This document shows positions 1 through 64,000 of a DNA stretch of 64,000 nt, one piece after another (positions within the stretch are counted from its first letter, which is position 1; every line of letters begins with the position of its first letter). The DNA is from Marinoscillum furvescens DSM 4134 (GTDB taxonomy: Bacteria; Bacteroidota; Bacteroidia; Cytophagales; Cyclobacteriaceae). The stretch is taken from positions 124,001 through 188,000 of the forward strand of contig NZ_QREG01000004.1 of assembly GCF_003386095.1 (NCBI RefSeq). The letters are read 5' to 3'. The notes beneath the pieces were generated by a model. That model was not told the origin of the DNA, ran no database searches, and saw nothing but the letters and a program-made list of their open reading frames with translations. Made by a program: the position numbers and the translations under genes.

Positions 1-571
1 CTCTGTGAGTTCCGTTTCCTGAAATAGGGGAGTTAATTATTATACTATCAAAGGTTGTATCCCTTCTTGCCGTAGCCTGTCCAGCGGTATACACGGAATT
101 GATAAGAATGCACCCTCTAATATATCCAAAAGCCCCTCCTGTAAAAGTGTACTGATTTAATAAGCCCGCATTCACAAATACACAATCCTCAGCGTAAGTA
201 GAATTCGCGGAATTAGTTATTCTCAAACCGGTGTCGTAATTTTTGAATATTATATTCTTGACATAATTATTTGATCCCCCAATTGTAAGACCAATACCAG
301 ATCCCGCACCTAGCAGCATGACACTACCGTCTCCGATAATATTTCTTGTACCAGCACTCAAACCGGTTTCTTGATAAACCCCCGTATAAATCACAATCGT
401 GGCAGTTGATGATGTCGATGCTATAGCTGTTGCTATAGTTTGCCAAGGGTTTGCAGCAGTGCCAGTTCCTGTGCCGTCATCTCCCCATGGAGCCACAAAG
501 TAATGATTGGCTTTTGCTGTAGCACCAGTCGGATCTGTTGCCCAGTCTATTCCTTCTTTCCAGTTAGGCAT
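1..571 (-). CDS. Beta-helix tail spike-like protein, partial
   Basis: This open frame starts at ATG 571 and runs off the left edge after about 190 codons. The N-terminal part (MPNWKEGIDWATD) is followed by a YFVAPWGDDGTGTGTAANPW motif typical of the entry strand of right-handed parallel beta-helix proteins (DUF1565-like), then short Gly/Asn-rich strand repeats. The position after the tape measure and distal tail genes suggests a tail spike or fibre that may bind or cut surface glycans. It overlaps the upstream gene by 8 bp. Beta-helix fold: good support; spike role: inference. Confidence 0.7.
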   Translation of the reverse strand, partial: MPNWKEGIDWATDPTGATAKANHYFVAPWGDDGTGTGTAANPWQTIATAIASTSSTATIVIYTGVYQETGLSAGTRNIIGDGSVMLLGAGSGIGLTIGGSNNYVKNIIFKNYDTGLRITNSANSTYAEDCVFVNAGLLNQYTFTGGAFGYIRGCILINSVYTAGQATARRDTTFDSIIINSPISGNGTHR

Positions 572-929
572 GTAATATTCGAATTAAATAGTAAAACCAT
601 GTAATTGGACTCAGCACCAAGCAAAATAAGATCATCAGAATGGACATAATCACTAAGCCTGGCACCCATCCCTGACCTACCTTGAAGTCCTCGTCAATAT
701 CACTTAAGTAAGCATTCTTGCAGTGTCCTTTTCCGTCTACTGGGTAGAAAGTAAAATCAACTATCACCCTACAAACAATCCAAAACAAGCTGTCAGACCG
801 CATAATCAGGCTCATAAAGCCTATACGAGCAGACACTGATATATCAGGATTACCACCAGAGAGCGCATTGCCAAGCTGGCTAATCGCATTAGCCACTCGC
901 CCAAGATATGTAGCGTTGTAATCTGTCAT
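564..929 (-). CDS. Small phage membrane protein
   Basis: This 121-residue protein has an N-terminal part with Gly-Gly-Asn-Pro-Asp and Ser-Ala-Arg motifs (residues 24-35), an aromatic central segment, a CKNAYLSD stretch near residue 70 and a strong hydrophobic helix at about 92-112 near the C-terminus. Similar short proteins sit beside tail-fibre and lysis genes in many phages, but I cannot name a family with certainty. It overlaps the next upstream gene by 4 bp, so translation is probably coupled. Function unknown. Confidence 0.6.
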   Translation of the reverse strand: MTDYNATYLGRVANAISQLGNALSGGNPDISVSARIGFMSLIMRSDSLFWIVCRVIVDFTFYPVDGKGHCKNAYLSDIDEDFKVGQGWVPGLVIMSILMILFCLVLSPITWFYYLIRILHA

Positions 930-1273
930 GCAGGTGGATTTACTATTTCATCAGTTTTTGCAATAGCCTCATTACGCATATTCTCAGCAAAGGCTTTTAC
1001 TCCTGGGAAATAGGTGTCACGCAGGTGTGACATCATGTTGTTAAAGTCACCTGGAGATAAGGTAAAGACCGGTTCATCTGGATCTTTGCTAAGCGTCAGA
1101 TGTACAAGGCCATCATCCTTCAACTCAGCATTCAGATAAGGAAATGAATTGAAGCCACCATATGCATTAACTGCGTTATCTACTTTGTTCATAACCTTTA
1201 CACAATGCGAGGCAATACCGATCAGCTCATCTGCGTCATTAATTGTTTCCAGGTTTATTTCAGTTAGTTCCAT
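926..1273 (-). CDS. Phage hypothetical protein
   Basis: This 115-residue acidic soluble protein has no recognised motif. The gene is packed between distal tail genes: it starts 1 bp after the fibronectin-type tail protein ends and overlaps the following membrane-protein gene by 4 bp. The spacing supports a real gene in the same transcript. A tail accessory or chaperone role is possible but unproven. Confidence 0.6.
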   Translation of the reverse strand: MELTEINLETINDADELIGIASHCVKVMNKVDNAVNAYGGFNSFPYLNAELKDDGLVHLTLSKDPDEPVFTLSPGDFNNMMSHLRDTYFPGVKAFAENMRNEAIAKTDEIVNPPA

Positions 1274-1274
1274 A

Positions 1275-2153
1275 TTACTCGGATATATCGTCTATATATT
1301 CAGTTACATTTTCAATTACTTCACCGACTTTAGTCCAGCCGGTCACCCTATCCAAACTTCTTTCTATTTCAAAGACAGTTTCATTTTCTGAGTTATCCGT
1401 CCAGGTTAGGCGGTTTTCTGTGTCGCTTTCAACAGTACTATGAAGGTTGGATGGTGCGTCTGGCGGTGCTAGAATGAAATACATATTCACACTATCATAC
1501 CCACCCAGCAGCACAGCCACCACATCGCTGGTCACGATCGTGTATTTCAGTCCTTTATAAATGGTAGCATTCGTATAGCCGGGCACCTCCAGCTCATCGT
1601 AAGTACCTGCCGCTATGTCAGTGGTATCTAGCCATAGCTCATCTCCCAGCTCGTAGAGCTTGTTGAAGTTCTGCGTACTGGCGCCGGATCTGGTGCGGAG
1701 CGAGGCAAACACCTGGTCTGTCTCCAGCACCACTATGTAGTCCTCGCCTGTTTCCAGTGCGGTGATATCCACCCAGCTCAGCGTCTCCTCATCGCTATCC
1801 TCATGGTAGATCTCCTCTACCAGCTCCAGCTGCGCCGGGTCATCTTCGTAGAACTCACACTTTATCCGGCGAGAGGTATTAGCCATCACCACGTCATCGT
1901 CGAAAAAAACGGGAGCGTCATAGTTCAGCACATCAGCCTCCAGCAGGTCGTGCACATAGAAGGTGCACTGGCTGTTGCTGTCTGGCCATGCCTTCAGCGC
2001 AGTTACAAACTCATAAGTGCCGCTGTGCGGGCTAGTCTCCACAAACAAGCGACATACCACGGCATGTTTGTTCGTCGTAGACACCTTCCAGGCTACTACG
2101 TTTTTCGAAAAACACGGGTCAGTCGGTTGTTGTGATATGATCGTAATTGCCAT
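1275..2153 (-). CDS. Distal tail protein with FnIII-like domain
   Basis: I place the start at ATG 2153 (MAITIISQQP) rather than 36 bases upstream, because this ATG overlaps the stop of the small upstream gene in a TGATG junction. The product is about 292 residues. The N-terminal two thirds look like beta-rich phage structural sequence. The last 70 residues carry a fibronectin type III-like module: PDAPSNLHS, then a Leu-Thr-Trp strand, then an FEIERSLD strand. Such modules are common in distal tail and fibre-attachment proteins. The role is inferred from this and from position after the tape measure. Confidence 0.6.
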   Translation of the reverse strand: MAITIISQQPTDPCFSKNVVAWKVSTTNKHAVVCRLFVETSPHSGTYEFVTALKAWPDSNSQCTFYVHDLLEADVLNYDAPVFFDDDVVMANTSRRIKCEFYEDDPAQLELVEEIYHEDSDEETLSWVDITALETGEDYIVVLETDQVFASLRTRSGASTQNFNKLYELGDELWLDTTDIAAGTYDELEVPGYTNATIYKGLKYTIVTSDVVAVLLGGYDSVNMYFILAPPDAPSNLHSTVESDTENRLTWTDNSENETVFEIERSLDRVTGWTKVGEVIENVTEYIDDISE

Positions 2154-2290
2154 CAGTCCCAGTCGTAATAGTAGTGTCCACAGCTGCACGTGTAGATGTT
2201 AATCTCCGCGAACAGCGGCTCCGATTTATGAGAGTGCCCCACGATCGCGTGTATTAGTTTTTTTAGCTTGGTAGTCATTTGCTCGCTCAT
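2153..2290 (-). CDS. Tiny phage protein with Cys-x-Cys motif
   Basis: This 45-codon frame begins with MSEQMTTKLKKL and ends with IYTCSCGHYYYDWD. The Cys-x-Cys-Gly-His cluster near the C-terminus, with two histidines around residue 20, could bind a metal. Its TGA stop overlaps the ATG of the following tail gene. Its 5' part overlaps the tape-measure 3' end by 65 bp; a start at ATG 2278 or GTG 2242 would reduce the overlap to 53 or 17 bp. Gap filling plus start/stop coupling support a real gene. Function unknown. Confidence 0.5.
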   Translation of the reverse strand: MSEQMTTKLKKLIHAIVGHSHKSEPLFAEINIYTCSCGHYYYDWD

Positions 2291-5105
2291 GTTCACGGGG
2301 TGTAAAGTAGGAAGGAATGCCTTTTTGAATTAGGACATTAATAAAAGCGCCCAGCTTATCTACTGCAGCATCGAGCTTTTGCACATCTAGGGAGATGTTG
2401 TGACTCATACTTCCACCCTGAGCAGATCTATCCAGGGAATATCCGGCTGCTTTGGCTGCCAAAATTGCCTCTGCGTTTATTGACTCAGGATCATGCCGGA
2501 TATAAGCCGGAATGAGGCCCTCCTGAGGATGATACATGCCCCCGGCAGCTGAGCCTACCAATGGGCCATAGGCATCTCGCATGCCTGTATAAGTCTCCGG
2601 AGCGTCCAGGTTGCCATGATAGTAGGATCGAGGGGAAGCTGTTTCCTTTTTTTGACTACCGAGTTGCTCGATTTGGGCATCGGCTTGCATGCTATTGGCT
2701 CTAATAGATGCGAAAGCGGACATTACTGTGCCCACAATAGCGGCTATAGCAGCAGGAATGGCCAACGGTGCTGCTGGTCCGGCTGTAGCACCAGCTACGG
2801 TACCAGCCTTGATGGCTGTAGCTAATGCCGATGCCTGCTCAGCCAAAACAGCTACATTGCTTGCTACTACCTGAGCATTTGCCAGCCGTGCAGCTGATCT
2901 GATGCCGTGCTCGGTAGCATCTGACTGTAAGCTGGCAAGGGCTCCGAATATTTCGCCAGCACTAGCTCCCAGGGACTGAAAATCGCGAAGGTTTTCCTTT
3001 TTCTGCTTTTTGATAGCTTCATCCTTGATCTTCAGGTTTTCTAGGAAGCTGAGCGTTGCTTCCAGATCTTTGTCCATCATGGCGTCAAAGCTGTCGGTAA
3101 AGGCTTCTTCAAACTCTAGTGTCTGTTCATTGAGCGACTCATAGAATTCTCCCTTGCCATGCTTTAGCTGCAACCACAGATTGTCCCAGTCATCTACCAT
3201 GACATCCAGGAGCTCCTCACCATCGTCTATCCAGCTCCAATCTAAATCTTCTTCTGCCGGGTCCGAGGCCTGCTGAGGGCCTCGAGGACTGGTCTGACCA
3301 GACTGAGCATTTTGTCTGTCTTCAATCGCTTTTTGATACAGTTTTTCGATCTCGATGAGCTTTTCCTGGCCGAATTTTATGTGTTTAAAATTCTCACCGT
3401 ATTTTTCCTGGAATTTGTCAAAGGAGTCTATCCCTTTATTGAGCGCGTGATCATACGATTCTTGAGACTTGATAGCTATTTCGTAGCCTTTCTCTTTGCT
3501 GGCATACCAAACATCAAAAATTCGAGAGGATTGTTCTAGAGTCTCTCCCTCTGATACCAAGGCATCAACAACAACCTTTTTATATTTTTCAGTGTTGGCG
3601 ATGATTTTATCCATGGGGATATCTTCCAATTTCTTGAAAAATGATAGTACTGATTTACCTGAGTCGGTCTGCATCCCGGCATCCATCAACTTCAATATTT
3701 CATTGTCTGAAAGACGGTCAAATGAATCGAACATGGTAGAGAAGACCAGGTCGAGATTTGTGATCGCAGTAACTGCTTCTGTGGCCATCTGAACAGTGCC
3801 ACGAAGTGCGCCAGCAATGACCCCATCCCCCTTTTCAACTGTGAGTAATAACCCTTCCCATGCAGAGTTTAAGAGCTTGATATCTCCGGTGAGGTTGTCT
3901 AGTTGCTTGTCTGCAAACTCCTGGGCAGTGCCCTTAGCATCGTTTAGCGCTGCGGTGTTTGCCAGGATCTTGTCTGTGTTTTCGGCGATAATGGCGGAGA
4001 CGACAGCTCCACGCTTACCGAATAGCTCATTGGCTGTAGTGAGTTTGTCCTGGCTGTTTTTGATTTTGGCCAGAGCGTCATTTAACGAGAGTCCTTTGTC
4101 CGCAATGTCAATGAAGATGTTTCTGAGTGCGGTGCCAGCACTGGAAGCATCTACATTGGCATCTATGGCCGCTGACAAAATTGCCAGGGTTTGCTCTAAA
4201 GACACGTTGCTGGCTTTGGCAGCAGGAGAAACAATGGCCAGGGCGGTTTTGAGGCGCTCGAAGTTGAAAGCACTTATCTGAGTGGATTTGGACAGTACGT
4301 CAGCAACTCGTGTAGATTCTTCGGCCTGCAGATTGAAAGCATTTAGCTGGCCGGCCACCAGCTCAGCGGCTTCAGCGAGGCTGACTTTCATAGCTGTAGC
4401 TGCAGCGAGGATCCCAGGAGTCATCTTGATGATGTTTTGCTCCTCCTGGCCCAATCGTGCCAACTCGATCTGGGCCTGAGCTACTTGCCTGGCGGTGAAT
4501 TCGGTGGTCTTGCCGAGCCGGAGCTGCTGAGCCTGGAGTGCCACAGTCTCTTTGGTTGCGACCCGGAGGATACCAGCTAGCTCACTATTTATTTCCTGGA
4601 AGTTTTTGAAGGTGGTAACAAAACTTCTGATACCGCTGATCAGGGTGTAGATACCTGTAGTGATGAGGGCTGATGGTCCGAATAGTGAGAGCGACTGTTT
4701 GAAGGATCGTCCGAGGTTGTGCCAGACTCCTGTAAGGCCACGCACCTCCATTCGCTGATGGCGAATGACTTTGTTTACCTGAATAAGCTCTGATTTTAGC
4801 TTTTTGTACTCCTTGGTACTTCTGTCTACGGTGGTATCTACCTGTCTTTGAAGATCTCTGGCATGATTTCGCAGCTGGCGCATGGTCATGCCTGCTGTGC
4901 CTAGCTCCTGGCGTAGCTCGGTGATTCTCTTTTTAGTGTCTGTGAGTTTTTTGGAGGTATTGACATAAGCAGAAGTGCCCTTGCGCATGCCCTCGAGTGC
5001 TTTTTTGTACTCGTTAGCTTCCATCTCGAGCTTGCCGAGCTCATTGATGCCTTGTTTGCCATCTACGATGACGGTGGTTTTTGCGGTATCCTGGAAATTG
5101 GCCAA
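2226..5105 (-). CDS. Phage tail tape measure protein
   Basis: This 959-residue protein sets tail length. Residues 1-120 are coiled coil rich in Lys, Glu and Arg. A TP901-type tape-measure core follows at about 170-350, with the LGKTTEFTARQVAQAQIELA and NVSLEQTLAILSAAIDANVD blocks. A hydrophobic Ala/Gly-rich stretch lies near 770-830. The start codon is TTG at 5105, preceded by a strong AAGGAG site; no nearby ATG fits as well. A phage-type promoter motif lies 20-56 bp upstream. The length fits a tail of roughly 140-150 nm if the usual 1.5 angstrom per residue holds. Confidence 0.92.
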   Translation of the reverse strand: MANFQDTAKTTVIVDGKQGINELGKLEMEANEYKKALEGMRKGTSAYVNTSKKLTDTKKRITELRQELGTAGMTMRQLRNHARDLQRQVDTTVDRSTKEYKKLKSELIQVNKVIRHQRMEVRGLTGVWHNLGRSFKQSLSLFGPSALITTGIYTLISGIRSFVTTFKNFQEINSELAGILRVATKETVALQAQQLRLGKTTEFTARQVAQAQIELARLGQEEQNIIKMTPGILAAATAMKVSLAEAAELVAGQLNAFNLQAEESTRVADVLSKSTQISAFNFERLKTALAIVSPAAKASNVSLEQTLAILSAAIDANVDASSAGTALRNIFIDIADKGLSLNDALAKIKNSQDKLTTANELFGKRGAVVSAIIAENTDKILANTAALNDAKGTAQEFADKQLDNLTGDIKLLNSAWEGLLLTVEKGDGVIAGALRGTVQMATEAVTAITNLDLVFSTMFDSFDRLSDNEILKLMDAGMQTDSGKSVLSFFKKLEDIPMDKIIANTEKYKKVVVDALVSEGETLEQSSRIFDVWYASKEKGYEIAIKSQESYDHALNKGIDSFDKFQEKYGENFKHIKFGQEKLIEIEKLYQKAIEDRQNAQSGQTSPRGPQQASDPAEEDLDWSWIDDGEELLDVMVDDWDNLWLQLKHGKGEFYESLNEQTLEFEEAFTDSFDAMMDKDLEATLSFLENLKIKDEAIKKQKKENLRDFQSLGASAGEIFGALASLQSDATEHGIRSAARLANAQVVASNVAVLAEQASALATAIKAGTVAGATAGPAAPLAIPAAIAAIVGTVMSAFASIRANSMQADAQIEQLGSQKKETASPRSYYHGNLDAPETYTGMRDAYGPLVGSAAGGMYHPQEGLIPAYIRHDPESINAEAILAAKAAGYSLDRSAQGGSMSHNISLDVQKLDAAVDKLGAFINVLIQKGIPSYFTPREHERANDYQAKKTNTRDRGALS

Positions 5106-5124
5106 AGAAGATCTCCTTTTTGGG

Positions 5125-5161
5125 CCAAGGTAGAGCGGGGGAGTGTGGTGTGGTAGGACGG
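5125..5161 (-). promoter_or_regulatory. Putative phage late promoter, tail operon
   Basis: On the minus strand CCGTCCTACC (5161-5152) is followed after exactly 19 bp by TACCTTGG (5132-5125), one mismatch from the Bacteroidota box TAnnTTTG. It lies just upstream of the tape measure gene. Five other gene blocks carry the same arrangement. Confidence 0.65.
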
Positions 5162-5165
5162 GAAA

Positions 5166-5525
5166 TTAAGCTGCCTTCAGCGGCTCTTTTATACCACTTA
5201 ACACTTCCTGACTGATCTGATAGCCAATGGCTCCGTATAGATCATACAGTCGGCCATAGAAGGTTTTGGAGTACCATTTCTTTGGTTTTCGCGCTTTCCT
5301 GCCTTTGTCAAGATCCAGACTACCACGAGTAGACATCCCCAGCGACTTGCCGCGACCAACTCCCATATCTACATATCTTCCATACGTGAGCATGGTAAAC
5401 TCCCCCTCGAGGTATCCTTCACCTTTGGAGCGTAGCTCCTGGTGCAGCTGCTTGCGTAGCTCGTGTGTCACGCCAATGCCCTGACGGACCAGCTGCTGGA
5501 TTAATAAGCCCTCAGTCTTATTCAT
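5166..5525 (-). CDS. Tail completion / HK97 gp10-like protein
   Basis: This 119-residue basic protein contains YGRYVDMGVGRGK (residues 49-61), which resembles the RxVDxGxxxG signature of HK97 gp10-like neck or tail-completion proteins, followed by a Lys/Arg-rich linker and an amphipathic C-terminal helix. The position directly before the tape measure fits a head-tail joining role. The family assignment is by resemblance only. Confidence 0.55.
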   Translation of the reverse strand: MNKTEGLLIQQLVRQGIGVTHELRKQLHQELRSKGEGYLEGEFTMLTYGRYVDMGVGRGKSLGMSTRGSLDLDKGRKARKPKKWYSKTFYGRLYDLYGAIGYQISQEVLSGIKEPLKAA

Positions 5526-5573
5526 CCAACGGCGAAAAAGTGCGTATATGTGGGATTGAGCTTCGATTACTGA

Positions 5574-6056
5574 TTAGGTAAGAGGTTCCCAGTCGTTTTC
5601 GTCATAGACCAGCTGGTCATTGGCATTGTCGGAGACTGTAAATGTGCAGAAGCATCCGAACCACTTGCTGTACTCTGGGCCTACTTTCATGTAATCTACA
5701 CCATCGATATTACCGAATCTAAACAGTCCTTCCTGGTTGAGTCTTTCGTGATACACTTTGCCCAGAATCTTTAGTGCGGCGGTTTTGGCTTGATCATAGA
5801 CGGCATCTTCAGCTTCCCAGTCGTTGTTGGATACATGACTAAAAATGAAGAATCCAAATTTCTGTCCATCGCGAATGTTTTCATTGCTCTGTCCGGAAAG
5901 GCCTCCCTTTGGTTCATCCATGACCAGGTAGAGGCTTGATTTGTCCAGGTTGGATACTTCTTTTTTGAAGTGGTCAATGTTGTGAAAAAAGCCTGAAAGC
6001 ATCTTCAGGCGATTGCCTACATCTTTAAACCAGTTGGTAGCGTCGAGTGCTTTCAT
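5574..6056 (-). CDS. Phage structural-region hypothetical protein
   Basis: This 160-residue soluble alpha/beta protein has no recognised motif. It overlaps the upstream small membrane-protein gene by 4 bp. The position between connector genes and the tape measure, and the size, would suit a tail terminator or joining protein, but this is inference from synteny. Confidence 0.55.
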   Translation of the reverse strand: MKALDATNWFKDVGNRLKMLSGFFHNIDHFKKEVSNLDKSSLYLVMDEPKGGLSGQSNENIRDGQKFGFFIFSHVSNNDWEAEDAVYDQAKTAALKILGKVYHERLNQEGLFRFGNIDGVDYMKVGPEYSKWFGCFCTFTVSDNANDQLVYDENDWEPLT

Positions 6057-6268
6057 TTCTTAGTGGGAAATTTTAGTTTGAGATAGCGGGTGAGAAAGAA
6101 GGTGCCAAGGGTGATTACAAGTGATGTGATGACGCTGATCATGCCATTGAGAAGTTTGTCTTGCCAGGTTTGAATATAAACCATGATAACACCGGTACCA
6201 GATCCAGCCACTGCAGGCACATAGTCATGAATGATGGTGAGTAGTTTGACAATTTTATCGTTTGTCAT
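6053..6268 (-). CDS. Small membrane protein, holin-like
   Basis: This 71-residue protein has two predicted membrane helices (about 15-33 and 40-61) and a basic C-terminus (RYLKLKFPTKK). This is the size and layout of class II holins. It lies one gene downstream of the amidase endolysin, separated by the 274-residue protein gene. A second holin candidate exists at 12425-12823, so which one forms the lesion cannot be decided here. Confidence 0.5.
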   Translation of the reverse strand: MTNDKIVKLLTIIHDYVPAVAGSGTGVIMVYIQTWQDKLLNGMISVITSLVITLGTFFLTRYLKLKFPTKK

Positions 6269-6271
6269 TGG

Positions 6272-7096
6272 TTATTTCCTTTTGCTTTCTTCGATTGATT
6301 TGTTGAGATCGTAGAGTGCCACATCAGCATCTACCATGGAAATTTTCTCCATGTTGAGCGCCCCGCCGGCCATGGATCTGAGCGCATCTATCCAATTGCC
6401 ACCTCCGGATCCAGTCTCACCACTAAATACGTGATTGTATCGCTCGACCTTAATGGCTCTGCAGCTGATGTAGAAGATCAGGATGGCGTATTTTATATTG
6501 TCAGGTATTTGGGCAATGATTTTTTCAGCACGATAAATGACCGTATTGTCATTGTATACTTCGCGAACGTCTCCATTCCAGGTGGACGTATTGCTAATGA
6601 TTTGCTTGTGTCTGTATAATACTGCTATCAGACGGTTAAGCGATTGCATGCGTAATGGAACATTTGTGTAGTTCTTTCGGTACGCCAGGTAATACGTTTC
6701 CGCTTTGATGAACTCCATGAATACCATTTTTTTACAACTGTCTGGTGGGCCGTATAGTCTTTCACTTTTGCGGATGGTACGAGGAATTGTAATCACAGGG
6801 ATCAAATTGCGAGTGAGGGAGTACGACTCAGGGGTAAGTATGAAATCAGCTAATAATCGGGTGTCGGCCATGAAATCAATCTTATCCTCATGGCTGGTTT
6901 TGAGCAATAGGTTCCAGGCGAGCCACCAATGCTTTCTAATTTCCAGGAGGCACATGATGATTTTGAAGACTGCCTCATTCGGATGGATATTGGCATGCAA
7001 TAATCCTGCGATGGTTATCAGCTGGTTTGGTTTGAGGTCATTCCAGGTACCAGGGATGTTGTCAAACTTTTTTCCTTTGAAATAGAGGGCGCTCAT
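6272..7096 (-). CDS. Phage hypothetical protein (274 aa)
   Basis: This mainly helical protein is rich in Tyr, Arg and Ile, with no recognised catalytic motif. It begins MSALYFKGKKFDNIPGTWNDL and its ATG overlaps the amidase stop by one base. The conserved-looking position between amidase and tail genes suggests a virion or assembly role. No better assignment can be made. Confidence 0.55.
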   Translation of the reverse strand: MSALYFKGKKFDNIPGTWNDLKPNQLITIAGLLHANIHPNEAVFKIIMCLLEIRKHWWLAWNLLLKTSHEDKIDFMADTRLLADFILTPESYSLTRNLIPVITIPRTIRKSERLYGPPDSCKKMVFMEFIKAETYYLAYRKNYTNVPLRMQSLNRLIAVLYRHKQIISNTSTWNGDVREVYNDNTVIYRAEKIIAQIPDNIKYAILIFYISCRAIKVERYNHVFSGETGSGGGNWIDALRSMAGGALNMEKISMVDADVALYDLNKSIEESKRK

Positions 7097-7602
7097 TATA
7101 GGGCTAACTGATTAAAAATATCACAATACTCTATTTCGGCATCAAAGCAAGGGCATTGTTTCATGAATTCCCATGGTTCAATGATCCCATCTCCGTCAAC
7201 ATCTGGAGAGAAATCTCTATGCCCTTTTATTGTGATATGATCAATGGGCTGGTAAAGCTCTAAGACTTTCAATACGTAAACTATAGTTGAGACAATGGCC
7301 GATTTCTGTCTATTTGTTCTAGTGTCCTTGGCGTCACTTGCTTTATTTGGATTTCCTCCAGAAACAACCCCCCCAGAATAGCAAATACCAACTGAATCTG
7401 TATTGTGGCCATAAATATGAGCGCCAATTCTCTCTATAGGTCTAATCTCATAAGGCATGCCACTATTGGTAATTAGATAATGATATCCCCCCGGAGAATT
7501 TATTCCTCTTTTTAAGTGCATTGCTTCTAGCTGCTTAGGACCAAAGTACACGTCTTCTGGTGTGGCTGAACAATGAATGATGATCTTATTTATTCGTCTC
7601 AT
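7096..7602 (-). CDS. N-acetylmuramoyl-L-alanine amidase (endolysin)
   Basis: This 168-residue protein is a PGRP/amidase_2 enzyme related to T7 lysozyme. It cuts the bond between N-acetylmuramic acid and L-alanine in peptidoglycan. Zinc ligands can be placed at His10 (IIIHCSAT), His128 (KGHRD) and Cys150 (QCPCFD); Tyr40 (GGYHYLI) fits the catalytic tyrosine. There is no signal peptide, so it needs a holin to reach the wall. It overlaps the upstream gene by 4 bp. The length is normal for the family and all key residues are present. Confidence 0.93.
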   Translation of the reverse strand: MRRINKIIIHCSATPEDVYFGPKQLEAMHLKRGINSPGGYHYLITNSGMPYEIRPIERIGAHIYGHNTDSVGICYSGGVVSGGNPNKASDAKDTRTNRQKSAIVSTIVYVLKVLELYQPIDHITIKGHRDFSPDVDGDGIIEPWEFMKQCPCFDAEIEYCDIFNQLAL

Positions 7603-8576
7603 AACATCGTGAATATTGGTGAGTCTGAATCGTTTTCGAGATGATCAGAGGGCTTTTCACCCTCTACATACAGATCGCTGTTTTTGTAGAGCGGATAGTC
7701 GTCAGCATTGGTGTAAAGAAAATCGGCGAGCTGCTGAAGGTACTTTTCGGCCTTGGCAATGTGCAAATCCCTCCGGGATCTCAGGCGACTTTGCTCAGCT
7801 GCAGTCACGGACTCAGTACTGCCACTGGTAGAGTTTTCCAGCAGGTGAAAGCCCTGGTCATCGCTGATCATTGAGTTTTCAATGATGAAATCTGCATAGC
7901 TAAAATGAGCAATTGCACCCCTGATGAAGTCAAGCAACTTTTCGTTGTTAGCGGAAAGCTCACCACTTGCAAGCCATTCACTTTTAAGTGAATCATAAAG
8001 ATCAGGTCCGAGAGTTGCTTTGACCTGTGATCTTTCCACCTCGCGCATCAATGGCTCCATGGATAGGAAAGTCAGTCTTCGAGATTTGATATTGACATAC
8101 TTCTGGAAGATGACAGCCGAAGTAATGAACAGTTCGCGAGTATTGGCAAAGTTCCAGGCATAAATCCCCGTATTTTCTTCCAAAAACTCAATTAGATCAT
8201 CGAGACCGTCCAGCCCGGCATGAGCCAGGTTACCACTGAGTGCTTTGAAGCTCCACTGAGTGACAGGCTTTTTCTCATCTGAAGAGTATTGGCTGATGCC
8301 ATCTTCTTCGATAGTCATGTTTGCTTTTGGGATATACATCCAAATAGCAATGTTTGCCAGCGCTGGATGTACATATTCGAGCAGTTCTTTTTCCGATTCG
8401 TCTGTGGTACCATCTTCATACGCCAGTGCCAGGCTATTCATCAGCGTGGGCCCAAGAATCCATTTTATCCATCGGAGCTGAGCTCTTCGTATATCGGCAT
8501 TCAGTTTGTCGATGGAGAAAGATTTCGCTAAGGAAACCTGAGATTTGATATCCTCTTCGTTAATCAGTAGTTTCAT
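7599..8576 (-). CDS. Head-tail connector-like phage protein
   Basis: This 325-residue helical protein is built from two similar halves, each with a helix carrying ILGPTLMNSL or TLGPDLYDSL followed by a stretch ending in an aromatic cluster. This looks like an internal duplication and resembles the Bacteroidota phage family annotated as DUF6712, which sits next to portals. It overlaps the portal gene by 17 bp and the amidase by 4 bp. A connector or adaptor function is inferred from position. Confidence 0.6.
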   Translation of the reverse strand: MKLLINEEDIKSQVSLAKSFSIDKLNADIRRAQLRWIKWILGPTLMNSLALAYEDGTTDESEKELLEYVHPALANIAIWMYIPKANMTIEEDGISQYSSDEKKPVTQWSFKALSGNLAHAGLDGLDDLIEFLEENTGIYAWNFANTRELFITSAVIFQKYVNIKSRRLTFLSMEPLMREVERSQVKATLGPDLYDSLKSEWLASGELSANNEKLLDFIRGAIAHFSYADFIIENSMISDDQGFHLLENSTSGSTESVTAAEQSRLRSRRDLHIAKAEKYLQQLADFLYTNADDYPLYKNSDLYVEGEKPSDHLENDSDSPIFTML

Positions 8577-9909
8577 CAGGGAGAGTGGTTTCGCGTTGTG
8601 AAGGGGTTACTGCATTGAGCATTTGCATGAACGATCTGGAAAATCGCCAGATGATCATTTGTTTGCTGGAATTCCATCCGTTGAACCAGCTGATATAATC
8701 GTAAGGTCTGAGGACAATGTCTTGATGTGGTTTCATGAAGCTCACGAAAATGTTATAAGCCTCACGTTTGTCACTTCCCGAAAGGTTTGTTTTACCTCCC
8801 AACTGAAATCCAAACAGGGAGGGGTCGATTCCTGCCGCAGCAAACAGCTTGATCGACGCCTCGGTACTATCCTCGATGTAGATTCCTTGCTTCAGCTTAT
8901 CATCGATTGGTAGGATCTCAACACCAGGATAAGCCTTTAGTGTGTCAGGATCGGTCTTGTAGCCAGTGGCGATGGTTTTTCCGGCATTCTCAGGGCCAGA
9001 GAGCCACTTTGTCATTGAATCAAATTCCGCTTTTTTCAATGCCTTTTTCTTTTTAGCATCAAATGTTTCCCACTCAGGCCACTTCCATGACCAGTAATAG
9101 TCTGGAAATCGAATGTGGTATTTGATGGTCATTTGATTTTTCATGACCGCTGCCTTCAGCTTCGGAATGTCATTTGCCAGCTTCAGCCAGCCATTGTGCC
9201 TAATGCCATTCCAGATGGGAAGCTGGTAATATATTTTTCCGGAAGGATAGGATAGTGGGTATACAAATCGAGGGCCGTCATTGCGCTTGGCAAGTCTTTC
9301 AGGCATGTCTACCCACGGATCTAAAAGTGGTCGCTTGAGCGTGTACTCATCATCAGCTGTAGCTCTTTCCGCCCAGTTCGCATTGATGAAGCATTTATCA
9401 AGCTTGCCTGAATCTTTCTGAAGCGCATACCGACAGTGGCCAGCTGGGTGTGCGGTTAACCATACTATTTTGGTTTTAGGCTTATTGACAATGATTTCGG
9501 GGAAAACATTGGCATATTTATAGAAGTCTACTGTAGCCTGGAGAGGATAGCGGGCGTTTCGAAATAAGAACTGCTCGATCTCAAAAATCTTCTTATTCTC
9601 AGTATCTCCCGTCTCGAAGTTGTAAACTGAATATTCAACGCCACCACCATACAAAGCCCTGGCATTCATATCCAGTGAGCGCCAGAGATCTGTATTTAAC
9701 TCAAGGTCCTTGTCTACTTGCTGTGGCCAGTCGTTACCATCTCCCCAGTAGGCAATCTTGTAATCATTGGGTTCATTCGTTTCTTCTCGCTTAGCTGTTC
9801 GAGGTGCGACAGCAGTTGATGAAGTACCTGTTTCATAAATGGCTTTTTCACTTACCATTATTAGCGCTTCATCGCGCTCGTGGACGACTTCCAAAGATGA
9901 CTCACTCAT
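8560..9909 (-). CDS. Phage portal protein
   Basis: The product is about 449 residues from ATG 9909 (MSESSLEVVHERDEAL). I reject the longer frame from 9993 because this ATG overlaps the upstream stop by 4 bp. Portal-like features are an N-terminal YWGDGNDWPQQV segment, a central beta-rich part, and a C-terminal helical stretch with SIKLFAAAGIDPSLFGFQLG and GGKTNLSGSDKREAYNIF, as in portals that discuss lattice-contacting stem and wing regions. It forms the dodecameric ring through which DNA enters the capsid. Confidence 0.75.
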   Translation of the reverse strand: MSESSLEVVHERDEALIMVSEKAIYETGTSSTAVAPRTAKREETNEPNDYKIAYWGDGNDWPQQVDKDLELNTDLWRSLDMNARALYGGGVEYSVYNFETGDTENKKIFEIEQFLFRNARYPLQATVDFYKYANVFPEIIVNKPKTKIVWLTAHPAGHCRYALQKDSGKLDKCFINANWAERATADDEYTLKRPLLDPWVDMPERLAKRNDGPRFVYPLSYPSGKIYYQLPIWNGIRHNGWLKLANDIPKLKAAVMKNQMTIKYHIRFPDYYWSWKWPEWETFDAKKKKALKKAEFDSMTKWLSGPENAGKTIATGYKTDPDTLKAYPGVEILPIDDKLKQGIYIEDSTEASIKLFAAAGIDPSLFGFQLGGKTNLSGSDKREAYNIFVSFMKPHQDIVLRPYDYISWFNGWNSSKQMIIWRFSRSFMQMLNAVTPSQRETTLPDETTD

Positions 9910-10142
9910 TGAACTAATTCTCCGTTCAGTTCTACAATTAGTTTTACATGCACCGTTCGATGTTGACCATCTTGAAATAATGGTCTGCACCATCCTCCCT
10001 GGTCGAATGTCTTACCAGTTAGTCGCACCTGATTGCCAGTGATGTATTGACCACCAGTACCACGAGACTTGGAACAGGTAAAGAATCCAATATCGAATGG
10101 TTCTCCACTCTCCATTCTTTCTATAGCTTGTTTTAAATGCAT
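9906..10142 (-). CDS. Small protein at head of portal operon
   Basis: This 78-residue protein begins MHLKQAIERMESGEPFDIGF and contains FFTCSKSRGTGG. It is followed by the portal gene with a 4 bp overlap and preceded by a phage promoter motif, so it heads the portal transcript. No family recognised. Confidence 0.6.
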   Translation of the reverse strand: MHLKQAIERMESGEPFDIGFFTCSKSRGTGGQYITGNQVRLTGKTFDQGGWCRPLFQDGQHRTVHVKLIVELNGELVQ

Positions 10143-10146
10143 GGTA

Positions 10147-10183
10147 CAAACAAACAGACAAGCACCCGTATGGCATAGGACAG
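10147..10183 (-). promoter_or_regulatory. Putative phage late promoter, portal operon
   Basis: The minus strand reads CTGTCCTATG (10183-10174), then 19 bp, then TTTGTTTG (10154-10147). It is a weaker match in the upstream box (7 of 10) but keeps the 19 bp spacing shared by the other five sites. Confidence 0.5.
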
Positions 10184-10259
10184 GAAATCAGCAGATCACA
10201 TAAGGCTGTTTTTTGTATGCAATTGCATAGGCTCGACAGTGCGGGGCGTGCAGGGCGCT

Positions 10260-10370
10260 GTGTTAAAAAATGTTTTGAATTTCAGGATATAGAGTAAAGT
10301 GTCAGAAAATCAACGTGTTATAAATAAGACTTTTAAAAATATGGGATATATAATGTGTCATAAATACAAC
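10260..10370. repeat. Four 16-bp operator-like direct repeats
   Basis: The gene-free stretch 10143-10415 holds four copies of a 16-mer close to GTGTYATAAATANAAC, at 10260-10275 (weakest), 10299-10314, 10315-10330 and 10355-10370. Copies 2 and 3 are adjacent; the outer ones lie about 40 bp away. Copy 3 is itself nearly palindromic. The array lies between a possible DNA-binding protein gene and the portal promoter, which suggests binding sites for a phage regulator. Confidence 0.55.
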
Positions 10371-10415
10371 GCAGAGGCCAAAACACATCTTTTTAGAGGT
10401 GGAGTCAACCGAAAT

Positions 10416-10736
10416 TTAGTCTTCTGAAAGCAGTGGAGTGAGGAAATCTTTCAAGTCCTGGTCGAAATGAGGGTCTGTGAGAAGGTGATGAAGCTTCTTT
10501 CTGGTATAAGCAATCTTGGATGACTGCTTCTGGTGAATCCAGGTGTGATGATGGACTGAAGTGTAACCAGCCAGCTGCAGAACCTCATGCATTTTGTTAA
10601 TGGATGGCCACTGGCCCTGATGACGAATACGGGAACGAATTGAGCGTACAGCATTACCAGACATGCCCAACTGGTGATGGATACCTTCTATGCAAATGAC
10701 TGAAAGGAATAGGGCTTTGGTTTGATGAACTTTCAT
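10416..10736 (-). CDS. Possible helix-turn-helix regulator
   Basis: This 106-residue basic protein is rich in His and Arg. Residues 24-62 (GMSGNAVRSIRSRIRHQGQW, then a short helix) look like a helix-turn-helix with a loop, but I cannot assign a family. The operator-like repeat array lies directly downstream. It overlaps the upstream tiny gene by 4 bp. A control function is a plausible inference, not established. Confidence 0.5.
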   Translation of the reverse strand: MKVHQTKALFLSVICIEGIHHQLGMSGNAVRSIRSRIRHQGQWPSINKMHEVLQLAGYTSVHHHTWIHQKQSSKIAYTRKKLHHLLTDPHFDQDLKDFLTPLLSED

Positions 10737-10882
10737 TTATGTGTATCAAATAAACGCACTGAAAAAGAATGTGTAGACAAGCAACCAACTACAAGTAATT
10801 TAATGGAGTCTCCTGATATATCATGACCATCAAAAACGAGGCGACCTGACTGATCTACAAAGTAAACTGGAGACTTATCCAT
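10733..10882 (-). CDS. Tiny phage protein (49 aa)
   Basis: The 49-residue frame begins MDKSPVYFVDQSGRLVFDGH and ends FDTHK. Its TGA overlaps the ATG of the following gene by 4 bp. The frame is beta-rich in look, and the translational coupling at its 3' end supports it being real. Function unknown. Confidence 0.5.
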   Translation of the reverse strand: MDKSPVYFVDQSGRLVFDGHDISGDSIKLLVVGCLSTHSFSVRLFDTHK

Positions 10883-10909
10883 GATTCAATTTGTATGATT
10901 CGTAGAAAC

Positions 10910-11080
10910 TCACCATCTGATCAAGGTGTCTCTTATATTTCCGTGTAAAAGGATAGGTCTTGAATGACTCTTCACAATTCCTAATAGGACGATTCGATTG
11001 TTGGCGAACTCAATGCTCTGGGTAGGCAGCGGTGCAGTGCCTGATAGCCCATCCAAAAGTGCATATAATGCCCGGCTCAT
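10910..11080 (-). CDS. Tiny phage protein (56 aa)
   Basis: This 56-residue frame starts at ATG 11080 (MSRALYALLDGLSGTAPLPT), overlapping the stop of the upstream gene by 4 bp. The longer frame reaching 11227 mostly overlaps that gene and is unlikely. No motif recognised. The overlap pattern matches the surrounding chain of small coupled genes. Confidence 0.45.
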   Translation of the reverse strand: MSRALYALLDGLSGTAPLPTQSIEFANNRIVLLGIVKSHSRPILLHGNIRDTLIRW

Positions 11081-11418
11081 GATTCTGGGGAGAATGTGAT
11101 GAGAAGCTCCCCGGAGGTGAGGTCTGTGATGGTAAGTGGGAGTGGTTTGTAGTCGGGGGCATCCGGGTCTTTGCCGGTCATGCCGTCCAGGTAGGCGTGG
11201 AGTCTGGCGGTAAAGTTTGTTTGCCACTGGGCATCGTGACTATCCCACATAAGATTACGTAGTAGCTGTACGTGATAGGTACTGTAATTGATTTTGATGG
11301 CACCACGATCTCTGAGGGTCTTGATGGCATTAACGAGTTCGAAGGATTTGGACTGCTTTATCTTATGAGCTTCTCTGACTGCTCGCTTTTCAACTTTTCT
11401 TCGCTCTTTTCGGTTCAT
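11077..11418 (-). CDS. Small basic phage protein
   Basis: This protein has about 113 residues from ATG 11418 (MNRKERRKVEKRAVREAHKI); an in-frame ATG at 11430 is an alternative. The N-terminal 30 residues are strongly basic and helical, followed by a mixed alpha/beta part. A terminator-like hairpin lies 19 bp upstream, so the gene either has its own start or is read through. Function unknown; nucleic-acid binding is possible from charge. Confidence 0.55.
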   Translation of the reverse strand: MNRKERRKVEKRAVREAHKIKQSKSFELVNAIKTLRDRGAIKINYSTYHVQLLRNLMWDSHDAQWQTNFTARLHAYLDGMTGKDPDAPDYKPLPLTITDLTSGELLITFSPES

Positions 11419-11436
11419 GGGTTGAATCAAAAATTA

Positions 11437-11460
11437 GGGGCAGGCTCTAATGCCTGCCCC
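11437..11460 (-). terminator. Perfect 9-bp hairpin with T-rich tail
   Basis: A stem GGGGCAGGC/GCCTGCCCC with a six-base loop is followed on the minus strand by TAATTTTT. It reads as an intrinsic terminator for minus-strand transcription, closing the non-coding island that holds the tRNA-like element. Confidence 0.7.
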
Positions 11461-11593
11461 GGTGGTTGTCTATGCCCGTCAATGGAGATCCTATGTTGAT
11501 AGTGTGCTACGGATATCTCGAAACTTACACACCCAAATCACATCATTGTCGCCTTACGGGGCGAAGGGCTTTCTTCGGTGTTTGTGTGAATGC

Positions 11594-11683
11594 ACTGGAA
11601 CCGGGATTCGAACCCGATGGACGACCATTATGAAAAACAATAAACCCAACCAGCTATGAACAGTATTTTCGTCACGTTCCAGT
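11594..11683 (-). tRNA. tRNA-like element, incomplete fold
   Basis: On the minus strand a 7-bp acceptor-type stem (ACTGGAA with TTCCAGT) encloses a 5-bp T stem with the canonical loop TTCGAAT in CGGGTTCGAATCCCGG, and an AGCTGGTTGG stretch that resembles a D loop. The span is 90 bases. I could not build a convincing anticodon stem; the best candidate uses two wobble pairs and a TTTTTCA loop. It is either a divergent phage tRNA, a decayed tRNA or a tRNA mimic. Amino-acid identity is not assigned. Confidence 0.4.
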
Positions 11684-11688
11684 GTGTT

Positions 11689-11712
11689 GGAGCCGGTGCA
11701 AGGACCGGCTCC
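11689..11712. other. Perfect 9-bp hairpin
   Basis: GGAGCCGGT pairs with ACCGGCTCC around a six-base loop. Neither strand has a following T run, so it is not an obvious intrinsic terminator. It sits 6 bp from the 5' side of the tRNA-like element and has the same stem and loop lengths as the hairpin at 11437-11460. Confidence 0.6.
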
Positions 11713-11758
11713 AATGTATCACCGCCTAAAATTTACTCGCCATTGCGAATTAACCATG

Positions 11759-11832
11759 TAGCTAATGTAACAATAGTGTTGCAAAAATGCAATGCAATAT
11801 TGCTAAAAGTTATTTAAAAATTGCATTAGCTA
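11759..11832. promoter_or_regulatory. AT-rich region bounded by inverted repeat
   Basis: TAGCTAATG (11759-11767) and CATTAGCTA (11824-11832) are exact inverted copies. Between them lie several TTGC/GCAA steps (11779-11802). The segment lies just after the spanin stop and upstream of the tRNA-like element on the minus strand, so it may hold that RNA's promoter or a regulator site. No clear promoter box could be fixed. Confidence 0.35.
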
Positions 11833-11834
11833 TT

Positions 11835-12353
11835 TCATGAGATCTTGTACAGGATGTATAAACCTGCAAGAATGATGATAATGACTATGCCCAGGATAAT
11901 CCATGGCTTCCAAGATACGGTACGATGGACTTCTTGTTCTTTCTCTTTGTTTTTGAGTGTTGTGTTGGTTTTGCTTTTGGACTGATCGCTGGTTTTACTG
12001 GAGTCTGATTCCTGACTCACTTCTTGCTTTTCTTCCTGGTGTTTCTTTCTGGTGGTTTTGGTGCCGGTAATCCTGGTGGTGCTATCTGTGCCGGTGATGG
12101 TGCCGTCTGGGGAGATCTCTACGGGCCCCACAATCTCAAAGGAAATAGTCTCGTGGGTGTCTCCGGAGGATGAGGTGGTGATCTCGGTGGTTTTGGAGGC
12201 TATCTGGTGTGTTTGGATATCGCTGTGGGTGGTCTGCTCTAAGGTGGCCTCTGTCTTGGATGTAGAGGTGTTTTTCTGGCTGTTTTTACAGCTAAAGAGG
12301 GCTATTAGAAGGGCTATGTAGCACAGGAATAGTATGAGTTTGAGAAATTTCAT
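11835..12353 (-). CDS. Unimolecular spanin-like lysis protein
   Basis: This 172-residue protein has an N-terminal lipoprotein signal (cleavage before Cys22, ALFSC), a long Ser/Thr/Lys/Glu-rich middle with no predicted fold, and a C-terminal membrane helix at about 148-169. An outer-membrane lipid anchor plus an inner-membrane helix in one chain is the layout of u-spanins such as T1 gp11, which fuse the two membranes in the last step of lysis. It follows the holin-like gene. The assignment rests on topology; sequence similarity was not testable. Confidence 0.7.
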   Translation of the reverse strand: MKFLKLILFLCYIALLIALFSCKNSQKNTSTSKTEATLEQTTHSDIQTHQIASKTTEITTSSSGDTHETISFEIVGPVEISPDGTITGTDSTTRITGTKTTRKKHQEEKQEVSQESDSSKTSDQSKSKTNTTLKNKEKEQEVHRTVSWKPWIILGIVIIIILAGLYILYKIS

Positions 12354-12380
12354 TTTTAGAAATGTTTGCCGTAAAAAAAG

Positions 12381-12420
12381 CCATCCCTCTATCCCTCCAA
12401 GGGGAGGAGTAGAGGGATGG
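12381..12420 (-). terminator. Strong terminator after holin-like gene
   Basis: A long inverted repeat (CCATCCCTCTA with TAGAGGGATGG, plus an inner C-rich/G-rich arm) lies 4 bp after the holin-like stop and is followed on the minus strand by CTTTTTTT. It separates the holin-like and spanin-like genes and belongs to the CCCCTCC/GAGGGG palindrome group seen elsewhere in the prophage. Confidence 0.75.
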
Positions 12421-12424
12421 ACGT

Positions 12425-12823
12425 TTAAGTTTTGATGAGTTTGATTAGCTTTTTGAGGCCTTCGGCTATGAATGAGCCGAAGTAGCCTATGACTGCTGCA
12501 CTACCGATCTGATTGGCGCCCTGAGGTAGTCTGGTGGCGATATCTCCCAGCCATGCCTCGAGGTTTTCCTCGCCCAGGTAGAGAAATAGCAAGCTGGCCA
12601 GGATGTGGCAAAAGATGTTGTCCCACTTGTAGAGTATCCAGATGCGGATCCACTTCCTATTAAAGTCTCGGAGCCTGGTTTGCTTCTCTGCGGTGGAGAT
12701 GTCTTTGTCTATGCTGAGCTCATTGTCTATCTCATCTTTATCTGAGCTGAAGCGAAAGAACCAGAACATGAGTATGCCGAAGAGGCAGACATACAGGTCC
12801 TGGGCTGAAAGGTGATCGAACAT
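12425..12823 (-). CDS. Holin-like membrane protein
   Basis: This 132-residue protein has membrane helices at about 9-25, 69-84 and 104-121, a charged cytoplasmic-type loop (SSDKDEIDNELSIDKD) and a basic C-terminus. It is followed by the u-spanin-like gene and preceded by a phage promoter motif, so it heads a lysis transcript. Several Bacteroidota phages carry holin-like proteins of this size. The pore-forming role is inferred. Confidence 0.6.
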   Translation of the reverse strand: MFDHLSAQDLYVCLFGILMFWFFRFSSDKDEIDNELSIDKDISTAEKQTRLRDFNRKWIRIWILYKWDNIFCHILASLLFLYLGEENLEAWLGDIATRLPQGANQIGSAAVIGYFGSFIAEGLKKLIKLIKT

Positions 12824-12847
12824 TTTGAATCCTCCGTTTTTTTAATT

Positions 12848-12884
12848 CGAAGGTGGAGGATTCGGAGGGGAAAAGGTAGGACGG
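12848..12884 (-). promoter_or_regulatory. Putative phage late promoter, lysis genes
   Basis: The minus strand reads CCGTCCTACC (12884-12875), 19 bp, then CACCTTCG (12855-12848), two mismatches from TAnnTTTG. The upstream 10-mer is identical to three other sites. Confidence 0.55.
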
Positions 12885-12944
12885 TTGGTGGTTAGTATAA
12901 ATCTATTATTTCAGCAATATTTTTGCTCGTGAATCATTTCGGAT

Positions 12945-13160
12945 TCACTGTAGTGCTTTTCTGGATTGGAAATGAGCGTCTAAAGCGAGAAATCTAATCG
13001 TATCCGGACAAGTAGTTCTTTGACATTCGATATGATCGTAATCATTTGAATGCATTTTGAGAAAATCATTGAATAATGGGTCATTAGGAAAAGTAACCCT
13101 TCCACCTTTGATAGATTTTTCAATTAAGCCCCAGATACCTATGTTGTTATCGCAGCTCAT
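12945..13160 (-). CDS. Hypothetical protein (71 aa)
   Basis: The small soluble protein begins MSCDNNIGIWGLIEKSIKGG and has four Cys residues and several His, without a clear metal motif. It overlaps the upstream gene by 14 bp. Together with the two genes upstream it forms a small accessory block between terminase and lysis genes. Function unknown. Confidence 0.5.
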   Translation of the reverse strand: MSCDNNIGIWGLIEKSIKGGRVTFPNDPLFNDFLKMHSNDYDHIECQRTTCPDTIRFLALDAHFQSRKALQ

Positions 13161-13716
13161 GATTTAGGATTAAGAATGGAACGCCCAGAAAGTTGTCGAA
13201 TGCGGGGGCTTGTCCGGGAGTGAATTTTTGGCGGCACTCAGAAATATATTCGAAGTGTAGACGATCGCTGATTGGTATTTTATATTTGGATCGATAGGCG
13301 ATAGGGATGGTTTTCCAAATAGCGAATAATAGATCGTGAATTGATTTAAAATCCTTGAAGACTTCCTCAGGGGTAAGATCCAGAACTACTGGGGAAATAT
13401 TGGCGTGATAGGCCATATCTTTAAAATAATCAAGCTCACGTTTTTGGGCTAGTCTATCAAGCTCCTCTTGTACCATTCCATCAGCTATTTTTCTATCGAT
13501 CCGATATAGGTCTGGATTTAATTTGAATCCCATTTTTTCGGCACGCTCTACTGCTCCGAATGAGTGATTTTCGTTAATAAATTCGATAATGGGTAGTTCT
13601 TTACCACCAGTGGATCTACCTAATAGTTTGAGTTTATTATCCATGCTAAAAAATATTGACAAATTCCCATCCAACAACCACTCGCCCAATTCGATTCTTT
13701 CTGAATTCGACTTCAT
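13147..13716 (-). CDS. Hypothetical accessory protein (about 189 aa)
   Basis: I prefer ATG 13716 (MKSNSERIELGEWLLDGN) over ATG 13731. The product is soluble and mainly helical after residue 70, and not recognised. It overlaps the upstream 83-residue frame by about 70 bp in another frame. Placement between packaging and lysis modules is typical for phage cargo genes. Confidence 0.5.
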   Translation of the reverse strand: MKSNSERIELGEWLLDGNLSIFFSMDNKLKLLGRSTGGKELPIIEFINENHSFGAVERAEKMGFKLNPDLYRIDRKIADGMVQEELDRLAQKRELDYFKDMAYHANISPVVLDLTPEEVFKDFKSIHDLLFAIWKTIPIAYRSKYKIPISDRLHFEYISECRQKFTPGQAPAFDNFLGVPFLILNHELR

Positions 13717-13897
13717 AATATGGCACCTCACTTGTATTCAAGTGCATTCTTTTTGATGATAAACCTATTGACTTAGATACAGGGATTCGAACGCTATCAA
13801 ATCGATAATCAATAACTGAAGGGAGTTTTTCTCTAGCGATATCAATGACACCTGAATGGGAAGAAATCTTGTTTTTATACCAAGCTGCTTGATCCAT
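13646..13897 (-). CDS. Hypothetical protein (83 aa), overlapping next gene
   Basis: The frame begins MDQAAWYKNKISSHSGVIDI 27 bp after the terminase stop. Its last 70 bp overlap the following gene in a different frame. Either the two genes overlap, or a frameshift links them into one protein of about 270 residues. No motif recognised. Confidence 0.45.
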   Translation of the reverse strand: MDQAAWYKNKISSHSGVIDIAREKLPSVIDYRFDSVRIPVSKSIGLSSKRMHLNTSEVPYYEVEFRKNRIGRVVVGWEFVNIF

Positions 13898-13924
13898 GAT
13901 TATAAAGGTAATGATAAAAAAGAA

Positions 13925-15643
13925 TCAACCTGTCATGGTATCTGTAAACTCTGACTGATGGCGGATGTCTGACTCCAGGAGTCCCCACCAGAGGGTGTCC
14001 ATGGCTTCTGTGACGTGCGGCGCCTCTACCTGGGGAAAGTTTTTGTCGCGCTCTTTGGACTTGTCTTTTTCGAATCCATTTTTACCGCTGATTTTCACCT
14101 CAGTGCCCTGTATGGCGACAATGGCTTCCTGATGCGTGGATTCGTTGACCATGAACTTCCAGCCGTCTTCGCGCTTCCCTTCCAGGAGTGAGCCCCAAAA
14201 CTCATACTTGGTGCTGTGAAATGGTGTGCGGCCGATGTACTTGGAGATGACTTTGCAGTCTAGCTTCCGAAGGATGGATTTGATCTCTTCGGCAAAATTG
14301 AGGTCTTTGGAGGCATTGTCACCTACGGATGTGTGATCATACCAAAATACGACTGTTGGGTTTTTTTTGAGGTGGTACTTGTGGTAGTCGTACCACTTTT
14401 TGATGAGGTGTCGGATCTTGAGTGGGCGCTCCACGTACATGGCGTTGAGCTGGCGGGCTTCTTTGCGGGCCTTGTGGATCTGGCCGGTGACGATCCAGTT
14501 GATGGCGGCATTGTGATCGCAGGAGATATGCAATGGCCGGGATGCGTCATAGTCTGAGTACCAGCGGCAATCTGCTGTGGCTGCCTGGCTGTAATCGTCT
14601 AGCTGGAGTTTGTCCAGGTAGGAGTAGTTGGTAGCTGTGTAGCAGTGGGTGTCCGGATCGAACATGGAGTAGAAGCCATTTTCGACCTGGGCGATACGCT
14701 CATTGAGTACTGATAACCTAAAGACGTACTCTGAAAGGTTGCGCTTAAAGTTTAGTATGGCGTCTATACCCAGGGCATCTACATTGTCCAGGGTGGAAGC
14801 TTCTGAGACGAATACGGTGCCTTTGCGGAGCTCGTTGAGACCGGACTCAAAATCATCTATGAGGCGCTGGACCTTGCGGCGCTTTTTCTCCTGATACTCG
14901 GACACTCCTCCGGTGTATAGCTTCTGATTGATCTCCTCTAGCTGCTGCTCAAGCTCCTGTACTCTTTGCCTGAGCATCATGATGCCATCGATGACTTCCC
15001 TGTCTACCTGATCGTAATAATGGAAGAGCCATCGCCCCCTCTGATCGCGAGGCATGTCTGTGGTGAGCAGGATGGAGTGATGCTGGCTGAGGTGGCCAAA
15101 GTGCTCGGCATTGCCCCGGTTGGCATTGACTACCTCGGCGAAGTTGTCTTCTTTGAAAAAGCGAGCTTCATCTCCGTAGATATAATCCAGGTCTGAGGCG
15201 TTGGAGATGCCTACACGATCGAGGGAGATGAGCTGCTGTCCGGAGCCGTTGAACCAATGGATGAAGTACTTAGGATCTGTGACTGGTAGAAATGGTTTTT
15301 CACGTTTGAGCTCCTTTGGGGCAAACTTGCGGACCCAAAAGTGGGTGTCCTGGATGTAGCCATAGCGCTGCCAACCTTTGACGAGCTTGGGGATGATGAA
15401 CATGAGCATCTTGTCAAAGGTGACTGAGACGATGCCTCCCAGGGACTTGGGCATGGTGAGGGCATTGCGCAGGGTGAAGTCTGTGCCTGGCCCCTCGGTC
15501 TTACCGGTGGCACGTCCCCAGATACAAATGGTGACCTGTGCCCAGATCATGTTGATCAGGATCTGGGGGATGTTGTGGTGGATGCGTTTCAACCCACCCC
15601 CAGCCCCTCCCGGGAGGGGAGTTTCGGTTGGTTTATTCTTCAT
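13925..15643 (-). CDS. Large terminase subunit (ATPase-nuclease)
   Basis: This 572-residue DNA-packaging motor has a Walker A motif GRATGKT at residues 43-49, a Walker B with catalytic acid in DLDYIYGDEA (Asp158, Glu159), and a nuclease start at LHISCDHN. A coiled-coil-like insert lies near residues 225-275 (MLRQRVQELEQQLEEINQKL). Length is normal. Residues 9-14 are encoded by a palindromic repeat (15604-15619) that appears to have entered the reading frame and gives a Gly/Pro-rich N-terminus. It overlaps the upstream gene by 11 bp. Confidence 0.92.
   Translation of the reverse strand: MKNKPTETPLPGGAGGGLKRIHHNIPQILINMIWAQVTICIWGRATGKTEGPGTDFTLRNALTMPKSLGGIVSVTFDKMLMFIIPKLVKGWQRYGYIQDTHFWVRKFAPKELKREKPFLPVTDPKYFIHWFNGSGQQLISLDRVGISNASDLDYIYGDEARFFKEDNFAEVVNANRGNAEHFGHLSQHHSILLTTDMPRDQRGRWLFHYYDQVDREVIDGIMMLRQRVQELEQQLEEINQKLYTGGVSEYQEKKRRKVQRLIDDFESGLNELRKGTVFVSEASTLDNVDALGIDAILNFKRNLSEYVFRLSVLNERIAQVENGFYSMFDPDTHCYTATNYSYLDKLQLDDYSQAATADCRWYSDYDASRPLHISCDHNAAINWIVTGQIHKARKEARQLNAMYVERPLKIRHLIKKWYDYHKYHLKKNPTVVFWYDHTSVGDNASKDLNFAEEIKSILRKLDCKVISKYIGRTPFHSTKYEFWGSLLEGKREDGWKFMVNESTHQEAIVAIQGTEVKISGKNGFEKDKSKERDKNFPQVEAPHVTEAMDTLWWGLLESDIRHQSEFTDTMTG
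15604..15619. repeat. CCCCTCC/GAGGGG palindrome inside terminase gene
   Basis: The perfect 16-bp palindrome CCCCTCCCGGGAGGGG lies in the first codons of the terminase gene, followed by a C-rich arm towards lower coordinates. It is in frame and encodes Pro-Leu-Pro-Gly-Gly-Ala. Related palindromes are at 12381, 21645, 22538 and 24016. Confidence 0.8.
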
Positions 15644-16265
15644 CTTCGATAGTTTGAGCTTCTTCTACCTGATCGTAGAGTTTTTGGCGTTTTTTCTGGG
15701 TGAGTTTATCGATGAGTTTTTTGAGCTCGTGATCAGGGAGGACCTTATCCACTCTGAGCTCTTCTGGATAGTAGCCTAGAATGATTTTTGGTGGCTGTAT
15801 CCGCTCATAAATGGAGGCGTCCATGGTACCCATCAATTCCTTGATGGTTTCTTTCATGACCTTGAGGGCGCTGACAGCTGCCCGGTAATCTTCGGCCGCT
15901 TCTGCCTTTTTTTTAGTGGCCATGATCTCACCCATGAGGATGTCTACCCAAAACTGCTGGCTATTGCTCTGATTGGTAACGGAGAAGATCTGCTGTGTGT
16001 CTTCGAAGATATTGCGTGCGGTGGATCTGCTGATGGTGGATCCTGTAGCGTCTTTGATGTACCTGATGAGCATGGGCTCTACCCGCAACCTGGTGCCCCA
16101 CTTGCGGATGAGGTCTGCGCAGATGTACATGCGGTCTACATGAGTCTGTAGTGTAGGGGATAGCTGCGCCCGCGGGATGTTGCCCCGGAGGTAGGAGACT
16201 AGCAATTCACGATCGGTGTTTTGGATGGTGAGGAGCTTGGGAGGTGCTTTTTGGATATCACTCAT
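15633..16265 (-). CDS. Probable small terminase subunit
   Basis: This 210-residue helical protein has a DNA-binding-like N-terminal part (residues 18-95 with IKDATGSTISRSTARNIFED, a helix-turn-helix pattern) and a long charged C-terminal helix (ELKKLIDKLTQKKRQKLYDQ). It overlaps the large terminase start by 11 bp and the upstream gene by 8 bp. Position and helix-turn-helix pattern fit the subunit that recognises packaging sites. Confidence 0.6.
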   Translation of the reverse strand: MSDIQKAPPKLLTIQNTDRELLVSYLRGNIPRAQLSPTLQTHVDRMYICADLIRKWGTRLRVEPMLIRYIKDATGSTISRSTARNIFEDTQQIFSVTNQSNSQQFWVDILMGEIMATKKKAEAAEDYRAAVSALKVMKETIKELMGTMDASIYERIQPPKIILGYYPEELRVDKVLPDHELKKLIDKLTQKKRQKLYDQVEEAQTIEDEE

Positions 16266-16977
16266 CTTTCCAGTGGTTTTCTAGTTCGTAGGTTTCGGGT
16301 GCAACGGGAGCCGAAAGGATTTCTGTGGCTTTGTCCAGGACTGCCTGGTAGAATGGGAGCTTGTCTTTGGGCAGCTTGCCGTTTTTGGCACGGGAGATGT
16401 TGGACTTGTAGCTGCTGTGGATCCGGGCTATATCCATGTAGGTGATGGCAGACTTGAATATGGCGCTGACCTGGCTATCGAGGCCCTGAGGGTGACGATC
16501 GAATAGGGCTAGTGGTGTGAGGTCTAGCTGGCCGGTTTCGCTGTGGTGGTGGATGACCTTCCAGCAGGCGTTGATCTCGTCGTGCTTTTCCAGGATCTCT
16601 CTGCAGACGGGGTAGGCCCTGGCAGGTGGTACGTCTCTGAGAAACTGGAGCTGCCCTCTGAGGTAGTCTTGCCGGCGTACGGCGTGATTTCGCCGGGTGA
16701 TGACTTTATCCAGGTCGGGGTTTTCGGGTTTTTGACCTGCATCATTTTTTATTTGAACCGGGGTCTCCCCCTCGAGAGGGTATTGCTCTACGAGCTGCTG
16801 GAGCTCGCCGAGGAGTTTTTTTCGAAAGAAGAGTGTCTCGCCGGTGGCTAGTAGTCTGGCCAGGGAAGGATTGGCTGTAGACTGCTGAAACAGGGAGAGT
16901 CCGGAGTGGTACCAGTCGCCCTGATCTGGCGAGGATAGGAAGTCTCTAATCTGTAGAATAAGCTTCTGATCGATCAT
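16258..16977 (-). CDS. Phage packaging-operon protein (239 aa)
   Basis: This first gene of the packaging transcript encodes a soluble helical protein with no recognised catalytic motif. It is rich in Arg/His around residues 90-105 (ITRRNHAVRRQDYLRGQL). A phage promoter motif lies 5-41 bp upstream. It overlaps the small-terminase candidate by 8 bp. A role in packaging or DNA binding is inferred only from context. Confidence 0.55.
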   Translation of the reverse strand: MIDQKLILQIRDFLSSPDQGDWYHSGLSLFQQSTANPSLARLLATGETLFFRKKLLGELQQLVEQYPLEGETPVQIKNDAGQKPENPDLDKVITRRNHAVRRQDYLRGQLQFLRDVPPARAYPVCREILEKHDEINACWKVIHHHSETGQLDLTPLALFDRHPQGLDSQVSAIFKSAITYMDIARIHSSYKSNISRAKNGKLPKDKLPFYQAVLDKATEILSAPVAPETYELENHWKDE

Positions 16978-16981
16978 GGAG

Positions 16982-17018
16982 CAAAGATCGATCGTGCAAT
17001 TGCGCTGTGGTAGGACGG
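16982..17018 (-). promoter_or_regulatory. Putative phage late promoter, packaging operon
   Basis: The minus strand reads CCGTCCTACC (17018-17009), 19 bp, then GATCTTTG (16989-16982), one mismatch from TAnnTTTG. It lies immediately upstream of the 239-residue gene. Confidence 0.65.
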
Positions 17019-17099
17019 GTGATGTGGAGTGGTAGAGCAGCGCTGCCTACGCTCATTCCGCCATGACGCGCCTCACTGCGTGCAGGCCGTCACGGGCGG

Positions 17100-17155
17100 C
17101 TAACAGCCGCTCAAAGCGCATACCCTGCGGGATACGCGCCATAGCTTGGTGTTAG
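17100..17155 (-). other. attC-like recombination site
   Basis: CTAACA (17100-17105) and TGTTAG (17150-17155) are exact inverted copies enclosing an imperfect hairpin with unpaired bases; an inner arm GCGCATACCC faces GGGATACGCGC. The stop codon of the minus-strand gene 17152-17370 lies inside the site, as in integron gene cassettes. The region is more GC-rich than its neighbours. No integron integrase is visible. Confidence 0.45.
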
Positions 17156-17370
17156 AGGGCATTTATGAAATCCCTCAAACTTATTCCAATAGTTCCCTTA
17201 TCATCAGTAATAATCGCTCCATCATCAGGTGATGGGCAAACTGATACTTCTTTGTCAAAGTAAGGCTGAACAAACTTTGTAAGTGCCGATATTTCCGATT
17301 CAGCAACCCTGTATTTGTCTTCTGCCTTTTGAATTGTTCTTAATATTTTTTGTTTTTCACGCTTTGTCAT
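17152..17370 (-). CDS. Small cassette-like protein (72 aa)
   Basis: The protein begins MTKREKQKILRTIQKAEDKY. The first 35 residues are a charged helix, followed by a beta-rich tail. No family recognised. Its stop codon is embedded in an attC-like site, and the upstream neighbour starts within 6 bp. Small, unknown, and followed by an attC-like site: this is the usual look of a mobile gene cassette. Confidence 0.5.
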   Translation of the reverse strand: MTKREKQKILRTIQKAEDKYRVAESEISALTKFVQPYFDKEVSVCPSPDDGAIITDDKGTIGISLRDFINAL

Positions 17371-17375
17371 AATTT

Positions 17376-17673
17376 CTAATTCTTCTCGGTCTTACTACAA
17401 GGTCGGATTACTTCTCTTAACCTATCTGCACTGCCATCAGCTTCAGCGACCCAAGTATGAACACTACCGTCTGGCATTAAAGCTCTTTTAAAACTAAGTG
17501 TTGAAGCTAAATCCCTGAAGTAATGCAAGTCAATCACTTTCATGTAATCGTTCGTAGCATCAATCAATTTAATATTTCCATGAACAGCATTTTCTTGAAC
17601 ATGGTGTGTATCCTTCTGCCCATACTTCACGAAGTATTGGATCGCTCTCCTTTTCTATAGTTTTATCTGCCAT
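17376..17673 (-). pseudogene. Small gene with probable frameshift
   Basis: A frame from ATG 17673 (MADKTIEKESDPILREVWA) stops early, while a second frame beginning at GTG 17630 continues as KDTHHVQENAVHGNIKLIDA to a stop at 17376. Joining the frames near 17615 gives one protein of about 97 residues. The N-terminus resembles small DPI-EV-type proteins found near toxin-antitoxin genes. Either this is a one-base frameshift or the GTG is a real start of an 84-residue protein. Confidence 0.45.
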
Positions 17674-17956
17674 TAGCCCTGCACACGCTTACTATTATCA
17701 AATAACCCCACTTTGTGTAAAATCTTTGTGTGTATAACTCATCAACATAGTAGTTGCCGGCTTGCTCTTCAAGCTCCTTTTTAGATGTTAATAAATCGTG
17801 GTTTTAGCTCTTCTTGAATCGACGGTGATCTTCCAGCATATTCATCCTGGTTATGTCGGGTAGTTAGTATACCGTATAGAGTAGCCGTTAGGCTTTTTCA
17901 AATTATTCACTGTAAAAACAACTTCTAGTGTATTCATGATCTTCATCTTTATTGGT
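17674..17956 (-). pseudogene. Decayed coding remnants
   Basis: The minus strand shows short protein-like pieces in different frames: MNTLEVVFTVNNLKKPNGYS followed by an early stop, then KKELEEQAGNYYVDELYTQR in another frame running to about 17670. Their composition is protein-like but no frame stays open. This looks like one or two small genes broken by indels. Confidence 0.35.
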
Positions 17957-18196
17957 CTACCGCGCAGGGGATTTGCCTATCAATTGATTCACTTGGTTTT
18001 CAGCGTTTATTTCATCCCATTGTTCATCTGTTAGATGCCTGCCTAATTGCATTTCTAATTCATCAACAGCTTCTTTGATTGCTTGAAATCTGTATTCATC
18101 ACAGGTATCATCATTGATAAACTCTCTGCAAAATGATAGAATACTAAGCGCGTTATAAGGTTTTAGTTCTATTCCTACTTTTGTCTTATCTGCCAT
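17957..18196 (-). CDS. Small phage protein (79 aa)
   Basis: The acidic helical protein begins MADKTKVGIELKPYNALSIL. It shares the first five residues with the broken gene at 17673 but not more. It lies 27 bp downstream of the ATPase gene. Small proteins of this kind are common in Bacteroidota phage accessory regions; function unknown. Confidence 0.5.
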   Translation of the reverse strand: MADKTKVGIELKPYNALSILSFCREFINDDTCDEYRFQAIKEAVDELEMQLGRHLTDEQWDEINAENQVNQLIGKSPAR

Positions 18197-18223
18197 CGCT
18201 CTATAATTTATACAGCTGTCACC

Positions 18224-18595
18224 CTAAAGATGAGCATTCCTGCAGTGAATTACGTGGAAGTGGCTATTTCCCAGGCTTTGGTTGGTCACTTCATCCTGAG
18301 TTAGATAGATGATAGGAAGCTGATCTTCATCTTTAAATTCATTGCTCCAATGGTCTACCATAGGAAATTTACCCAATATCAAATCCATTTCGGCGATATC
18401 TTCGGCAGTGCAGTCGTCAATAATCATCAAGGAATATTGCTCTGATAAATTAGAGGGGAACCCCTGTTCTATTCGATCTTTGACTTGCTGAGCGGTGGTG
18501 TTTATTACCTTCTCATGGGTGGCAGCTATAGCCATAGATATCCAATTTTTACCGCTTCCTGAAGGGCCTGAAATAATAATGTTTTTTTTGTTCAT
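18224..18595 (-). CDS. Small P-loop ATPase
   Basis: This 123-residue protein has a Walker A motif GPSGSGKN (residues 10-17; the last position is Asn rather than Thr or Ser) and a Walker B with LMIIDDCT (residues 56-63). It ends soon after the sensor-like strand IYLTQDE, so it is only a core AAA-like domain, shorter than DnaC or MuB-type proteins. It may hydrolyse ATP in phage DNA metabolism or be a trimmed relative. It lies in the PP-loop/ASCH accessory block. Confidence 0.65.
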   Translation of the reverse strand: MNKKNIIISGPSGSGKNWISMAIAATHEKVINTTAQQVKDRIEQGFPSNLSEQYSLMIIDDCTAEDIAEMDLILGKFPMVDHWSNEFKDEDQLPIIYLTQDEVTNQSLGNSHFHVIHCRNAHL

Positions 18596-18637
18596 GCTTA
18601 GTTTGAATTTAACTGCTGCCTGTAATTAACCAAAATG

Positions 18638-18663
18638 TAGCCGCAGGCAGACGTATGCGGCTA
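18638..18663 (-). terminator. Hairpin after ASCH gene
   Basis: TAGCCGCA pairs with TGCGGCTA around a ten-base loop directly after the ASCH stop, followed on the minus strand by ACATTTTGG. It may be a weak terminator or an mRNA end-stabilising hairpin. Confidence 0.5.
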
Positions 18664-18664
18664 T

Positions 18665-18997
18665 CTAAAGTCTTACCCAGATCACTGCACCTGGTGGGTG
18701 ATGGTAGGGTATGGGTTTGTGAAACCTTCTGGCGCGGGATAAGAACCAGGCATATTTCCACTTGTCCAGCATGTCCAGGTCTTCAATATGGTGATATTTG
18801 ATCAAACCTTTGTCCTTTGGGATGGGGAGTTGACTGCATCCTGTCAGTTCAGCTTCACCGAGGATCAATCCACTGCCCGATTCTATGAGGCCGATCTTGC
18901 CAGTGATCTGTGTGCGGGAGCTTCTCATCTCCCAAACTTTGCCTTCATCAAAGATCTTGTCCAGCCAAACTTTTTTAATAATCAATGCTCTCTCCAT
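18665..18997 (-). CDS. ASCH domain protein
   Basis: This 110-residue protein spans a single ASCH fold: IIKKVWLDKIFDEGKVWEMR at the N-terminus (Lys and Glu-x-Arg conserved), GKIGLIESGSGLILGEAELT in the middle and a C-terminal AVIWVRL strand. ASCH proteins bind RNA or modified nucleosides; the best studied, YqfB, removes acetyl groups from N4-acetylcytidine. It lies 10 bp after the PP-loop gene, so they probably act together. Substrate unknown. Confidence 0.75.
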   Translation of the reverse strand: MERALIIKKVWLDKIFDEGKVWEMRSSRTQITGKIGLIESGSGLILGEAELTGCSQLPIPKDKGLIKYHHIEDLDMLDKWKYAWFLSRARRFHKPIPYHHPPGAVIWVRL

Positions 18998-19007
18998 GGT
19001 CTCTCAT

Positions 19008-19796
19008 TTACATCACCCAGTCATCGATGGTTTCCGGTTGATAATCATTGGCGATAGCTTCTTTCACTTCATTGATAGCAAATCCGTTTCTGAATGTGTG
19101 GCCAATCTTTTTTTCTGTAGCACAGTATCTATCCAATAGATGAGGATTGGCTTTTCCGGCTACTACCAGTGCATCGAATGGGCTGAAAATACAAAAACAA
19201 CAAGAAAGACGAGGCATGCCTAAATCATATGCTGGATGGTATGGCAAACGATGGGTGTTGATAGTGGCCCAGACTCGTTCATTGCTCCAGTGGTGAATTG
19301 GGAGCCAATCGTGAACAGTACGCTTTTTTGTAGTCAGTTTGTCATTCAACTTAAGCACGGGTTTTTTTGATCTGGAGGGGCTTTCGTCACGGCGAAATCC
19401 AAACACGTACAGTACTTTACATTTACCCAGGGCTTTTGTGAGGGCTGTGACTACTCTGCCTCCAGGGCCGCGCTTAAAATCACTGGTACAGTATCGTTGA
19501 CCATTGCTAGGCCATTTACCACGTCTTTCTACGTATTCGAGAAGGTTCTCTTCATAGCCATCTTTGGTTCTACGCTTCGAGTAGTACGTTTTCAAGCCGA
19601 ATAAGTCGGCTTGTTGCTTAACCAGATCTTTAGTGCCGGGCCACTCCATGTCACCTAGATCCTGATGCGAAACAGCAATACGATCAAAAGGGAACTTCTG
19701 CTCTCTGGCCTGACGGCACACTTCCCAAAGGGCACAGAGTGAGTCTTTGCCACCGCTGGAATTGATGATAATCATATCGTATTCGTGCAATTTCAT
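19008..19796 (-). CDS. PAPS reductase-like PP-loop enzyme
   Basis: This 262-residue protein has the ATP-pyrophosphatase motif SSGGKDSLCAL at residues 13-23, DLGDMEWPGTKDLVKQQADL near 47-66 and a Cys-Cys-Phe-Cys cluster near residue 198. It resembles the phosphoadenosine-phosphosulfate reductase family common in phages, whose members include sulfur-transfer enzymes of DNA or nucleotide modification. True PAPS reductases end in a catalytic ECGxH Cys, which is not seen, so sulfate reduction is unlikely. It may adenylate a nucleobase or a sulfur acceptor. Confidence 0.75.
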   Translation of the reverse strand: MKLHEYDMIIINSSGGKDSLCALWEVCRQAREQKFPFDRIAVSHQDLGDMEWPGTKDLVKQQADLFGLKTYYSKRRTKDGYEENLLEYVERRGKWPSNGQRYCTSDFKRGPGGRVVTALTKALGKCKVLYVFGFRRDESPSRSKKPVLKLNDKLTTKKRTVHDWLPIHHWSNERVWATINTHRLPYHPAYDLGMPRLSCCFCIFSPFDALVVAGKANPHLLDRYCATEKKIGHTFRNGFAINEVKEAIANDYQPETIDDWVM

Positions 19797-19880
19797 AATG
19801 TCTATCTTTTCGACCTGTCAATATAGAAAAGGGGTGCGCCCTCTGCTAAGACAAATAGCGGGGCGCGGATGGTCCCCCTG

Positions 19881-20324
19881 CTATACCTGAGCGAAGGCTC
19901 CGGAGACACGATCGTAGTTTGTGGACATGATGAATACCTGCCAACGCTCGATGAGGTTGGTGACGGTTTTGTAATCACGGACGTTTGACCTGGTGAGGGC
20001 ATCTGTGGCTACTGAGGCCACGTCACCAAATGCTAGCAGCAGGTCTGCCGGGCCGTGCTGATCCATCCAGCTAAGGAATGGATCTATATAAATCTCAAAA
20101 TCGCCTTTTCTGTAAAGTAAACCATCGCTGTTTTTTCTCGACATTAACTCGGTGACCTCCCGGAGCTCTTCGAGAAACTCGAGCGTCTCTGTAATGTCTC
20201 TGTCCCGAACGCCATCCCGGATAAAGCGGATGATCATATTGACCAGGTCTGGCAGATGTGTGGGGTGGGCGTCTAGCGGATACAGCTCTAGTATCTCACT
20301 GTACTTGCTTGTGATTGTTTCCAT
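19881..20324 (-). CDS. Hypothetical early-region protein (147 aa)
   Basis: This soluble helical acidic protein begins METITSKYSEILELYPLDAH. It is the first gene of the accessory transcript; its start codon lies inside one arm of a 17-bp inverted repeat shared with the divergent promoter region, which suggests feedback control. No family recognised. The 84-bp gap before the PP-loop gene contains a GCGCCC/GGGCGC hairpin. Confidence 0.55.
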   Translation of the reverse strand: METITSKYSEILELYPLDAHPTHLPDLVNMIIRFIRDGVRDRDITETLEFLEELREVTELMSRKNSDGLLYRKGDFEIYIDPFLSWMDQHGPADLLLAFGDVASVATDALTRSNVRDYKTVTNLIERWQVFIMSTNYDRVSGAFAQV

Positions 20325-20384
20325 TGTGACTTTCGCGTTTTAGATAAATATAAGTGGGGCGAGGGTTCGCGAAAATCACAATGG
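20321..20384. promoter_or_regulatory. 17-bp inverted repeat between divergent genes
   Basis: CCATTGTGACTTTCGCG (20321-20337) and CGCGAAAATCACAATGG (20368-20384) are inverted copies with one mismatch, 30 bp apart. A third, half-like copy ATGATTTTCGC is at 20491-20501. They lie between the minus-strand accessory operon and the plus-strand lipoprotein gene and look like operator sites of a dimeric or looping regulator. Confidence 0.55.
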
Positions 20385-20531
20385 TCATCATGAGATGAAT
20401 TGCTTGGGAAAAACCCAACCTCGCCCCATATATTTGGGATTACCGATAAACTGAATGAGATCATGAAGACCGTGATTTGAATAATAAATTATGATTTTCG
20501 CTGATGTAAATGTAGGGGACAGAAAGGAGAG

Positions 20532-20562
20532 TTGCAAAAAAGTAATGGGATTTAGTATTTTG
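20532..20562 (+). promoter_or_regulatory. Promoter of lipoprotein gene
   Basis: TTG (20532-20534) and TATTTTG (20556-20562) with a 21-bp spacer resemble the Bacteroidota -33/-7 pattern and lie 16 bp before the ATG. The lipoprotein gene thus has its own host-type promoter. Confidence 0.5.
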
Positions 20563-20578
20563 CGCTCAAAAAACAGTT

Positions 20579-21178
20579 ATGAAAAACACATGCGTCGCCC
20601 TACTATTGCTGATACTTAGCTCATGTACTTACTATAGCGGAGTCTATGACTTATCTCTAAATCAAGTCAAATCAGGCACTAAAAATTATCCTCTTACGGC
20701 CAATACAATGACTCATTCAGACAGTCTAATAGATATCACGTGGAAATTAAATGCGACAAGTTTTTCTTTCCAACTGGTAAATAAATCCAATTCAAACCTT
20801 AGAATCAATTGGAATGAGGCAGTATATGTGGATCATAGTGGCACAAGTGGTGCAATCATTCACTCGGAAGTAAAATACATAGATAAGAATAAGCCTCAAA
20901 AACCCACAGTTATCGTCGCTGGATCAAAAGTAGAGGACATCATAGTGCCGAGTGAAAATATATATTATGTGTCCGGTCAATACGGAGGATGGAAAACGAA
21001 ACCAATTCTACCTAATTGGGGGAGATCTCAAGAGGAGCTGGATGCTCTCACTGATGTTTACATAGATAAGGATATTTCAATTTTGCTCCCCATTTCATCA
21101 GGAGAAGATACATATGAGTACCTGTTTAAATTTCACGTAAATGATTTTAAAAACACTGGTAAGATGTCAGTTTACTAA
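20579..21178 (+). CDS. Prophage-encoded lipoprotein (moron)
   Basis: This 199-residue protein has a lipoprotein signal cut before Cys16 (LILSSC). The rest is beta-rich, with a central YYVSGQYGGWKTKP segment and no known catalytic motif. It is the only plus-strand gene in the prophage, has its own promoter and ends at a terminator hairpin. That independent unit suggests expression in the lysogen: possibly a surface-altering or superinfection-exclusion protein. The function is inferred from layout only. Confidence 0.65.
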   Translation: MKNTCVALLLLILSSCTYYSGVYDLSLNQVKSGTKNYPLTANTMTHSDSLIDITWKLNATSFSFQLVNKSNSNLRINWNEAVYVDHSGTSGAIIHSEVKYIDKNKPQKPTVIVAGSKVEDIIVPSENIYYVSGQYGGWKTKPILPNWGRSQEELDALTDVYIDKDISILLPISSGEDTYEYLFKFHVNDFKNTGKMSVY

Positions 21179-21181
21179 AAA

Positions 21182-21207
21182 ATCCTGACTTGGTGTGAAG
21201 TCAGGAT
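21182..21207 (+). terminator. Terminator of lipoprotein gene
   Basis: ATCCTGACT pairs with AGTCAGGAT around eight bases, starting 4 bp after the stop codon. The downstream T run is weak. Confidence 0.6.
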
Positions 21208-21233
21208 CTGTAAATAAACTTATAAGTGATTGC

Positions 21234-21617
21234 TTAGCTTGATAAGGGTAGCAAACCCGAGGGTATCAATCCGTCTCGTGGCTTCCTGGTCACCGATCTA
21301 AAGGCAGATAGTTGATAGCCTCTCAATGGTTTTTTAGCATCCGGCCTGAATGTACTGGGTGGTGCTCGGGCTCCTTTCTGCAGATCTACGCCTTCAAAAT
21401 CTCCAGGGCTATGATGACCGGATACCTGGAATGACACGCTACTAATAGCTCCCTCAAGGGAGGATAGGGTAGCGTGCTGATGGAAGTGCTGAACAGTAGG
21501 ATCTGTGGAGATAGCGAGCACCTTGTCGGGTCCTACGGCCACCAGGGCGTTGGACACGTCTAGATCAGCCTGCACATCGCACAGGCTGACCAGAAGTATG
21601 AAGAGAAGGTTACGCAT
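21234..21617 (-). CDS. Secreted phage protein (127 aa)
   Basis: It begins with a Sec-type signal peptide (MRNLLFILLVSLCDVQA) and continues as a beta-rich, His-containing chain with a basic Pro/Arg-rich C-terminus. It is the last gene of the capsid transcript. A signal peptide on a gene inside a virion block is unusual: the product would leave the cytoplasm. Function unknown. Confidence 0.5.
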   Translation of the reverse strand: MRNLLFILLVSLCDVQADLDVSNALVAVGPDKVLAISTDPTVQHFHQHATLSSLEGAISSVSFQVSGHHSPGDFEGVDLQKGARAPPSTFRPDAKKPLRGYQLSAFRSVTRKPRDGLIPSGLLPLSS

Positions 21618-21644
21618 AGTCTTGAATGTTTTGAGTGTCTGAAT

Positions 21645-21660
21645 CCCCTCCCAAGAGGGG
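21645..21660. repeat. CCCCTC/GAGGGG palindrome
   Basis: CCCCTC and GAGGGG around CCAA lie in the 51-bp gap between two minus-strand genes, preceded by AAT and followed by ACT. Copies with nearly the same flanks lie at 22538 and 24016. Confidence 0.75.
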
Positions 21661-21668
21661 ACTATTAA

Positions 21669-22040
21669 TTATGAGAGGGCGATGGACAGCTTTACTTTGA
21701 CGTAAAACTTGTCACTGGCCTCTGCGAGATAAATGTCGTCTGCAGCAGCTCCACGCTTGATGGAGAACACCTCAGCGTTGTAGTCTATGGTGTTGGCCGT
21801 GGCGAGTCCCCAGCTGGTGATGAGCGCATCTATGGCTGTCTCCAGGGCAGCGACCATACCTTCAAAGGCCGTGACTTTGTTGGCATTGGTATAGGTACCA
21901 GCTGTGAGCTCAAAGTCTTCTTCCTCTTCTATGGTAGGGGCTGCTATGGCCGCATTTTTGGCCGTGGGTATGCTATGCCCAGAAGGAGCGCTAAGGATCG
22001 TGCTGGTGTTTATATATACTCTTTTGGTAACGATGGCCAT
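21669..22040 (-). CDS. Phage structural-region protein (123 aa)
   Basis: I start at ATG 22040 (MAIVTKRVYINTSTILSAPS); the longer frame overlaps the upstream gene. It has a Glu run (TIEEEEDFELTAG) and a C-terminal KFYVKVKLSIALS strand. Size and beta-rich look would suit a capsid decoration or minor tail protein, but no family is recognised. Confidence 0.55.
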   Translation of the reverse strand: MAIVTKRVYINTSTILSAPSGHSIPTAKNAAIAAPTIEEEEDFELTAGTYTNANKVTAFEGMVAALETAIDALITSWGLATANTIDYNAEVFSIKRGAAADDIYLAEASDKFYVKVKLSIALS

Positions 22041-22053
22041 GAGCAGAAGTGTT

Positions 22054-22506
22054 TTAAAGCTTGGGTTTGATAAATATCCTGGGTGCCAGGGTAAAGGTGT
22101 CTGTGGCGGTGGCGGCTTTGTTGTACCAAAAATTGAGATAACCGACGCCTCCAGGTACTGTGATGGTCTGCTCTTTGTACTCGAGGGGCCCAGGATGATC
22201 AAACTGCAGTAGGGTGTCATTGCTGATTTTGCGTCCGAGATCTGCGGTGGCTGCATCTGGTATAAGTGCATGGTATACCTGCAGTACGGAGAGGCTGTCT
22301 TCTGAGGCACCTTTGGAGTAGAGTACGCCTACGGTGAAGGTGGTGGCATTGCCAAAGTACTGGAAGTTGAGATCCTGCAAGCTGGTATCTGCCGCAATGG
22401 ACGTGTAGGAGTCTGCATTTCCGATTTTTTGCGGCTGGGCTGTGAGCTCAGCAAAGGAAATGAGCATGATCAAGGATAAGAATAGAGCGTTTAAGATAGC
22501 TTTCAT
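22054..22506 (-). CDS. Secreted phage protein (150 aa)
   Basis: I start at ATG 22506, where a clear signal peptide begins (MKAILNALFLSLIMLISFAE, cut after LTAQ). The mature part is beta-rich with aromatic and Thr-rich strands. It is the second secreted product within the capsid transcript. It may act on the envelope during infection or lysis, or be cargo; nothing in the sequence decides. Confidence 0.55.
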   Translation of the reverse strand: MKAILNALFLSLIMLISFAELTAQPQKIGNADSYTSIAADTSLQDLNFQYFGNATTFTVGVLYSKGASEDSLSVLQVYHALIPDAATADLGRKISNDTLLQFDHPGPLEYKEQTITVPGGVGYLNFWYNKAATATDTFTLAPRIFIKPKL

Positions 22507-22537
22507 TTGGATTGTGGTTTTGGTAAATACACTTAAT

Positions 22538-22553
22538 CCCCTCACAAGAGAGG
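22538..22553. repeat. CCCCTC/GAGAGG palindrome
   Basis: CCCCTC and GAGAGG around ACAA, flanked by AAT and ATT, lie in the 50-bp gap between genes. This is a slightly degenerate copy of the palindrome at 21645 and 24016. Confidence 0.65.
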
Positions 22554-22556
22554 ATT

Positions 22557-22886
22557 TTAGGGTTTTGATTTTTTGGTTTTTGTGGCTTTGGAATCATCGG
22601 CCTGAGAGGCTGATGCAAGGAGCGCGTCTACATTGTGCACTTTTTTGGCTGGCTTATGCACCTCCTGATTCTGCTGTGACTCTATCTGTAGTGAATCATG
22701 GATTTCTTTCTTCACATCCTCTGATACCGGAACCAGGCGCTTGTATCCCAGGGCATAGAGCTTGTCGGCTTCTGCGGCTGTGATGGTACGGAAGTCTACC
22801 CTAAAGCCTCGGTACTCTACCTCACCTGGCAGTATGCCTACTAGGCGGTAGCGGTCTTTGATATGAGATGAAATGGTACGCTGCAT
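22557..22886 (-). CDS. Phage hypothetical protein (109 aa)
   Basis: The compact N-terminal domain (residues 1-60, with VEYRGFRVDFRTITAAEADK) is followed by a Lys/Ser/Ala-rich tail ending KATKTKKSKP. It follows the tail-tube candidate by 62 bp. It may be a tail-assembly or chaperone protein; no family recognised. Confidence 0.5.
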   Translation of the reverse strand: MQRTISSHIKDRYRLVGILPGEVEYRGFRVDFRTITAAEADKLYALGYKRLVPVSEDVKKEIHDSLQIESQQNQEVHKPAKKVHNVDALLASASQADDSKATKTKKSKP

Positions 22887-22948
22887 AAATTTTGTGATTT
22901 ATGACAGGTTGCCTAATGGATGACAACCTGCCAAAATTTTATTTCTGA

Positions 22949-23482
22949 TTATGCTGCCGGGGTGAGAAGGATCTCTCCTTCATACACCGGAGCGATTCTG
23001 CCGATGGACTTAAATGTAAGCGTGGAACCTTTAAAATCACTCACAGCTGTACCTGTGGTGGTTTCTCCTGAATCCAGGTGTGCAGGGACGTCTTCCCATC
23101 CGAGCTGGCGTACCTGGCCGTCTAGTTCTTTGACGAGGACTATGAGGTCATCGTTTTTGAACTCTTCGAGTATCCCCAGCATGAGTTTTTTGTTGCCCGG
23201 CTGAGCGATGGTGGCCAGGTTTTCATAACTATGGGAGTTTCGCTCACCGACCAGGTTGGATTCGAGCTGGCCTTTTTCGAGGGTACAGCTGATCTTTTTG
23301 AAGCACTTGCCGCTGGCAAACACGTGATCTGTGGCGATGGTGACTTTAGCTTCCAGGTTGGCCGGAGCATCAGGAATCCATCTGATGGTGGTGAAATCTG
23401 ACTTTCGGGCTACATAAATGACGGTGGCAAGACCGCCATCATTATTCTGGCCGTTTGGCCATACAACATCTTCGAGATCCAT
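22949..23482 (-). CDS. Major tail tube protein candidate
   Basis: This 177-residue beta-rich protein starts MDLEDVVWPNGQNNDGGLAT. Features seen in tail-tube proteins are an early FTTIRW strand, an FKKISCTLEKGQLESNLVGE hairpin, an LIVLVKELDG strand and a C-terminal Thr-rich part after KGSTLTFKS. It lies two genes after the major capsid protein, the usual place for tube genes. The assignment rests on pattern and position. Confidence 0.5.
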   Translation of the reverse strand: MDLEDVVWPNGQNNDGGLATVIYVARKSDFTTIRWIPDAPANLEAKVTIATDHVFASGKCFKKISCTLEKGQLESNLVGERNSHSYENLATIAQPGNKKLMLGILEEFKNDDLIVLVKELDGQVRQLGWEDVPAHLDSGETTTGTAVSDFKGSTLTFKSIGRIAPVYEGEILLTPAA

Positions 23483-23485
23483 AGG

Positions 23486-23977
23486 TTACTCCTCTATTTC
23501 AAGAATTGGTGATTTGATACGTAACAGGTAATCGGTGAGCCCGACTGATTCAGGTTTGCCACCTTTGCCAGGGACTGTGATTTCACGATTTTCGGTGAGA
23601 TCTTCCCGAGAGTAGGTGGTGCCTTTGACGCTGAACTTAGGGATGCGCTGCTCGATCTTCTTTCCCTTATGGGTGAAGAAGTTTCCGGTCTGCGTTCCGT
23701 TTTCTTCGTCCATTTTTTCAATGGAGGCGTTTTGCTCAGTGATGATGGCCTGAGCCGTGTCGTAATCTTCCTTCAGTTGCTTGATTTCAGCATCTTTGGT
23801 CTCTACATCGGAATTGGCTTGATCCAAAGCACTCTTTAATTGAGTGATGGTCTCAGCCTGAGATTCGTTTACCTTCTCAAGATCCTGAAATGCCTGGACG
23901 AGCTTTTTGTAAGCTTTGACCAAATCTTTTGGATCCAGGTCCTGAGGTTTATCTATTACAAGATTTTCGTTTGCCAT
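23486..23977 (-). CDS. Coiled-coil virion-region protein
   Basis: I start at ATG 23977 (MANENLVIDKPQDLDPKDLV, 163 residues); ATG 24010 adds 11 residues, and the frame reaching 24286 overlaps the capsid gene and is rejected. Residues 20-90 form a long heptad coiled coil rich in Gln, Glu and Lys; the C-terminal half is globular with FFTHKGKKIEQRIPKFSVKG. It may be a head-tail or head-completion protein. Confidence 0.55.
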   Translation of the reverse strand: MANENLVIDKPQDLDPKDLVKAYKKLVQAFQDLEKVNESQAETITQLKSALDQANSDVETKDAEIKQLKEDYDTAQAIITEQNASIEKMDEENGTQTGNFFTHKGKKIEQRIPKFSVKGTTYSREDLTENREITVPGKGGKPESVGLTDYLLRIKSPILEIEE

Positions 23978-24015
23978 GAGTTTGTTTTTTGTGGTATAGA
24001 ACCGACTCATAAAAT

Positions 24016-24031
24016 CCCCTCCGGAGAGGGG
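24016..24031. repeat. CCCCTC/GAGGGG palindrome
   Basis: CCCCTC and GAGGGG around CGGA, flanked by AAT and ACT, lie between the capsid gene and the coiled-coil gene. It is the third near-identical intergenic copy in this transcript. Confidence 0.75.
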
Positions 24032-24053
24032 ACTCGATAGAGTGTTTGAAAAA

Positions 24054-25118
24054 TTATGCTTCGGTGTAGTGGTCTGCGATATCCTGAGCGGTGAACGTGG
24101 TGTCGTGCTCAGAGGTGATGACGTATTCCGGTACATCGAAGGTGATGACGTAGCTCCAGTTGTTGAGCAGGTGTACCTGTCTCTTTTCCTTTTGCACGTC
24201 AAACCTGCTGCTCTTATTGGATCTAGAAGGTTTGATTCGGTTTTTGGGAGTGGTGCCCCAAACCTGCTCAGAACCTTCCATGGCATCTGACTGCTTCACC
24301 TTGATGGTGGACTTGTCAATAGCCTCGAGATCGGATTCCTGACGGTAGTACAAGTTGTACTTTTCGCGACGGCCATCGACGTATCTGTCTCTAAGCGTCT
24401 CACTCATAAAGAGGAAGTCGATTTTCTTTCGCAGCTCTTTAGGGATCTCTTTGACGAATGCCTCAATTTGGCCGCAGAAGGTGACAGGGTCTATAGACCA
24501 GGCGCCCACGGTGATAGGTGTGACTCTACCAAGCGCGACCATCCGTGCGATCTGATGCTTGATACCGTCCATAGAACCATTGGCGGGCTGCACAATGTCA
24601 TTGGAAGAAAACTGCCTGGTGAATACAGCTCCAGCCTGGGAGACTGTTTTTGCGGCGTTGAACTCGGTGATCTTCCAGCCCTTATAGGCTACCTCGGAGA
24701 TGAAGTCTTCTTCAGCCTGAGGGAGCAGCTGCTCTGTAATCAACCATTTGATGAATCCCCACTTGGATCGATCGGCTTTTTCGATTTCTGTGAGGAACCC
24801 AAGATACGATGGCCACAGCGTGTCTGGTGTGCTGGTAGCGTCGATCTTGAATTCGCCGAGCTCCTGCTGCCACGGCGTGAATGTGGACTTGTTTTTGGCC
24901 GTGAACGGGATACTGAAGGCCTGCAGCACGCTATCTATGGTAGCATATACAGACTTGTAGTGGCTTTCATCCCAGGGAATCTGTCTGAAATACATGGACA
25001 GATCGTCCATTTTAAACAGTTTCATTTTGATATCACGAGCGGTCTGCCCACGATCAACATACTCTTTGCCCCATTCGGCGACAATCTGATCAATATCGAT
25101 ATCTGAGTAGGTAGTCAT
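24054..25118 (-). CDS. Major capsid protein
   Basis: This 354-residue protein follows the protease/scaffold gene by 3 bp. N-terminal helices (residues 1-60) are followed by an E-loop-like SKWGFIKWLITEQLLPQAEE stretch, a P-domain-like helix with a VDGRREKYNLYY motif and a final beta strand EYVITSEHDTTF. Gene order (protease, capsid) and length fit an HK97-fold shell protein. Direct sequence family not recognised. Confidence 0.7.
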   Translation of the reverse strand: MTTYSDIDIDQIVAEWGKEYVDRGQTARDIKMKLFKMDDLSMYFRQIPWDESHYKSVYATIDSVLQAFSIPFTAKNKSTFTPWQQELGEFKIDATSTPDTLWPSYLGFLTEIEKADRSKWGFIKWLITEQLLPQAEEDFISEVAYKGWKITEFNAAKTVSQAGAVFTRQFSSNDIVQPANGSMDGIKHQIARMVALGRVTPITVGAWSIDPVTFCGQIEAFVKEIPKELRKKIDFLFMSETLRDRYVDGRREKYNLYYRQESDLEAIDKSTIKVKQSDAMEGSEQVWGTTPKNRIKPSRSNKSSRFDVQKEKRQVHLLNNWSYVITFDVPEYVITSEHDTTFTAQDIADHYTEA

Positions 25119-25121
25119 TGA

Positions 25122-26360
25122 TTAGTCTCCTAAGTGTTCGTTTGCGGTTTTGACTGAGTAAGGCACCTCAGGCTGATTGGCTGTTTCGAGCTCTTCTTTG
25201 CCAGAGGGGTTTTCTGGGTTTTCGGGATCAGCAGAAGCTGACTCGAGCTCCTGTACTTTATCCTTAAGTGACTGGATTTCAGTATTGGCCTGATCCAGTT
25301 CCGATTGCTTGGCATTCTCGGCTGCTGACTTGGCATCCTCTACGTGCTGATCAAGCTCTTCTTTGGTGAATTTTTCATTTGCACCGGTGAATTGCTGGAT
25401 CTCTGATTTTACTTCTGCCAGCTCTTCAGCAGAAGGAGTTTCTTTTCCAAGAATCTCGAGTGATCGTTGAAAATTCATAGTTTCTTTTTTGGTTTCCTGA
25501 TTTGGGGAGTTGGTTGAAGATTTCTTGCTAAAGAATTTTTTGATGCTATTTAGCAGTCCAGTGTGTCCTTCGCTCATTTCCTGAGAGGGAGCAAAGACCT
25601 CAGCATGACGAGAATGTAAGAATTCAAAGAGTTTCTCTGGGTTGTCTCGAATGAAATCGTCAATGTTAGGGTTATCATTTAAGAACTCGGTGGCAATCAC
25701 TGAGAATTTGTCGCTATTGAAGTTTGCAGAGAAGAGTTTATCGGTGGCCGCTCCCTGGTCAACTATATCACAGAAATAGATGTCATCCATCTCTACAAAC
25801 AGATCCTTTTTAGGATCATAGTGAGTCATTTCCCCGTTTTGATTTCTGCAGCGATTCCATATTCCTTTTTTGTCGCAATACCAGATGTTGACTCTTTTAT
25901 TGTCTTCATCGTATTGGTATTCGTAGAGGGGTTTGAAGACAATGCTGCACATGATTGCTTCAGGATCTTCTGATGCCTGGCTTATCATCCAGTCTTTCAT
26001 TCCTGGATGAGTAGGAGAAAGGTTTGCCGAATCAAACAAGTGCAGGTCAGCGACCATTTTATCATCTTCGACTCTGAAGTTTTTGAATCGACCCATCTCT
26101 GATCCGAGCGTTTCATTGCTCATGGATGGATGGCCGAATCTGGCTTTCATTCCTTTTTTCTTGAAATTTTCGTTGGCTTTTTTGATGCCATCCTCAATAA
26201 AGGATTGCTCTAAATGTACCCCATGACCTAAAGCCTCACCAACCTGACACATGATTACGCCAGATAATACGCCATTTTCAGCATCTATATTAGAAGTGCC
26301 AAATGTCACTCTTTCAGATTTGAACCAGCGATTTGTCGGTTTGTGGGATTCCTTTGCCAT
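25122..26360 (-). CDS. Prohead protease fused to scaffold
   Basis: This 412-residue protein has an N-terminal HK97-type serine protease (about 1-190) with His in KARFGHPSMS and Ser in EAIMCSIVF. The C-terminal part (about 295-412) is a Glu/Gln-rich coiled coil typical of scaffolds. An in-frame ATG at 25478 (MNFQRSLEILGKE), preceded by AAAAAGAAAC, could start a separate 118-residue scaffold protein, as in lambda C/Nu3. It processes the prohead. A phage promoter motif lies directly upstream. Confidence 0.78.
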   Translation of the reverse strand: MAKESHKPTNRWFKSERVTFGTSNIDAENGVLSGVIMCQVGEALGHGVHLEQSFIEDGIKKANENFKKKGMKARFGHPSMSNETLGSEMGRFKNFRVEDDKMVADLHLFDSANLSPTHPGMKDWMISQASEDPEAIMCSIVFKPLYEYQYDEDNKRVNIWYCDKKGIWNRCRNQNGEMTHYDPKKDLFVEMDDIYFCDIVDQGAATDKLFSANFNSDKFSVIATEFLNDNPNIDDFIRDNPEKLFEFLHSRHAEVFAPSQEMSEGHTGLLNSIKKFFSKKSSTNSPNQETKKETMNFQRSLEILGKETPSAEELAEVKSEIQQFTGANEKFTKEELDQHVEDAKSAAENAKQSELDQANTEIQSLKDKVQELESASADPENPENPSGKEELETANQPEVPYSVKTANEHLGD

Positions 26361-26368
26361 TATGTAGG

Positions 26369-26405
26369 CAATGGTATATATATATAGGTGTGGGTGGTAG
26401 GACGG
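26369..26405 (-). promoter_or_regulatory. Putative phage late promoter, capsid operon
   Basis: The minus strand reads CCGTCCTACC (26405-26396), 19 bp, then TACCATTG (26376-26369), one mismatch from TAnnTTTG. It lies 9-45 bp upstream of the protease start; the spacer contains a TA-dinucleotide run. Confidence 0.65.
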
Positions 26406-26410
26406 AAAAC

Positions 26411-26899
26411 CTAAGTGAGATTAACCAATGGGGGTTTGTGAGGTGTGGAGCCGGTGAAGTAGAAGGTGTATCCATTGAAGTCCATCATTTTCATGCCTGT
26501 GCGATAGTCTTCATTTTGGCGCATGGGAGATTCGGGTGTGCCGATTAGTTTTTTAGCGCCGTTTCGGTCTTCTATATATAATACGAGTCCACGATCGGTT
26601 ACTTTCTCCAGCTGGGATCGTATGTCTGCCCTGTCTTTGTTGAACCGAGCCTCTAGGGAGTTGTTGGTTTGCTTATTGCCAGCGGATATTTCAGACGGAG
26701 CCTGTAACTGAGGAGTAAGCAGGATAGGAGAGATGTCATGGAAGTGATTGTCGATGACGCTTTGAGGCACATCTATGGTGTCTGGATCTTGCCAGAGTGT
26801 CATCCAGTCGATAAGATCTTCCAGATCCTGGGCAATGGCGTATTTGATGACCTTGAGGCCTCCATAATTATCTGTGTAATTGTTGCTGATACTGGCCAT
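26411..26899 (-). CDS. Phage virion-region protein (162 aa)
   Basis: The frame begins MASISNNYTDNYGGLKVIKY and has a beta-rich C-terminus with DYRTGMKMMDFNGYTFYFTG. A 5' overlap of 32 bp with the upstream gene suggests co-translation. Start motif and position before the protease resemble Bacteroidota phage structural genes, but no family is named. Confidence 0.55.
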   Translation of the reverse strand: MASISNNYTDNYGGLKVIKYAIAQDLEDLIDWMTLWQDPDTIDVPQSVIDNHFHDISPILLTPQLQAPSEISAGNKQTNNSLEARFNKDRADIRSQLEKVTDRGLVLYIEDRNGAKKLIGTPESPMRQNEDYRTGMKMMDFNGYTFYFTGSTPHKPPLVNLT

Positions 26900-27392
26900 A
26901 CTCTACAAGTGATTTGATTTTGTTCCAGGTTTTGATGCTTTGATCTCCGGAGTAGATTGATGTTCCTTTAAGTTCCTGGTATTCTTCTGATCGCTGCCAT
27001 TTTTTGTAGGCCGCCTCAGTGGAATACTCTGATTCGTAAATTTCCATTTTACGGAGGAACTCTCGTAGGGCAGTTTGGTGTGGAAGGATGTTGTGCCTGG
27101 CGACAGTATATTGGATCATGTCTCGGTAAAAGCACTGGGTAAAAAATCTCATGAGGGCATATAGCCTATCGAGTCGCTGCTGGCGACTGAGTATCCTGAG
27201 TTGTTGTTTTTGATTAATCTTGTCAAAGAAATAATTGTGGATACGTTTGCTCGAGCGTTCGGTAATTGCCGGAATGAGTATGGTGCCTTTTATATGGAGT
27301 TCATTTTGAGCTGTGAACCCCTGAGTAGACTTGAGGTACTTATATAACCATACGTTGATGTAGACTGTGGTTATCTTCCAATTTTGATCCAT
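26868..27392 (-). CDS. First gene of capsid block (174 aa)
   Basis: This helical, Gln/Tyr/Arg-rich protein begins MDQNWKITTVYINVWLYKYL. The middle carries basic repeats (QQLRILSRQQRLDRLYALMR). It is the most upstream phage gene at the right end and is preceded by a promoter-motif variant. No family recognised. Confidence 0.5.
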   Translation of the reverse strand: MDQNWKITTVYINVWLYKYLKSTQGFTAQNELHIKGTILIPAITERSSKRIHNYFFDKINQKQQLRILSRQQRLDRLYALMRFFTQCFYRDMIQYTVARHNILPHQTALREFLRKMEIYESEYSTEAAYKKWQRSEEYQELKGTSIYSGDQSIKTWNKIKSLVEYGQYQQQLHR

Positions 27393-27396
27393 GAAT

Positions 27397-27433
27397 GCAA
27401 CTTACAGAAATGAAATGGCGTATCGTAGGACAT
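27397..27433 (-). promoter_or_regulatory. Putative phage promoter, weak copy
   Basis: The minus strand reads ATGTCCTACG (27433-27424), 19 bp, then TAAGTTGC (27404-27397). It matches the consensus at seven of ten upstream positions and about four of six box positions, with the shared 19-bp spacing. Confidence 0.4.
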
Positions 27434-27578
27434 TTGTAACACAAAAAAGTTGCATAAAAGTATTGAAAAACTTTCATAGTGTAATGATTAGATTGCAAGA
27501 AGTAAGTCTGATTCGGATAGTTTGAGGAAGTCTTCGATGTATATGGGGTTCGATTTGTGGTCAGTGGGGACTGCATCG

Positions 27579-27613
27579 AAAGCCAGATTTGAATTTTCAA
27601 ATCTGGCTTTTTG
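27579..27613 (+). terminator. Perfect 14-bp hairpin at prophage right edge
   Basis: AAAGCCAGATTTGA pairs with TCAAATCTGGCTTT around ATTT, followed by TTT on the plus strand and preceded by A residues, so it can act in both directions. The 420-bp gene-free gap 27393-27811 holds this hairpin, a weak phage promoter motif at its left end and a TetR-type operator at its right end; otherwise I see nothing. Confidence 0.75.
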
Positions 27614-27773
27614 CGTTTAAGCCTGTTGCTATTTTTAGAACTCCGCAGTTCAGATAGTTTCTGTATCATCCCGAAAACTTCTAGTTAATCTTTAAATAAC
27701 CTCTTACTTCACAAGTTTTTGGTATGATGTGCCCTGATGTCATTGACAGGTTGGGTAATTTTTTTAAAAATAA

Positions 27774-27789
27774 CTAAACAAATGGTTAG
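27774..27789. promoter_or_regulatory. TetR-type operator 1
   Basis: The near-palindrome CTAAACAAATGGTTAG lies 22 bp upstream of the TetR gene. The related CTAAACAAACGTTTAG lies before the peroxidase gene. The regulator probably binds both. Confidence 0.65.
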
Positions 27790-27811
27790 AATTGCCGTTT
27801 AGCTCAGTACG

Positions 27812-28375
27812 ATGCCCAGAACAAAGAACTATAACGAGCAGGAAGTAATTGAAAAGGCCATGAACCTCTTTTGGCGTAATGGCTATGAGACCACTTCTAT
27901 GCACATGTTGGAAAAGGAAATGGGAATTAATAAATTTTCTATTTACTCAAGTTTTGGAAACAAAGAAGGCGTTTTTCTGGAGAGCATCAAGTGTTACAAG
28001 CAGAGGCTGCATGTACTGATTGATAAGCTTAAAGGCTCCGATCAGGGGCTTGGGAGTATCAAAGCATACTTTTATGATTTTGTTGCTTTCTCTCGGGAAG
28101 GGGGCTGTGGTAAAGGGTGCCTGGTCACTAATACCGCCAATGAGCTAGGACCAGATGCACCTGAAGAAATAAGGGTGGTGCTGTCACAGTTTACGGCAGA
28201 GGTGAGGGCGGTATTTGCTCACATCCTGAAAAAGGACGAATCCTTTCAGGCTGGCCAGATCGATGAGGTGGCTGATTACCTGATCATCTCCATGTTTGGT
28301 CTTGCGTCTGCATCTAGAGTTTTTAGCACCAGTCAGCTCAAAAACTACATTGAAAATATATTCCATTTCAACTAA
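27812..28375 (+). CDS. TetR/AcrR family repressor
   Basis: This 187-residue protein has an N-terminal helix-turn-helix (about 10-55, with SMHMLEKEMGINKFSIYSSF) and a C-terminal ligand domain with GGCGKGCLVTNTANEL (Cys99, Cys103), the pattern of the NemR-type group that senses electrophiles or oxidants through cysteine. The palindromic operator in its own promoter suggests autorepression, and the same operator before the next gene suggests a two-gene oxidative or electrophile response unit. Confidence 0.88.
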   Translation: MPRTKNYNEQEVIEKAMNLFWRNGYETTSMHMLEKEMGINKFSIYSSFGNKEGVFLESIKCYKQRLHVLIDKLKGSDQGLGSIKAYFYDFVAFSREGGCGKGCLVTNTANELGPDAPEEIRVVLSQFTAEVRAVFAHILKKDESFQAGQIDEVADYLIISMFGLASASRVFSTSQLKNYIENIFHFN

Positions 28376-28395
28376 GCATTTTTTTTACCCTAAAA

Positions 28396-28411
28396 CTAAA
28401 CAAACGTTTAG
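28396..28411. promoter_or_regulatory. TetR-type operator 2
   Basis: CTAAACAAACGTTTAG has arms CTAAAC and GTTTAG that are exact inverted copies. It lies 27 bp upstream of the peroxidase ATG. Confidence 0.7.
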
Positions 28412-28437
28412 AAACAATTTATAAATATAATTTAGAC

Positions 28438-28998
28438 ATGAGTACACTTAAAGTACATTCTATTGAGTCAGCTCCAGATGAGAGCAAAGCATCTTTGCGG
28501 GAGTCTGTGGAGAGTTTCGGTATGTTGCCAAATCTCCATGGAGTTTTAGCAGAGTCTCCTCAGGCATTAGAAGCCTACAAAGTATTGCATGGGCTGTTTT
28601 CCAACACCTCATTCAATGCAGAGGAGCTCACTGTGGTATGGCAAACCATCAATGTAGAACATGAATGCCACTACTGTGTGCCTGCCCACACAGGGATTGC
28701 TCATTCAATGAAGGTAGATCAAAAACTCATTGAAGCGTTGAGGAATGACGAACCCCTTGATAATGAAAAGTTGCAGGTGCTGAAGGATACTACGCTGAGC
28801 ATCCTGAGAAACCGTGGTAAGATTTCGGATGAAGAGTTGGAGCGGTTTTATGCGGCAGGTTATGGAGAGCGTCATGTGCTGGACATTATTTTGGGCTTGG
28901 CACAAAAGACGATGAGTAATTACACCAATCATATAGCGAATACCCCAGTGGATGAGCCCTTTCAGAAGTTTGCATGGAGCAAAGAAGTGAGTGTGTAA
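28438..28998 (+). CDS. AhpD-like / carboxymuconolactone decarboxylase family
   Basis: This 186-residue protein carries the AhpD signature EHECHYCVPAHT: Glu75, Cys77, Cys80 and His84. Such proteins use the CxxC pair with a proton-relay Glu/His to reduce peroxides. Length fits the uncharacterised peroxidase-related branch. It follows the TetR gene by 62 bp behind a shared operator, and a terminator lies 17 bp after the stop. Substrate unknown. Confidence 0.85.
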   Translation: MSTLKVHSIESAPDESKASLRESVESFGMLPNLHGVLAESPQALEAYKVLHGLFSNTSFNAEELTVVWQTINVEHECHYCVPAHTGIAHSMKVDQKLIEALRNDEPLDNEKLQVLKDTTLSILRNRGKISDEELERFYAAGYGERHVLDIILGLAQKTMSNYTNHIANTPVDEPFQKFAWSKEVSV

Positions 28999-29015
28999 TC
29001 CCACACGCTTATAAG

Positions 29016-29047
29016 ACACCCAGGTTGAAGGTATCGAGCCTGGGTGT
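29016..29047. terminator. Bidirectional terminator between convergent genes
   Basis: ACACCCAGG pairs with CCTGGGTGT around 14 bases, between the peroxidase stop and the stop of the convergent sensor gene at 29048. Confidence 0.7.
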
Positions 29048-32000
29048 TTACTCTTTAGGGAGGGCTGCTTCTTTACTCAGCTGATTTTTGTACGCTGTAG
29101 GGGACAGGTTATAGTTTTTTTTGAAGGCTCTGCTGAAGTAATTAGGATTAGAAAACCCGCACGCATATCCAATATCTGAAATAGACTTGTCGGGTTGATG
29201 TGCGATCATTTGAGCGGCTTTGTTCAGGCGAATGTTTGTGATGAATTCGTTTGGTGTCTGGCCTGTGATACCTTTGATTTTGGTGAAAAGGTTCGTTCTA
29301 CCGAGCGACATGTCTCTGGAAAACGATTCTACATTGTAATCAGAATTGCTGATGTTTTTGAGCACGACTTCCTGAGCTTTTTCCATAAACTCTTTATCAA
29401 TTCGCTTTTTGGCGACTTTACGAACGTGTTGAATCGGGTTTTCTTTATACAAGTTTTGCAATGACTTGCGGTTATTCAGTACGTTGTTTATTCGGGCAAT
29501 CAGAATTTTGGTATTGAATGGTTTGGTGATGTAGTCATCAGCTCCTGTTTCTAATCCTTCTATTCGGTGTTCGTCTGAGGTTTTGGCTGTGAGAAGTACT
29601 ACCGGAATGTGCGAGGTTAGCAGGTCGGTTTTGATTTTGGTGCAGAGTTCGGTACCACTCATTTTGGGCATTAGTACATCGCTGATTACAAGGTCTGGAG
29701 GAGTTTGCTTAATGAACTCCAGAGCTTCCAGGCCATTGTAGGCTGTCTGTATTTTGAATAAAGGCCTCAATAAGTCCTTTAAGAATTCCATGACTTCCAG
29801 GTTGTCTTCCACGATCAGCACTGTTTCGCCCATTTCTGTATATGTTGTGGGAGTCTCTCGTTCTGGTACTAGTGCTATTTTGTGCTCGTAAGTGGTGGGT
29901 TCCAGATTCGATTTGTGGTAGTGCTCGCTTCCGCCTTTGAGCTGCACTTTGAAGGTTGTTGATTGGTCTTTGGAAGAGCTGTTGACGGTGATTTGGCTAT
30001 GGTGAGCCTCTATTACCCCTTTTGCAAGAGCAAGACCTATGCCTGTTCCTTGCTTTTCGTCAGCATTTGACATGTTGTCTAGTTGATAAAACCTGTCAAA
30101 TATTTTATTCACTTTTTCGGATGGAATAAAGCTGCCAGTGTTGATGATTTCTATGAAAAGGTCGCCTTGAATTTCATAACTATTGATAATGATCTGACCC
30201 GATTCTGGGGTGAACTTAAATGCATTGGCGATCAGATTGTAGAAGACTTTTTCCATTTGGTTTCTGTCGAACCATAAAGGGAAGGACTCAAAATCCGTCT
30301 TCAAGGTGTAGTCTATATTGCCATGTTCGGCTAATTCAAAAAAGCTTAGGTAGATTTCCTTCATAAAAGGTATGAAATCGTGTTCCTGGACTCTTAGCTT
30401 AATCTTGTTTTGATCCATCTTTCTAAAATCAAGAAGCTCACTTATTAAGTTTCTTAGTCTTAGGGTGTGTTTCTGGACATTTAAGAGGCGGTTGTAGACA
30501 CCAGGAGATAGATTGGAGTTTTCCAGGATCAGTTCTATCTGGCCAATGATGAGGGTGAGTGGCGTTCTAAATTCGTGAGAAATGTTTGTGAAAAACTGAA
30601 TTTTTTGCTGATTAAGCTGTTCGTCTTTTCGGTGGTTTTCTTTTTCTACTTCCAGGTTATATGCAAGCTTGCTCTGCCTGATATACTGTAAGTTGATCAA
30701 TATGATTATTCCTATAACAATCACAAAATATGTGACAAATGCCCAGGAAGACAGGTAGAATGGGGGAGACATCACGATACTGAGCTTCCTGACATTGTCA
30801 GGACTATTGGTGGTTCGCACAAAGAAATTGTAGGTGCCGTTATCCAGATTGGTATAAGTGATATTGTTTCGGGCTTCTGCTTTGATCCACTTTTTGTCGA
30901 ACCCTTCCAGCATATACTCTAAGCCCTGACGGCTAGATTTGGTAAAGGCCATGTCTGAAATGGAAAAAGATATAGAGGAGTGTTGGTGTTTTAGGCGGAT
31001 GATATCGGCATCCATGATGGTTCTGGAGATGATATCTGGGTTTAGCTCAGGCGTGATCTGGTGGTTGTTGATAGACAGTCCGGTGATCATCGGGTAGTTA
31101 TTAGACTTTCTACTTAGAAAGTCCAGCTCTTTGAGTGCTACGAGACCTTCTACTCCACTTATATACAGAATGCCGTCGGATGAGTGATAAATACCATTGG
31201 GGCTAAGTTCTCTGAGAGGGAGACCATTATTGGAAGAGATGTTTTGAAACGAGCCCTCGGTGGGATTGAAAAAACTGATGCCTTTGTCCGTTTCTACCAC
31301 TAGTCCACTGTATGGAGACTCTACTATTCCGAATGCAATGTTTCCGGGTAATCCATCTTCCATAGAATAGGTGCGAAAATTATCTTCTTCGGGCAGGTAC
31401 TCAGTAAGCCCATCGGACGTGGCTATCCAGATCCGGCTGGACTGGTCTTTATATAGCTGATATACACAGTTGCTAGGTATTTGATCCGATCGATAATTTA
31501 GGAGTTTCTGGGTCATTGTATTGTATCTAAATACCCCTGATTTTTCAGTTCCTATCCATATTTCATGGGCTTTTGGGTGTAGTATGCTGAGAATGGGAGA
31601 GGAGAGCTCCTTTTGTAGGTGAGCAGGTAAAAAAGGACTAAACTGATAGGTTTTTAAATCGAATAAAAGCAGGCCTGCGCCTGTGCCAATCAGTAGGTTG
31701 TCTTCATAGGGAAGGATCGTTTGAATCTGAGATACCAGGGAGGAGTCTAGTGAAGTCGTTTCAGGTACATAGTGCGTAAATGTGTTGGTGTGAAGGTTTA
31801 GGCGGTCCAGACCTGCCCGATGCGTTCCTATCCATAAAACGGAATCTCCCTGCAGACATAAGCTTTTTACATTGTTGGCCGAGATGCTGTTGGTATGATC
31901 ACTGGATGTGAAGTAGCTAAACTTTCCGGTGGAGCGCTCAAAGTAGTTTAGCCCACCACCATCTGTACAAATCCATAAGTTTTTTTTGGCATCTTCCAAT

Positions 32001-33022
32001 ACCTGGCCTACCACTCTGAAGTTTACCCCTCGGTTGTTTTGAGTGTTTTCTGGGTAGTAGCTAAAGAAATGACGGGTAGGATGAAAAACATTTGCGCCTC
32101 CATAGTAAGTGCCGGCCCACATAGCACCATCTCTGTCTTTGTACAATGACCAGATCGAATTGTGAGATAGGCTTGTTCTGAGTCCTTTGTAATTTTCATA
32201 ATGAGAGATACTTCCATCAGTTTTGATTACATCCAGGCCTGTAAATGTGCCTACCCAGATATTCCCCTCATCATCTTCTTCTACACAGCGCACATAATCA
32301 TTGCTGAGGTCATTGTTGCCGTGATAATGCTTCAGCAGGGTGCTGTCTTTTTGCTTGAGAAGTCCATTTTGGTTGGTGCCTATCCAGATGTTGAGGTGAC
32401 GATCTACATACAGGCACATCACCTGATATTGCTCTTGTGTTAGTAGGGTTTGTTCCGTATCATCCTTCTTCCATACGCCCATATTTGTGCCTATGAGCAG
32501 GTGCCCATTGTATTCCATAAGTTTGGAGATACGCTCGTTTTTTCGAAGCTCCACAGGTGTTTGATGGAAGGTCCCGGAAAGTGGGTCAAGTAGAAAGAGA
32601 CGGTCTGCAGTTGCTACCCATAGGTTGTTGTTGATGAGGTAAAAGGAGCTGATACCCGTAAGTGGGTAGTTGCGAAAGGTTTCTGTGTGAAGGTTAAATG
32701 CGCTGATGCTATTTGGGGTGTGCACCCATATGAGACTATCCTCACTCAGTAGGGTCTGTATCTGATTTTCTATAAGCGAGGGTCTGGAGTCTGAGGTACG
32801 ATATATAGTTACTTTTTTTCCATCATATCTGTTGAGGCCATTTCGGGTGCCCAGCCATATGCTACCGTATTTATCCTGACTGATGCTCATTACAGAGATC
32901 TGACTCAGCCCTTCTTCCAGTCCGAGGTGTTCAAACTCAATAGCCTGGGTCCATCCTTTAGTTAGCAATAGACTGGATAAAGCAGAAAGCAGTACGAAAG
33001 CAATTACTTGAAACCTTGTCAT
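29048..33022 (-). CDS. Hybrid two-component sensor-regulator (HTCS)
   Basis: This 1324-residue protein has, in order: a signal peptide (1-27), two seven-bladed propellers of reg_prop repeats (about 30-680, e.g. GSIWLGTRNGLNRYDG), a Y_Y_Y domain (about 690-755), a membrane helix (near 765-788), a histidine kinase with NISHEFRTPL, an ATPase domain with GIGLALAKG, a receiver with Asp in LVISDVLMP and a C-terminal AraC-type DNA-binding domain. The periplasmic part senses an oligosaccharide and the AraC part switches on the divergent PUL at 33.3-49 kb. All key residues are present. Confidence 0.95.
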   Translation of the reverse strand: MTRFQVIAFVLLSALSSLLLTKGWTQAIEFEHLGLEEGLSQISVMSISQDKYGSIWLGTRNGLNRYDGKKVTIYRTSDSRPSLIENQIQTLLSEDSLIWVHTPNSISAFNLHTETFRNYPLTGISSFYLINNNLWVATADRLFLLDPLSGTFHQTPVELRKNERISKLMEYNGHLLIGTNMGVWKKDDTEQTLLTQEQYQVMCLYVDRHLNIWIGTNQNGLLKQKDSTLLKHYHGNNDLSNDYVRCVEEDDEGNIWVGTFTGLDVIKTDGSISHYENYKGLRTSLSHNSIWSLYKDRDGAMWAGTYYGGANVFHPTRHFFSYYPENTQNNRGVNFRVVGQVLEDAKKNLWICTDGGGLNYFERSTGKFSYFTSSDHTNSISANNVKSLCLQGDSVLWIGTHRAGLDRLNLHTNTFTHYVPETTSLDSSLVSQIQTILPYEDNLLIGTGAGLLLFDLKTYQFSPFLPAHLQKELSSPILSILHPKAHEIWIGTEKSGVFRYNTMTQKLLNYRSDQIPSNCVYQLYKDQSSRIWIATSDGLTEYLPEEDNFRTYSMEDGLPGNIAFGIVESPYSGLVVETDKGISFFNPTEGSFQNISSNNGLPLRELSPNGIYHSSDGILYISGVEGLVALKELDFLSRKSNNYPMITGLSINNHQITPELNPDIISRTIMDADIIRLKHQHSSISFSISDMAFTKSSRQGLEYMLEGFDKKWIKAEARNNITYTNLDNGTYNFFVRTTNSPDNVRKLSIVMSPPFYLSSWAFVTYFVIVIGIIILINLQYIRQSKLAYNLEVEKENHRKDEQLNQQKIQFFTNISHEFRTPLTLIIGQIELILENSNLSPGVYNRLLNVQKHTLRLRNLISELLDFRKMDQNKIKLRVQEHDFIPFMKEIYLSFFELAEHGNIDYTLKTDFESFPLWFDRNQMEKVFYNLIANAFKFTPESGQIIINSYEIQGDLFIEIINTGSFIPSEKVNKIFDRFYQLDNMSNADEKQGTGIGLALAKGVIEAHHSQITVNSSSKDQSTTFKVQLKGGSEHYHKSNLEPTTYEHKIALVPERETPTTYTEMGETVLIVEDNLEVMEFLKDLLRPLFKIQTAYNGLEALEFIKQTPPDLVISDVLMPKMSGTELCTKIKTDLLTSHIPVVLLTAKTSDEHRIEGLETGADDYITKPFNTKILIARINNVLNNRKSLQNLYKENPIQHVRKVAKKRIDKEFMEKAQEVVLKNISNSDYNVESFSRDMSLGRTNLFTKIKGITGQTPNEFITNIRLNKAAQMIAHQPDKSISDIGYACGFSNPNYFSRAFKKNYNLSPTAYKNQLSKEAALPKE

Positions 33023-33299
33023 GTGTCTGTTTAATTTCTGAGCGTCTGAACCGATTATTCAACGAATGGTCAAAAAAATACTTTGCGGGGTAAATCTCGG
33101 TACTTATCGTTCAGAATTTATGAACTATTGTACGCCTCTCCAAGCCATGCTATTTCAAATCACTGCACACTTGTCGGGTTTATCCTTTGTACAAAAAGAA
33201 AGGAGAACTGAACGTATGTGAAAGCCATCGATTTAGTGAAAATCTAAATTGCCATCATCAAATCAAAAAAATGAAAGGCATATAATTTTAAGCGAAATA
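33023..33299. promoter_or_regulatory. Divergent promoter region of PUL
   Basis: This 277-bp gap lies between the sensor gene and GH88. It must hold both start regions and probably the HTCS binding site. A TATCCTTTG box is visible at about 33181, but I could not pair it with a convincing -33 element. No clear direct or inverted repeat was found. Confidence 0.4.
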
Positions 33300-34526
33300 A
33301 TGGTAAAGCATTTTAATATTTTCTTAGTCGCTTTAGCGCTAACACTTGGTATTTCCAGATGTAAACCACCAAAGGAACAAGTGACCAGACCTGCCCGACT
33401 AGACCTGGCAGAGAAAAAGCTGGGTGACCTCCGTGAGCTGGCTGTGGAGCAAAACAAAATTCCAAGAAGTGAAGAACCGAACGGTGAGATCATGTGGGCC
33501 ACTAAGTACGACCAGCACGGTAAGATGAAATTTGACTGGACTTTAGGTTTTTTCCCAGGTACGTGCTGGTATTTGTACGAGCACACGAATGATATAGCCT
33601 GGAAAAAGGCTGCAATTAAATTTCAAGAGCAGATAGAGCCATTCAAAACCAACTTGAATTCTCATGATTTAGGTTTTGTATTTTATTGTTCTTTTGGGAA
33701 TGGCTATCGAATCACTGGAGAACCGGCCTATAGGCAGGTACTTATAGAGGCAGGAAACTCATTGCTGAGCCGATACAGCCCGACGGTTGGGTGTATTCAG
33801 AGTTGGAATGTGGACTCGGGATGGCAAGCCGAGCGGGGATGGAGTTTTCCGGTGATTATAGACAACATGATGAACCTTGAGCTACTGTTTGAGCTCACCG
33901 AACTCACCGGTGACAACAAATACCGTGAAGTAGCCATTGCTCACGCAGATCAAACATTAAAGCACCATTTTCGCGAAGACAACAGCTCCTATCATGTAGT
34001 GGATTATGATGCGTCATCAGGGCAAGTACGTCACAAGCACACCGCTCAGGGGTTTGCGCATGAAAGTGCATGGGCCAGAGGTCAGGCCTGGGGGCTTTAT
34101 GGGTACACCGTATGTTTTCGGTATACCAAAGACGAGCGATACCTGAACAGAGCCATTAAGATTGCCGATTTTATGGTAAATCACCCCAATTTGCCGGCCG
34201 ATGGTGTTCCCTATTGGGATTTTAATGCACCCAACATCCCTGATGAACCAAGAGACGTTTCTGCTGCAGCCATTACAGCTTCAGCTTTGGTAGAACTCAA
34301 TAGGTATACCGGCCAGAAGTATAAGTCGGAGGTAGACAAAATCCTTAAAAGCTTAAGCAGTGATGCCTATTTGGTAGGAGCGCATGATGAAACCAAATTT
34401 TTATTGGACCACTCAGTAGGAAGCATTCCTCACGGTGCAGAAATAGACGAGCCACTTGCCTATGCCGATTACTACTATGTAGAGGCAGTTTTGAGGCAGC
34501 AGGATAAACAACACATACTCCAATAA
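33300..34526 (+). CDS. GH88 unsaturated glucuronyl hydrolase
   Basis: The product is about 408 residues from ATG 33300; this start gives a lipoprotein signal with Cys21 (LGISRC), whereas the ATG at 33249 adds an unlikely leader. The (alpha/alpha)6 barrel family GH88 removes 4,5-unsaturated uronic acid from the ends of lyase products. Likely catalytic Asp residues are Asp123 (SHDLGFVFYCSFGNG) and Asp188 (VIIDNMMNLELL), 65 apart as expected. Its presence implies that the pathway begins with a polysaccharide lyase. Confidence 0.88.
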   Translation: MVKHFNIFLVALALTLGISRCKPPKEQVTRPARLDLAEKKLGDLRELAVEQNKIPRSEEPNGEIMWATKYDQHGKMKFDWTLGFFPGTCWYLYEHTNDIAWKKAAIKFQEQIEPFKTNLNSHDLGFVFYCSFGNGYRITGEPAYRQVLIEAGNSLLSRYSPTVGCIQSWNVDSGWQAERGWSFPVIIDNMMNLELLFELTELTGDNKYREVAIAHADQTLKHHFREDNSSYHVVDYDASSGQVRHKHTAQGFAHESAWARGQAWGLYGYTVCFRYTKDERYLNRAIKIADFMVNHPNLPADGVPYWDFNAPNIPDEPRDVSAAAITASALVELNRYTGQKYKSEVDKILKSLSSDAYLVGAHDETKFLLDHSVGSIPHGAEIDEPLAYADYYYVEAVLRQQDKQHILQ

Positions 34527-34591
34527 TGAAAAGTGAATGAATGGTCTAGGCCAATTAAATCTATTATAACAACCAATAATCTAAGTATGAT

Positions 34592-36142
34592 ATGAAACAA
34601 ATGACACTATTAGCGGTGATTGCTATATGGTTGACTGGATGTATCGAAGACTCTTTTGTGAGCGACAGCCTGTATGAGTCTGATCCTCAGGCTCCTTCCG
34701 GGCTTAGTTATGCTCCCATGGTAAATGCAAGGGAGTATTCGGTCATGCTTTCTGCTCCTCCTACGTACAACTCGTATGGAGCAATCCCAACATTCGAGAT
34801 TTTAAAGGTGAAAGATGGTGATGGAGCGGTCGTTCCAGAGGATACTGTGAGTAAATACTTCACCATTCTCAATTACTCTGTAGATACGGTAGTGGTAGAT
34901 GATGACGGGTATTTTGTAAACGAAGCAGGTGATACCATTCGCCAATATACAGCCATCAATTCTCAGGATATAGGACGAATCCAAATTGCGTCCAATAACC
35001 CATTGAAGGAAGGAACTTACTTCTTTGATATTAAAATGACCACCACTTATAACGATCAGGTTTTTGCAACCACTTTTGAGAATGTATTTGAACTGTACAT
35101 GGGGCCGAGACTGGCCTCTGGATTGGTGTATGTCCCAGGTGGACAAAACCTCCTGGTAGGGCAGGATGACAAGACTACAGCACCTATGCTTTTCGGAGCA
35201 AATCCAGATTATAGGTTTGAGTTAGGGGATCACACAGATAAACTCAGAATAGATGCCGCAACCGGAGAGCTTTCTATGGTGAGTGGCTATGTGCCTACTG
35301 AAGAACCGGAAATTGTGTCTCCTACCATCAATGTTATTAGCAACATTACCGACGAGTTGGTGTCGTTTCAAGATGTTATCAACGTTTACTTATCATCAGA
35401 ACCTGTAGACATTCCCAAACTGACAGTGGATGTCTTTTATCCCACCATGGAAGCAGAAAATACCGTGTATGGATACAGGATTCATACCGTATTGGAAGGA
35501 GATCCAGATATTTTTTGGAACAATTCAAATGCGGATGCTATTGCGGGGGAGTATCGGCCAGATGAAAACTCCAACCAACGAAAGCTGGTCATTAATTTGG
35601 TGAAGCCATCTACCGCTGCTCAGGTGCCACATGAGTCGTGGTGCATTATGAACTCTCAAGATCTGAGTGCATACCAGTTTGGCTATGATGTAGAAGCTAC
35701 CTTTTATACCAAGAACAGATTTGTAGAATACTTGTCTACTGACGGTACATCTCCATCTTTATTCAAAATGTACATTTCTTCAAATTATACAGGCGATTTT
35801 GAAGCCGCAGAATGGACTGAAATTACAGACGAGCTGGTATCTAATATCGAATCAGGAGGGGCTTTTGTAGAAGAAAATGAATTTGAAGGATTTCCGTATC
35901 CGGGTGATCAGGGAGCATATGGTTTCGATGATCCCGATGGGCTGAAAGATGCATCCAAAAACGGTGACAATAAATATACCAGGAGTGTGTTTGACTTATC
36001 GCCGTACGCTGGGATGAGCAATGTCACGATTGCTTTTAGAGTCCATACCACCTTTGAAGGTACAATAGCCAGAGCTGGAAACTCCAATAGGTCTGGCCAG
36101 TACTGGTTATCTGACTTCCACATAAAAGCTTACGAACAATAA
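34592..36142 (+). CDS. PUL surface glycan-binding lipoprotein
   Basis: This 516-residue protein has a lipoprotein signal (Cys17, WLTGC). Residues 30-270 look like Ig-like or DUF1735/DUF4958-type beta domains; the C-terminal part (about 290-516) resembles a DUF5017-like jelly-roll with MYISSNYTGDFEAAEWTEIT. It probably sits on the outer surface and binds the substrate glycan. The gene lies before SusC, whereas SGBP genes usually follow SusD. No catalytic site seen. Confidence 0.65.
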   Translation: MKQMTLLAVIAIWLTGCIEDSFVSDSLYESDPQAPSGLSYAPMVNAREYSVMLSAPPTYNSYGAIPTFEILKVKDGDGAVVPEDTVSKYFTILNYSVDTVVVDDDGYFVNEAGDTIRQYTAINSQDIGRIQIASNNPLKEGTYFFDIKMTTTYNDQVFATTFENVFELYMGPRLASGLVYVPGGQNLLVGQDDKTTAPMLFGANPDYRFELGDHTDKLRIDAATGELSMVSGYVPTEEPEIVSPTINVISNITDELVSFQDVINVYLSSEPVDIPKLTVDVFYPTMEAENTVYGYRIHTVLEGDPDIFWNNSNADAIAGEYRPDENSNQRKLVINLVKPSTAAQVPHESWCIMNSQDLSAYQFGYDVEATFYTKNRFVEYLSTDGTSPSLFKMYISSNYTGDFEAAEWTEITDELVSNIESGGAFVEENEFEGFPYPGDQGAYGFDDPDGLKDASKNGDNKYTRSVFDLSPYAGMSNVTIAFRVHTTFEGTIARAGNSNRSGQYWLSDFHIKAYEQ

Positions 36143-36153
36143 AGACTTATCTA

Positions 36154-39100
36154 ATGAAAAAATATATATTCTTTGTTTTGGTGTGCTGTGGCCTCTCTCT
36201 GGTCACAATGGCACAGGTAAAGATATCCGGTACTGTTACCGACGGGGAAACCGGAGAGACCATTCCAGGAGCTACGGTGACTGTGCCAGGTACTACCAAG
36301 GGCACGGTGACGGATCTGGACGGTAGGTTTACATTGCCCAACATCGGTGCAAATGAGACTATAGCAGTAAGTTTTATCGGTTATGAAACGCAAAAAATAG
36401 CCATCAATGGCCGATCTGAAATTGACGTGCAGTTGTCTGTAGATGTACAGAGCCTGGATGAGGTAGTAGTCGTAGGGTACGGTACCCAGCTGAAAAGAGA
36501 TCTGACCGGTGCCGTAGGTACTGTGGATGCAGAAGATCTGGCAAAAGCACCCACTCCCAACTTTGATAAGGCATTAGCTGGACGTATTGCCGGTGTTCAA
36601 GTAACCTCAGCGGATGGTACGCCAGGTGCCAATGCCAATATTGTAATTCGTGGAGGGAATTCGATTACTGGAGACAATTCGCCACTTTTTGTAGTGGATG
36701 GTGTCCCTCTACAGGATTTTGACCCTGCATCACTCAATACCAATGACATTAAGTCATTTGATGTGCTAAAGGATGCTTCTGCTACTGCAATCTATGGATC
36801 CAGAGGTGCCAATGGCGTTATTCTGATTACCACCAAAAGTGGACGGTCTGACGGGAAAACCGATGTGAGTTTTAGCTACAATCAGGGGGTACAGTATGCA
36901 CCCAAGCGACTGGAGGTAATGAATGGGTACCAGTATGTTTCCTATTTGGAGCAAATAGCACTGATTCAGGATAATTATAGTCCGGGTGTAGAAACCAAAC
37001 AATTTTTGGAGACCTGGGTAGATCCCGAGCTATACCGTAATGCTGAAAGCACTAGTTGGCAGGACGAAATACTCCGGCAGTCATCTTTTAACAACTACTC
37101 ACTGTCTGTGAGTGGTGGTACAGAGCAAACAAGACTTTACTACAGTGGGCAGTATCTCGATCAGGAAGGAACTGTGATCAATACAGGGTTCAATAAAGTA
37201 GTGAACAATCTACGGGTGAATCACAAGGTGGGAAGCCGGCTAAAGCTGGATGCAAACCTTGTGCATAGTTTGTCAAACCGCCTCGGAGTAGATGTAAACG
37301 GAAACGGCTTTAGTGGAATGATCATACGTGATGCTGTTAGGTTTCGCCCGGTAGAACCTATCAATGATGATGGGCTGGACGGTTTTGACCCTGATGAAGA
37401 AGCAGGTAGAAGGCTGTATGATCCTGTGGATAACCTTAACAATACCGAAAGAAAAGACAGACGAGAGCTCTTTCGTGGTACATTGAATGCTAACCTGAAA
37501 ATACTGGAAGGTTTGGCACTGGACGTTACTGGTAGCTATCAGTCACAGAACAGAAACAATTCCATTTTTTATGGCGCAGAGACCTATGAAGGAGAACGAG
37601 GCATCAACGGTATAAGCGGTAGAATAACGAACCAGCGACTGGAGGTAATTACAGGGTCCAGTGTGCTGAAATACAATAAAAAAATCGCATCTGATCAGCG
37701 TTTTGGAGTGCTCGCTGGAGTGGAGGCTCAGTCTCGCTCGTTGGAGTCATCAGAGCTCGCCAGTACTCAGCTCCCTACTGATGTGTTTGGTATTCATAAT
37801 CTGGGGCTAGGACTGATTGCTCCTATTCCTTCTTCCAACTTTACACAAAGTACGCTATTGTCTTATTTCGGACGGGCAAACTACACGCTCAAAGACAGGT
37901 ACATGGCTACTGTAAACTTTCGTGCCGATGGGTCGTCAAAGTTTAGAGAAGAAAACAGGTGGGGCTATTTCCCTTCTTTTTCTGTAGCGTGGATTGTCTC
38001 TGAGGAGCCATTTTTCGGTAGCTCAGACCTGGTCTCCAATGTGAAGTTACGTGCGGGGTGGGGTAAAACAGGAAACAACCGTATCGGAGATTTTGATGCC
38101 TTTACTACTCTGTCTTCTACCAACAACTCAGGCTACATTTGGGGTGCTGGTGAAGCTTATCAGGTGGGAGCGATCATAAACAACCTTGGAGTTCCTGATC
38201 TGAAATGGGAGACTACCAGTCAGTACAACCTCGGCCTTGATTATGGTTTGTTTAAAGAAAGAATACAAGGAGAAGTGGATTTGTACTTGAAAAGGACCAC
38301 TGACCTGCTGCTAAATGCGGATATGGCTTCCAGTACCGGATTTACCAGAGTACAGCAAAATGTAGGAGAGGTGGAAAACAAGGGGCTGGAAATAGCGCTA
38401 CGATCTTTCAATGTCACCAAAAACAACTTTGATTGGACCACAAGCTTCAATATTGCCTTTAACCGCAACAAGGTGATCAATCTAAACCAGGGACAGGAGG
38501 CCATCTATACGGATCCTGCGCGAATAAACCTGGGAGAGTTTCAGTACATCACGCAAGTAGGCCAGCCAGTAGGCCAAATTTATGGACTGCAATACGATGG
38601 CCTTTACCAGTTGGATGATTTCGTATATGACAACACTAGCGGTACTTATCAGCTCAAGGAAGGTGTGCCTGATAATGGCGGCAATCCTGCTCCCGGTAGT
38701 GTGAAATTTGTAGATGTAGATGGTGATGGTACCATCACGGAGGCCGACAGAGGTGTAATCGGAAATACCCAGCCCAAATTCATAGGGGGACTCACCAATG
38801 ATTTTAGGTATAAAGGGTTTGATCTTCAGGTCTTTTTCCAATGGTCTTATGGTTCGGATGTCCTCAACCTCAATAGAGTAGAATTTGAATCTCCAATGGG
38901 ATCGGCTCAAAATGGGTTTGTAGCGCTGATGGATCAGTGGACACCTGATAATACTGACACAGATATTCATGCCTTGAAATACCAGCAAGTATTTGGACGG
39001 CCAGTTAACGGCACCCGGATCAGTGATCTTTACGTAGAGGATGGTTCGTTTTTACGACTCAAGACCGTGTCATTCGGATACCGTTTGCCAGAAAACGTAT

Positions 39101-39300
39101 TGTCGAAGGTTTTTGTGAAGTCATGCAGGGTGTTTGTTTCGGCCCAAAACATCTTCACATGGACCAACTACTCTGGGTATGATCCTGAAGTTTCCATTCC
39201 GCCAAGAGGCGGTGTGTCCGCTGCTCTGGCTCCAAACCTCGACTTTTCTGCATATCCGCAGAGTGTTACTATCACCGGAGGGGTCAACATTACCTTCTAA
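36154..39300 (+). CDS. SusC-like TonB-dependent transporter
   Basis: This 1048-residue protein has a signal peptide (1-20), a carboxypeptidase-D-like domain (about 24-95, ISGTVTDGETGETIPGATVT), a TonB box region SLDEVVVVGYG, a plug domain (about 115-230 with LFVVDGVPLQDFDPASLNTN) and a 22-strand barrel ending in ITGGVNITF. It imports oligosaccharides through the outer membrane with the SusD partner that follows 15 bp later. Length is normal. Confidence 0.95.
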   Translation: MKKYIFFVLVCCGLSLVTMAQVKISGTVTDGETGETIPGATVTVPGTTKGTVTDLDGRFTLPNIGANETIAVSFIGYETQKIAINGRSEIDVQLSVDVQSLDEVVVVGYGTQLKRDLTGAVGTVDAEDLAKAPTPNFDKALAGRIAGVQVTSADGTPGANANIVIRGGNSITGDNSPLFVVDGVPLQDFDPASLNTNDIKSFDVLKDASATAIYGSRGANGVILITTKSGRSDGKTDVSFSYNQGVQYAPKRLEVMNGYQYVSYLEQIALIQDNYSPGVETKQFLETWVDPELYRNAESTSWQDEILRQSSFNNYSLSVSGGTEQTRLYYSGQYLDQEGTVINTGFNKVVNNLRVNHKVGSRLKLDANLVHSLSNRLGVDVNGNGFSGMIIRDAVRFRPVEPINDDGLDGFDPDEEAGRRLYDPVDNLNNTERKDRRELFRGTLNANLKILEGLALDVTGSYQSQNRNNSIFYGAETYEGERGINGISGRITNQRLEVITGSSVLKYNKKIASDQRFGVLAGVEAQSRSLESSELASTQLPTDVFGIHNLGLGLIAPIPSSNFTQSTLLSYFGRANYTLKDRYMATVNFRADGSSKFREENRWGYFPSFSVAWIVSEEPFFGSSDLVSNVKLRAGWGKTGNNRIGDFDAFTTLSSTNNSGYIWGAGEAYQVGAIINNLGVPDLKWETTSQYNLGLDYGLFKERIQGEVDLYLKRTTDLLLNADMASSTGFTRVQQNVGEVENKGLEIALRSFNVTKNNFDWTTSFNIAFNRNKVINLNQGQEAIYTDPARINLGEFQYITQVGQPVGQIYGLQYDGLYQLDDFVYDNTSGTYQLKEGVPDNGGNPAPGSVKFVDVDGDGTITEADRGVIGNTQPKFIGGLTNDFRYKGFDLQVFFQWSYGSDVLNLNRVEFESPMGSAQNGFVALMDQWTPDNTDTDIHALKYQQVFGRPVNGTRISDLYVEDGSFLRLKTVSFGYRLPENVLSKVFVKSCRVFVSAQNIFTWTNYSGYDPEVSIPPRGGVSAALAPNLDFSAYPQSVTITGGVNITF

Positions 39301-39315
39301 TTTTCCACAAGATAA

Positions 39316-41007
39316 ATGAAGATTCAAATGAAAAATACGCTAACAATCAGGCTGCTTTCCATTGTACTCATCGCTTTGGGTACAAGCTGCGGCGATATTC
39401 TGGATGTAAAACCGGAATCCGTATGGGAATCAGATAGTTTTTATTCCAATCCACAGGAAGCTGAAATTGCTTTAGCAGGTATATATGGTGTAATTGCCAG
39501 TGATTTCGGATATGGTCGTGACCTCACTATCTCGCTAGAGGCAGGTACAGATGAGATGTACTATAACCGTAGCGCCAACGAAAACTGGGGCTATGCAGTC
39601 TATAGAAATACTCCGTCTGATGATGAGACCTCCAATCTTTGGACCAACATGTATGAAGCCATCAACCTTTCCAATCTATTTTTGGAAAGCATTAGCCCTT
39701 CGAGTTTCGAAACTGAGGAGGCCTTCAATGCGCTGGTGGCTGAAGCCAGGTTTCTCCGGGCGCTATGCTACTTTAACCTTGCCAACTACTGGGAGGAAGT
39801 GCCCCTGAGGCTTACTTCATCCAAAGGACAAGATGATAACCATGCTCCCGCGGCTTCTTTGACAGACATATATGCGGCGATTGTGGATGACTTAACGTAT
39901 GCCACTGAGCACCTTCCGCATCCTGCTGACAATTCGTTTGTATCAGGCAGAGCGCATAGATTCGCGGCGCATGGGCTTTTAGCCAGGGTATACCTGAAAA
40001 TGTCCGGTTACCCGCTGAACGAGAATCATTACCAAAAGGTAATGGACCACTGTGAGGTCATCATTAGTGATGGGTACCATCAGCTGACGAGCAATGCTGA
40101 TACCACCGGATATCGTCAGGTATTTTACGACCTGATAGGAGGTAATTATAACACCACCGAAGTGTTGTTCGAAATCGCCTTTCAGAACCTGAGAGATCAG
40201 GGCTTGCTGGATGTAGATGGACGTCATGGTAACCTCAATGGGATCAATTTTGGCAGTAGCAATACGCTCGGTGACCCCAATGGATATGCGATGGCCGGAG
40301 TATACCCTTCGCTGGCCAATTTGTTTGATAAAGCGAATGACAAACGCTACCAGTGGAACATCGCATCGTATAAGCGAACTGGTGCCGGAGATATCATCCG
40401 AGTGGCCAGCGAGTTAAGTATACGGGATTTTTGCCCGGCAAAGTTTAGAAGATGGGAGCCTTTAAACTATGCTGACCTTGATGTGGAAGGTGAAAATGAA
40501 TCTTATGTAGCTCTGGAAAGCAGCCCTAGTCAGCTGTATAGAAATTTTACTACGATCAATTTCCCTGTGCTCAGGTATTCTGATGTATTGCTAATGTATG
40601 CAGAGGCTGCTAACGAGGTTTCGGGTGGGCCTACTTCTTTGGCTTTAGAGTACCTAAATGAAGTGCGCAATCGGGCAGGTCTCGAAAACATCGAAGCGGC
40701 TAGCCCTGTAGTGGCTGCAGATCAGCAGTTGTTTTTTGAAGAGTTGGTAGATGAGCGTGCGCGTGAGTTATGCTTTGAGGGTATCAGAAGGTTTGACCTG
40801 GTGAGATGGGAATTGTTAGGCGATAAACTTGCCGAGGCTAAAACGGTGGTTGAAGGCCATCCGGACTTTTCATCCTCAAATCAGGATCATCTGTCCATCA
40901 TACGGCCAGCTAATAACTTTGATCCATCTAAACACCTTTCACTTCCATACCCACTGGTAGAGGTGACCATCAATCAGTCATTGAATCAGAAGGAGTCGTA
41001 CCAATAG
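39316..41007 (+). CDS. SusD/RagB-like lipoprotein
   Basis: This 563-residue protein has its lipoprotein signal before Cys25 or Cys21 depending on whether ATG 39316 or 39328 is used (IALGTSC). N-terminal DVKPESVWESDSFYSNPQEA, TPR-like helices and the C-terminal RARELCFEGIRRFDLVRWEL block are typical of SusD. It caps the SusC pore and binds the glycan. A terminator hairpin follows 30 bp after the stop. Confidence 0.94.
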   Translation: MKIQMKNTLTIRLLSIVLIALGTSCGDILDVKPESVWESDSFYSNPQEAEIALAGIYGVIASDFGYGRDLTISLEAGTDEMYYNRSANENWGYAVYRNTPSDDETSNLWTNMYEAINLSNLFLESISPSSFETEEAFNALVAEARFLRALCYFNLANYWEEVPLRLTSSKGQDDNHAPAASLTDIYAAIVDDLTYATEHLPHPADNSFVSGRAHRFAAHGLLARVYLKMSGYPLNENHYQKVMDHCEVIISDGYHQLTSNADTTGYRQVFYDLIGGNYNTTEVLFEIAFQNLRDQGLLDVDGRHGNLNGINFGSSNTLGDPNGYAMAGVYPSLANLFDKANDKRYQWNIASYKRTGAGDIIRVASELSIRDFCPAKFRRWEPLNYADLDVEGENESYVALESSPSQLYRNFTTINFPVLRYSDVLLMYAEAANEVSGGPTSLALEYLNEVRNRAGLENIEAASPVVAADQQLFFEELVDERARELCFEGIRRFDLVRWELLGDKLAEAKTVVEGHPDFSSSNQDHLSIIRPANNFDPSKHLSLPYPLVEVTINQSLNQKESYQ

Positions 41008-41036
41008 CGTTTTAATTATTTCTTATTCGTAGATCA

Positions 41037-41069
41037 GGTAGGTGCTTATTCGAGCACCTGCCATTTTTT
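41037..41069 (+). terminator. Terminator after SusD
   Basis: GGTAGGTGCT pairs with AGCACCTGCC (one G-T pair) around TATTCG, followed by ATTTTTTG. It may uncouple the transport genes from the enzyme genes downstream. Confidence 0.65.
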
Positions 41070-41088
41070 GAAAAGGGTTCCATTTACT

Positions 41089-42636
41089 ATGAAAGCAGAC
41101 AAACCACTATTTTTTCTAAGTCTTTTCCTAATCACATTGTTACAGGGATGCAACGTAAGCAAAACTGGAGGAAGCAGTACCGATGCCCGACCCAACGTGA
41201 TTTTTATCTTTCCTGACCAATACCGAAATGCCAGCCTTGGAATCTGGTCCAAACCTGAATATGAAGGCAAAATACAGGGAAAAGGGGATCCGGTAGTTAC
41301 GCCGGCATTGGATGAATTTGCCTCAGAAGCTGTCGTTTTTAGTCAGGCGCTAAGCAATTTTCCACTTTGTAGTCCATACAGAGCCATGCTTATATCTGGT
41401 ATGTATCCTAACAACAACGGAGTAGAGGCTAACTGCCGAAAGGACCGAAAGGCTTCACTCAAGTCTGACATAGAAGGTGTGACGGATGTTTTTGCCAATA
41501 ATGGATATGACGTATCCTATTTTGGAAAAGTGCACTGGCTTAAGAACGATCCGCTTTTTGATGAACACGGAACTTACGTAGGTTCCACGTTGCCTCCAGG
41601 AGGTCATTATATCAACGATTATGATACCTATGTGCCACCAGGACCAGATAGACATGGAATCGACTATATGTATCAGGTGATCAAGGATGTTCATTTTGAT
41701 CCTTATGTGTATTCATCTGACCCAAAACTAATAGATGGTAAGTCTGATGGAGAACAGCACATGCCTGGTAGGTTCAATGCAGAAATAGAGTCAGAAGCCA
41801 TTATCAAATACCTGGAAGTGACGCATAAACAGCGTGATCCTGAGAAGCCATTTTTCATGATGTGGTCTCTAAACCCCCCTCATAACCCCTGGACCGAAGA
41901 AAGCACCAAAATGGAATACTTTGACCAGTACACTGAAAATGGCACACCTAATCTCGACAAGCTTCTTACTCACGAAAATGCCGACCATGAAGTAGGGCAT
42001 TACGCTCCTTATTATTTTGCCAATGTATCGGCCGTAGACTACTACATCGGGCGAGTTTTGGACAAGCTGGAAGAGTTGGATCTGGATGATAATACAATTA
42101 TTGTATTCTCGTCTGATCATGGAGAAATGCTAGGTAGTCATGGCAAGCAGGGGAAAAACTATCCCGAAATGGAGTCGCTAAACATCCCGTTTATGATCAA
42201 ATGGGGAGACCGGCTCAAACACAGAGTGGAGGACAGAATCGTGAGTGTGCCAGACGTAATGCCTACTCTGCTAGGGCTTGCCGGACTGGAAAATAAAATA
42301 CCTGAGAGTGTACAGGGCGAAGACTTTTCGGATTTGGTCGTCAGTGCTCAAGAAACAAATCCTAAGCCAGAAGCAGCGCTGATCATGAGCTATAAGTACA
42401 GAGGTGTATTTACTGGGAGGTATACTTTTGTAGTGGAAGAAAAGGGAGGCAAAGCCAAGAATGTATTTTGCTATGACAATGAAAAGGACCCTTATCAACT
42501 CGAACGAATCGCGCCAGAACAGCTGGACAAAGAGCTTCTAAAAGATCTCAAGACAAAGCTTGCGGACCTGTTAGTGACCACCAACGATTCCTGGGTAGAG
42601 CGAGGTATAGCTAAAGAATACCTAAACTATAACTAG
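41089..42636 (+). CDS. Formylglycine-dependent S1 sulfatase
   Basis: The product is 515 residues from ATG 41089, giving a lipoprotein signal with Cys21 (LLQGC). An S1 sulfatase: the CSPYR motif at residues 94-98 gives formylglycine at Cys94, and metal ligands lie in NVIFIFPDQYR (Asp43, Gln44) and FSSDHGEMLGSHG. The missing second acidic residue after Asp43 (Asp-Gln, not Asp-Asp) is common in several subfamilies. It removes sulfate esters from the glycan. Needs a maturase not seen here. Confidence 0.92.
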   Translation: MKADKPLFFLSLFLITLLQGCNVSKTGGSSTDARPNVIFIFPDQYRNASLGIWSKPEYEGKIQGKGDPVVTPALDEFASEAVVFSQALSNFPLCSPYRAMLISGMYPNNNGVEANCRKDRKASLKSDIEGVTDVFANNGYDVSYFGKVHWLKNDPLFDEHGTYVGSTLPPGGHYINDYDTYVPPGPDRHGIDYMYQVIKDVHFDPYVYSSDPKLIDGKSDGEQHMPGRFNAEIESEAIIKYLEVTHKQRDPEKPFFMMWSLNPPHNPWTEESTKMEYFDQYTENGTPNLDKLLTHENADHEVGHYAPYYFANVSAVDYYIGRVLDKLEELDLDDNTIIVFSSDHGEMLGSHGKQGKNYPEMESLNIPFMIKWGDRLKHRVEDRIVSVPDVMPTLLGLAGLENKIPESVQGEDFSDLVVSAQETNPKPEAALIMSYKYRGVFTGRYTFVVEEKGGKAKNVFCYDNEKDPYQLERIAPEQLDKELLKDLKTKLADLLVTTNDSWVERGIAKEYLNYN

Positions 42637-42637
42637 C

Positions 42638-45600
42638 ATGAGTAGTGGCTATAGCGAATGTCTAAAGTCCGTTCTGGTATTAGCATGTTGTATGCTGCAC
42701 TTCTCTGCTGTTTTCGCTCAGATGCAGGCTGGTGACCCTGGGGTTGTGCCTGATTACGCTGTGATAAATGCCAATAAGACTGCTTTTCCACAGATGGAAA
42801 GGTGGGCAAAAGCAGGTGTAAGGGGTGGAATTCCCTTTCCAGAGACATTTGATGTGGTCAGGAGTATGGAGCCGGGTACCAGTTCGGATATCAACAATAA
42901 AATCAAAGAAGTGTCGGGGCTCTTGAAGGAAGGGGAGCTCGGGCTGGTAGTGCTAAGAAATGGTGAATATGACATTCGAGAAGAAGTGACCATGCGGTCG
43001 AACGTCTCCCTCATAGGCGAAAGTAGGTCCGGTACTGTGTGCACCATCGATTTTAAAAATGGCTTTGGGTTTCACTTCTCTGGAGTACACAGGTCAGGCA
43101 TTTATCGGATGACCATCCAGGGGGGGTGGGGCACGCCACGATACGATTGGAACTATAGCCTTTCAGAAAATGACGAAATGCCCGACAATGAGAATGTTGC
43201 AGTGAAATTTAAAGGGTCTGTAGATTGCTGGCTGGATGAGGTGAACATCTACAATAGTGGCAAAGATCCTATGCGCTGCGCTGCAGCACATACGACATTT
43301 CGAAACTTAAAAGTAAAGGGCGCACACCGCAAGGCTGGAGGTGCTCAGGGGTATTTTTTTATCCAGGGACCTGACAATCTCATCACAGGCTGTGAGATGA
43401 CACACCTCAGACATATCTCATTGCAAGGCGCAGAGGTGGAGTACAATGTGGTCTATGACAATAACTTCCACCAGGAGGTCAGTTTTCACTCTGGTGACAA
43501 TGGCAATAACCTGATAGAAGGTAATCGCATCACACTTCCGGCAGATATGCCACCCGTGGAGGCCGGAGGGCCATACCCGGAAGTCAATACCAATGCTCCC
43601 AACTATTTTGCCATTATGGGCCCCTGGTCTTCTCAGCACGAAGTATCGCATCACCCCAACTATCTTTTTGCTAATCAATGCCTCCAACTCAACCATAACT
43701 TTGGGTCGAATACGCCATGGTCTGACCCATCGGTGGTCTATTCAGGGCCTGTCAGGATTGGTAAAACTCCCGAAGACCATATCAGCAATTTCCCTGTGCT
43801 TTCGGAGGTTCCGCCTAAAGGTAATACCCTCTATGCCGTTTCAGGTGCTAACCCTACCGTAATAAGTCATCTGGCGAGAAGCCCGCGGTTGCAGTTTATC
43901 AAGCCGATCACTTCTCAGCTGCTTTATGGTAGTCCAGTTCTGATCCAGCTTCAGGCCTATGATGAATATTTGATCAATGAAGTACACCTTTACCTGGACT
44001 CACAGTTGGTGGGTGTAAAATCCCACCCTCCATACGTCTGGAATAATGAAGGAGCATTAGCCACACTCGACCTGGGGCAGCATGAACTTGTGGCTGTGGC
44101 TGAAGATGATGAAGGGCTTAAAACCACCCGCGTATTGAATATCGAGGTGGTTGACCCTGTGGTGCTTCCCGATAGTTATACTGAGACCTTTACGAACATG
44201 GAGTTGAGTGGGTGGGGTGAATCGTCATTCGTGGGAGATGATGGATGGGTTTGGTCAGTAAATGCGAAGGGAGTGAACGGAGACTTAGATGGTAAAGGCG
44301 TCTACTTTCAAAAACAACAGACCGGTATCAGGTCTGGAACACTTTTAGGTGGGCTAAAGGATTTGTCGTTTGAGTGCATCAATAAGTTTGATGACAGTGA
44401 GCGAATTATAGAAGTTTATGTAAATGAACAGCTGGTACACTCCCATCGTCAATCTGGTTATGACAAATACCAGGTGAAGGTGTCTGATCTTCAAATAATG
44501 GGGGAGTTTGTCATAGAAATACGCAATGCCAGTGTGGATGAAGGGGATGTAGCTAAAACAGTTTCATTTGATAACATTAGCTGGACTACTTTAGGTCAGC
44601 AGTTAGACGCTCCACCTGTTTTGACTTTTAAAAACTTGTACGACTCGTTCAATTTTCGCGAAGGAGAATCAGTAGAAGTACACGCTACCGCGATAGATGA
44701 TAAAAAAATTGATTCAGTAGAACTATACATAGATGACAAATGGGTAGCTACTGCTACGCATCCTCCATATGAATGGGGAGAGGAGTTAAGTGCTTTGCGA
44801 TTGCTTTCTTCAGGGGCTCACGATATCAAGATTACCGCCTATGATAACAGTCAGCAGCAGTCCTCTCACCAGGTTCGAATTTTGCGTAATGCAAATGATG
44901 CTCCGCTGATCAGTGTAACGGAACCGGTAAGTGGTAGTCGGCTATATGAGCTGACGGGTTTGGGTGCGTATATTTCGGATGATGGTGACCTCAAAAGTGT
45001 CAGCCTTTACCTAAATGACCAACTCTTGGACTACCAACAGGAAGAACCATTTGGGTGGGAGCATGCAGATACCATCAGTGCCCTGATTGGGTTGCAGGGT
45101 GCCCAGATTCTGAAAATCGTAGCAGAGGATACGGAAGGCGCTACTTCACAACGCATCATTCATGTACTCATGAATGATGCGCCCAACATATCTATCACAA
45201 ATCCTACATCCAGTACATACCAGTTAGGAGAGGAGATTCCTCTGGAGATTGTTATTTCTGATGATTTTGGTGAAATGGAAAAAGCTACATTATACCTCAA
45301 TGGTGAAACCCTCGATACTAAAAGCGATTCACCTTTCAGCTGGTCACACGATACGTCTTTTCCAGCGCTCCATGCGATGAGTATAGGAGCGCATACGCTT
45401 AAAGTCCAGGCAATAGATCAAAGCGGCCTTTTAGCGGAAGATTCTGTTATTTTTTCGGTGATCCAGGCGCTTGGAAGTCAAAGTAAACAAGAGCGTGCAT
45501 TGATCTATCCTAATCCTACTAACCAGAAGGTTTTGGTGCTCACGGAGGTACCCCATACTGTGGCGGTATATGATGTGGCGGGTACTTTGGTGTATCAGTC

Positions 45601-45715
45601 TGTACATAAGGCCAGAGAAAGCCAGATAGATTTATCTGGAGTAAGCGCAGGAAGCTATCTCCTAAAGGTCAATGAGCCCACACAGGTGAAAAGCTACCTG
45701 CTGATCAGAAAGTAA
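42638..45715 (+). CDS. Secreted beta-helix protein with Ig repeats and T9SS tail
   Basis: This 1025-residue protein has a signal peptide (1-28), a right-handed beta-helix (about 65-390), a galactose-binding-like region (about 510-640), three Ig-like repeats of the type SVELYIDDKWVATATHPPYE (about 640-930) and a type IX secretion C-terminal domain from about 950 (IYPNPTNQKVLV). A candidate polysaccharide lyase. A block at residues 239-305 is nearly shared with the protein at 47558. Start lies 2 bp after the sulfatase stop. Confidence 0.75.
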   Translation: MSSGYSECLKSVLVLACCMLHFSAVFAQMQAGDPGVVPDYAVINANKTAFPQMERWAKAGVRGGIPFPETFDVVRSMEPGTSSDINNKIKEVSGLLKEGELGLVVLRNGEYDIREEVTMRSNVSLIGESRSGTVCTIDFKNGFGFHFSGVHRSGIYRMTIQGGWGTPRYDWNYSLSENDEMPDNENVAVKFKGSVDCWLDEVNIYNSGKDPMRCAAAHTTFRNLKVKGAHRKAGGAQGYFFIQGPDNLITGCEMTHLRHISLQGAEVEYNVVYDNNFHQEVSFHSGDNGNNLIEGNRITLPADMPPVEAGGPYPEVNTNAPNYFAIMGPWSSQHEVSHHPNYLFANQCLQLNHNFGSNTPWSDPSVVYSGPVRIGKTPEDHISNFPVLSEVPPKGNTLYAVSGANPTVISHLARSPRLQFIKPITSQLLYGSPVLIQLQAYDEYLINEVHLYLDSQLVGVKSHPPYVWNNEGALATLDLGQHELVAVAEDDEGLKTTRVLNIEVVDPVVLPDSYTETFTNMELSGWGESSFVGDDGWVWSVNAKGVNGDLDGKGVYFQKQQTGIRSGTLLGGLKDLSFECINKFDDSERIIEVYVNEQLVHSHRQSGYDKYQVKVSDLQIMGEFVIEIRNASVDEGDVAKTVSFDNISWTTLGQQLDAPPVLTFKNLYDSFNFREGESVEVHATAIDDKKIDSVELYIDDKWVATATHPPYEWGEELSALRLLSSGAHDIKITAYDNSQQQSSHQVRILRNANDAPLISVTEPVSGSRLYELTGLGAYISDDGDLKSVSLYLNDQLLDYQQEEPFGWEHADTISALIGLQGAQILKIVAEDTEGATSQRIIHVLMNDAPNISITNPTSSTYQLGEEIPLEIVISDDFGEMEKATLYLNGETLDTKSDSPFSWSHDTSFPALHAMSIGAHTLKVQAIDQSGLLAEDSVIFSVIQALGSQSKQERALIYPNPTNQKVLVLTEVPHTVAVYDVAGTLVYQSVHKARESQIDLSGVSAGSYLLKVNEPTQVKSYLLIRK

Positions 45716-45763
45716 GACGTGAATAAAACTAGACGAAAGTAGAACACTAAAAATATTAATATC

Positions 45764-47332
45764 ATGAGTAAAATAGTTTGTTTCCTGGTTTGGGTAAGTG
45801 TGCTGAGTGTTTCCTGTAGCTCGCATTCTGGCGCACAAAATGATCAGGGAGATAAAGCCAGGGGCATTCACGTAGATGGCTTGCCAGATTTTTCTTACGC
45901 AGGCTATGACTTTGGACAGGGGGAGTTGCCAGAGGGTAATGGGCTGCAGGTTTTTCGTGTAGAAGACTTTGGAGCCATAGCCAATGATGCCAATTCTGAT
46001 TTTAAAGCGATCCAGTCGGCAATAGATGCAGCAGAGGCTAATGGCGGGATTGTTTTGTTTGGGCCCGGCAGGTATTTGCTAAACGAACAAAAAGGAAACC
46101 AGCAGGGACTAATTATTGAAGCTGACAATGTTATTTTAAGAGGAGCAGGAGATGGTCCTGAAGGAACCGAGCTGTTCATGTCGTGGCAGCTAGAGCCTGC
46201 AGACCCTTCCAAAATGTACAGCACTCCAGCCATGATTCAGTTTAGAGCATCTTCCAAGAAACAAGATGCAGGTAGTTTGGCAAAAGATGTAGCGCGGGGG
46301 CAGGATCATTTGGAATTTGTCGGAGAGCCGAAAGTGAAAGCTGGGGATTTTATTACAATATCGGCAGTGGGGACCTTTCTCAATGAGCAGCTCTTAGAAG
46401 GCAAGAAAACCAGGCCTATTTGGAGTCGCATCAACGAACGAGGGGCCGCAGTGGATGAAATTCATCAGGTGAAAGCAGTGGATGGAAATAGGGTTGTTTT
46501 GCATGCGCCTGTTACTTTGGCTATTTCCGCTAGCGATCCATGGGAGATAAAAAAGATTCAGCTGCTACAAAAATGTGGAGTTGAGCAATTGCATTTCATT
46601 GGAAACTTTCATGAAGGTTTTGAACACCATAAAAATGCACTGCATGACTCAGGGTTTACCGGAATCGCTATGGTTCGTACCTTCAACTCCTGGATCAGGC
46701 ATGTATCCTTTAGTGATGTCAGTGCTGCAGCAAGCTTCAGCTCATCTTTATGTGGTACGTTTTTACATTGTAAAGTAAAAGGCAATGGTGGACATTCTAG
46801 TTTTGGGTTTCACGCCAGTACGCGTTCACTGATGGCATACTGTGAAGATCAGGCCAATGCCTGGCATGGCCCTAATGCTTCTCACCGCTCTGTGGGTAGT
46901 GTAATTTATAAATTTGAAGGAATCAATCGTGGTATCGATCTGCACGGTGATTTTCCAAGAAATACACTTTTTGACCAATGCGTAATGGCTGGGTTCGATG
47001 GTGATAGTGTGGGTAGGGCCAGTCATGGTGCGAGCTTTCGCAATTTGCCCAACCACATGGGCGGGTTGGTGCTATGGAATTTTGAGCAAACCGCAAGACC
47101 CAGACCTGGATTCGATTTTTGGGATTTGTATGAAGACAAACCAGATGAGCTCTATGGTCCACTAACAGCTGTAAACCCGGTGATAGTAGGCTACAAAGGG
47201 GAAGGAACCAGTTTTGTGAAAGAAAGCGTAGGCAAGGTAGAGTCCTGGGGAAAACATGTGGCTCCTGCTTCCTTGTTCCTATACCAAAAACAGCAAAATG
47301 GAATGAAAATTCCTACTTATCTGAAGAATTAA
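45764..47332 (+). CDS. Beta-helix lipoprotein, DUF4955-like, lyase candidate
   Basis: This 522-residue protein has a lipoprotein signal with Cys18 (LSVSC). Residues 58-85 carry the beta-helix entry FRVEDFGAIANDANSDFKAI, then AIDAAEANGGIVLFGPGRYL, typical of pectin-lyase-fold enzymes. The later half has His/Arg-rich turns (GHSSFGFHASTRSLMAYCED, NASHRSVG). It resembles PUL proteins annotated DUF4955. The position in a GH88/sulfatase locus makes a lyase or epimerase likely; no catalytic residues can be proven. Confidence 0.7.
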   Translation: MSKIVCFLVWVSVLSVSCSSHSGAQNDQGDKARGIHVDGLPDFSYAGYDFGQGELPEGNGLQVFRVEDFGAIANDANSDFKAIQSAIDAAEANGGIVLFGPGRYLLNEQKGNQQGLIIEADNVILRGAGDGPEGTELFMSWQLEPADPSKMYSTPAMIQFRASSKKQDAGSLAKDVARGQDHLEFVGEPKVKAGDFITISAVGTFLNEQLLEGKKTRPIWSRINERGAAVDEIHQVKAVDGNRVVLHAPVTLAISASDPWEIKKIQLLQKCGVEQLHFIGNFHEGFEHHKNALHDSGFTGIAMVRTFNSWIRHVSFSDVSAAASFSSSLCGTFLHCKVKGNGGHSSFGFHASTRSLMAYCEDQANAWHGPNASHRSVGSVIYKFEGINRGIDLHGDFPRNTLFDQCVMAGFDGDSVGRASHGASFRNLPNHMGGLVLWNFEQTARPRPGFDFWDLYEDKPDELYGPLTAVNPVIVGYKGEGTSFVKESVGKVESWGKHVAPASLFLYQKQQNGMKIPTYLKN

Positions 47333-47362
47333 GAAACTTCATTCAGTTGATGTCAGTCGATT

Positions 47363-47394
47363 AGCCGTTTCATGAAGTACATGAGCGGCTTTTT
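47363..47394 (+). terminator. Hairpin after DUF4955-like gene
   Basis: AGCCG pairs with CGGCT across an inner CATG/CATG match, followed by TTTTTGC. This suggests that the last beta-helix gene has its own promoter in 47395-47557. Confidence 0.55.
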
Positions 47395-47557
47395 GCATTT
47401 GTAGCGTGAGTGAAGTTGAGGCAACGTAAATGAGGGCTCTCAAGCTATTGTTTAGGTACGATATTGACAGTTTTCTGTACAATCAGTCAAAGGAAAATGG
47501 TGTATTGATAGTTCATTGCTTGAATTATTTATCCATTCAAATCAAACTATTAAGCAC

Positions 47558-48982
47558 ATGAACCACGTACAAAAACTACCTAAACTGCTGGTTGGAATTG
47601 TTTTCTATTTTCTCACTATTAACCTGTCTGCTCAATTGTCCAACATACCTTCTGCCAAAATTGACAGATGGAATGACGCAGGAGTTGCTGGTGGCATACC
47701 GTCACTCCCAGGGTCGTTTACCTCAGGTAACTCTGTCACCGTTACCACGAAGACCAATGCGGGGATACAGGCAGCTATAGATGCTGCAGCCTCTCAGGGT
47801 AAAAGCTGGGTGTATCTGCCAGATGGATGGTACAATCTCACAGGACAGGTAAACATGACGTCAGGCGTTTCCCTTGTTGGGCAAAGTAAGTCCGGCGTAA
47901 AAGTGCTGATTAAATTCAATACCGGTAATGCCTTTTCTATGTACAAAGACAGTAATTGCGGTATCTACCGTATGACCATTAGTGGTCGGTTTCCTGTAGG
48001 TGACGGCACATACTACGTTACACCTACCAACAAATGGGGCTGTAGCACTTGTAACGAGCTGCCAGCAGTTACAAATATCAGTATTCAAATCAACGAATCG
48101 AATAATTGCTGGGTAGACAATGTGGCTATTAATAATAGCGGACGACACCCCATTAATATTTCTAATGATTCTCACCATATCACTATAAGAAATACTGATA
48201 TCAAAGGAGCATTCAATAAAGGAGGGGGAGCTAATGGGTACTTTTTTATCCAGGGAAGAGACAATCTAATTACTGAGTGTACGGTCACACAAATCAGACA
48301 TATTTCTTTGCAGGGACCTTCATCACAATACAATGTCGTATACGACAATGTCTTCCAGCAGGAGGTGAGTTTTCATGCCGAAGACGCTGGTAATAATTTG
48401 ATAGAAAATAATACTATTACGCTACCTGCAGATATGCCTACAGGATACTATGCCATAATGGGGACCTGGTCTACTCAGCACAACATGTCATTGGCAGATA
48501 ATTACATTTATAACAACACATGCGTGGAAAACAATCACGGTGGCGCAGTGCTATACCCCGGGCAAGATGGTGCAGGAGCGGTAGTATATGCCGGGCCGAT
48601 AGATGGAAAAAAGGAAGCAGTGGCTGCTGGGCGTACTTATGACCATACGGCCAACTTTGAGGCGGAATACAACGGCCCATCAGGTGGGGCTATCTACGGT
48701 GGTAGTGGCAGTAGGAAAGCTGTAGCCCAAAAAAAGGAATTGACGATGGAGGTATATCCCAATCCGGCAGGTGATCGACTCATGCTATCTGGATGCTGCA
48801 TCAGTAAGGACCAGATTAAACTATTTAGGACGGATGGGCGTCAGGTTCTGGATATACGTGTTTACCTGGAAAAAGACATGTCATTCATAGATATTGGCCA
48901 TCTGAAAAACGGAGTATATTTGGTAGAGGTAAAACGAGCTAGTGGTTCTTCTGAGGTTTTAAAATTCATTAAATCTAGATAA
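47558..48982 (+). CDS. Secreted beta-helix protein with T9SS tail
   Basis: This 474-residue protein starts at ATG 47558, giving a clean signal peptide (cut after LSAQ, residue 26). The beta-helix (about 50-390) shares the block RHISLQG, YNVVYDN, QEVSFH, ITLPADMP with the 1025-residue protein at 42638, with residues 228-294 very alike. A type IX secretion tail begins near 405 (MEVYPNPAGDR). It is a compact paralog lacking the Ig repeats. A lyase function is inferred from fold and locus. Confidence 0.75.
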   Translation: MNHVQKLPKLLVGIVFYFLTINLSAQLSNIPSAKIDRWNDAGVAGGIPSLPGSFTSGNSVTVTTKTNAGIQAAIDAAASQGKSWVYLPDGWYNLTGQVNMTSGVSLVGQSKSGVKVLIKFNTGNAFSMYKDSNCGIYRMTISGRFPVGDGTYYVTPTNKWGCSTCNELPAVTNISIQINESNNCWVDNVAINNSGRHPINISNDSHHITIRNTDIKGAFNKGGGANGYFFIQGRDNLITECTVTQIRHISLQGPSSQYNVVYDNVFQQEVSFHAEDAGNNLIENNTITLPADMPTGYYAIMGTWSTQHNMSLADNYIYNNTCVENNHGGAVLYPGQDGAGAVVYAGPIDGKKEAVAAGRTYDHTANFEAEYNGPSGGAIYGGSGSRKAVAQKKELTMEVYPNPAGDRLMLSGCCISKDQIKLFRTDGRQVLDIRVYLEKDMSFIDIGHLKNGVYLVEVKRASGSSEVLKFIKSR

Positions 48983-48988
48983 TCACTT

Positions 48989-49023
48989 AAGCCTATTCAT
49001 TGATCCGATCAATGAATAGGCTT
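48989..49023. terminator. Perfect 16-bp bidirectional terminator
   Basis: AAGCCTATTCATTGAT pairs with ATCAATGAATAGGCTT around CCG, followed by GTTTTTT on the plus strand. It ends the PUL and the convergent propeller gene. Confidence 0.85.
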
Positions 49024-49036
49024 GTTTTTTCTCACC

Positions 49037-49921
49037 CTAAAACTCCACCCGATAGGCCATCACCCGGTTGTGGAAAAAGGTGGGCACCAGCAGCAGGTTT
49101 TGTTCTGATATGTAATCGATATCCGCAGCATTGATAGACTGCTCTCGAGTATCTAGAAGTAACGTGCTTTTGCCGGTTTTACCTTCTATATAAAAGAGCT
49201 GGCCACCCCACGCACTGGTGATGAAGTCATTGTTTGGTAGCTGTACGATACCGTCGCCCTGCGTGATGCCAGTGGCTACCGTAGAGGTAGTGCCAGCATC
49301 CAGGTCTAGCAGACCAAATGCCCCTCCCTTAAAATCCAGAAAATACATGCCGTTATCGGTAGCCAATAGTCCGTTTAGACGCTGTACGGAATCCAGACCA
49401 TGAGTAGCTACAATCTCCCCATTCTGAAGTACGTGGATACTGTTGGAGTTAGATCCGGAGGCATACACCGTTCCATCTTTTCCTATAGTCAGGTCGTTGA
49501 GTTGAGGGTTGTCAGGGAGGGTGTAGGTGTTGGAGATAGAGCCCGTGGCCAGGTCTATCTCCACAATATCATCTATGTCGTTTACATAAAGTTTACCATC
49601 ATGGATGCCCATGCCTTTCGGTGCATGGAGCCCTACAGCCCATTTGATCGACAGGATGTTTCCATTCGTGTCGAGTTTGGAAATGAAGCCATTTCCATCT
49701 TTCTCCCACGGGCCTTGATTGATATTGGCTACGTAGATGGTGGCGGATTCTCCGTGGTACAATGCCGACTCGCAGGTCGTGAGCAGTGTGTCACTCTCCC
49801 AAACTAGCGAGAGCTGAGGTGTCAGGGTTTCTTCTTCGGTGTTTTCGCTGGACTGTTGCTTGCTCTGGCAAGCCACCAAAACCAGCAGTGCGAGTGTTGT
49901 AATGTGGTTGATGTATTTCAT
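49037..49921 (-). CDS. SMP-30/gluconolactonase-like propeller lipoprotein
   Basis: The product is 294 residues from ATG 49921, which gives a lipoprotein signal (Cys18, LVLVAC). The six-bladed propeller repeats include HAPKGMGIHDGKLYVNDIDD and PQLNDLTIGKDGTVYASGSN, the SMP-30/LRE-like pattern. Members hydrolyse sugar lactones or bind ligands. It is convergent to the PUL and may be unrelated to it. Confidence 0.75.
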   Translation of the reverse strand: MKYINHITTLALLVLVACQSKQQSSENTEEETLTPQLSLVWESDTLLTTCESALYHGESATIYVANINQGPWEKDGNGFISKLDTNGNILSIKWAVGLHAPKGMGIHDGKLYVNDIDDIVEIDLATGSISNTYTLPDNPQLNDLTIGKDGTVYASGSNSNSIHVLQNGEIVATHGLDSVQRLNGLLATDNGMYFLDFKGGAFGLLDLDAGTTSTVATGITQGDGIVQLPNNDFITSAWGGQLFYIEGKTGKSTLLLDTREQSINAADIDYISEQNLLLVPTFFHNRVMAYRVEF

Positions 49922-50093
49922 GCATATGAAGGTAAAACGAATAGTTTGGACTTTCAATACCTCGCTTACTTAGCAGAGAATAATGCAATGAAAAGCGGGT
50001 GTAGAAATACGAAAGAAGTAGGGGAGCTGTTCTTGCACTGAAAACATTTTTTGGGCGATATTTTTCTTTTTTGATAATAAGCGTTTAATTTAC

Positions 50094-50103
50094 GTTTATA
50101 AAC
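50094..50103. promoter_or_regulatory. Palindrome upstream of galK
   Basis: GTTTATAAAC is a perfect 10-bp palindrome 42 bp before the galK ATG; a related GCGTTTAAT lies 10 bp further upstream. It may be an operator for a sugar-responsive regulator. Confidence 0.35.
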
Positions 50104-50145
50104 ATGACTAGTTTTAGGTTTACTGGTCTTTAAGAAGAATAGAAG

Positions 50146-51327
50146 ATGAACGAAGAACTAATCAAGGCTGTAACCAGCGCATATGAAGCCAACTTCGGAG
50201 GGCAACCCTTGCTCGTACGTGCTCCCGGCCGTATCAACCTGATCGGCGAGCATACCGACTATAATAACGGCTTTGTGCTACCTGCGGCAGTGGCCCATGC
50301 GACCTATTTTGCTATCGGTAAGTCCGAAGATGCTGGCACCTGCAAGTTTATATCACTGGATATGGACCAGCAATATGAGGTAGCTCTTGCTGATATCAAG
50401 CCTTTAGAGCAGGGCGCCTGGCAAAACTACGTAATGGGGGTAGTCTCAGAGCTTCAAAAGCGAGACAAGACAGTTGAGGGATTTAATCTGGTCTTCAGTG
50501 GTGATGTGCCACGTGGGTCAGGAATGTCGTCATCAGCTGCACTAGAGTGTGGAGTGTGTTTCGGGCTCAATGAGCTCTTTGGGTTTGGGTTGGAGCGTGT
50601 AGCAATGGCTCAGATTTCTCAAAAGGCGGAACACAACTATGCCGGTGTGATGTGTGGCATCATGGATCAGTTTGCCAGTCTCATGGGCAAGCAGGATGAG
50701 GCACTACTGCTCGACTGTGAGAGCCTTGAATTCCGTCATTTTCCCATCGTTCTGGAGGACTATACATTGGTGCTCTGCAATTCCAATGTGAGCCATAGCC
50801 TGGCTAGCTCAGAGTATAATGTGCGCAGACAGCAATGTGAAGAAGGCGTATCTATTATCAATGAGAAACTCGCTAGAGTAGACAGTCTGAGGGATGTCAC
50901 TTTGGAGCAGCTCGATGCCTGCAAAGAGGAGATGAGCGAAGTGGTTTTTCGTAGATGCAAGTACATATTAGAAGAAAATAAGCGCGTGGAAACCATGACC
51001 AAAGCCATGGAAAACGGCGACCTGGAAGCCATAGGTGGAATCCTGAAGCGTGCTCAGCAAGGAATGCGCGACGAGTACGAGATTTCGTGTCCAGAGATAG
51101 ATTTTATGGCCGACTTTGCCAACAGCCGTGAAGACGTGCTGGGTGCCCGCATGATGGGAGGAGGATTTGGTGGCTGTACCATCAACCTGGTGAAAGCCGA
51201 GAGTGAAGAAGCATTCATTGCCGATCTCAATGCAGCATATCAGCAAAAATTTGATAAATCGATCACGCCAATCTCTGTAAAAATCTCAGATGGTGTGCAG
51301 CTCATAAACCAAGTACAACATGCCTAG
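50146..51327 (+). CDS. galK: Galactokinase
   Basis: This 393-residue GHMP kinase phosphorylates galactose to galactose-1-phosphate, the first step of the Leloir pathway. Motifs: RAPGRINLIGEHTDYNNG (residues 25-42, galactokinase signature), GDVPRGSGMSSSAALE (ATP loop) and GARMMGGGFGGCTINL near the C-terminus. Length and motifs are normal. It overlaps galT by 8 bp. Confidence 0.97.
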   Translation: MNEELIKAVTSAYEANFGGQPLLVRAPGRINLIGEHTDYNNGFVLPAAVAHATYFAIGKSEDAGTCKFISLDMDQQYEVALADIKPLEQGAWQNYVMGVVSELQKRDKTVEGFNLVFSGDVPRGSGMSSSAALECGVCFGLNELFGFGLERVAMAQISQKAEHNYAGVMCGIMDQFASLMGKQDEALLLDCESLEFRHFPIVLEDYTLVLCNSNVSHSLASSEYNVRRQQCEEGVSIINEKLARVDSLRDVTLEQLDACKEEMSEVVFRRCKYILEENKRVETMTKAMENGDLEAIGGILKRAQQGMRDEYEISCPEIDFMADFANSREDVLGARMMGGGFGGCTINLVKAESEEAFIADLNAAYQQKFDKSITPISVKISDGVQLINQVQHA

Positions 51328-52372
51328 TACCAACTTCGAAAAGCCGCATAAGCGATACAACATCCTTACAGATGAGTGGGTGCTGGTATCGCCTCACCGT
51401 ACCAAGCGTCCGTGGCAGGGAAAAGTGGAAGATGTAGATGAAGAGCAGCGACCACAGTATGATCCCAAATGTTACTTGTGTCCGGGAAATGAACGCATGG
51501 GAGGAGCTGTGAATCCACAGTATAAGGATACGTTTGTCTTTCAAAATGACTTTGCCGCACTGATGGAAGACCAGGGTACTGCAGAGGTGTCCGAAGGACT
51601 CCTTAGAGTACAGGAAGAGCGCGGTACTGCACGAGTGATCTGTTTTTCGCCAGACCATTCGCTTACTATGCCAGAGATGAGTGTAGATGCACTTGCTCAG
51701 GTAGTGAAAGTGTGGAAGCGGGAGTTTGCAGACCTGGCCAAAGACCCACAGATCAGCAATGTCCAGATTTTTGAAAACAAAGGACCTATCATGGGGTGTA
51801 GCAACCCACACCCTCACGGGCAGATTTGGGCGCAGAGCAGCGTGCCCAATGAAATAGCCAAACGTACAGCTACGCAGGTGAAACATTTTGCCGAAACGGG
51901 CAAATCTCTTTTAGGAGAATACCTTTTCCAGGAATTGGAAGCGGGAGAGCGCATCGTGTGTGAAAATGACTACTTCGTTTGTCTGGTGCCATTTTGGGCT
52001 GTATGGCCTTACGAGACCATGATCGTTCCTCGCAGGCATTTTCAGGCCGTGACAGACATGACCGAGCAGGAAGAACTCGCTTTCGCAGAGATACTGTCAA
52101 AAATCACTATTCGCTACGACAATTTATTCAAGTGTTCCTTTCCGTATTCGGCAGGCATGCAGCAGCGCCCTACCGATGATCAAGATTACAGCGGATGGCA
52201 CTTTCATTATTCCTTTTACCCTCCACTGTTGCGTTCGGCTACAGTGAAGAAATTCATGGTTGGCTATGAAATGTTTGCCAATCCTCAGCGAGACATTACC
52301 GCAGAAATGGCTGCCAAAACGCTTCGTGAGCTTCCTGAAGTGCATTACAAGCAAGCCATGCATGCAGGATAG
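51320..52372 (+). CDS. galT: Galactose-1-phosphate uridylyltransferase
   Basis: This 350-residue enzyme exchanges UMP between UDP-glucose and galactose-1-phosphate. The active-site HPH triad is at residues 164-166 (CSNPHPHGQIW); zinc-type cysteines are at 51 and 54 (CYLCPG). It completes the Leloir pair with galK, overlapping it by 8 bp; galE is not in the window. A terminator lies 26 bp after the stop. Confidence 0.97.
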   Translation: MPSTNFEKPHKRYNILTDEWVLVSPHRTKRPWQGKVEDVDEEQRPQYDPKCYLCPGNERMGGAVNPQYKDTFVFQNDFAALMEDQGTAEVSEGLLRVQEERGTARVICFSPDHSLTMPEMSVDALAQVVKVWKREFADLAKDPQISNVQIFENKGPIMGCSNPHPHGQIWAQSSVPNEIAKRTATQVKHFAETGKSLLGEYLFQELEAGERIVCENDYFVCLVPFWAVWPYETMIVPRRHFQAVTDMTEQEELAFAEILSKITIRYDNLFKCSFPYSAGMQQRPTDDQDYSGWHFHYSFYPPLLRSATVKKFMVGYEMFANPQRDITAEMAAKTLRELPEVHYKQAMHAG

Positions 52373-52397
52373 ACAAGAGTTAGTTTGTTAGTGGTAA

Positions 52398-52434
52398 AAA
52401 GGCAGTGTCCATTCGGGTGCTGCCTTTCTTTTTT
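52398..52434 (+). terminator. Terminator after galT
   Basis: AAAGGCAG pairs with CTGCCTTT around 14 bases, followed by CTTTTTTT. The 340-bp gap to the DeoR gene holds this hairpin and the repeat at 52639; otherwise AT-rich sequence. Confidence 0.7.
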
Positions 52435-52638
52435 TGGTGGAATCGCTCATTGGTGGGCTGTTGCTGATCTGGCAATACATGGCATGCAAAGCCTAAGCCA
52501 ATAAGCTATTTCATTCGGTTCTCTTCGTGAATCAAATAATATATTGCGTCTATTTGCCTGTTTGCAAGAATTGTTCGGGAAGGCCTTTTTCTCCTTTAAT
52601 GTTTAAAAAATCCACATTTTTGGATATTTTTTGTTTTA

Positions 52639-52657
52639 AAAGCGCAAAAAAGCGCAA
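52639..52657. repeat. AAGCGCAA tandem repeat upstream of DeoR
   Basis: Two copies of AAAGCGCAA in tandem lie about 60 bp before the DeoR start. Tandem sites of this kind are typical DeoR operators. Confidence 0.4.
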
Positions 52658-52714
52658 GATTGTTCGTAGTTTAGTCTCGAAAACACGCATAAATAAGCAA
52701 TACCGACTAAAACC

Positions 52715-53464
52715 ATGCTCAAAGGAGAACGCCAGGCACTCATACTCAGTAAGCTACAAGAAGATAAAAAAGTACTTTCATCGGATTTGAGCATGCAGCT
52801 CAACGTATCGGAAGATACAATCAGGCGCGACCTCAAAGAGCTGGCGAGTGAGGGCAAGCTCCTCAAGGTGCATGGAGGTGCGATTATCACTTCGCAAAAC
52901 CTGTATGCATACAAGGAAAACGAGATTTACGATCATGACAAAAAGCTGTAGGTAGCTAAAAAGGCACTGCAGCTTATCGAAGACAATGATGTGCTGATTA
53001 TCGGAGGCGGTACTACCAACCTGGAGCTGGTTAGTCTGATGCCGCCAGATCTGGGCGTGACGGTCTTTACTTACAGTTTGCCAATAGCGATGCGTCTTTC
53101 TGAGCATCCAAAAATTGATGTCATTCTCTTTGGAGGTAAGCTCATGAAGCGAGCGCAGGTGACGATAGGTCTGGATATGATCCAGTACATCTCAAAAATT
53201 CGCGCTGATGCCTGTTTCCTGGGTTCAAGTGGCCTGGATATCGACGCTGGACTGATGGAGATAGACTGGGAAGTTTCTCAGTTGAAACGGGCGATTGTAG
53301 GGGTGTCAGATAAGGTGGTAATCATGTCTACTTCAGAAAAAATAGATACTAAACAGCGCTTTTTGGTGTGTCCACTGGAGAAAATCAATACGCTCGTTAC
53401 GGAGGTAGATCCTGAAAGCAGTTTATTGGCTGCCTACCGCAAACGCGGATTACAAGTATTATAA
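52715..53464 (+). pseudogene. DeoR-family regulator with in-frame amber stop
   Basis: The frame would encode a full-length DeoR regulator of about 249 residues: a winged helix (1-57, LSMQLNVSEDTIRRDLKELA), then a sugar-phosphate-binding domain starting IIGGGTTNLELVS. A single TAG at 52949-52951, between KKL and VAKKAL, interrupts it; CAG (Gln) one base away would restore it. Both halves are intact and in frame. Either a recent nonsense mutation, a sequencing error or stop readthrough. It may control the sugar-salvage genes downstream. Confidence 0.8.
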
Positions 53465-53474
53465 CTTTTTAGAA

Positions 53475-53939
53475 ATGCAAGACATGCTGGTGCGGTTATA
53501 TGATTTGCCTGACTACCCTGTAGGTAAATGGACAGACGGAGAAGTGTGCATCAAGCGCGCCATAGCTCCTGAGCTGGAAAATGTTTCTTCATGGGTAGGA
53601 GAGCATTTTGGTTCGCTATGGGAAAGCGAATGCCGAGCTGCATTTGGTAAAACGCCAGCGACAATTTTTGTAGCATATCATGGACAGCAGCTCGTAGGGT
53701 TTGCGTGCTATCATACTACAGCTGTCAATTTTTTTGGGCCTACTGGAGTGCTGGATACTTATCAGGGTAGAGGCATCGGTAAGGCGCTGCTATTAGAAGC
53801 ACTCTATGCTATGAAAGCCGAAGGCTATTCTTATGCGATCATTGGTGGAGTGGGGCCGGTAGATTTTTACAAACGCGTAGTAGACGCAGTACTTATAGAT
53901 AAATCCGATCCTGGTATATACCGGGATCTTTTGAAGTAA
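53475..53939 (+). CDS. GNAT family N-acetyltransferase
   Basis: This 154-residue protein has a GNAT acetyl-CoA motif GVLDTYQGRGIGKALLLEAL (about 95-114). The N-terminal half carries the WTDGEVCIKRA stretch. It lies 10 bp after the DeoR gene and 11 bp before the AmpG-like permease, so it is probably co-transcribed and may acetylate an amino sugar. Substrate unknown. Confidence 0.8.
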   Translation: MQDMLVRLYDLPDYPVGKWTDGEVCIKRAIAPELENVSSWVGEHFGSLWESECRAAFGKTPATIFVAYHGQQLVGFACYHTTAVNFFGPTGVLDTYQGRGIGKALLLEALYAMKAEGYSYAIIGGVGPVDFYKRVVDAVLIDKSDPGIYRDLLK

Positions 53940-53950
53940 ACAACAATAGA

Positions 53951-55234
53951 ATGGGACCTTTTGCCACCAAAGCAAATCCGTGGCGATGGATACCGAGTCT
54001 GTATTTTTCACAGGGCTTGCCCTATGTGATCGTCATGACTGTATCTGTCATCATGTACAAAAACCTCGACATCTCCAATGCCGAAATCGCCTTCTATACC
54101 AGCTGGCTGTACCTTCCCTGGGTGATCAAGCCACTGTGGAGCCCGTTTGTGGAGATGTTTTCTACACGTCGCACCTGGGTATTGGTCATGCAGTTTTTGC
54201 TGGGTGCAGCGCTGGCGTGTGTGGCTTTGACCATTCCTATGGATAATTTCTTCCAACTTTCACTGGCATTTCTGTGGCTGATGGCCTTTAGTTCGGCTAC
54301 CCACGATATTGCTTCTGATGGCTTTTACTTGCTGGCGCTTCCGTCTAAAGATCAGGCGTTTTTTATCGGTATACGCAGTACGTTTTATCGGGTGGCCATG
54401 ATCACCGGGCAGGGAGCTGTAGTGGTAGTGGCTGGGTATCTTGAAGAACGATTGCCTACTATACAGGGTGCGTGGAGTGCCGTGTTTGGTGGAGTGGCGG
54501 TGTTATACCTGTTATTCTTTTTCTATCACCGATGGAGTCTTCCGAAGCCCTCGCAAGATGAAAAAGTTACCGTACAAGAGCCCGGGGAAGTCTTCAAACG
54601 CTTTTTTCAAACCCTGGCTGCATTCTTCAAAAAGCCACAAATAGGCATAGCCATTACTTTTTTGATGTGTTATAGGCTGGGAGAGTCGCAGCTGGTGAAG
54701 CTGGCGTCTCCTTTTTTACTCGACGAACGCTCCGTAGGAGGATTGGGACTCAGTACCCAGCAGGTAGGGGTGGTCTATGGCACTTTTGGTGTGATAGCAC
54801 TTACCCTTGGTGGTATACTCGGTGGTATTGTGGCATCACGCGATGGGCTCAAGCGCTGGATTTGGTGGATGGTAGCCGCTATCAATTTGCCTAACATTGT
54901 GTATATCTACCTGTCTTTTGCGCAGCCTGAGTCATTCTTTTTGGTGACTGCTGCGGTAGTGGTGGAGCAGTTTGGGTATGGTTTTGGTTTTGCAGGATAC
55001 CTGCTCTACATGATATACATCGCCCGTGGGCAGTTTAGTACGGCGCACTATGCATTGGCTACAGGCTTTATGGCGCTGGGCATGATGGTGCCCGGTATGA
55101 TAAGTGGCTGGGTTCAGGAGCTTATCGGTTATCAGTACTTTTTTGTATGGGTGGTGATTGCTACCATTCCATCATTTGTGGTTACACGTTTTCTACAGAT
55201 AGATGCGGATTTTGGTAAAAAAGAGGAGGCATGA
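53951..55234 (+). CDS. AmpG-like MFS permease
   Basis: This 427-residue major facilitator has 12 predicted helices, the AmpG-type FSQGLPYVIV near residue 20, LPWVIKPLWSPFVE, and SATHDIASDGFYLLAL. AmpG proteins import anhydro-muropeptides (GlcNAc-anhydroMurNAc peptides) through the inner membrane. It overlaps the GH3 gene by 4 bp, so import and hydrolysis are coupled. Confidence 0.8.
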   Translation: MGPFATKANPWRWIPSLYFSQGLPYVIVMTVSVIMYKNLDISNAEIAFYTSWLYLPWVIKPLWSPFVEMFSTRRTWVLVMQFLLGAALACVALTIPMDNFFQLSLAFLWLMAFSSATHDIASDGFYLLALPSKDQAFFIGIRSTFYRVAMITGQGAVVVVAGYLEERLPTIQGAWSAVFGGVAVLYLLFFFYHRWSLPKPSQDEKVTVQEPGEVFKRFFQTLAAFFKKPQIGIAITFLMCYRLGESQLVKLASPFLLDERSVGGLGLSTQQVGVVYGTFGVIALTLGGILGGIVASRDGLKRWIWWMVAAINLPNIVYIYLSFAQPESFFLVTAAVVVEQFGYGFGFAGYLLYMIYIARGQFSTAHYALATGFMALGMMVPGMISGWVQELIGYQYFFVWVVIATIPSFVVTRFLQIDADFGKKEEA

Positions 55235-56934
55235 AGGAAGTGATGGATATACCCGTAAAAATCGACAACAGCGCACATGACTGGGCTGCAAGTATGCTGT
55301 CTTCGCTTTCGCTAAAAGAAAAGATAGGTCAGCTGATACACATGGCTGCATGGTCAAATAGAGGTGCGGCTCATGACGAACAGCTGCTAAAAACAATCCA
55401 GGAATATGGAGTAGGAGGCGTGATTTTTTTTCAGGGTGACCCTGAGCGCCAGGCTGTGCTGACCAATGCCTGTCAGGAGGTGTCCAAAGTGCCAGTCATG
55501 ATCTCGATAGATGGCGAGTGGGGGCTGGGCATGCGGCTCGATGGGGTGGAGGCTTTTCCCTATCAGATGACACTGGGAGCGGTAGCTGACCCTTCGTTGA
55601 TAGAAGAAATGGGCAGGCTGGTAGGGCGGCAAATGCGTCGCCTGGGTGTAAACCTTAACCATGCCCCAGTGATAGATGTCAATACCAATCCGGCCAACCC
55701 GGTGATCAATTTTCGATCTTTTGGACAGCAAGTAGAAGCCGTGCAGGAGCGTGCTACGGCTTATATGAAGGGCATGCAGTCTGAGCAGGTGCTGGCTTGT
55801 GCCAAACATTTTCCAGGGCATGGAGACACAGCTGTGGATTCTCACCTGGCCCTACCCGTGCTTGATAAGTCCCTGGCCGAACTGAAAGCTACCGAGCTTC
55901 AGCCCTTCGCTCATCTGTTTAGAGAAGGTGTAGGGGCTGTGATGACGGGGCATTTGCAGGTTACAGTACTGCAAAATGATAAGCGTGCCTCATCATTGGC
56001 CAAAGAAATTGTGCATACACTGCTGCAGGAGCAGATGGGCTTTAAGGGACTGGTAGTGACTGATGCGCTGGATATGAAAGCGGTAGCTGATCATTTTCCG
56101 CCTGGTGGCGCTGAGGTGGAGGCATTCCTCGCGGGAAATGATGTGCTACTCTTTGTGCGTGATGTGGCTGTCACTGTAGAGGCGATGCTTCAGGCCGTAA
56201 AAGATGGTCGCATTGCTGAAGAATCAATCGACAAACGAGTCTACAAACAGCTTTTGTTTAAATACTGGATGGGGCTCTCCAGCTATGAGTCGGTGGACCT
56301 GGAAAATATCGTTGAGGAGGTAAATACAGGGATTTCGGAGTTGAATGAAAAGCTGTTTGCAGCATCCATTACCTGCCCTAAACGTGAACTGGCTGATGGG
56401 CAAGCTTTAGAGGCGCTTTTTTCCTTTTTTGGGGAAGGTGAGCAGGTAGAGCAGGGGGCGTTGGCTCACCATACCACTACCAAAGGCAGTGAGCGTAGCC
56501 AGAAGATGCCGGTTTTTGATGCTGGGTGGATGGCAGCCTATCCGCAGTGTCAGCGATTTGAGTGCCGGTTTGCGGGAAGTTCAGCGCCATTCACTATGCC
56601 TGAAATCAAGGAAGGTGCAGAGGTAATGCTGGCCATCCATGACGTGCGGCTTAAGGCTCCCGGCAACTTCGGACTCAATGACCAGTTGCTAAATGCAGTT
56701 CGTGCCCTGGTGTCAAAATACCGAGTGCATCTCGTGTTTTTCGGTAATGCCTACGCACTGGGAAGCTTGCCAGAGCTGGAGCAATGTGCCTCCATTATGC
56801 TGGCCTATCAGGAAAATCACTATACGCAAAAATATATGCTGGAAGCACTACAGGGGCATATTTCCATGCACGGCCGATTGCCGGTGGATGTAGCCTCGTG
56901 GAGTGCAGGTTCCGGACTTTCAATCAATCATTAA
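55231..56934 (+). CDS. GH3 beta-N-acetylglucosaminidase, NagZ-like
   Basis: This 567-residue protein has no signal peptide and is cytoplasmic. The NagZ-type His-Asp dyad motif KHFPGHGDTAVDSH lies at residues 192-205; the nucleophile is Asp278 (VTDALDMKAV). It removes GlcNAc from muropeptides. It is longer than two-lobed NagZ (about 340), with a C-terminal domain of about 200 residues. The gene overlaps the permease by 4 bp. Specificity for GlcNAc is inferred. Confidence 0.85.
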   Translation: MKEVMDIPVKIDNSAHDWAASMLSSLSLKEKIGQLIHMAAWSNRGAAHDEQLLKTIQEYGVGGVIFFQGDPERQAVLTNACQEVSKVPVMISIDGEWGLGMRLDGVEAFPYQMTLGAVADPSLIEEMGRLVGRQMRRLGVNLNHAPVIDVNTNPANPVINFRSFGQQVEAVQERATAYMKGMQSEQVLACAKHFPGHGDTAVDSHLALPVLDKSLAELKATELQPFAHLFREGVGAVMTGHLQVTVLQNDKRASSLAKEIVHTLLQEQMGFKGLVVTDALDMKAVADHFPPGGAEVEAFLAGNDVLLFVRDVAVTVEAMLQAVKDGRIAEESIDKRVYKQLLFKYWMGLSSYESVDLENIVEEVNTGISELNEKLFAASITCPKRELADGQALEALFSFFGEGEQVEQGALAHHTTTKGSERSQKMPVFDAGWMAAYPQCQRFECRFAGSSAPFTMPEIKEGAEVMLAIHDVRLKAPGNFGLNDQLLNAVRALVSKYRVHLVFFGNAYALGSLPELEQCASIMLAYQENHYTQKYMLEALQGHISMHGRLPVDVASWSAGSGLSINH

Positions 56935-56946
56935 TACGCTTTAATC

Positions 56947-58464
56947 ATGAGACATTTTTTAATCTTTAGTTTACTATTGACGAGTCTGATAGGTGCTGCG
57001 CAAAATCCTAAGCGAGAGTTTAGGGCGGTGTGGGTAGCCACTGTTAAAAACATTGACTGGCCGACAAAGCCGGGGCTCACTACTCGCCAACAAAAAGAAG
57101 AGTACCGCCGCCTGCTGGATTTTCATCAGATGAACGGCATGAATGCCGTTATCATGCAAGTGCGCCCTTCTGCCGATGCATTTTATGCCGACGGAGTGGA
57201 GTCCTGGTCCAGATATTTGACAGGCGAAAGTGGTCTCGCACCTGATCCGTATTATGACCCACTTACCTTCATGGTGGATGAGGCGCATGATCGGGGGATG
57301 GAGTTTCATGCGTGGTTCAACCCATACCGTGCTATCGTGGATCTGGAGGAAATGCCAGAAGACAGCACGCATATTTTCTATGAAAAGCCCGAGTGGTTTG
57401 TGCAGTATGGCGATCGGATGTATTTCGATCCGGCCATTCCCGAGGTGCAGGATTATACCGTAGGTTTAATAGCTGATGTGGTAGATCGCTACGATATCGA
57501 TGCGGTACATTTTGATGATTATTTCTACCCTTATCGCATTGCGGGAGTGGAGTTTCCAGACTCCTTGTCATTTGCGAGCTACGGTACTGATTATACCCAG
57601 GAGACCAAAGACGACTGGCGCAGAGAAAACGTCAATAAGATTATCAAAAGCCTCAATGACACCATTAAGGCCGTGAAGCCCTGGGTGAAGTTTGGAATCA
57701 GTCCTTTCGGGGTGTGGCGCAATATTGCCGATGATCCTCGTGGGTCGGACTCAGAAGCTGGTCAGACCAACTACGACGATTTGTTTGCCGACGTGCTCAA
57801 ATGGATGGATGAAGGATGGATCGACTACATACTTCCTCAGCTTTATTTGCACCGGGAGCATCCCAAGCTTTCTTACACCAAAGTACTGAAATGGTGGAAT
57901 GCTCTCGATTATATGGGGCACTTGTATGTAGGCCACGCAGTATATCGTGTGGGTAGCGAGCGCGAGGATGGTGCGTGGATGAACCCCGAAGAACTTCCAG
58001 AGCAGATAAAGATTTCCAGAGAGTTGCCCAATGTATTGGGGGGTGCTTACTTCAGTTCCAAGTCATTTTTTAATAACGAGCTGGGCATCACAGATCGGCT
58101 TAGGGGTGATTTTTACCGAACACCTGCGTTGGTGCCTACTATGCCGTGGCTGGATAGCAGTGCGCCTGCTACTCCCACGGAGCTGGTGATCAAAAATGAT
58201 CCTTCGGGCGTATTGCTCAGCTGGAACACTGAAGACTCTACTACCCGAAACTACGTGATCTACCGGTTTGATGGCAAGCGCATCGGGGATTTCAACGATC
58301 CGGAGAATATACTGCGGGTAGTTCCTTCTAGTTCGCCGTTTTACCTCGATAAAACTGCACGAAAACGCAAGAGATATACCTATGCAATCACGGCTTTGGA
58401 TCGTATGAGCAATGAAAGTGAGCCTACGTTCGTAAGATTTATAAAGGTGAAGCCACCGAAATAA
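56947..58464 (+). CDS. GHL10 family glycosidase (DigH-like)
   Basis: This 505-residue protein has a signal peptide (1-18). Residues 22-340 form a DUF187/GHL10 TIM barrel: FRAVWVATVKNIDWP at the start, AVIMQVRPSADAFY, GMEFHAWFNPYR and AVHFDDYFYPY, like E. coli DigH, which cuts denuded peptidoglycan glycan strands. A C-terminal FnIII-like module begins near 400 (APATPTELVIKNDPSGVLLS). It lies 12 bp after GH3 in the same operon and supplies fragments for the AmpG/NagZ pathway. A terminator follows. Confidence 0.85.
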   Translation: MRHFLIFSLLLTSLIGAAQNPKREFRAVWVATVKNIDWPTKPGLTTRQQKEEYRRLLDFHQMNGMNAVIMQVRPSADAFYADGVESWSRYLTGESGLAPDPYYDPLTFMVDEAHDRGMEFHAWFNPYRAIVDLEEMPEDSTHIFYEKPEWFVQYGDRMYFDPAIPEVQDYTVGLIADVVDRYDIDAVHFDDYFYPYRIAGVEFPDSLSFASYGTDYTQETKDDWRRENVNKIIKSLNDTIKAVKPWVKFGISPFGVWRNIADDPRGSDSEAGQTNYDDLFADVLKWMDEGWIDYILPQLYLHREHPKLSYTKVLKWWNALDYMGHLYVGHAVYRVGSEREDGAWMNPEELPEQIKISRELPNVLGGAYFSSKSFFNNELGITDRLRGDFYRTPALVPTMPWLDSSAPATPTELVIKNDPSGVLLSWNTEDSTTRNYVIYRFDGKRIGDFNDPENILRVVPSSSPFYLDKTARKRKRYTYAITALDRMSNESEPTFVRFIKVKPPK

Positions 58465-58486
58465 ATCATTCTTTAATTATAGTAGC

Positions 58487-58527
58487 AAAAAACGGCACTG
58501 TTTGATTTCAAATAGTGCCGTTTTTTT
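58487..58527 (+). terminator. Terminator of salvage operon
   Basis: AAAAAACGGCACT pairs with AGTGCCGTTTTTT around 14 bases; A residues before and T residues after make it work in both directions. Confidence 0.85.
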
Positions 58528-58728
58528 ATGGTTTAATCAGTGTAACTGCTGATTCATTGAAAATGTTATCAGTTTCTCCCCCAGGTATTGCTTATTACTA
58601 AACAAATAATGGATTTACTTGCAGGTTTAATGCGTGTTTTAGAGATGATATTTCACAAAACCTGCATATAATTGCATGATATTGCTTAATTTACTGCCAT
58701 TGTTTGACGGTTTATACATGTTAATTGA

Positions 58729-61700
58729 ATGGTACGAATATTTTTTACATGTTGCCTGCTTGTAAATGCCTGGCAGGTGCTGGCACAGAGTGTCACGATC
58801 AAAGGGCAGGTTACGGATGGCGAGGCAAATGATGCTTTACCAGGAGTTACAGTTTTAATCAAAGGAACCAGCAACGGAACGGTCACCGACCTGGAAGGAA
58901 ACTACTCACTTACCGTGGAGGATCCAAAATCCAAAACGTTGGTGTTTTCTTTTATAGGGTATGATGCCAAGGAGGTACCCATCGGGAATGCTACCAATGT
59001 AGATGTCACGCTGGAAATGAACCTCACCGAGCTACAAGAAGTAGTAGTGACGGGCCTCAATGGTAGTCAGAATAAACGTGCACTGAACTATGCGGTGCAA
59101 GACATCAAGGCCAAAGACGTTACCGCCACCCAGCAACAAAATGTGGTCAATTCCCTGCAAGGAAAAATCGCAGGAGTACAGGTAACATCTTCTAGTGGTT
59201 CTCCGGGTTCTTCTTCTTCCATTGTGATCAGGGGAGGGACTTCTATAGGTGAAAACCGCAGCAACGAACCACTTTTCATCATTGATGGGGTGATCGTAGA
59301 CAATTCTACGTTTCAGGGCAGTGGCAACCGCCTGATGGACATCAACCCGGAAGATATTGCATCCATAAGCGTGCTAAAGGGCCCTACCGCTGCAGCCCTC
59401 TATGGAATCGGGGCCGGTAATGGTGCTATAATCATTACTACCAAGACAGGTGAAGAAGGGAAAATTCAAGTAAATGTGGGTTCTACTGTAGCCTTTGATC
59501 AGGTGTTTAAAACACACGGCGTGCAGAGCACCTATGGGCGCGGACTCAATGGAGTGGCTGATGACGAATACTCCCTGAGTTGGGGGCCGGCCTTTACCAG
59601 TTCGGATGATGTGTATGACAACATGGGCGAGTTTTTCCAGACAGGCGTACAGCAGAAATATGACCTCAGCATCAATGGAGGTAATAAGTCTTCTACTTTT
59701 TACCTGTCGGCTTCCAACAACAACCAGACGGGAATCGTACCCGGTGAATCGTACAATCGCTTCAATCTGATGCTCAAAGGCACGATGAAGGTGCATGAAA
59801 AACTGGAAGTGACCACTTCGGTAAACAATATTTTCTCCAAGAACACACGCGGAGGCAGTGGTAGTATGTACCAGGTATTTAACTGGCCTCGGGACAACAA
59901 CATGGCGGACTACATCAAGCCAAATGGCGAGAAAAACTGGTTGATCCCCAGTCTGGATCCTATCTACAACAACCCGGAAAATCCGTATTGGCGTGTTAAT
60001 AACAATCTGCCTACCTATGATATCAACCGCACTATCGGTCAGGTCTTTTTCGACTGGGACGTGCTGGAATCACTAAAGGTCAACTACCGAATAGGTATGG
60101 ATAGGTCCAACCAGTACTACAAGCGTGTCACTGTGCCTGAGAGTTCTGGGTCTGAAACCAATTACAACGGACGTATTTATGAGTCTGAAAAGGATGTAAA
60201 GCGAATGACTTCTACGCTTACGGCCATTTATGAGAAAACATTTGTGCGGGATTGGGATGTGTTCTTGCTCGCTGGTCATAATGTGGATATGACCAGTGCG
60301 CGCTCCACCTCATTTTCAGGAGTAGATTTTTTGCTGCCCAACCTGCACAGTATTAACAATGTAAGTGCACCCTATCTGATTCCTGTCCAAAACACTACAC
60401 AGCGACGCATCGTGGGGGTGTTTGGTGAGGCACGCTTGAGCTACAAGGGCATTGCCTCTATAGGGGTGACAGGTAGAAATGACTGGGCTTCTACACTACC
60501 CAGGCACAGCAGGAGCTTTTTCTATCCATCACTTTCTGCAGGTTTCACTTTCACCGAGCTGTTGACTGGTTCTCATACCAAAGTGCTTTCATTTGGAAAG
60601 CTAAGAGCGAGCTGGGCGGCTTCTGGGCAAGATGCCAACCCCGAAAGCCTGGGTGTGGTGCTGGAGCAGTACCCCGGACACGGAGGAGGTTACAAGCATG
60701 ATTACTATGCGGGCAACCCTTTCTTAAAACCTGAACGAATTGAGTCTACGGAGTTTGGTATGAACCTCTCATTTTTTACCGGAAGGCTCAATCTGGATGT
60801 GGCCAAGTACACCATTCAGTCCAAGGATATGATCATTCAAAACCGAATCTCTACAGCTTCAGGTTGGGTGATCCAAACATTCAACACGGGTTCCATGACC
60901 AATAAGGGTTGGGAAGTGGTGTTGGATGCCAAAGTGCTCAAAAAAGGTGACCTCACCTGGAATACCTCACTCAACTTTTCTAGCAACAATTCGAAACTAT
61001 CAGATCTGCCAGCCTACATCTCACGACTTCCTGTGACTTCTGGTCAGATTCTAAACGAAGCACGCCCCATTGCTCTACTAGATCAGCCACTCTATGCCAT
61101 AGAAGGTGTGCCTTACCTGCGCAATGAAAATGGTGATGTGGTGATCGATGAATATGGTTTTCCACGATGGGGTACTTACAGTAAAGATGAGGAAGGCAAC
61201 TACATCGTAGATGAGGAAGGCTATCGCAAGGTCTCTCAGGAAAAAGTGTTTCTCGGTGATCGGGAGCCCGATTGGCTGATGGGTATTACCAATACCATCA
61301 ACTATAAAAACTTTAACCTGTCGTTTCTCTTCGATATCCGAAAAGGAGGCGATGTAATCAACGCGACCTCCAGTGCTATGATGAGTAGAGGCACCCATCA
61401 GATGCTCGATGAATGGCGAAACAAAGCCTATACATTCAACGGTGTGGTGGAGACCCCCGAAGGATTTGTGCAAAACGAGGAGCAAGTCATTCTGGACTAT
61501 AACTACTTCCGATTCGATTACCGTTCGGTAGGTGAAAATTTCGTAGAGGATGGCTCCTGGGTAAAGCTGCGCTATATCGCACTGGGCTATGACTTCAATG
61601 ATATGGCCGAACGTCTGGGCATGCAGCGCCTCAACTTTACCGTGACGGGCAGAAACCTCTTCATGCTTAGCAAATACTCAGGTGGAGATCCTGAAAACGA

Positions 61701-61803
61701 CTACAACGGCTCGTCTATTGGCGGGGCAGGTACGGTCGGGCTCGACTACTTCAACGTGCCTACTACGCAGGGAATCACTTTCTCACTCAAGGCCACTTTT
61801 TAA
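58729..61803 (+). CDS. SusC-like TonB-dependent transporter 2
   Basis: This 1024-residue protein has a signal peptide (1-19), a carboxypeptidase-like domain (ITIKGQVTDGEANDALPGVTV type), a TonB-box region LQEVVVTGLNG, a plug with LFIIDGVIVDNSTFQGSGN and a barrel ending GITFSLKATF. It is followed by a SusD-like gene after 6 bp. It follows the muropeptide-type operon, so its ligand may be a peptidoglycan fragment, but no direct evidence exists. Confidence 0.94.
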   Translation: MVRIFFTCCLLVNAWQVLAQSVTIKGQVTDGEANDALPGVTVLIKGTSNGTVTDLEGNYSLTVEDPKSKTLVFSFIGYDAKEVPIGNATNVDVTLEMNLTELQEVVVTGLNGSQNKRALNYAVQDIKAKDVTATQQQNVVNSLQGKIAGVQVTSSSGSPGSSSSIVIRGGTSIGENRSNEPLFIIDGVIVDNSTFQGSGNRLMDINPEDIASISVLKGPTAAALYGIGAGNGAIIITTKTGEEGKIQVNVGSTVAFDQVFKTHGVQSTYGRGLNGVADDEYSLSWGPAFTSSDDVYDNMGEFFQTGVQQKYDLSINGGNKSSTFYLSASNNNQTGIVPGESYNRFNLMLKGTMKVHEKLEVTTSVNNIFSKNTRGGSGSMYQVFNWPRDNNMADYIKPNGEKNWLIPSLDPIYNNPENPYWRVNNNLPTYDINRTIGQVFFDWDVLESLKVNYRIGMDRSNQYYKRVTVPESSGSETNYNGRIYESEKDVKRMTSTLTAIYEKTFVRDWDVFLLAGHNVDMTSARSTSFSGVDFLLPNLHSINNVSAPYLIPVQNTTQRRIVGVFGEARLSYKGIASIGVTGRNDWASTLPRHSRSFFYPSLSAGFTFTELLTGSHTKVLSFGKLRASWAASGQDANPESLGVVLEQYPGHGGGYKHDYYAGNPFLKPERIESTEFGMNLSFFTGRLNLDVAKYTIQSKDMIIQNRISTASGWVIQTFNTGSMTNKGWEVVLDAKVLKKGDLTWNTSLNFSSNNSKLSDLPAYISRLPVTSGQILNEARPIALLDQPLYAIEGVPYLRNENGDVVIDEYGFPRWGTYSKDEEGNYIVDEEGYRKVSQEKVFLGDREPDWLMGITNTINYKNFNLSFLFDIRKGGDVINATSSAMMSRGTHQMLDEWRNKAYTFNGVVETPEGFVQNEEQVILDYNYFRFDYRSVGENFVEDGSWVKLRYIALGYDFNDMAERLGMQRLNFTVTGRNLFMLSKYSGGDPENDYNGSSIGGAGTVGLDYFNVPTTQGITFSLKATF

Positions 61804-61809
61804 TCACCT

Positions 61810-63333
61810 ATGAAAGCTCAGAAAATCATGATTTTAAAAGTAAAAAACATACTGATCGCAGCCTTGCTTCTGGTAGGCTTTGGTTGTGACGAGTTTTTGG
61901 ATGTAAACGTAGATGAGGACAAGCCAAGTGCCAGTACACCCAATTACCTGCTCAATCCGGTAACCGGGCTGATGGCCATCAACTGCTACGAACAAGGCGA
62001 AACCACAGCTTATTTTGCACAGCAGATTGCGACGCTTTCGGGCTTTAGTGCGGTAAAGGATCGGTGGGATTACCGCTCGGTGACCCGTGTAGGCTTGTTT
62101 CGTAGACATTTTCACGATGTAGCAAGCAATGCCAACAACCTGATCTTAACTGCTAAAGCGGAAGAATCGGAAAACTATGAAGGTATTGGGCACACGATGA
62201 TGGTGCTTACTACGCAGACGGCTACTGACCTGTTTGGCGACATGCCTTACACAGAGGCATTAAAAGGAAATCCTTCTCCTCCATATGATGAGCAGCAGCT
62301 TATCTATGAAGGTATGCTGGCCGAAATCGATGAAGCCATTGAGCTGCTAACGATCCGTGATGAGTCAGACCGCTCCATCAAACCGGAGGAAGATTACCTC
62401 TATGGAGGCGACCTGGATGCATGGCTGGGACTGGCATACGGCATCAAAGCGCGATTGCTTCTGCACCTCACGCCTAACATCAATCAAAACTTCCAGGCAG
62501 TAATCGACGCAGTAGAAGCTGCGCAGGCAACCTGGGTTGATCCGGAGTATCAATACATAGAGTCTCCCTCACCGTGGTTTATGAACCCCTGGGGACCTTC
62601 ACGTGCTCGTCCTGATTGGGATTACGTGCCAAACATTCTTGGAACCAGCGCACCTACCCCTTATCTGGTGGATGTGGTAATGGGCTATGACCGTGAAAAT
62701 GACAGCATTCGCGACCCTCGTCAGCCTTTGCTGATGACCCCCAATCCTGATCATGGATACCTGGTGGTGCGCACCAGTGAAGGCAAAGATGCATTGGCTG
62801 AAAACGAATTTTACCCGAACCTTTTCGGGAGCTACATGACGCGCGATGATTCTCCGCAGTACTTCATGACCGAGGAGGAGCTCCACTTCATCAAAGCGGA
62901 GGCAGCTTTTCAGTCCGGCGACAAGGCTACGGCGCTTGCTGCCTACCAGGCAGGTATCCGTCGGCATATGGCTCGTGTAGGTGTAGAGCAATCAGATATA
63001 GACACATTTATGGCGGGTGATATGGTGGCTCAGGACGCGGCTTCCCTGGAGTTGTCCCATATCATGATGCAAAAGTGGCTGGCCCTATACCTCCAGGCTG
63101 AGGCATGGGTAGACATGCGCCGCTACCAGTACGACCCTAAGGTGTATGTAGGCCTTACCCGTCCGGAAAATCTGGCGTCTTTCTGGTCAGACGATGATGA
63201 TACCGAATGGATCCAGCGCCTGGCATACGACAATCAGACCGAAGAGATCTACAACAAGCCAGAGCTAGAGAGACTAGGAGCATATCAAAACCCCGATTGG
63301 CTCAAAGTACCACTCTGGTGGACCGGGCAGTGA
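61810..63333 (+). CDS. SusD-like lipoprotein (SusD_2 type)
   Basis: This 507-residue protein has a lipoprotein signal (GFGC) and FLDVNVDEDKPSAST near residue 28. The helical block DLFGDMPYTEALKGNPSPPY is characteristic of the SusD_2 branch, often linked to peptide- or small-molecule-type RagB systems rather than classic glycan ones. It partners with the preceding SusC. Confidence 0.92.
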   Translation: MKAQKIMILKVKNILIAALLLVGFGCDEFLDVNVDEDKPSASTPNYLLNPVTGLMAINCYEQGETTAYFAQQIATLSGFSAVKDRWDYRSVTRVGLFRRHFHDVASNANNLILTAKAEESENYEGIGHTMMVLTTQTATDLFGDMPYTEALKGNPSPPYDEQQLIYEGMLAEIDEAIELLTIRDESDRSIKPEEDYLYGGDLDAWLGLAYGIKARLLLHLTPNINQNFQAVIDAVEAAQATWVDPEYQYIESPSPWFMNPWGPSRARPDWDYVPNILGTSAPTPYLVDVVMGYDRENDSIRDPRQPLLMTPNPDHGYLVVRTSEGKDALAENEFYPNLFGSYMTRDDSPQYFMTEEELHFIKAEAAFQSGDKATALAAYQAGIRRHMARVGVEQSDIDTFMAGDMVAQDAASLELSHIMMQKWLALYLQAEAWVDMRRYQYDPKVYVGLTRPENLASFWSDDDDTEWIQRLAYDNQTEEIYNKPELERLGAYQNPDWLKVPLWWTGQ

Positions 63334-63366
63334 TAGCAATCATTATTTGAAAGAAAAGTACAACTG

Positions 63367-64000
63367 ATGAATACATTACGAAACTTACTTTTTGCAGGCA
63401 TACTGATGGTGGCAGCGGCATGCGAGACCAACAATATCTTCAATGAGCTGGGCACTACTGACGGCAGCATAGTGGCCAACGTATACCTGGAAACTTTTGC
63501 GCCGAGCCTGCAGGCTGGCATTACCAAAGACCTGGAGGTGCAGTACTGGTCGCTGGATGATCGATTTGATTACCTCGGGCTATGGGACTATGTGACTGTC
63601 ACTCGAGAGTATATAGTGACCGTAGAAGGTGTGGAGTTCAGCACCAGCGAAAATGAGGATTTTCAGGACTGGACAGAAGTCTCCACCTACAACTTTGACT
63701 TTGCAGATTGGGACCCGGAGCTTTCTGCCTACAAACGCTCAATCTCTTACGACATCAAGGAAGCATATGACAATGCAACAGCTGGTAGTGACGAGCTCAC
63801 TGCAGATCAGTATCTGGCAGCTGCGCCTGAAAATTACCTGGCAGATATGTACAGTCATTATACCTCCAACCTCAGCCGTGCTACCCTCAATGAGCTGATG
63901 CTCGAATATGAGGTCATGACTCAGGCCGAGTTTGATGGGCACTATGCAGAGAGTGGATTTCTTACTACAGACGGACGAGCAGCCATGGAGGCTGGTCTGG
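63367..64000 (+). CDS. PUL-type surface lipoprotein, partial
   Basis: The frame starts at ATG 63367, with a lipoprotein signal cut before Cys19 (VAAAC), and runs off the right edge after 211 codons. The visible part is acidic and Tyr/Trp-rich (DYLGLWDYVTVTREY, NFDFADWDPELSAY). It follows SusD by 33 bp and is probably the surface-binding partner of this transporter. No family recognised. Confidence 0.7.
   Translation, partial: MNTLRNLLFAGILMVAAACETNNIFNELGTTDGSIVANVYLETFAPSLQAGITKDLEVQYWSLDDRFDYLGLWDYVTVTREYIVTVEGVEFSTSENEDFQDWTEVSTYNFDFADWDPELSAYKRSISYDIKEAYDNATAGSDELTADQYLAAAPENYLADMYSHYTSNLSRATLNELMLEYEVMTQAEFDGHYAESGFLTTDGRAAMEAGL

Follow-up and report, generated by a model that had tools for sequence, protein, structure and literature searches.

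A GTCCT element at a fixed distance from a host-type -7 box, a candidate late promoter in a Marinoscillum furvescens prophage and many other Bacteroidota phages

The window analyzed here, a stretch of 64,000 nucleotides from Marinoscillum furvescens DSM 4134 (positions 124001-188000 of contig NZ_QREG01000004.1, part of a 5.96-Mb genome), contains the right part of a prophage. Its left end, where a large integrase-type recombinase is encoded, is located about 17.8 kb to the left of the window, and its right end is near window position 27.7 kb; nearly all of it is encoded on the minus strand. Tape-measure and portal genes were recognized through PHROGs (weakly for the portal), the large terminase subunit by tblastn to annotated phages, and the capsid by its grouping with an annotated major capsid protein. 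The features relevant to this study are:

2226-5105, minus strand, tape-measure gene
5125-5161, minus strand, predicted late promoter 1, upstream of the tape-measure gene: CCGTCCTACC (5152-5161), 19 bp, box TACCTTGG (5125-5132)
7096-7602, amidase
8560-9993, minus strand, portal
10147-10183, minus strand, predicted late promoter 2, portal block: CTGTCCTATG (10174-10183), 19 bp, box TTTGTTTG (10147-10154)
12848-12884, minus strand, predicted late promoter 3: CCGTCCTACC (12875-12884), 19 bp, box CACCTTCG (12848-12855)
13925-15643, minus strand, terminase large subunit
16982-17018, minus strand, predicted late promoter 4, packaging block: CCGTCCTACC (17009-17018), 19 bp, box GATCTTTG (16982-16989)
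24054-25118, minus strand, capsid
26369-26405, minus strand, predicted late promoter 5: CCGTCCTACC (26396-26405), 19 bp, box TACCATTG (26369-26376); ATG at 26360, opening a gene in the protease position that is followed by the capsid
26411-26899, minus strand, gene after the candidate activator
26868-27392, minus strand, candidate late activator (174 aa)
27397-27433, minus strand, predicted late promoter 6, the weakest of the six: ATGTCCTACG (27424-27433), 19 bp, box TAAGTTGC (27397-27404)

The original prediction had described six bipartite sites with a fixed 19-bp spacing, and all of them were found with their boxes at the expected positions. Exact copies of the 10-mer CCGTCCTACC occur on the minus strand at 5152, 12875, 17009, and 26396 and nowhere else in the window, and the variants lie at 10174 and 27424 on the same strand. 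Each 10-mer is followed after 19 bp by a variant of the TAnnTTTG box, which matches five of the six fixed letters at 5152, 10174, 17009, and 26396 and four at 12875 and 27424. Only five exact copies of CCGTCCTACC exist in the 5.96-Mb genome, and four of these fall within 21.3 kb of one strand in the prophage (Poisson probability about 7e-12 if one copy per 5.94 Mb is taken as background); the fifth lies within an open frame of 487 codons. Scored loosely, with up to two mismatches, the 10-mer is not enriched (35 matches vs 29.6 expected), so that the evidence consists of the exact copies and the fixed spacing. The core common to the six sites is GTCCT, whose distance from the -7 box variant is exactly 22 bp. 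On the sense strand of the prophage, GTCCT combined with a box of at least four of the six letters was found seven times at 22 bp, whereas 45 other spacings averaged 0.96 and reached three at most; on the antisense strand it was found three times vs a mean of 1.36. The seventh sense match (at about 2336) is located inside the tape-measure gene and was left out of the site set. The sites do precede genes, as had been proposed, but two of the functional labels given to the blocks behind them could not be established. These are "lysis" for the block after 12875, since the amidase is the only lysis-family match among the scanned proteins, and "protease" for the gene after 26396, which has the position of a protease gene and no family match above the cut-off.

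A search with the capsid protein in 295 genomes of the host family retrieved five other prophages. In one of these (G284), 19 bp separate GTCCTCTG from a downstream TAGGTTTG, and an ATG follows four bases later; a further copy of the element precedes the gene just upstream of the capsid. Comparison with the G284 element reduced the core to GTCCT, located 22 bp from the box. Thus, the 10-mer of the original prediction is real in this prophage, but its conserved part is GTCCT, and CC...ACC is the prophage's own flank. In the prophage and the stretches of its five relatives taken together, the transcribed strand has 20 copies of GTCCT with a box (five or more of the six letters) at 22 bp; no other spacing between 0 and 59 exceeds five, and the opposite strand has a single copy at 22 bp. 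The motif is also not confined to these close relatives. A terminase search in annotated phages yielded 48 records, mainly phages of Porphyromonas, Flavobacterium, Cellulophaga, and Polaribacter, and six of the seven records examined carry sites at 22 bp (box at least 4/6) on the late strand: Mea-Yong924-1 has six, Leef two (plus two on the other strand), Ingeline five, two P. gingivalis prophages five and four, and a faecal phage five. No GTCCT site at 22 bp was found in Flavobacterium phage 6H. Phage B40-8 and hankyphage p00 have one and three GTCCT sites, respectively, all with only four of the six box letters.

The best 80 of 176 viral loci matched by an alignment of three terminases formed a larger set. 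In these loci, GTCCT with a box of at least five of six letters was counted 149 times at 22 bp, vs a mean of 3.2 and a maximum of 10 at 45 other spacings, whereas the opposite strand gave seven vs 4.6; for perfect boxes the numbers were 36 at 22 bp and 0.18 elsewhere. At least one site is present in 66 of the 80 loci. The set includes the phage under study (L059) and several near-duplicates, and after their removal 130 sites vs 2.91 were left, with a site in 56 of 67 loci. Most sites (139 of 149) fall outside long same-strand frames, compared to 155 of 333 control GTCCT, and the next recognized gene is in most cases the portal (38), the protease (31), or a family that precedes the terminase (20). 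GTCCT and the box were selected for in this set, and the free positions are the flanks, the middle of the box, and the distance to the ATG. In the flanks, T precedes GTCCT at a frequency of 0.74 and TT follows it (0.91 and 0.86), and G is avoided at the two middle box positions (0.09 and 0.05). A search with the exact DNA pattern alone also led to viral loci, and 74 of the 80 among the matches listed hold gene families of these phages, with 50 further sites near the pattern at 22 bp vs 1.24. These comparisons strongly support the view that the element represents a late promoter class common to many Bacteroidota phages.

A different picture was obtained for the hosts. Exact sites in 60 genomes of the host family numbered 148 at 22 bp vs 121 at 21 bp, indicating that the hosts hardly use the element; its use by the host is thus not supported. 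The original prediction had named many copies at random places in the host as a result that would speak against it, and no such accumulation was met in the host genome or in the 60 host-family genomes. The full 10-mer CCGTCCTACC was likewise discarded as a general element, as scattered copies (0-11 each) occur in 141 of 196 host-family genomes; a cluster like the one in this prophage was not present among the places listed for the 196. A search with the exact 17-letter pattern gave 80 genome loci among the matches listed, whose titles name Bacteroidota in 70 cases, other phyla in nine, and no organism in one. Only 30 of these loci hold relatives of the phage genes. The other 50 include 17 in which the pattern, as read from sequence, belongs to a conserved operator before GlxA-like regulators and four with Crp-like genes of Rufibacter, the remainder being chance matches or unplaced. 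Further sites near the pattern were not clearly enriched in the listed genome loci (seven at 22 bp vs a mean of 1.82 and a maximum of seven).

Two of the host patterns deserve a separate description. A stretch like TTGTATAATTTATGTCCTTTGAGACA is conserved before a regulator gene, GlxA-like as read from its protein, in Mucilaginibacter, Pedobacter, Chitinophaga, and their kin (loci L250, L251, L253, L257, L267, L276-L278, L282, L286, L289, L298, L300, L311, L316, L318, and L321), and probably acts as an operator for autoregulation, with no relation to the phage element. Many of the 21-bp control matches in host-family genomes read GTCCTTT...AAGGGCTTTTTTTTATTTTTG and resemble intrinsic terminators, which at this spacing imitate the pattern.

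The downstream half of the phage sites resembles a host promoter. In the primary promoters of Bacteroidota, the TTTG -33 element sits 19-21 bp before the -7 box. A published promoter analysis (PMC6847099) gives the consensus as TTTG / TAnnTTTG; the phage sites share with it the -7 box, which is enriched only at the fixed distance from GTCCT, and the scarcity of G in the middle of this box. They differ from it in that GTCCT at a rigid distance takes the place of TTTG, and the position after GTCCT-TT is a G in only 0.09 of the 149 sites. According to that source, transcription in F. johnsoniae starts 4-5 nt after the -7 box, with the G of the box at -5. If this host start position is applied to the phage sites, the A of an ATG located 39 nt after the G of GTCCT becomes the predicted +1. 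An ATG lies at exactly this distance at three of the six sites in the window (ATG at 10142 for promoter 2, 16977 for promoter 4, and 27392 for promoter 6, which precedes the candidate activator gene), and the first ATG after promoter 3 (12823) is 59 nt away. In the best 80 of 176 loci, where the ATG scored was the first one opening at least 50 codons (12 of the 149 sites have none in range), the distance is 39 nt at 42 of the 149 sites and 38-40 nt at 58, vs four of 333 controls, and at 67 of the 149 sites the ATG is at most 10 nt from the predicted start. Since the predicted +1 coincides with the A of the ATG at 42 sites, many late mRNAs of these phages should be leaderless, whereas leaders longer than 10 nt are given for 87% of the predicted F. 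johnsoniae transcripts (PMC6847099).

What could read GTCCT is suggested by the gene at 26868-27392. Its product is a divergent member (family profile E about 1e-2, same order of predicted elements as in a typical member) of an unnamed phage protein family of about 155 aa, which is encoded before the late genes and has a predicted C-terminal helical domain resembling DNA-binding domains. Of the 48 loci whose sequence extends 9 kb or more beyond the terminase on its upstream side, 44 contain the family. A site follows the family gene in 42 of 47 loci, the nearest one at a median distance of 550 bp, and in one of the 47 a site lies within 150 bp before the family gene's own start. Prophages retrieved with this family alone contained three to six sites in three of four cases, with about 0.1 expected, the fourth being cut by a contig end. 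The gene behind it in the prophage (26411-26899) belongs to a family that groups in 11 of 13 phages compared, and its relatives in G284 and G057 are located directly behind a GTCCT site. Two other candidates were rejected, namely a 94-aa protein encoded beside the integrase, which occurs in only five of 13 phages, and a LuxR-annotated gene found in only three of six annotated phage records (Leef, Ingeline, and 6H). The 94-aa family (represented by L006:3849-4133) is encoded next to the primase in some of the five phages that share it. By its place, conservation, and modeled fold, the 26868-27392 family is the best activator candidate, and we infer that its members bind the element.

We consider it likely that the six sites are late promoters at which this small phage protein acts as activator and the host polymerase is positioned at the -7 box. 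A promoter would then consist of three parts: (T)GTCCTTT, or a phage-specific variant of it, covering approximately positions -39 to -33; a gap of fixed length; and TAnnTTTG. The temperate tailed phage would make the small protein before its late genes, and the protein would bind the GTCCT element, probably via its C-terminal domain. From this fixed position the protein could bring in the host polymerase carrying the primary sigma factor; sigma would read the -7 box despite the absent TTTG -33 element, and transcription would often start at or beside the A of the ATG. The phage comparison thereby lends support to the original idea of a late promoter that keeps the host -7 box and has a phage factor in place of -33 recognition. 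That factor had been imagined as an activator or sigma-like; a candidate can now be named, and nothing so far establishes it as a sigma factor.

The protein might, alternatively, replace sigma domain 4 by joining the polymerase and itself recognizing positions -39 to -33. In the model of a typical member (pLDDT 95.3), the C-terminal part is weakly like helix-turn-helix and homeodomain domains, and sigma region 4 is among the structures it weakly resembles. However, the domains of TnsB, Sap1, and TnpE match as well or better, none of 37 family members has a sigma domain in Pfam, and a fixed spacing also suits ordinary activators. NCBIfam gave a marginal sigma match (E 0.0057) for one of the 37, and a profile search of solved structures returned no credible relative, the best hit (E 0.011) being a designed protein. 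This alternative is therefore regarded as unlikely. Mor, MotA, and other folds are missing from the structure lists, which does not count as evidence against those folds. A real promoter might also have a different reader, either an unrecognized phage protein or a host regulator, with the family protein acting otherwise early in the infection. The co-divergence of element and protein is not clearly separable from common descent, and for many loci the available sequence does not cover the early region. However, families at least as widespread in the 13 phages are mostly capsid, packaging, and tail proteins plus a primase, and hosts make hardly any use of the element; another reader is considered unlikely. 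That the element is an operator, RNA leader signal, or packaging site before late genes rather than a promoter is very improbable, because the -7 box, the avoidance of G in its middle, the modal 4-nt gap to the ATG, and the strand bias fit initiation and an element upstream of +1 would be outside the RNA, even though the same 8-mer is part of the unrelated host operator before GlxA-like regulators.

A few phages use GTCTT, GTCGC, or GTCAC in place of GTCCT, all noticed by inspection and not predicted. Phage 6H has four copies of ATGTCTTA on the late strand and none on the other; each precedes a late gene, at spacings of 21, 21, 22, and 21 bp from the box. Five GTCGC sites at 22 bp were found in L066, one of them without the shared flank, three GTCAC sites at 22 bp in L076, and two GTCGC sites in L056. 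The variants in L066 and L076 have a second GTC 12 bp upstream, and such paired GTC (L066, L076, and L056) could reflect two bound copies of the activator. Flank identity is 0.533 within phages (183 pairs) and 0.392 between them, as if each phage had its own element specificity. The correlation between activator and element was cleaner in a first set of 37 loci than in a wider set. A late code shared by many phages throughout Bacteroidota, in which the protein takes the place of sigma domain 4, sigma domain 2 reads the -7 box, the mRNAs are leaderless, and the variants GTCCT, GTCTT, GTCGC, and GTCAC have co-diverged with the protein, is conceivable as a whole but doubtful.

Among known systems, phage Mu, whose late promoters Plys, PI, PP, and Pmom are activated by C, is comparable: the host polymerase serves several late operons, and the gene of the phage activator lies ahead of them. 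In the phages studied here, too, several late operons each begin with a copy of the same activator-type site, and the host -10-type box is retained. The DNA element, the phylum, and the host box differ from Mu, and no Pfam match to the Mor/C family was obtained for 37 members of the activator family (E <= 0.01). The middle promoters of T4, which combine a MotA box with the host -10, likewise keep a -10-type box, replace the -35 element by a phage box, and have a fixed spacing. Their box and distance are different and they serve middle instead of late genes, and the same 37 members lack a Pfam match to MotA at that threshold. Among the open-access matches listed, none described such late promoters for tailed phages of Bacteroidota. 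These phages inhabit guts, mouths, and the sea. For many uncultured ones, a promoter recognizable in the sequence may reveal the late operons, the probable start sites, and a candidate regulator. With it one can also test how the unusual primary sigma factor of Bacteroidota is redirected by a phage, and whether leaderless mRNAs serve in hosts without Shine-Dalgarno sites, where most transcripts have leaders.

Finally, Mea-Yong924-1 (L032) is recorded as a Microcystis phage. The -7 boxes at its six GTCCT sites are of the Bacteroidota type and its terminase is 38% identical to that of the Marinoscillum prophage; its host record may be wrong.
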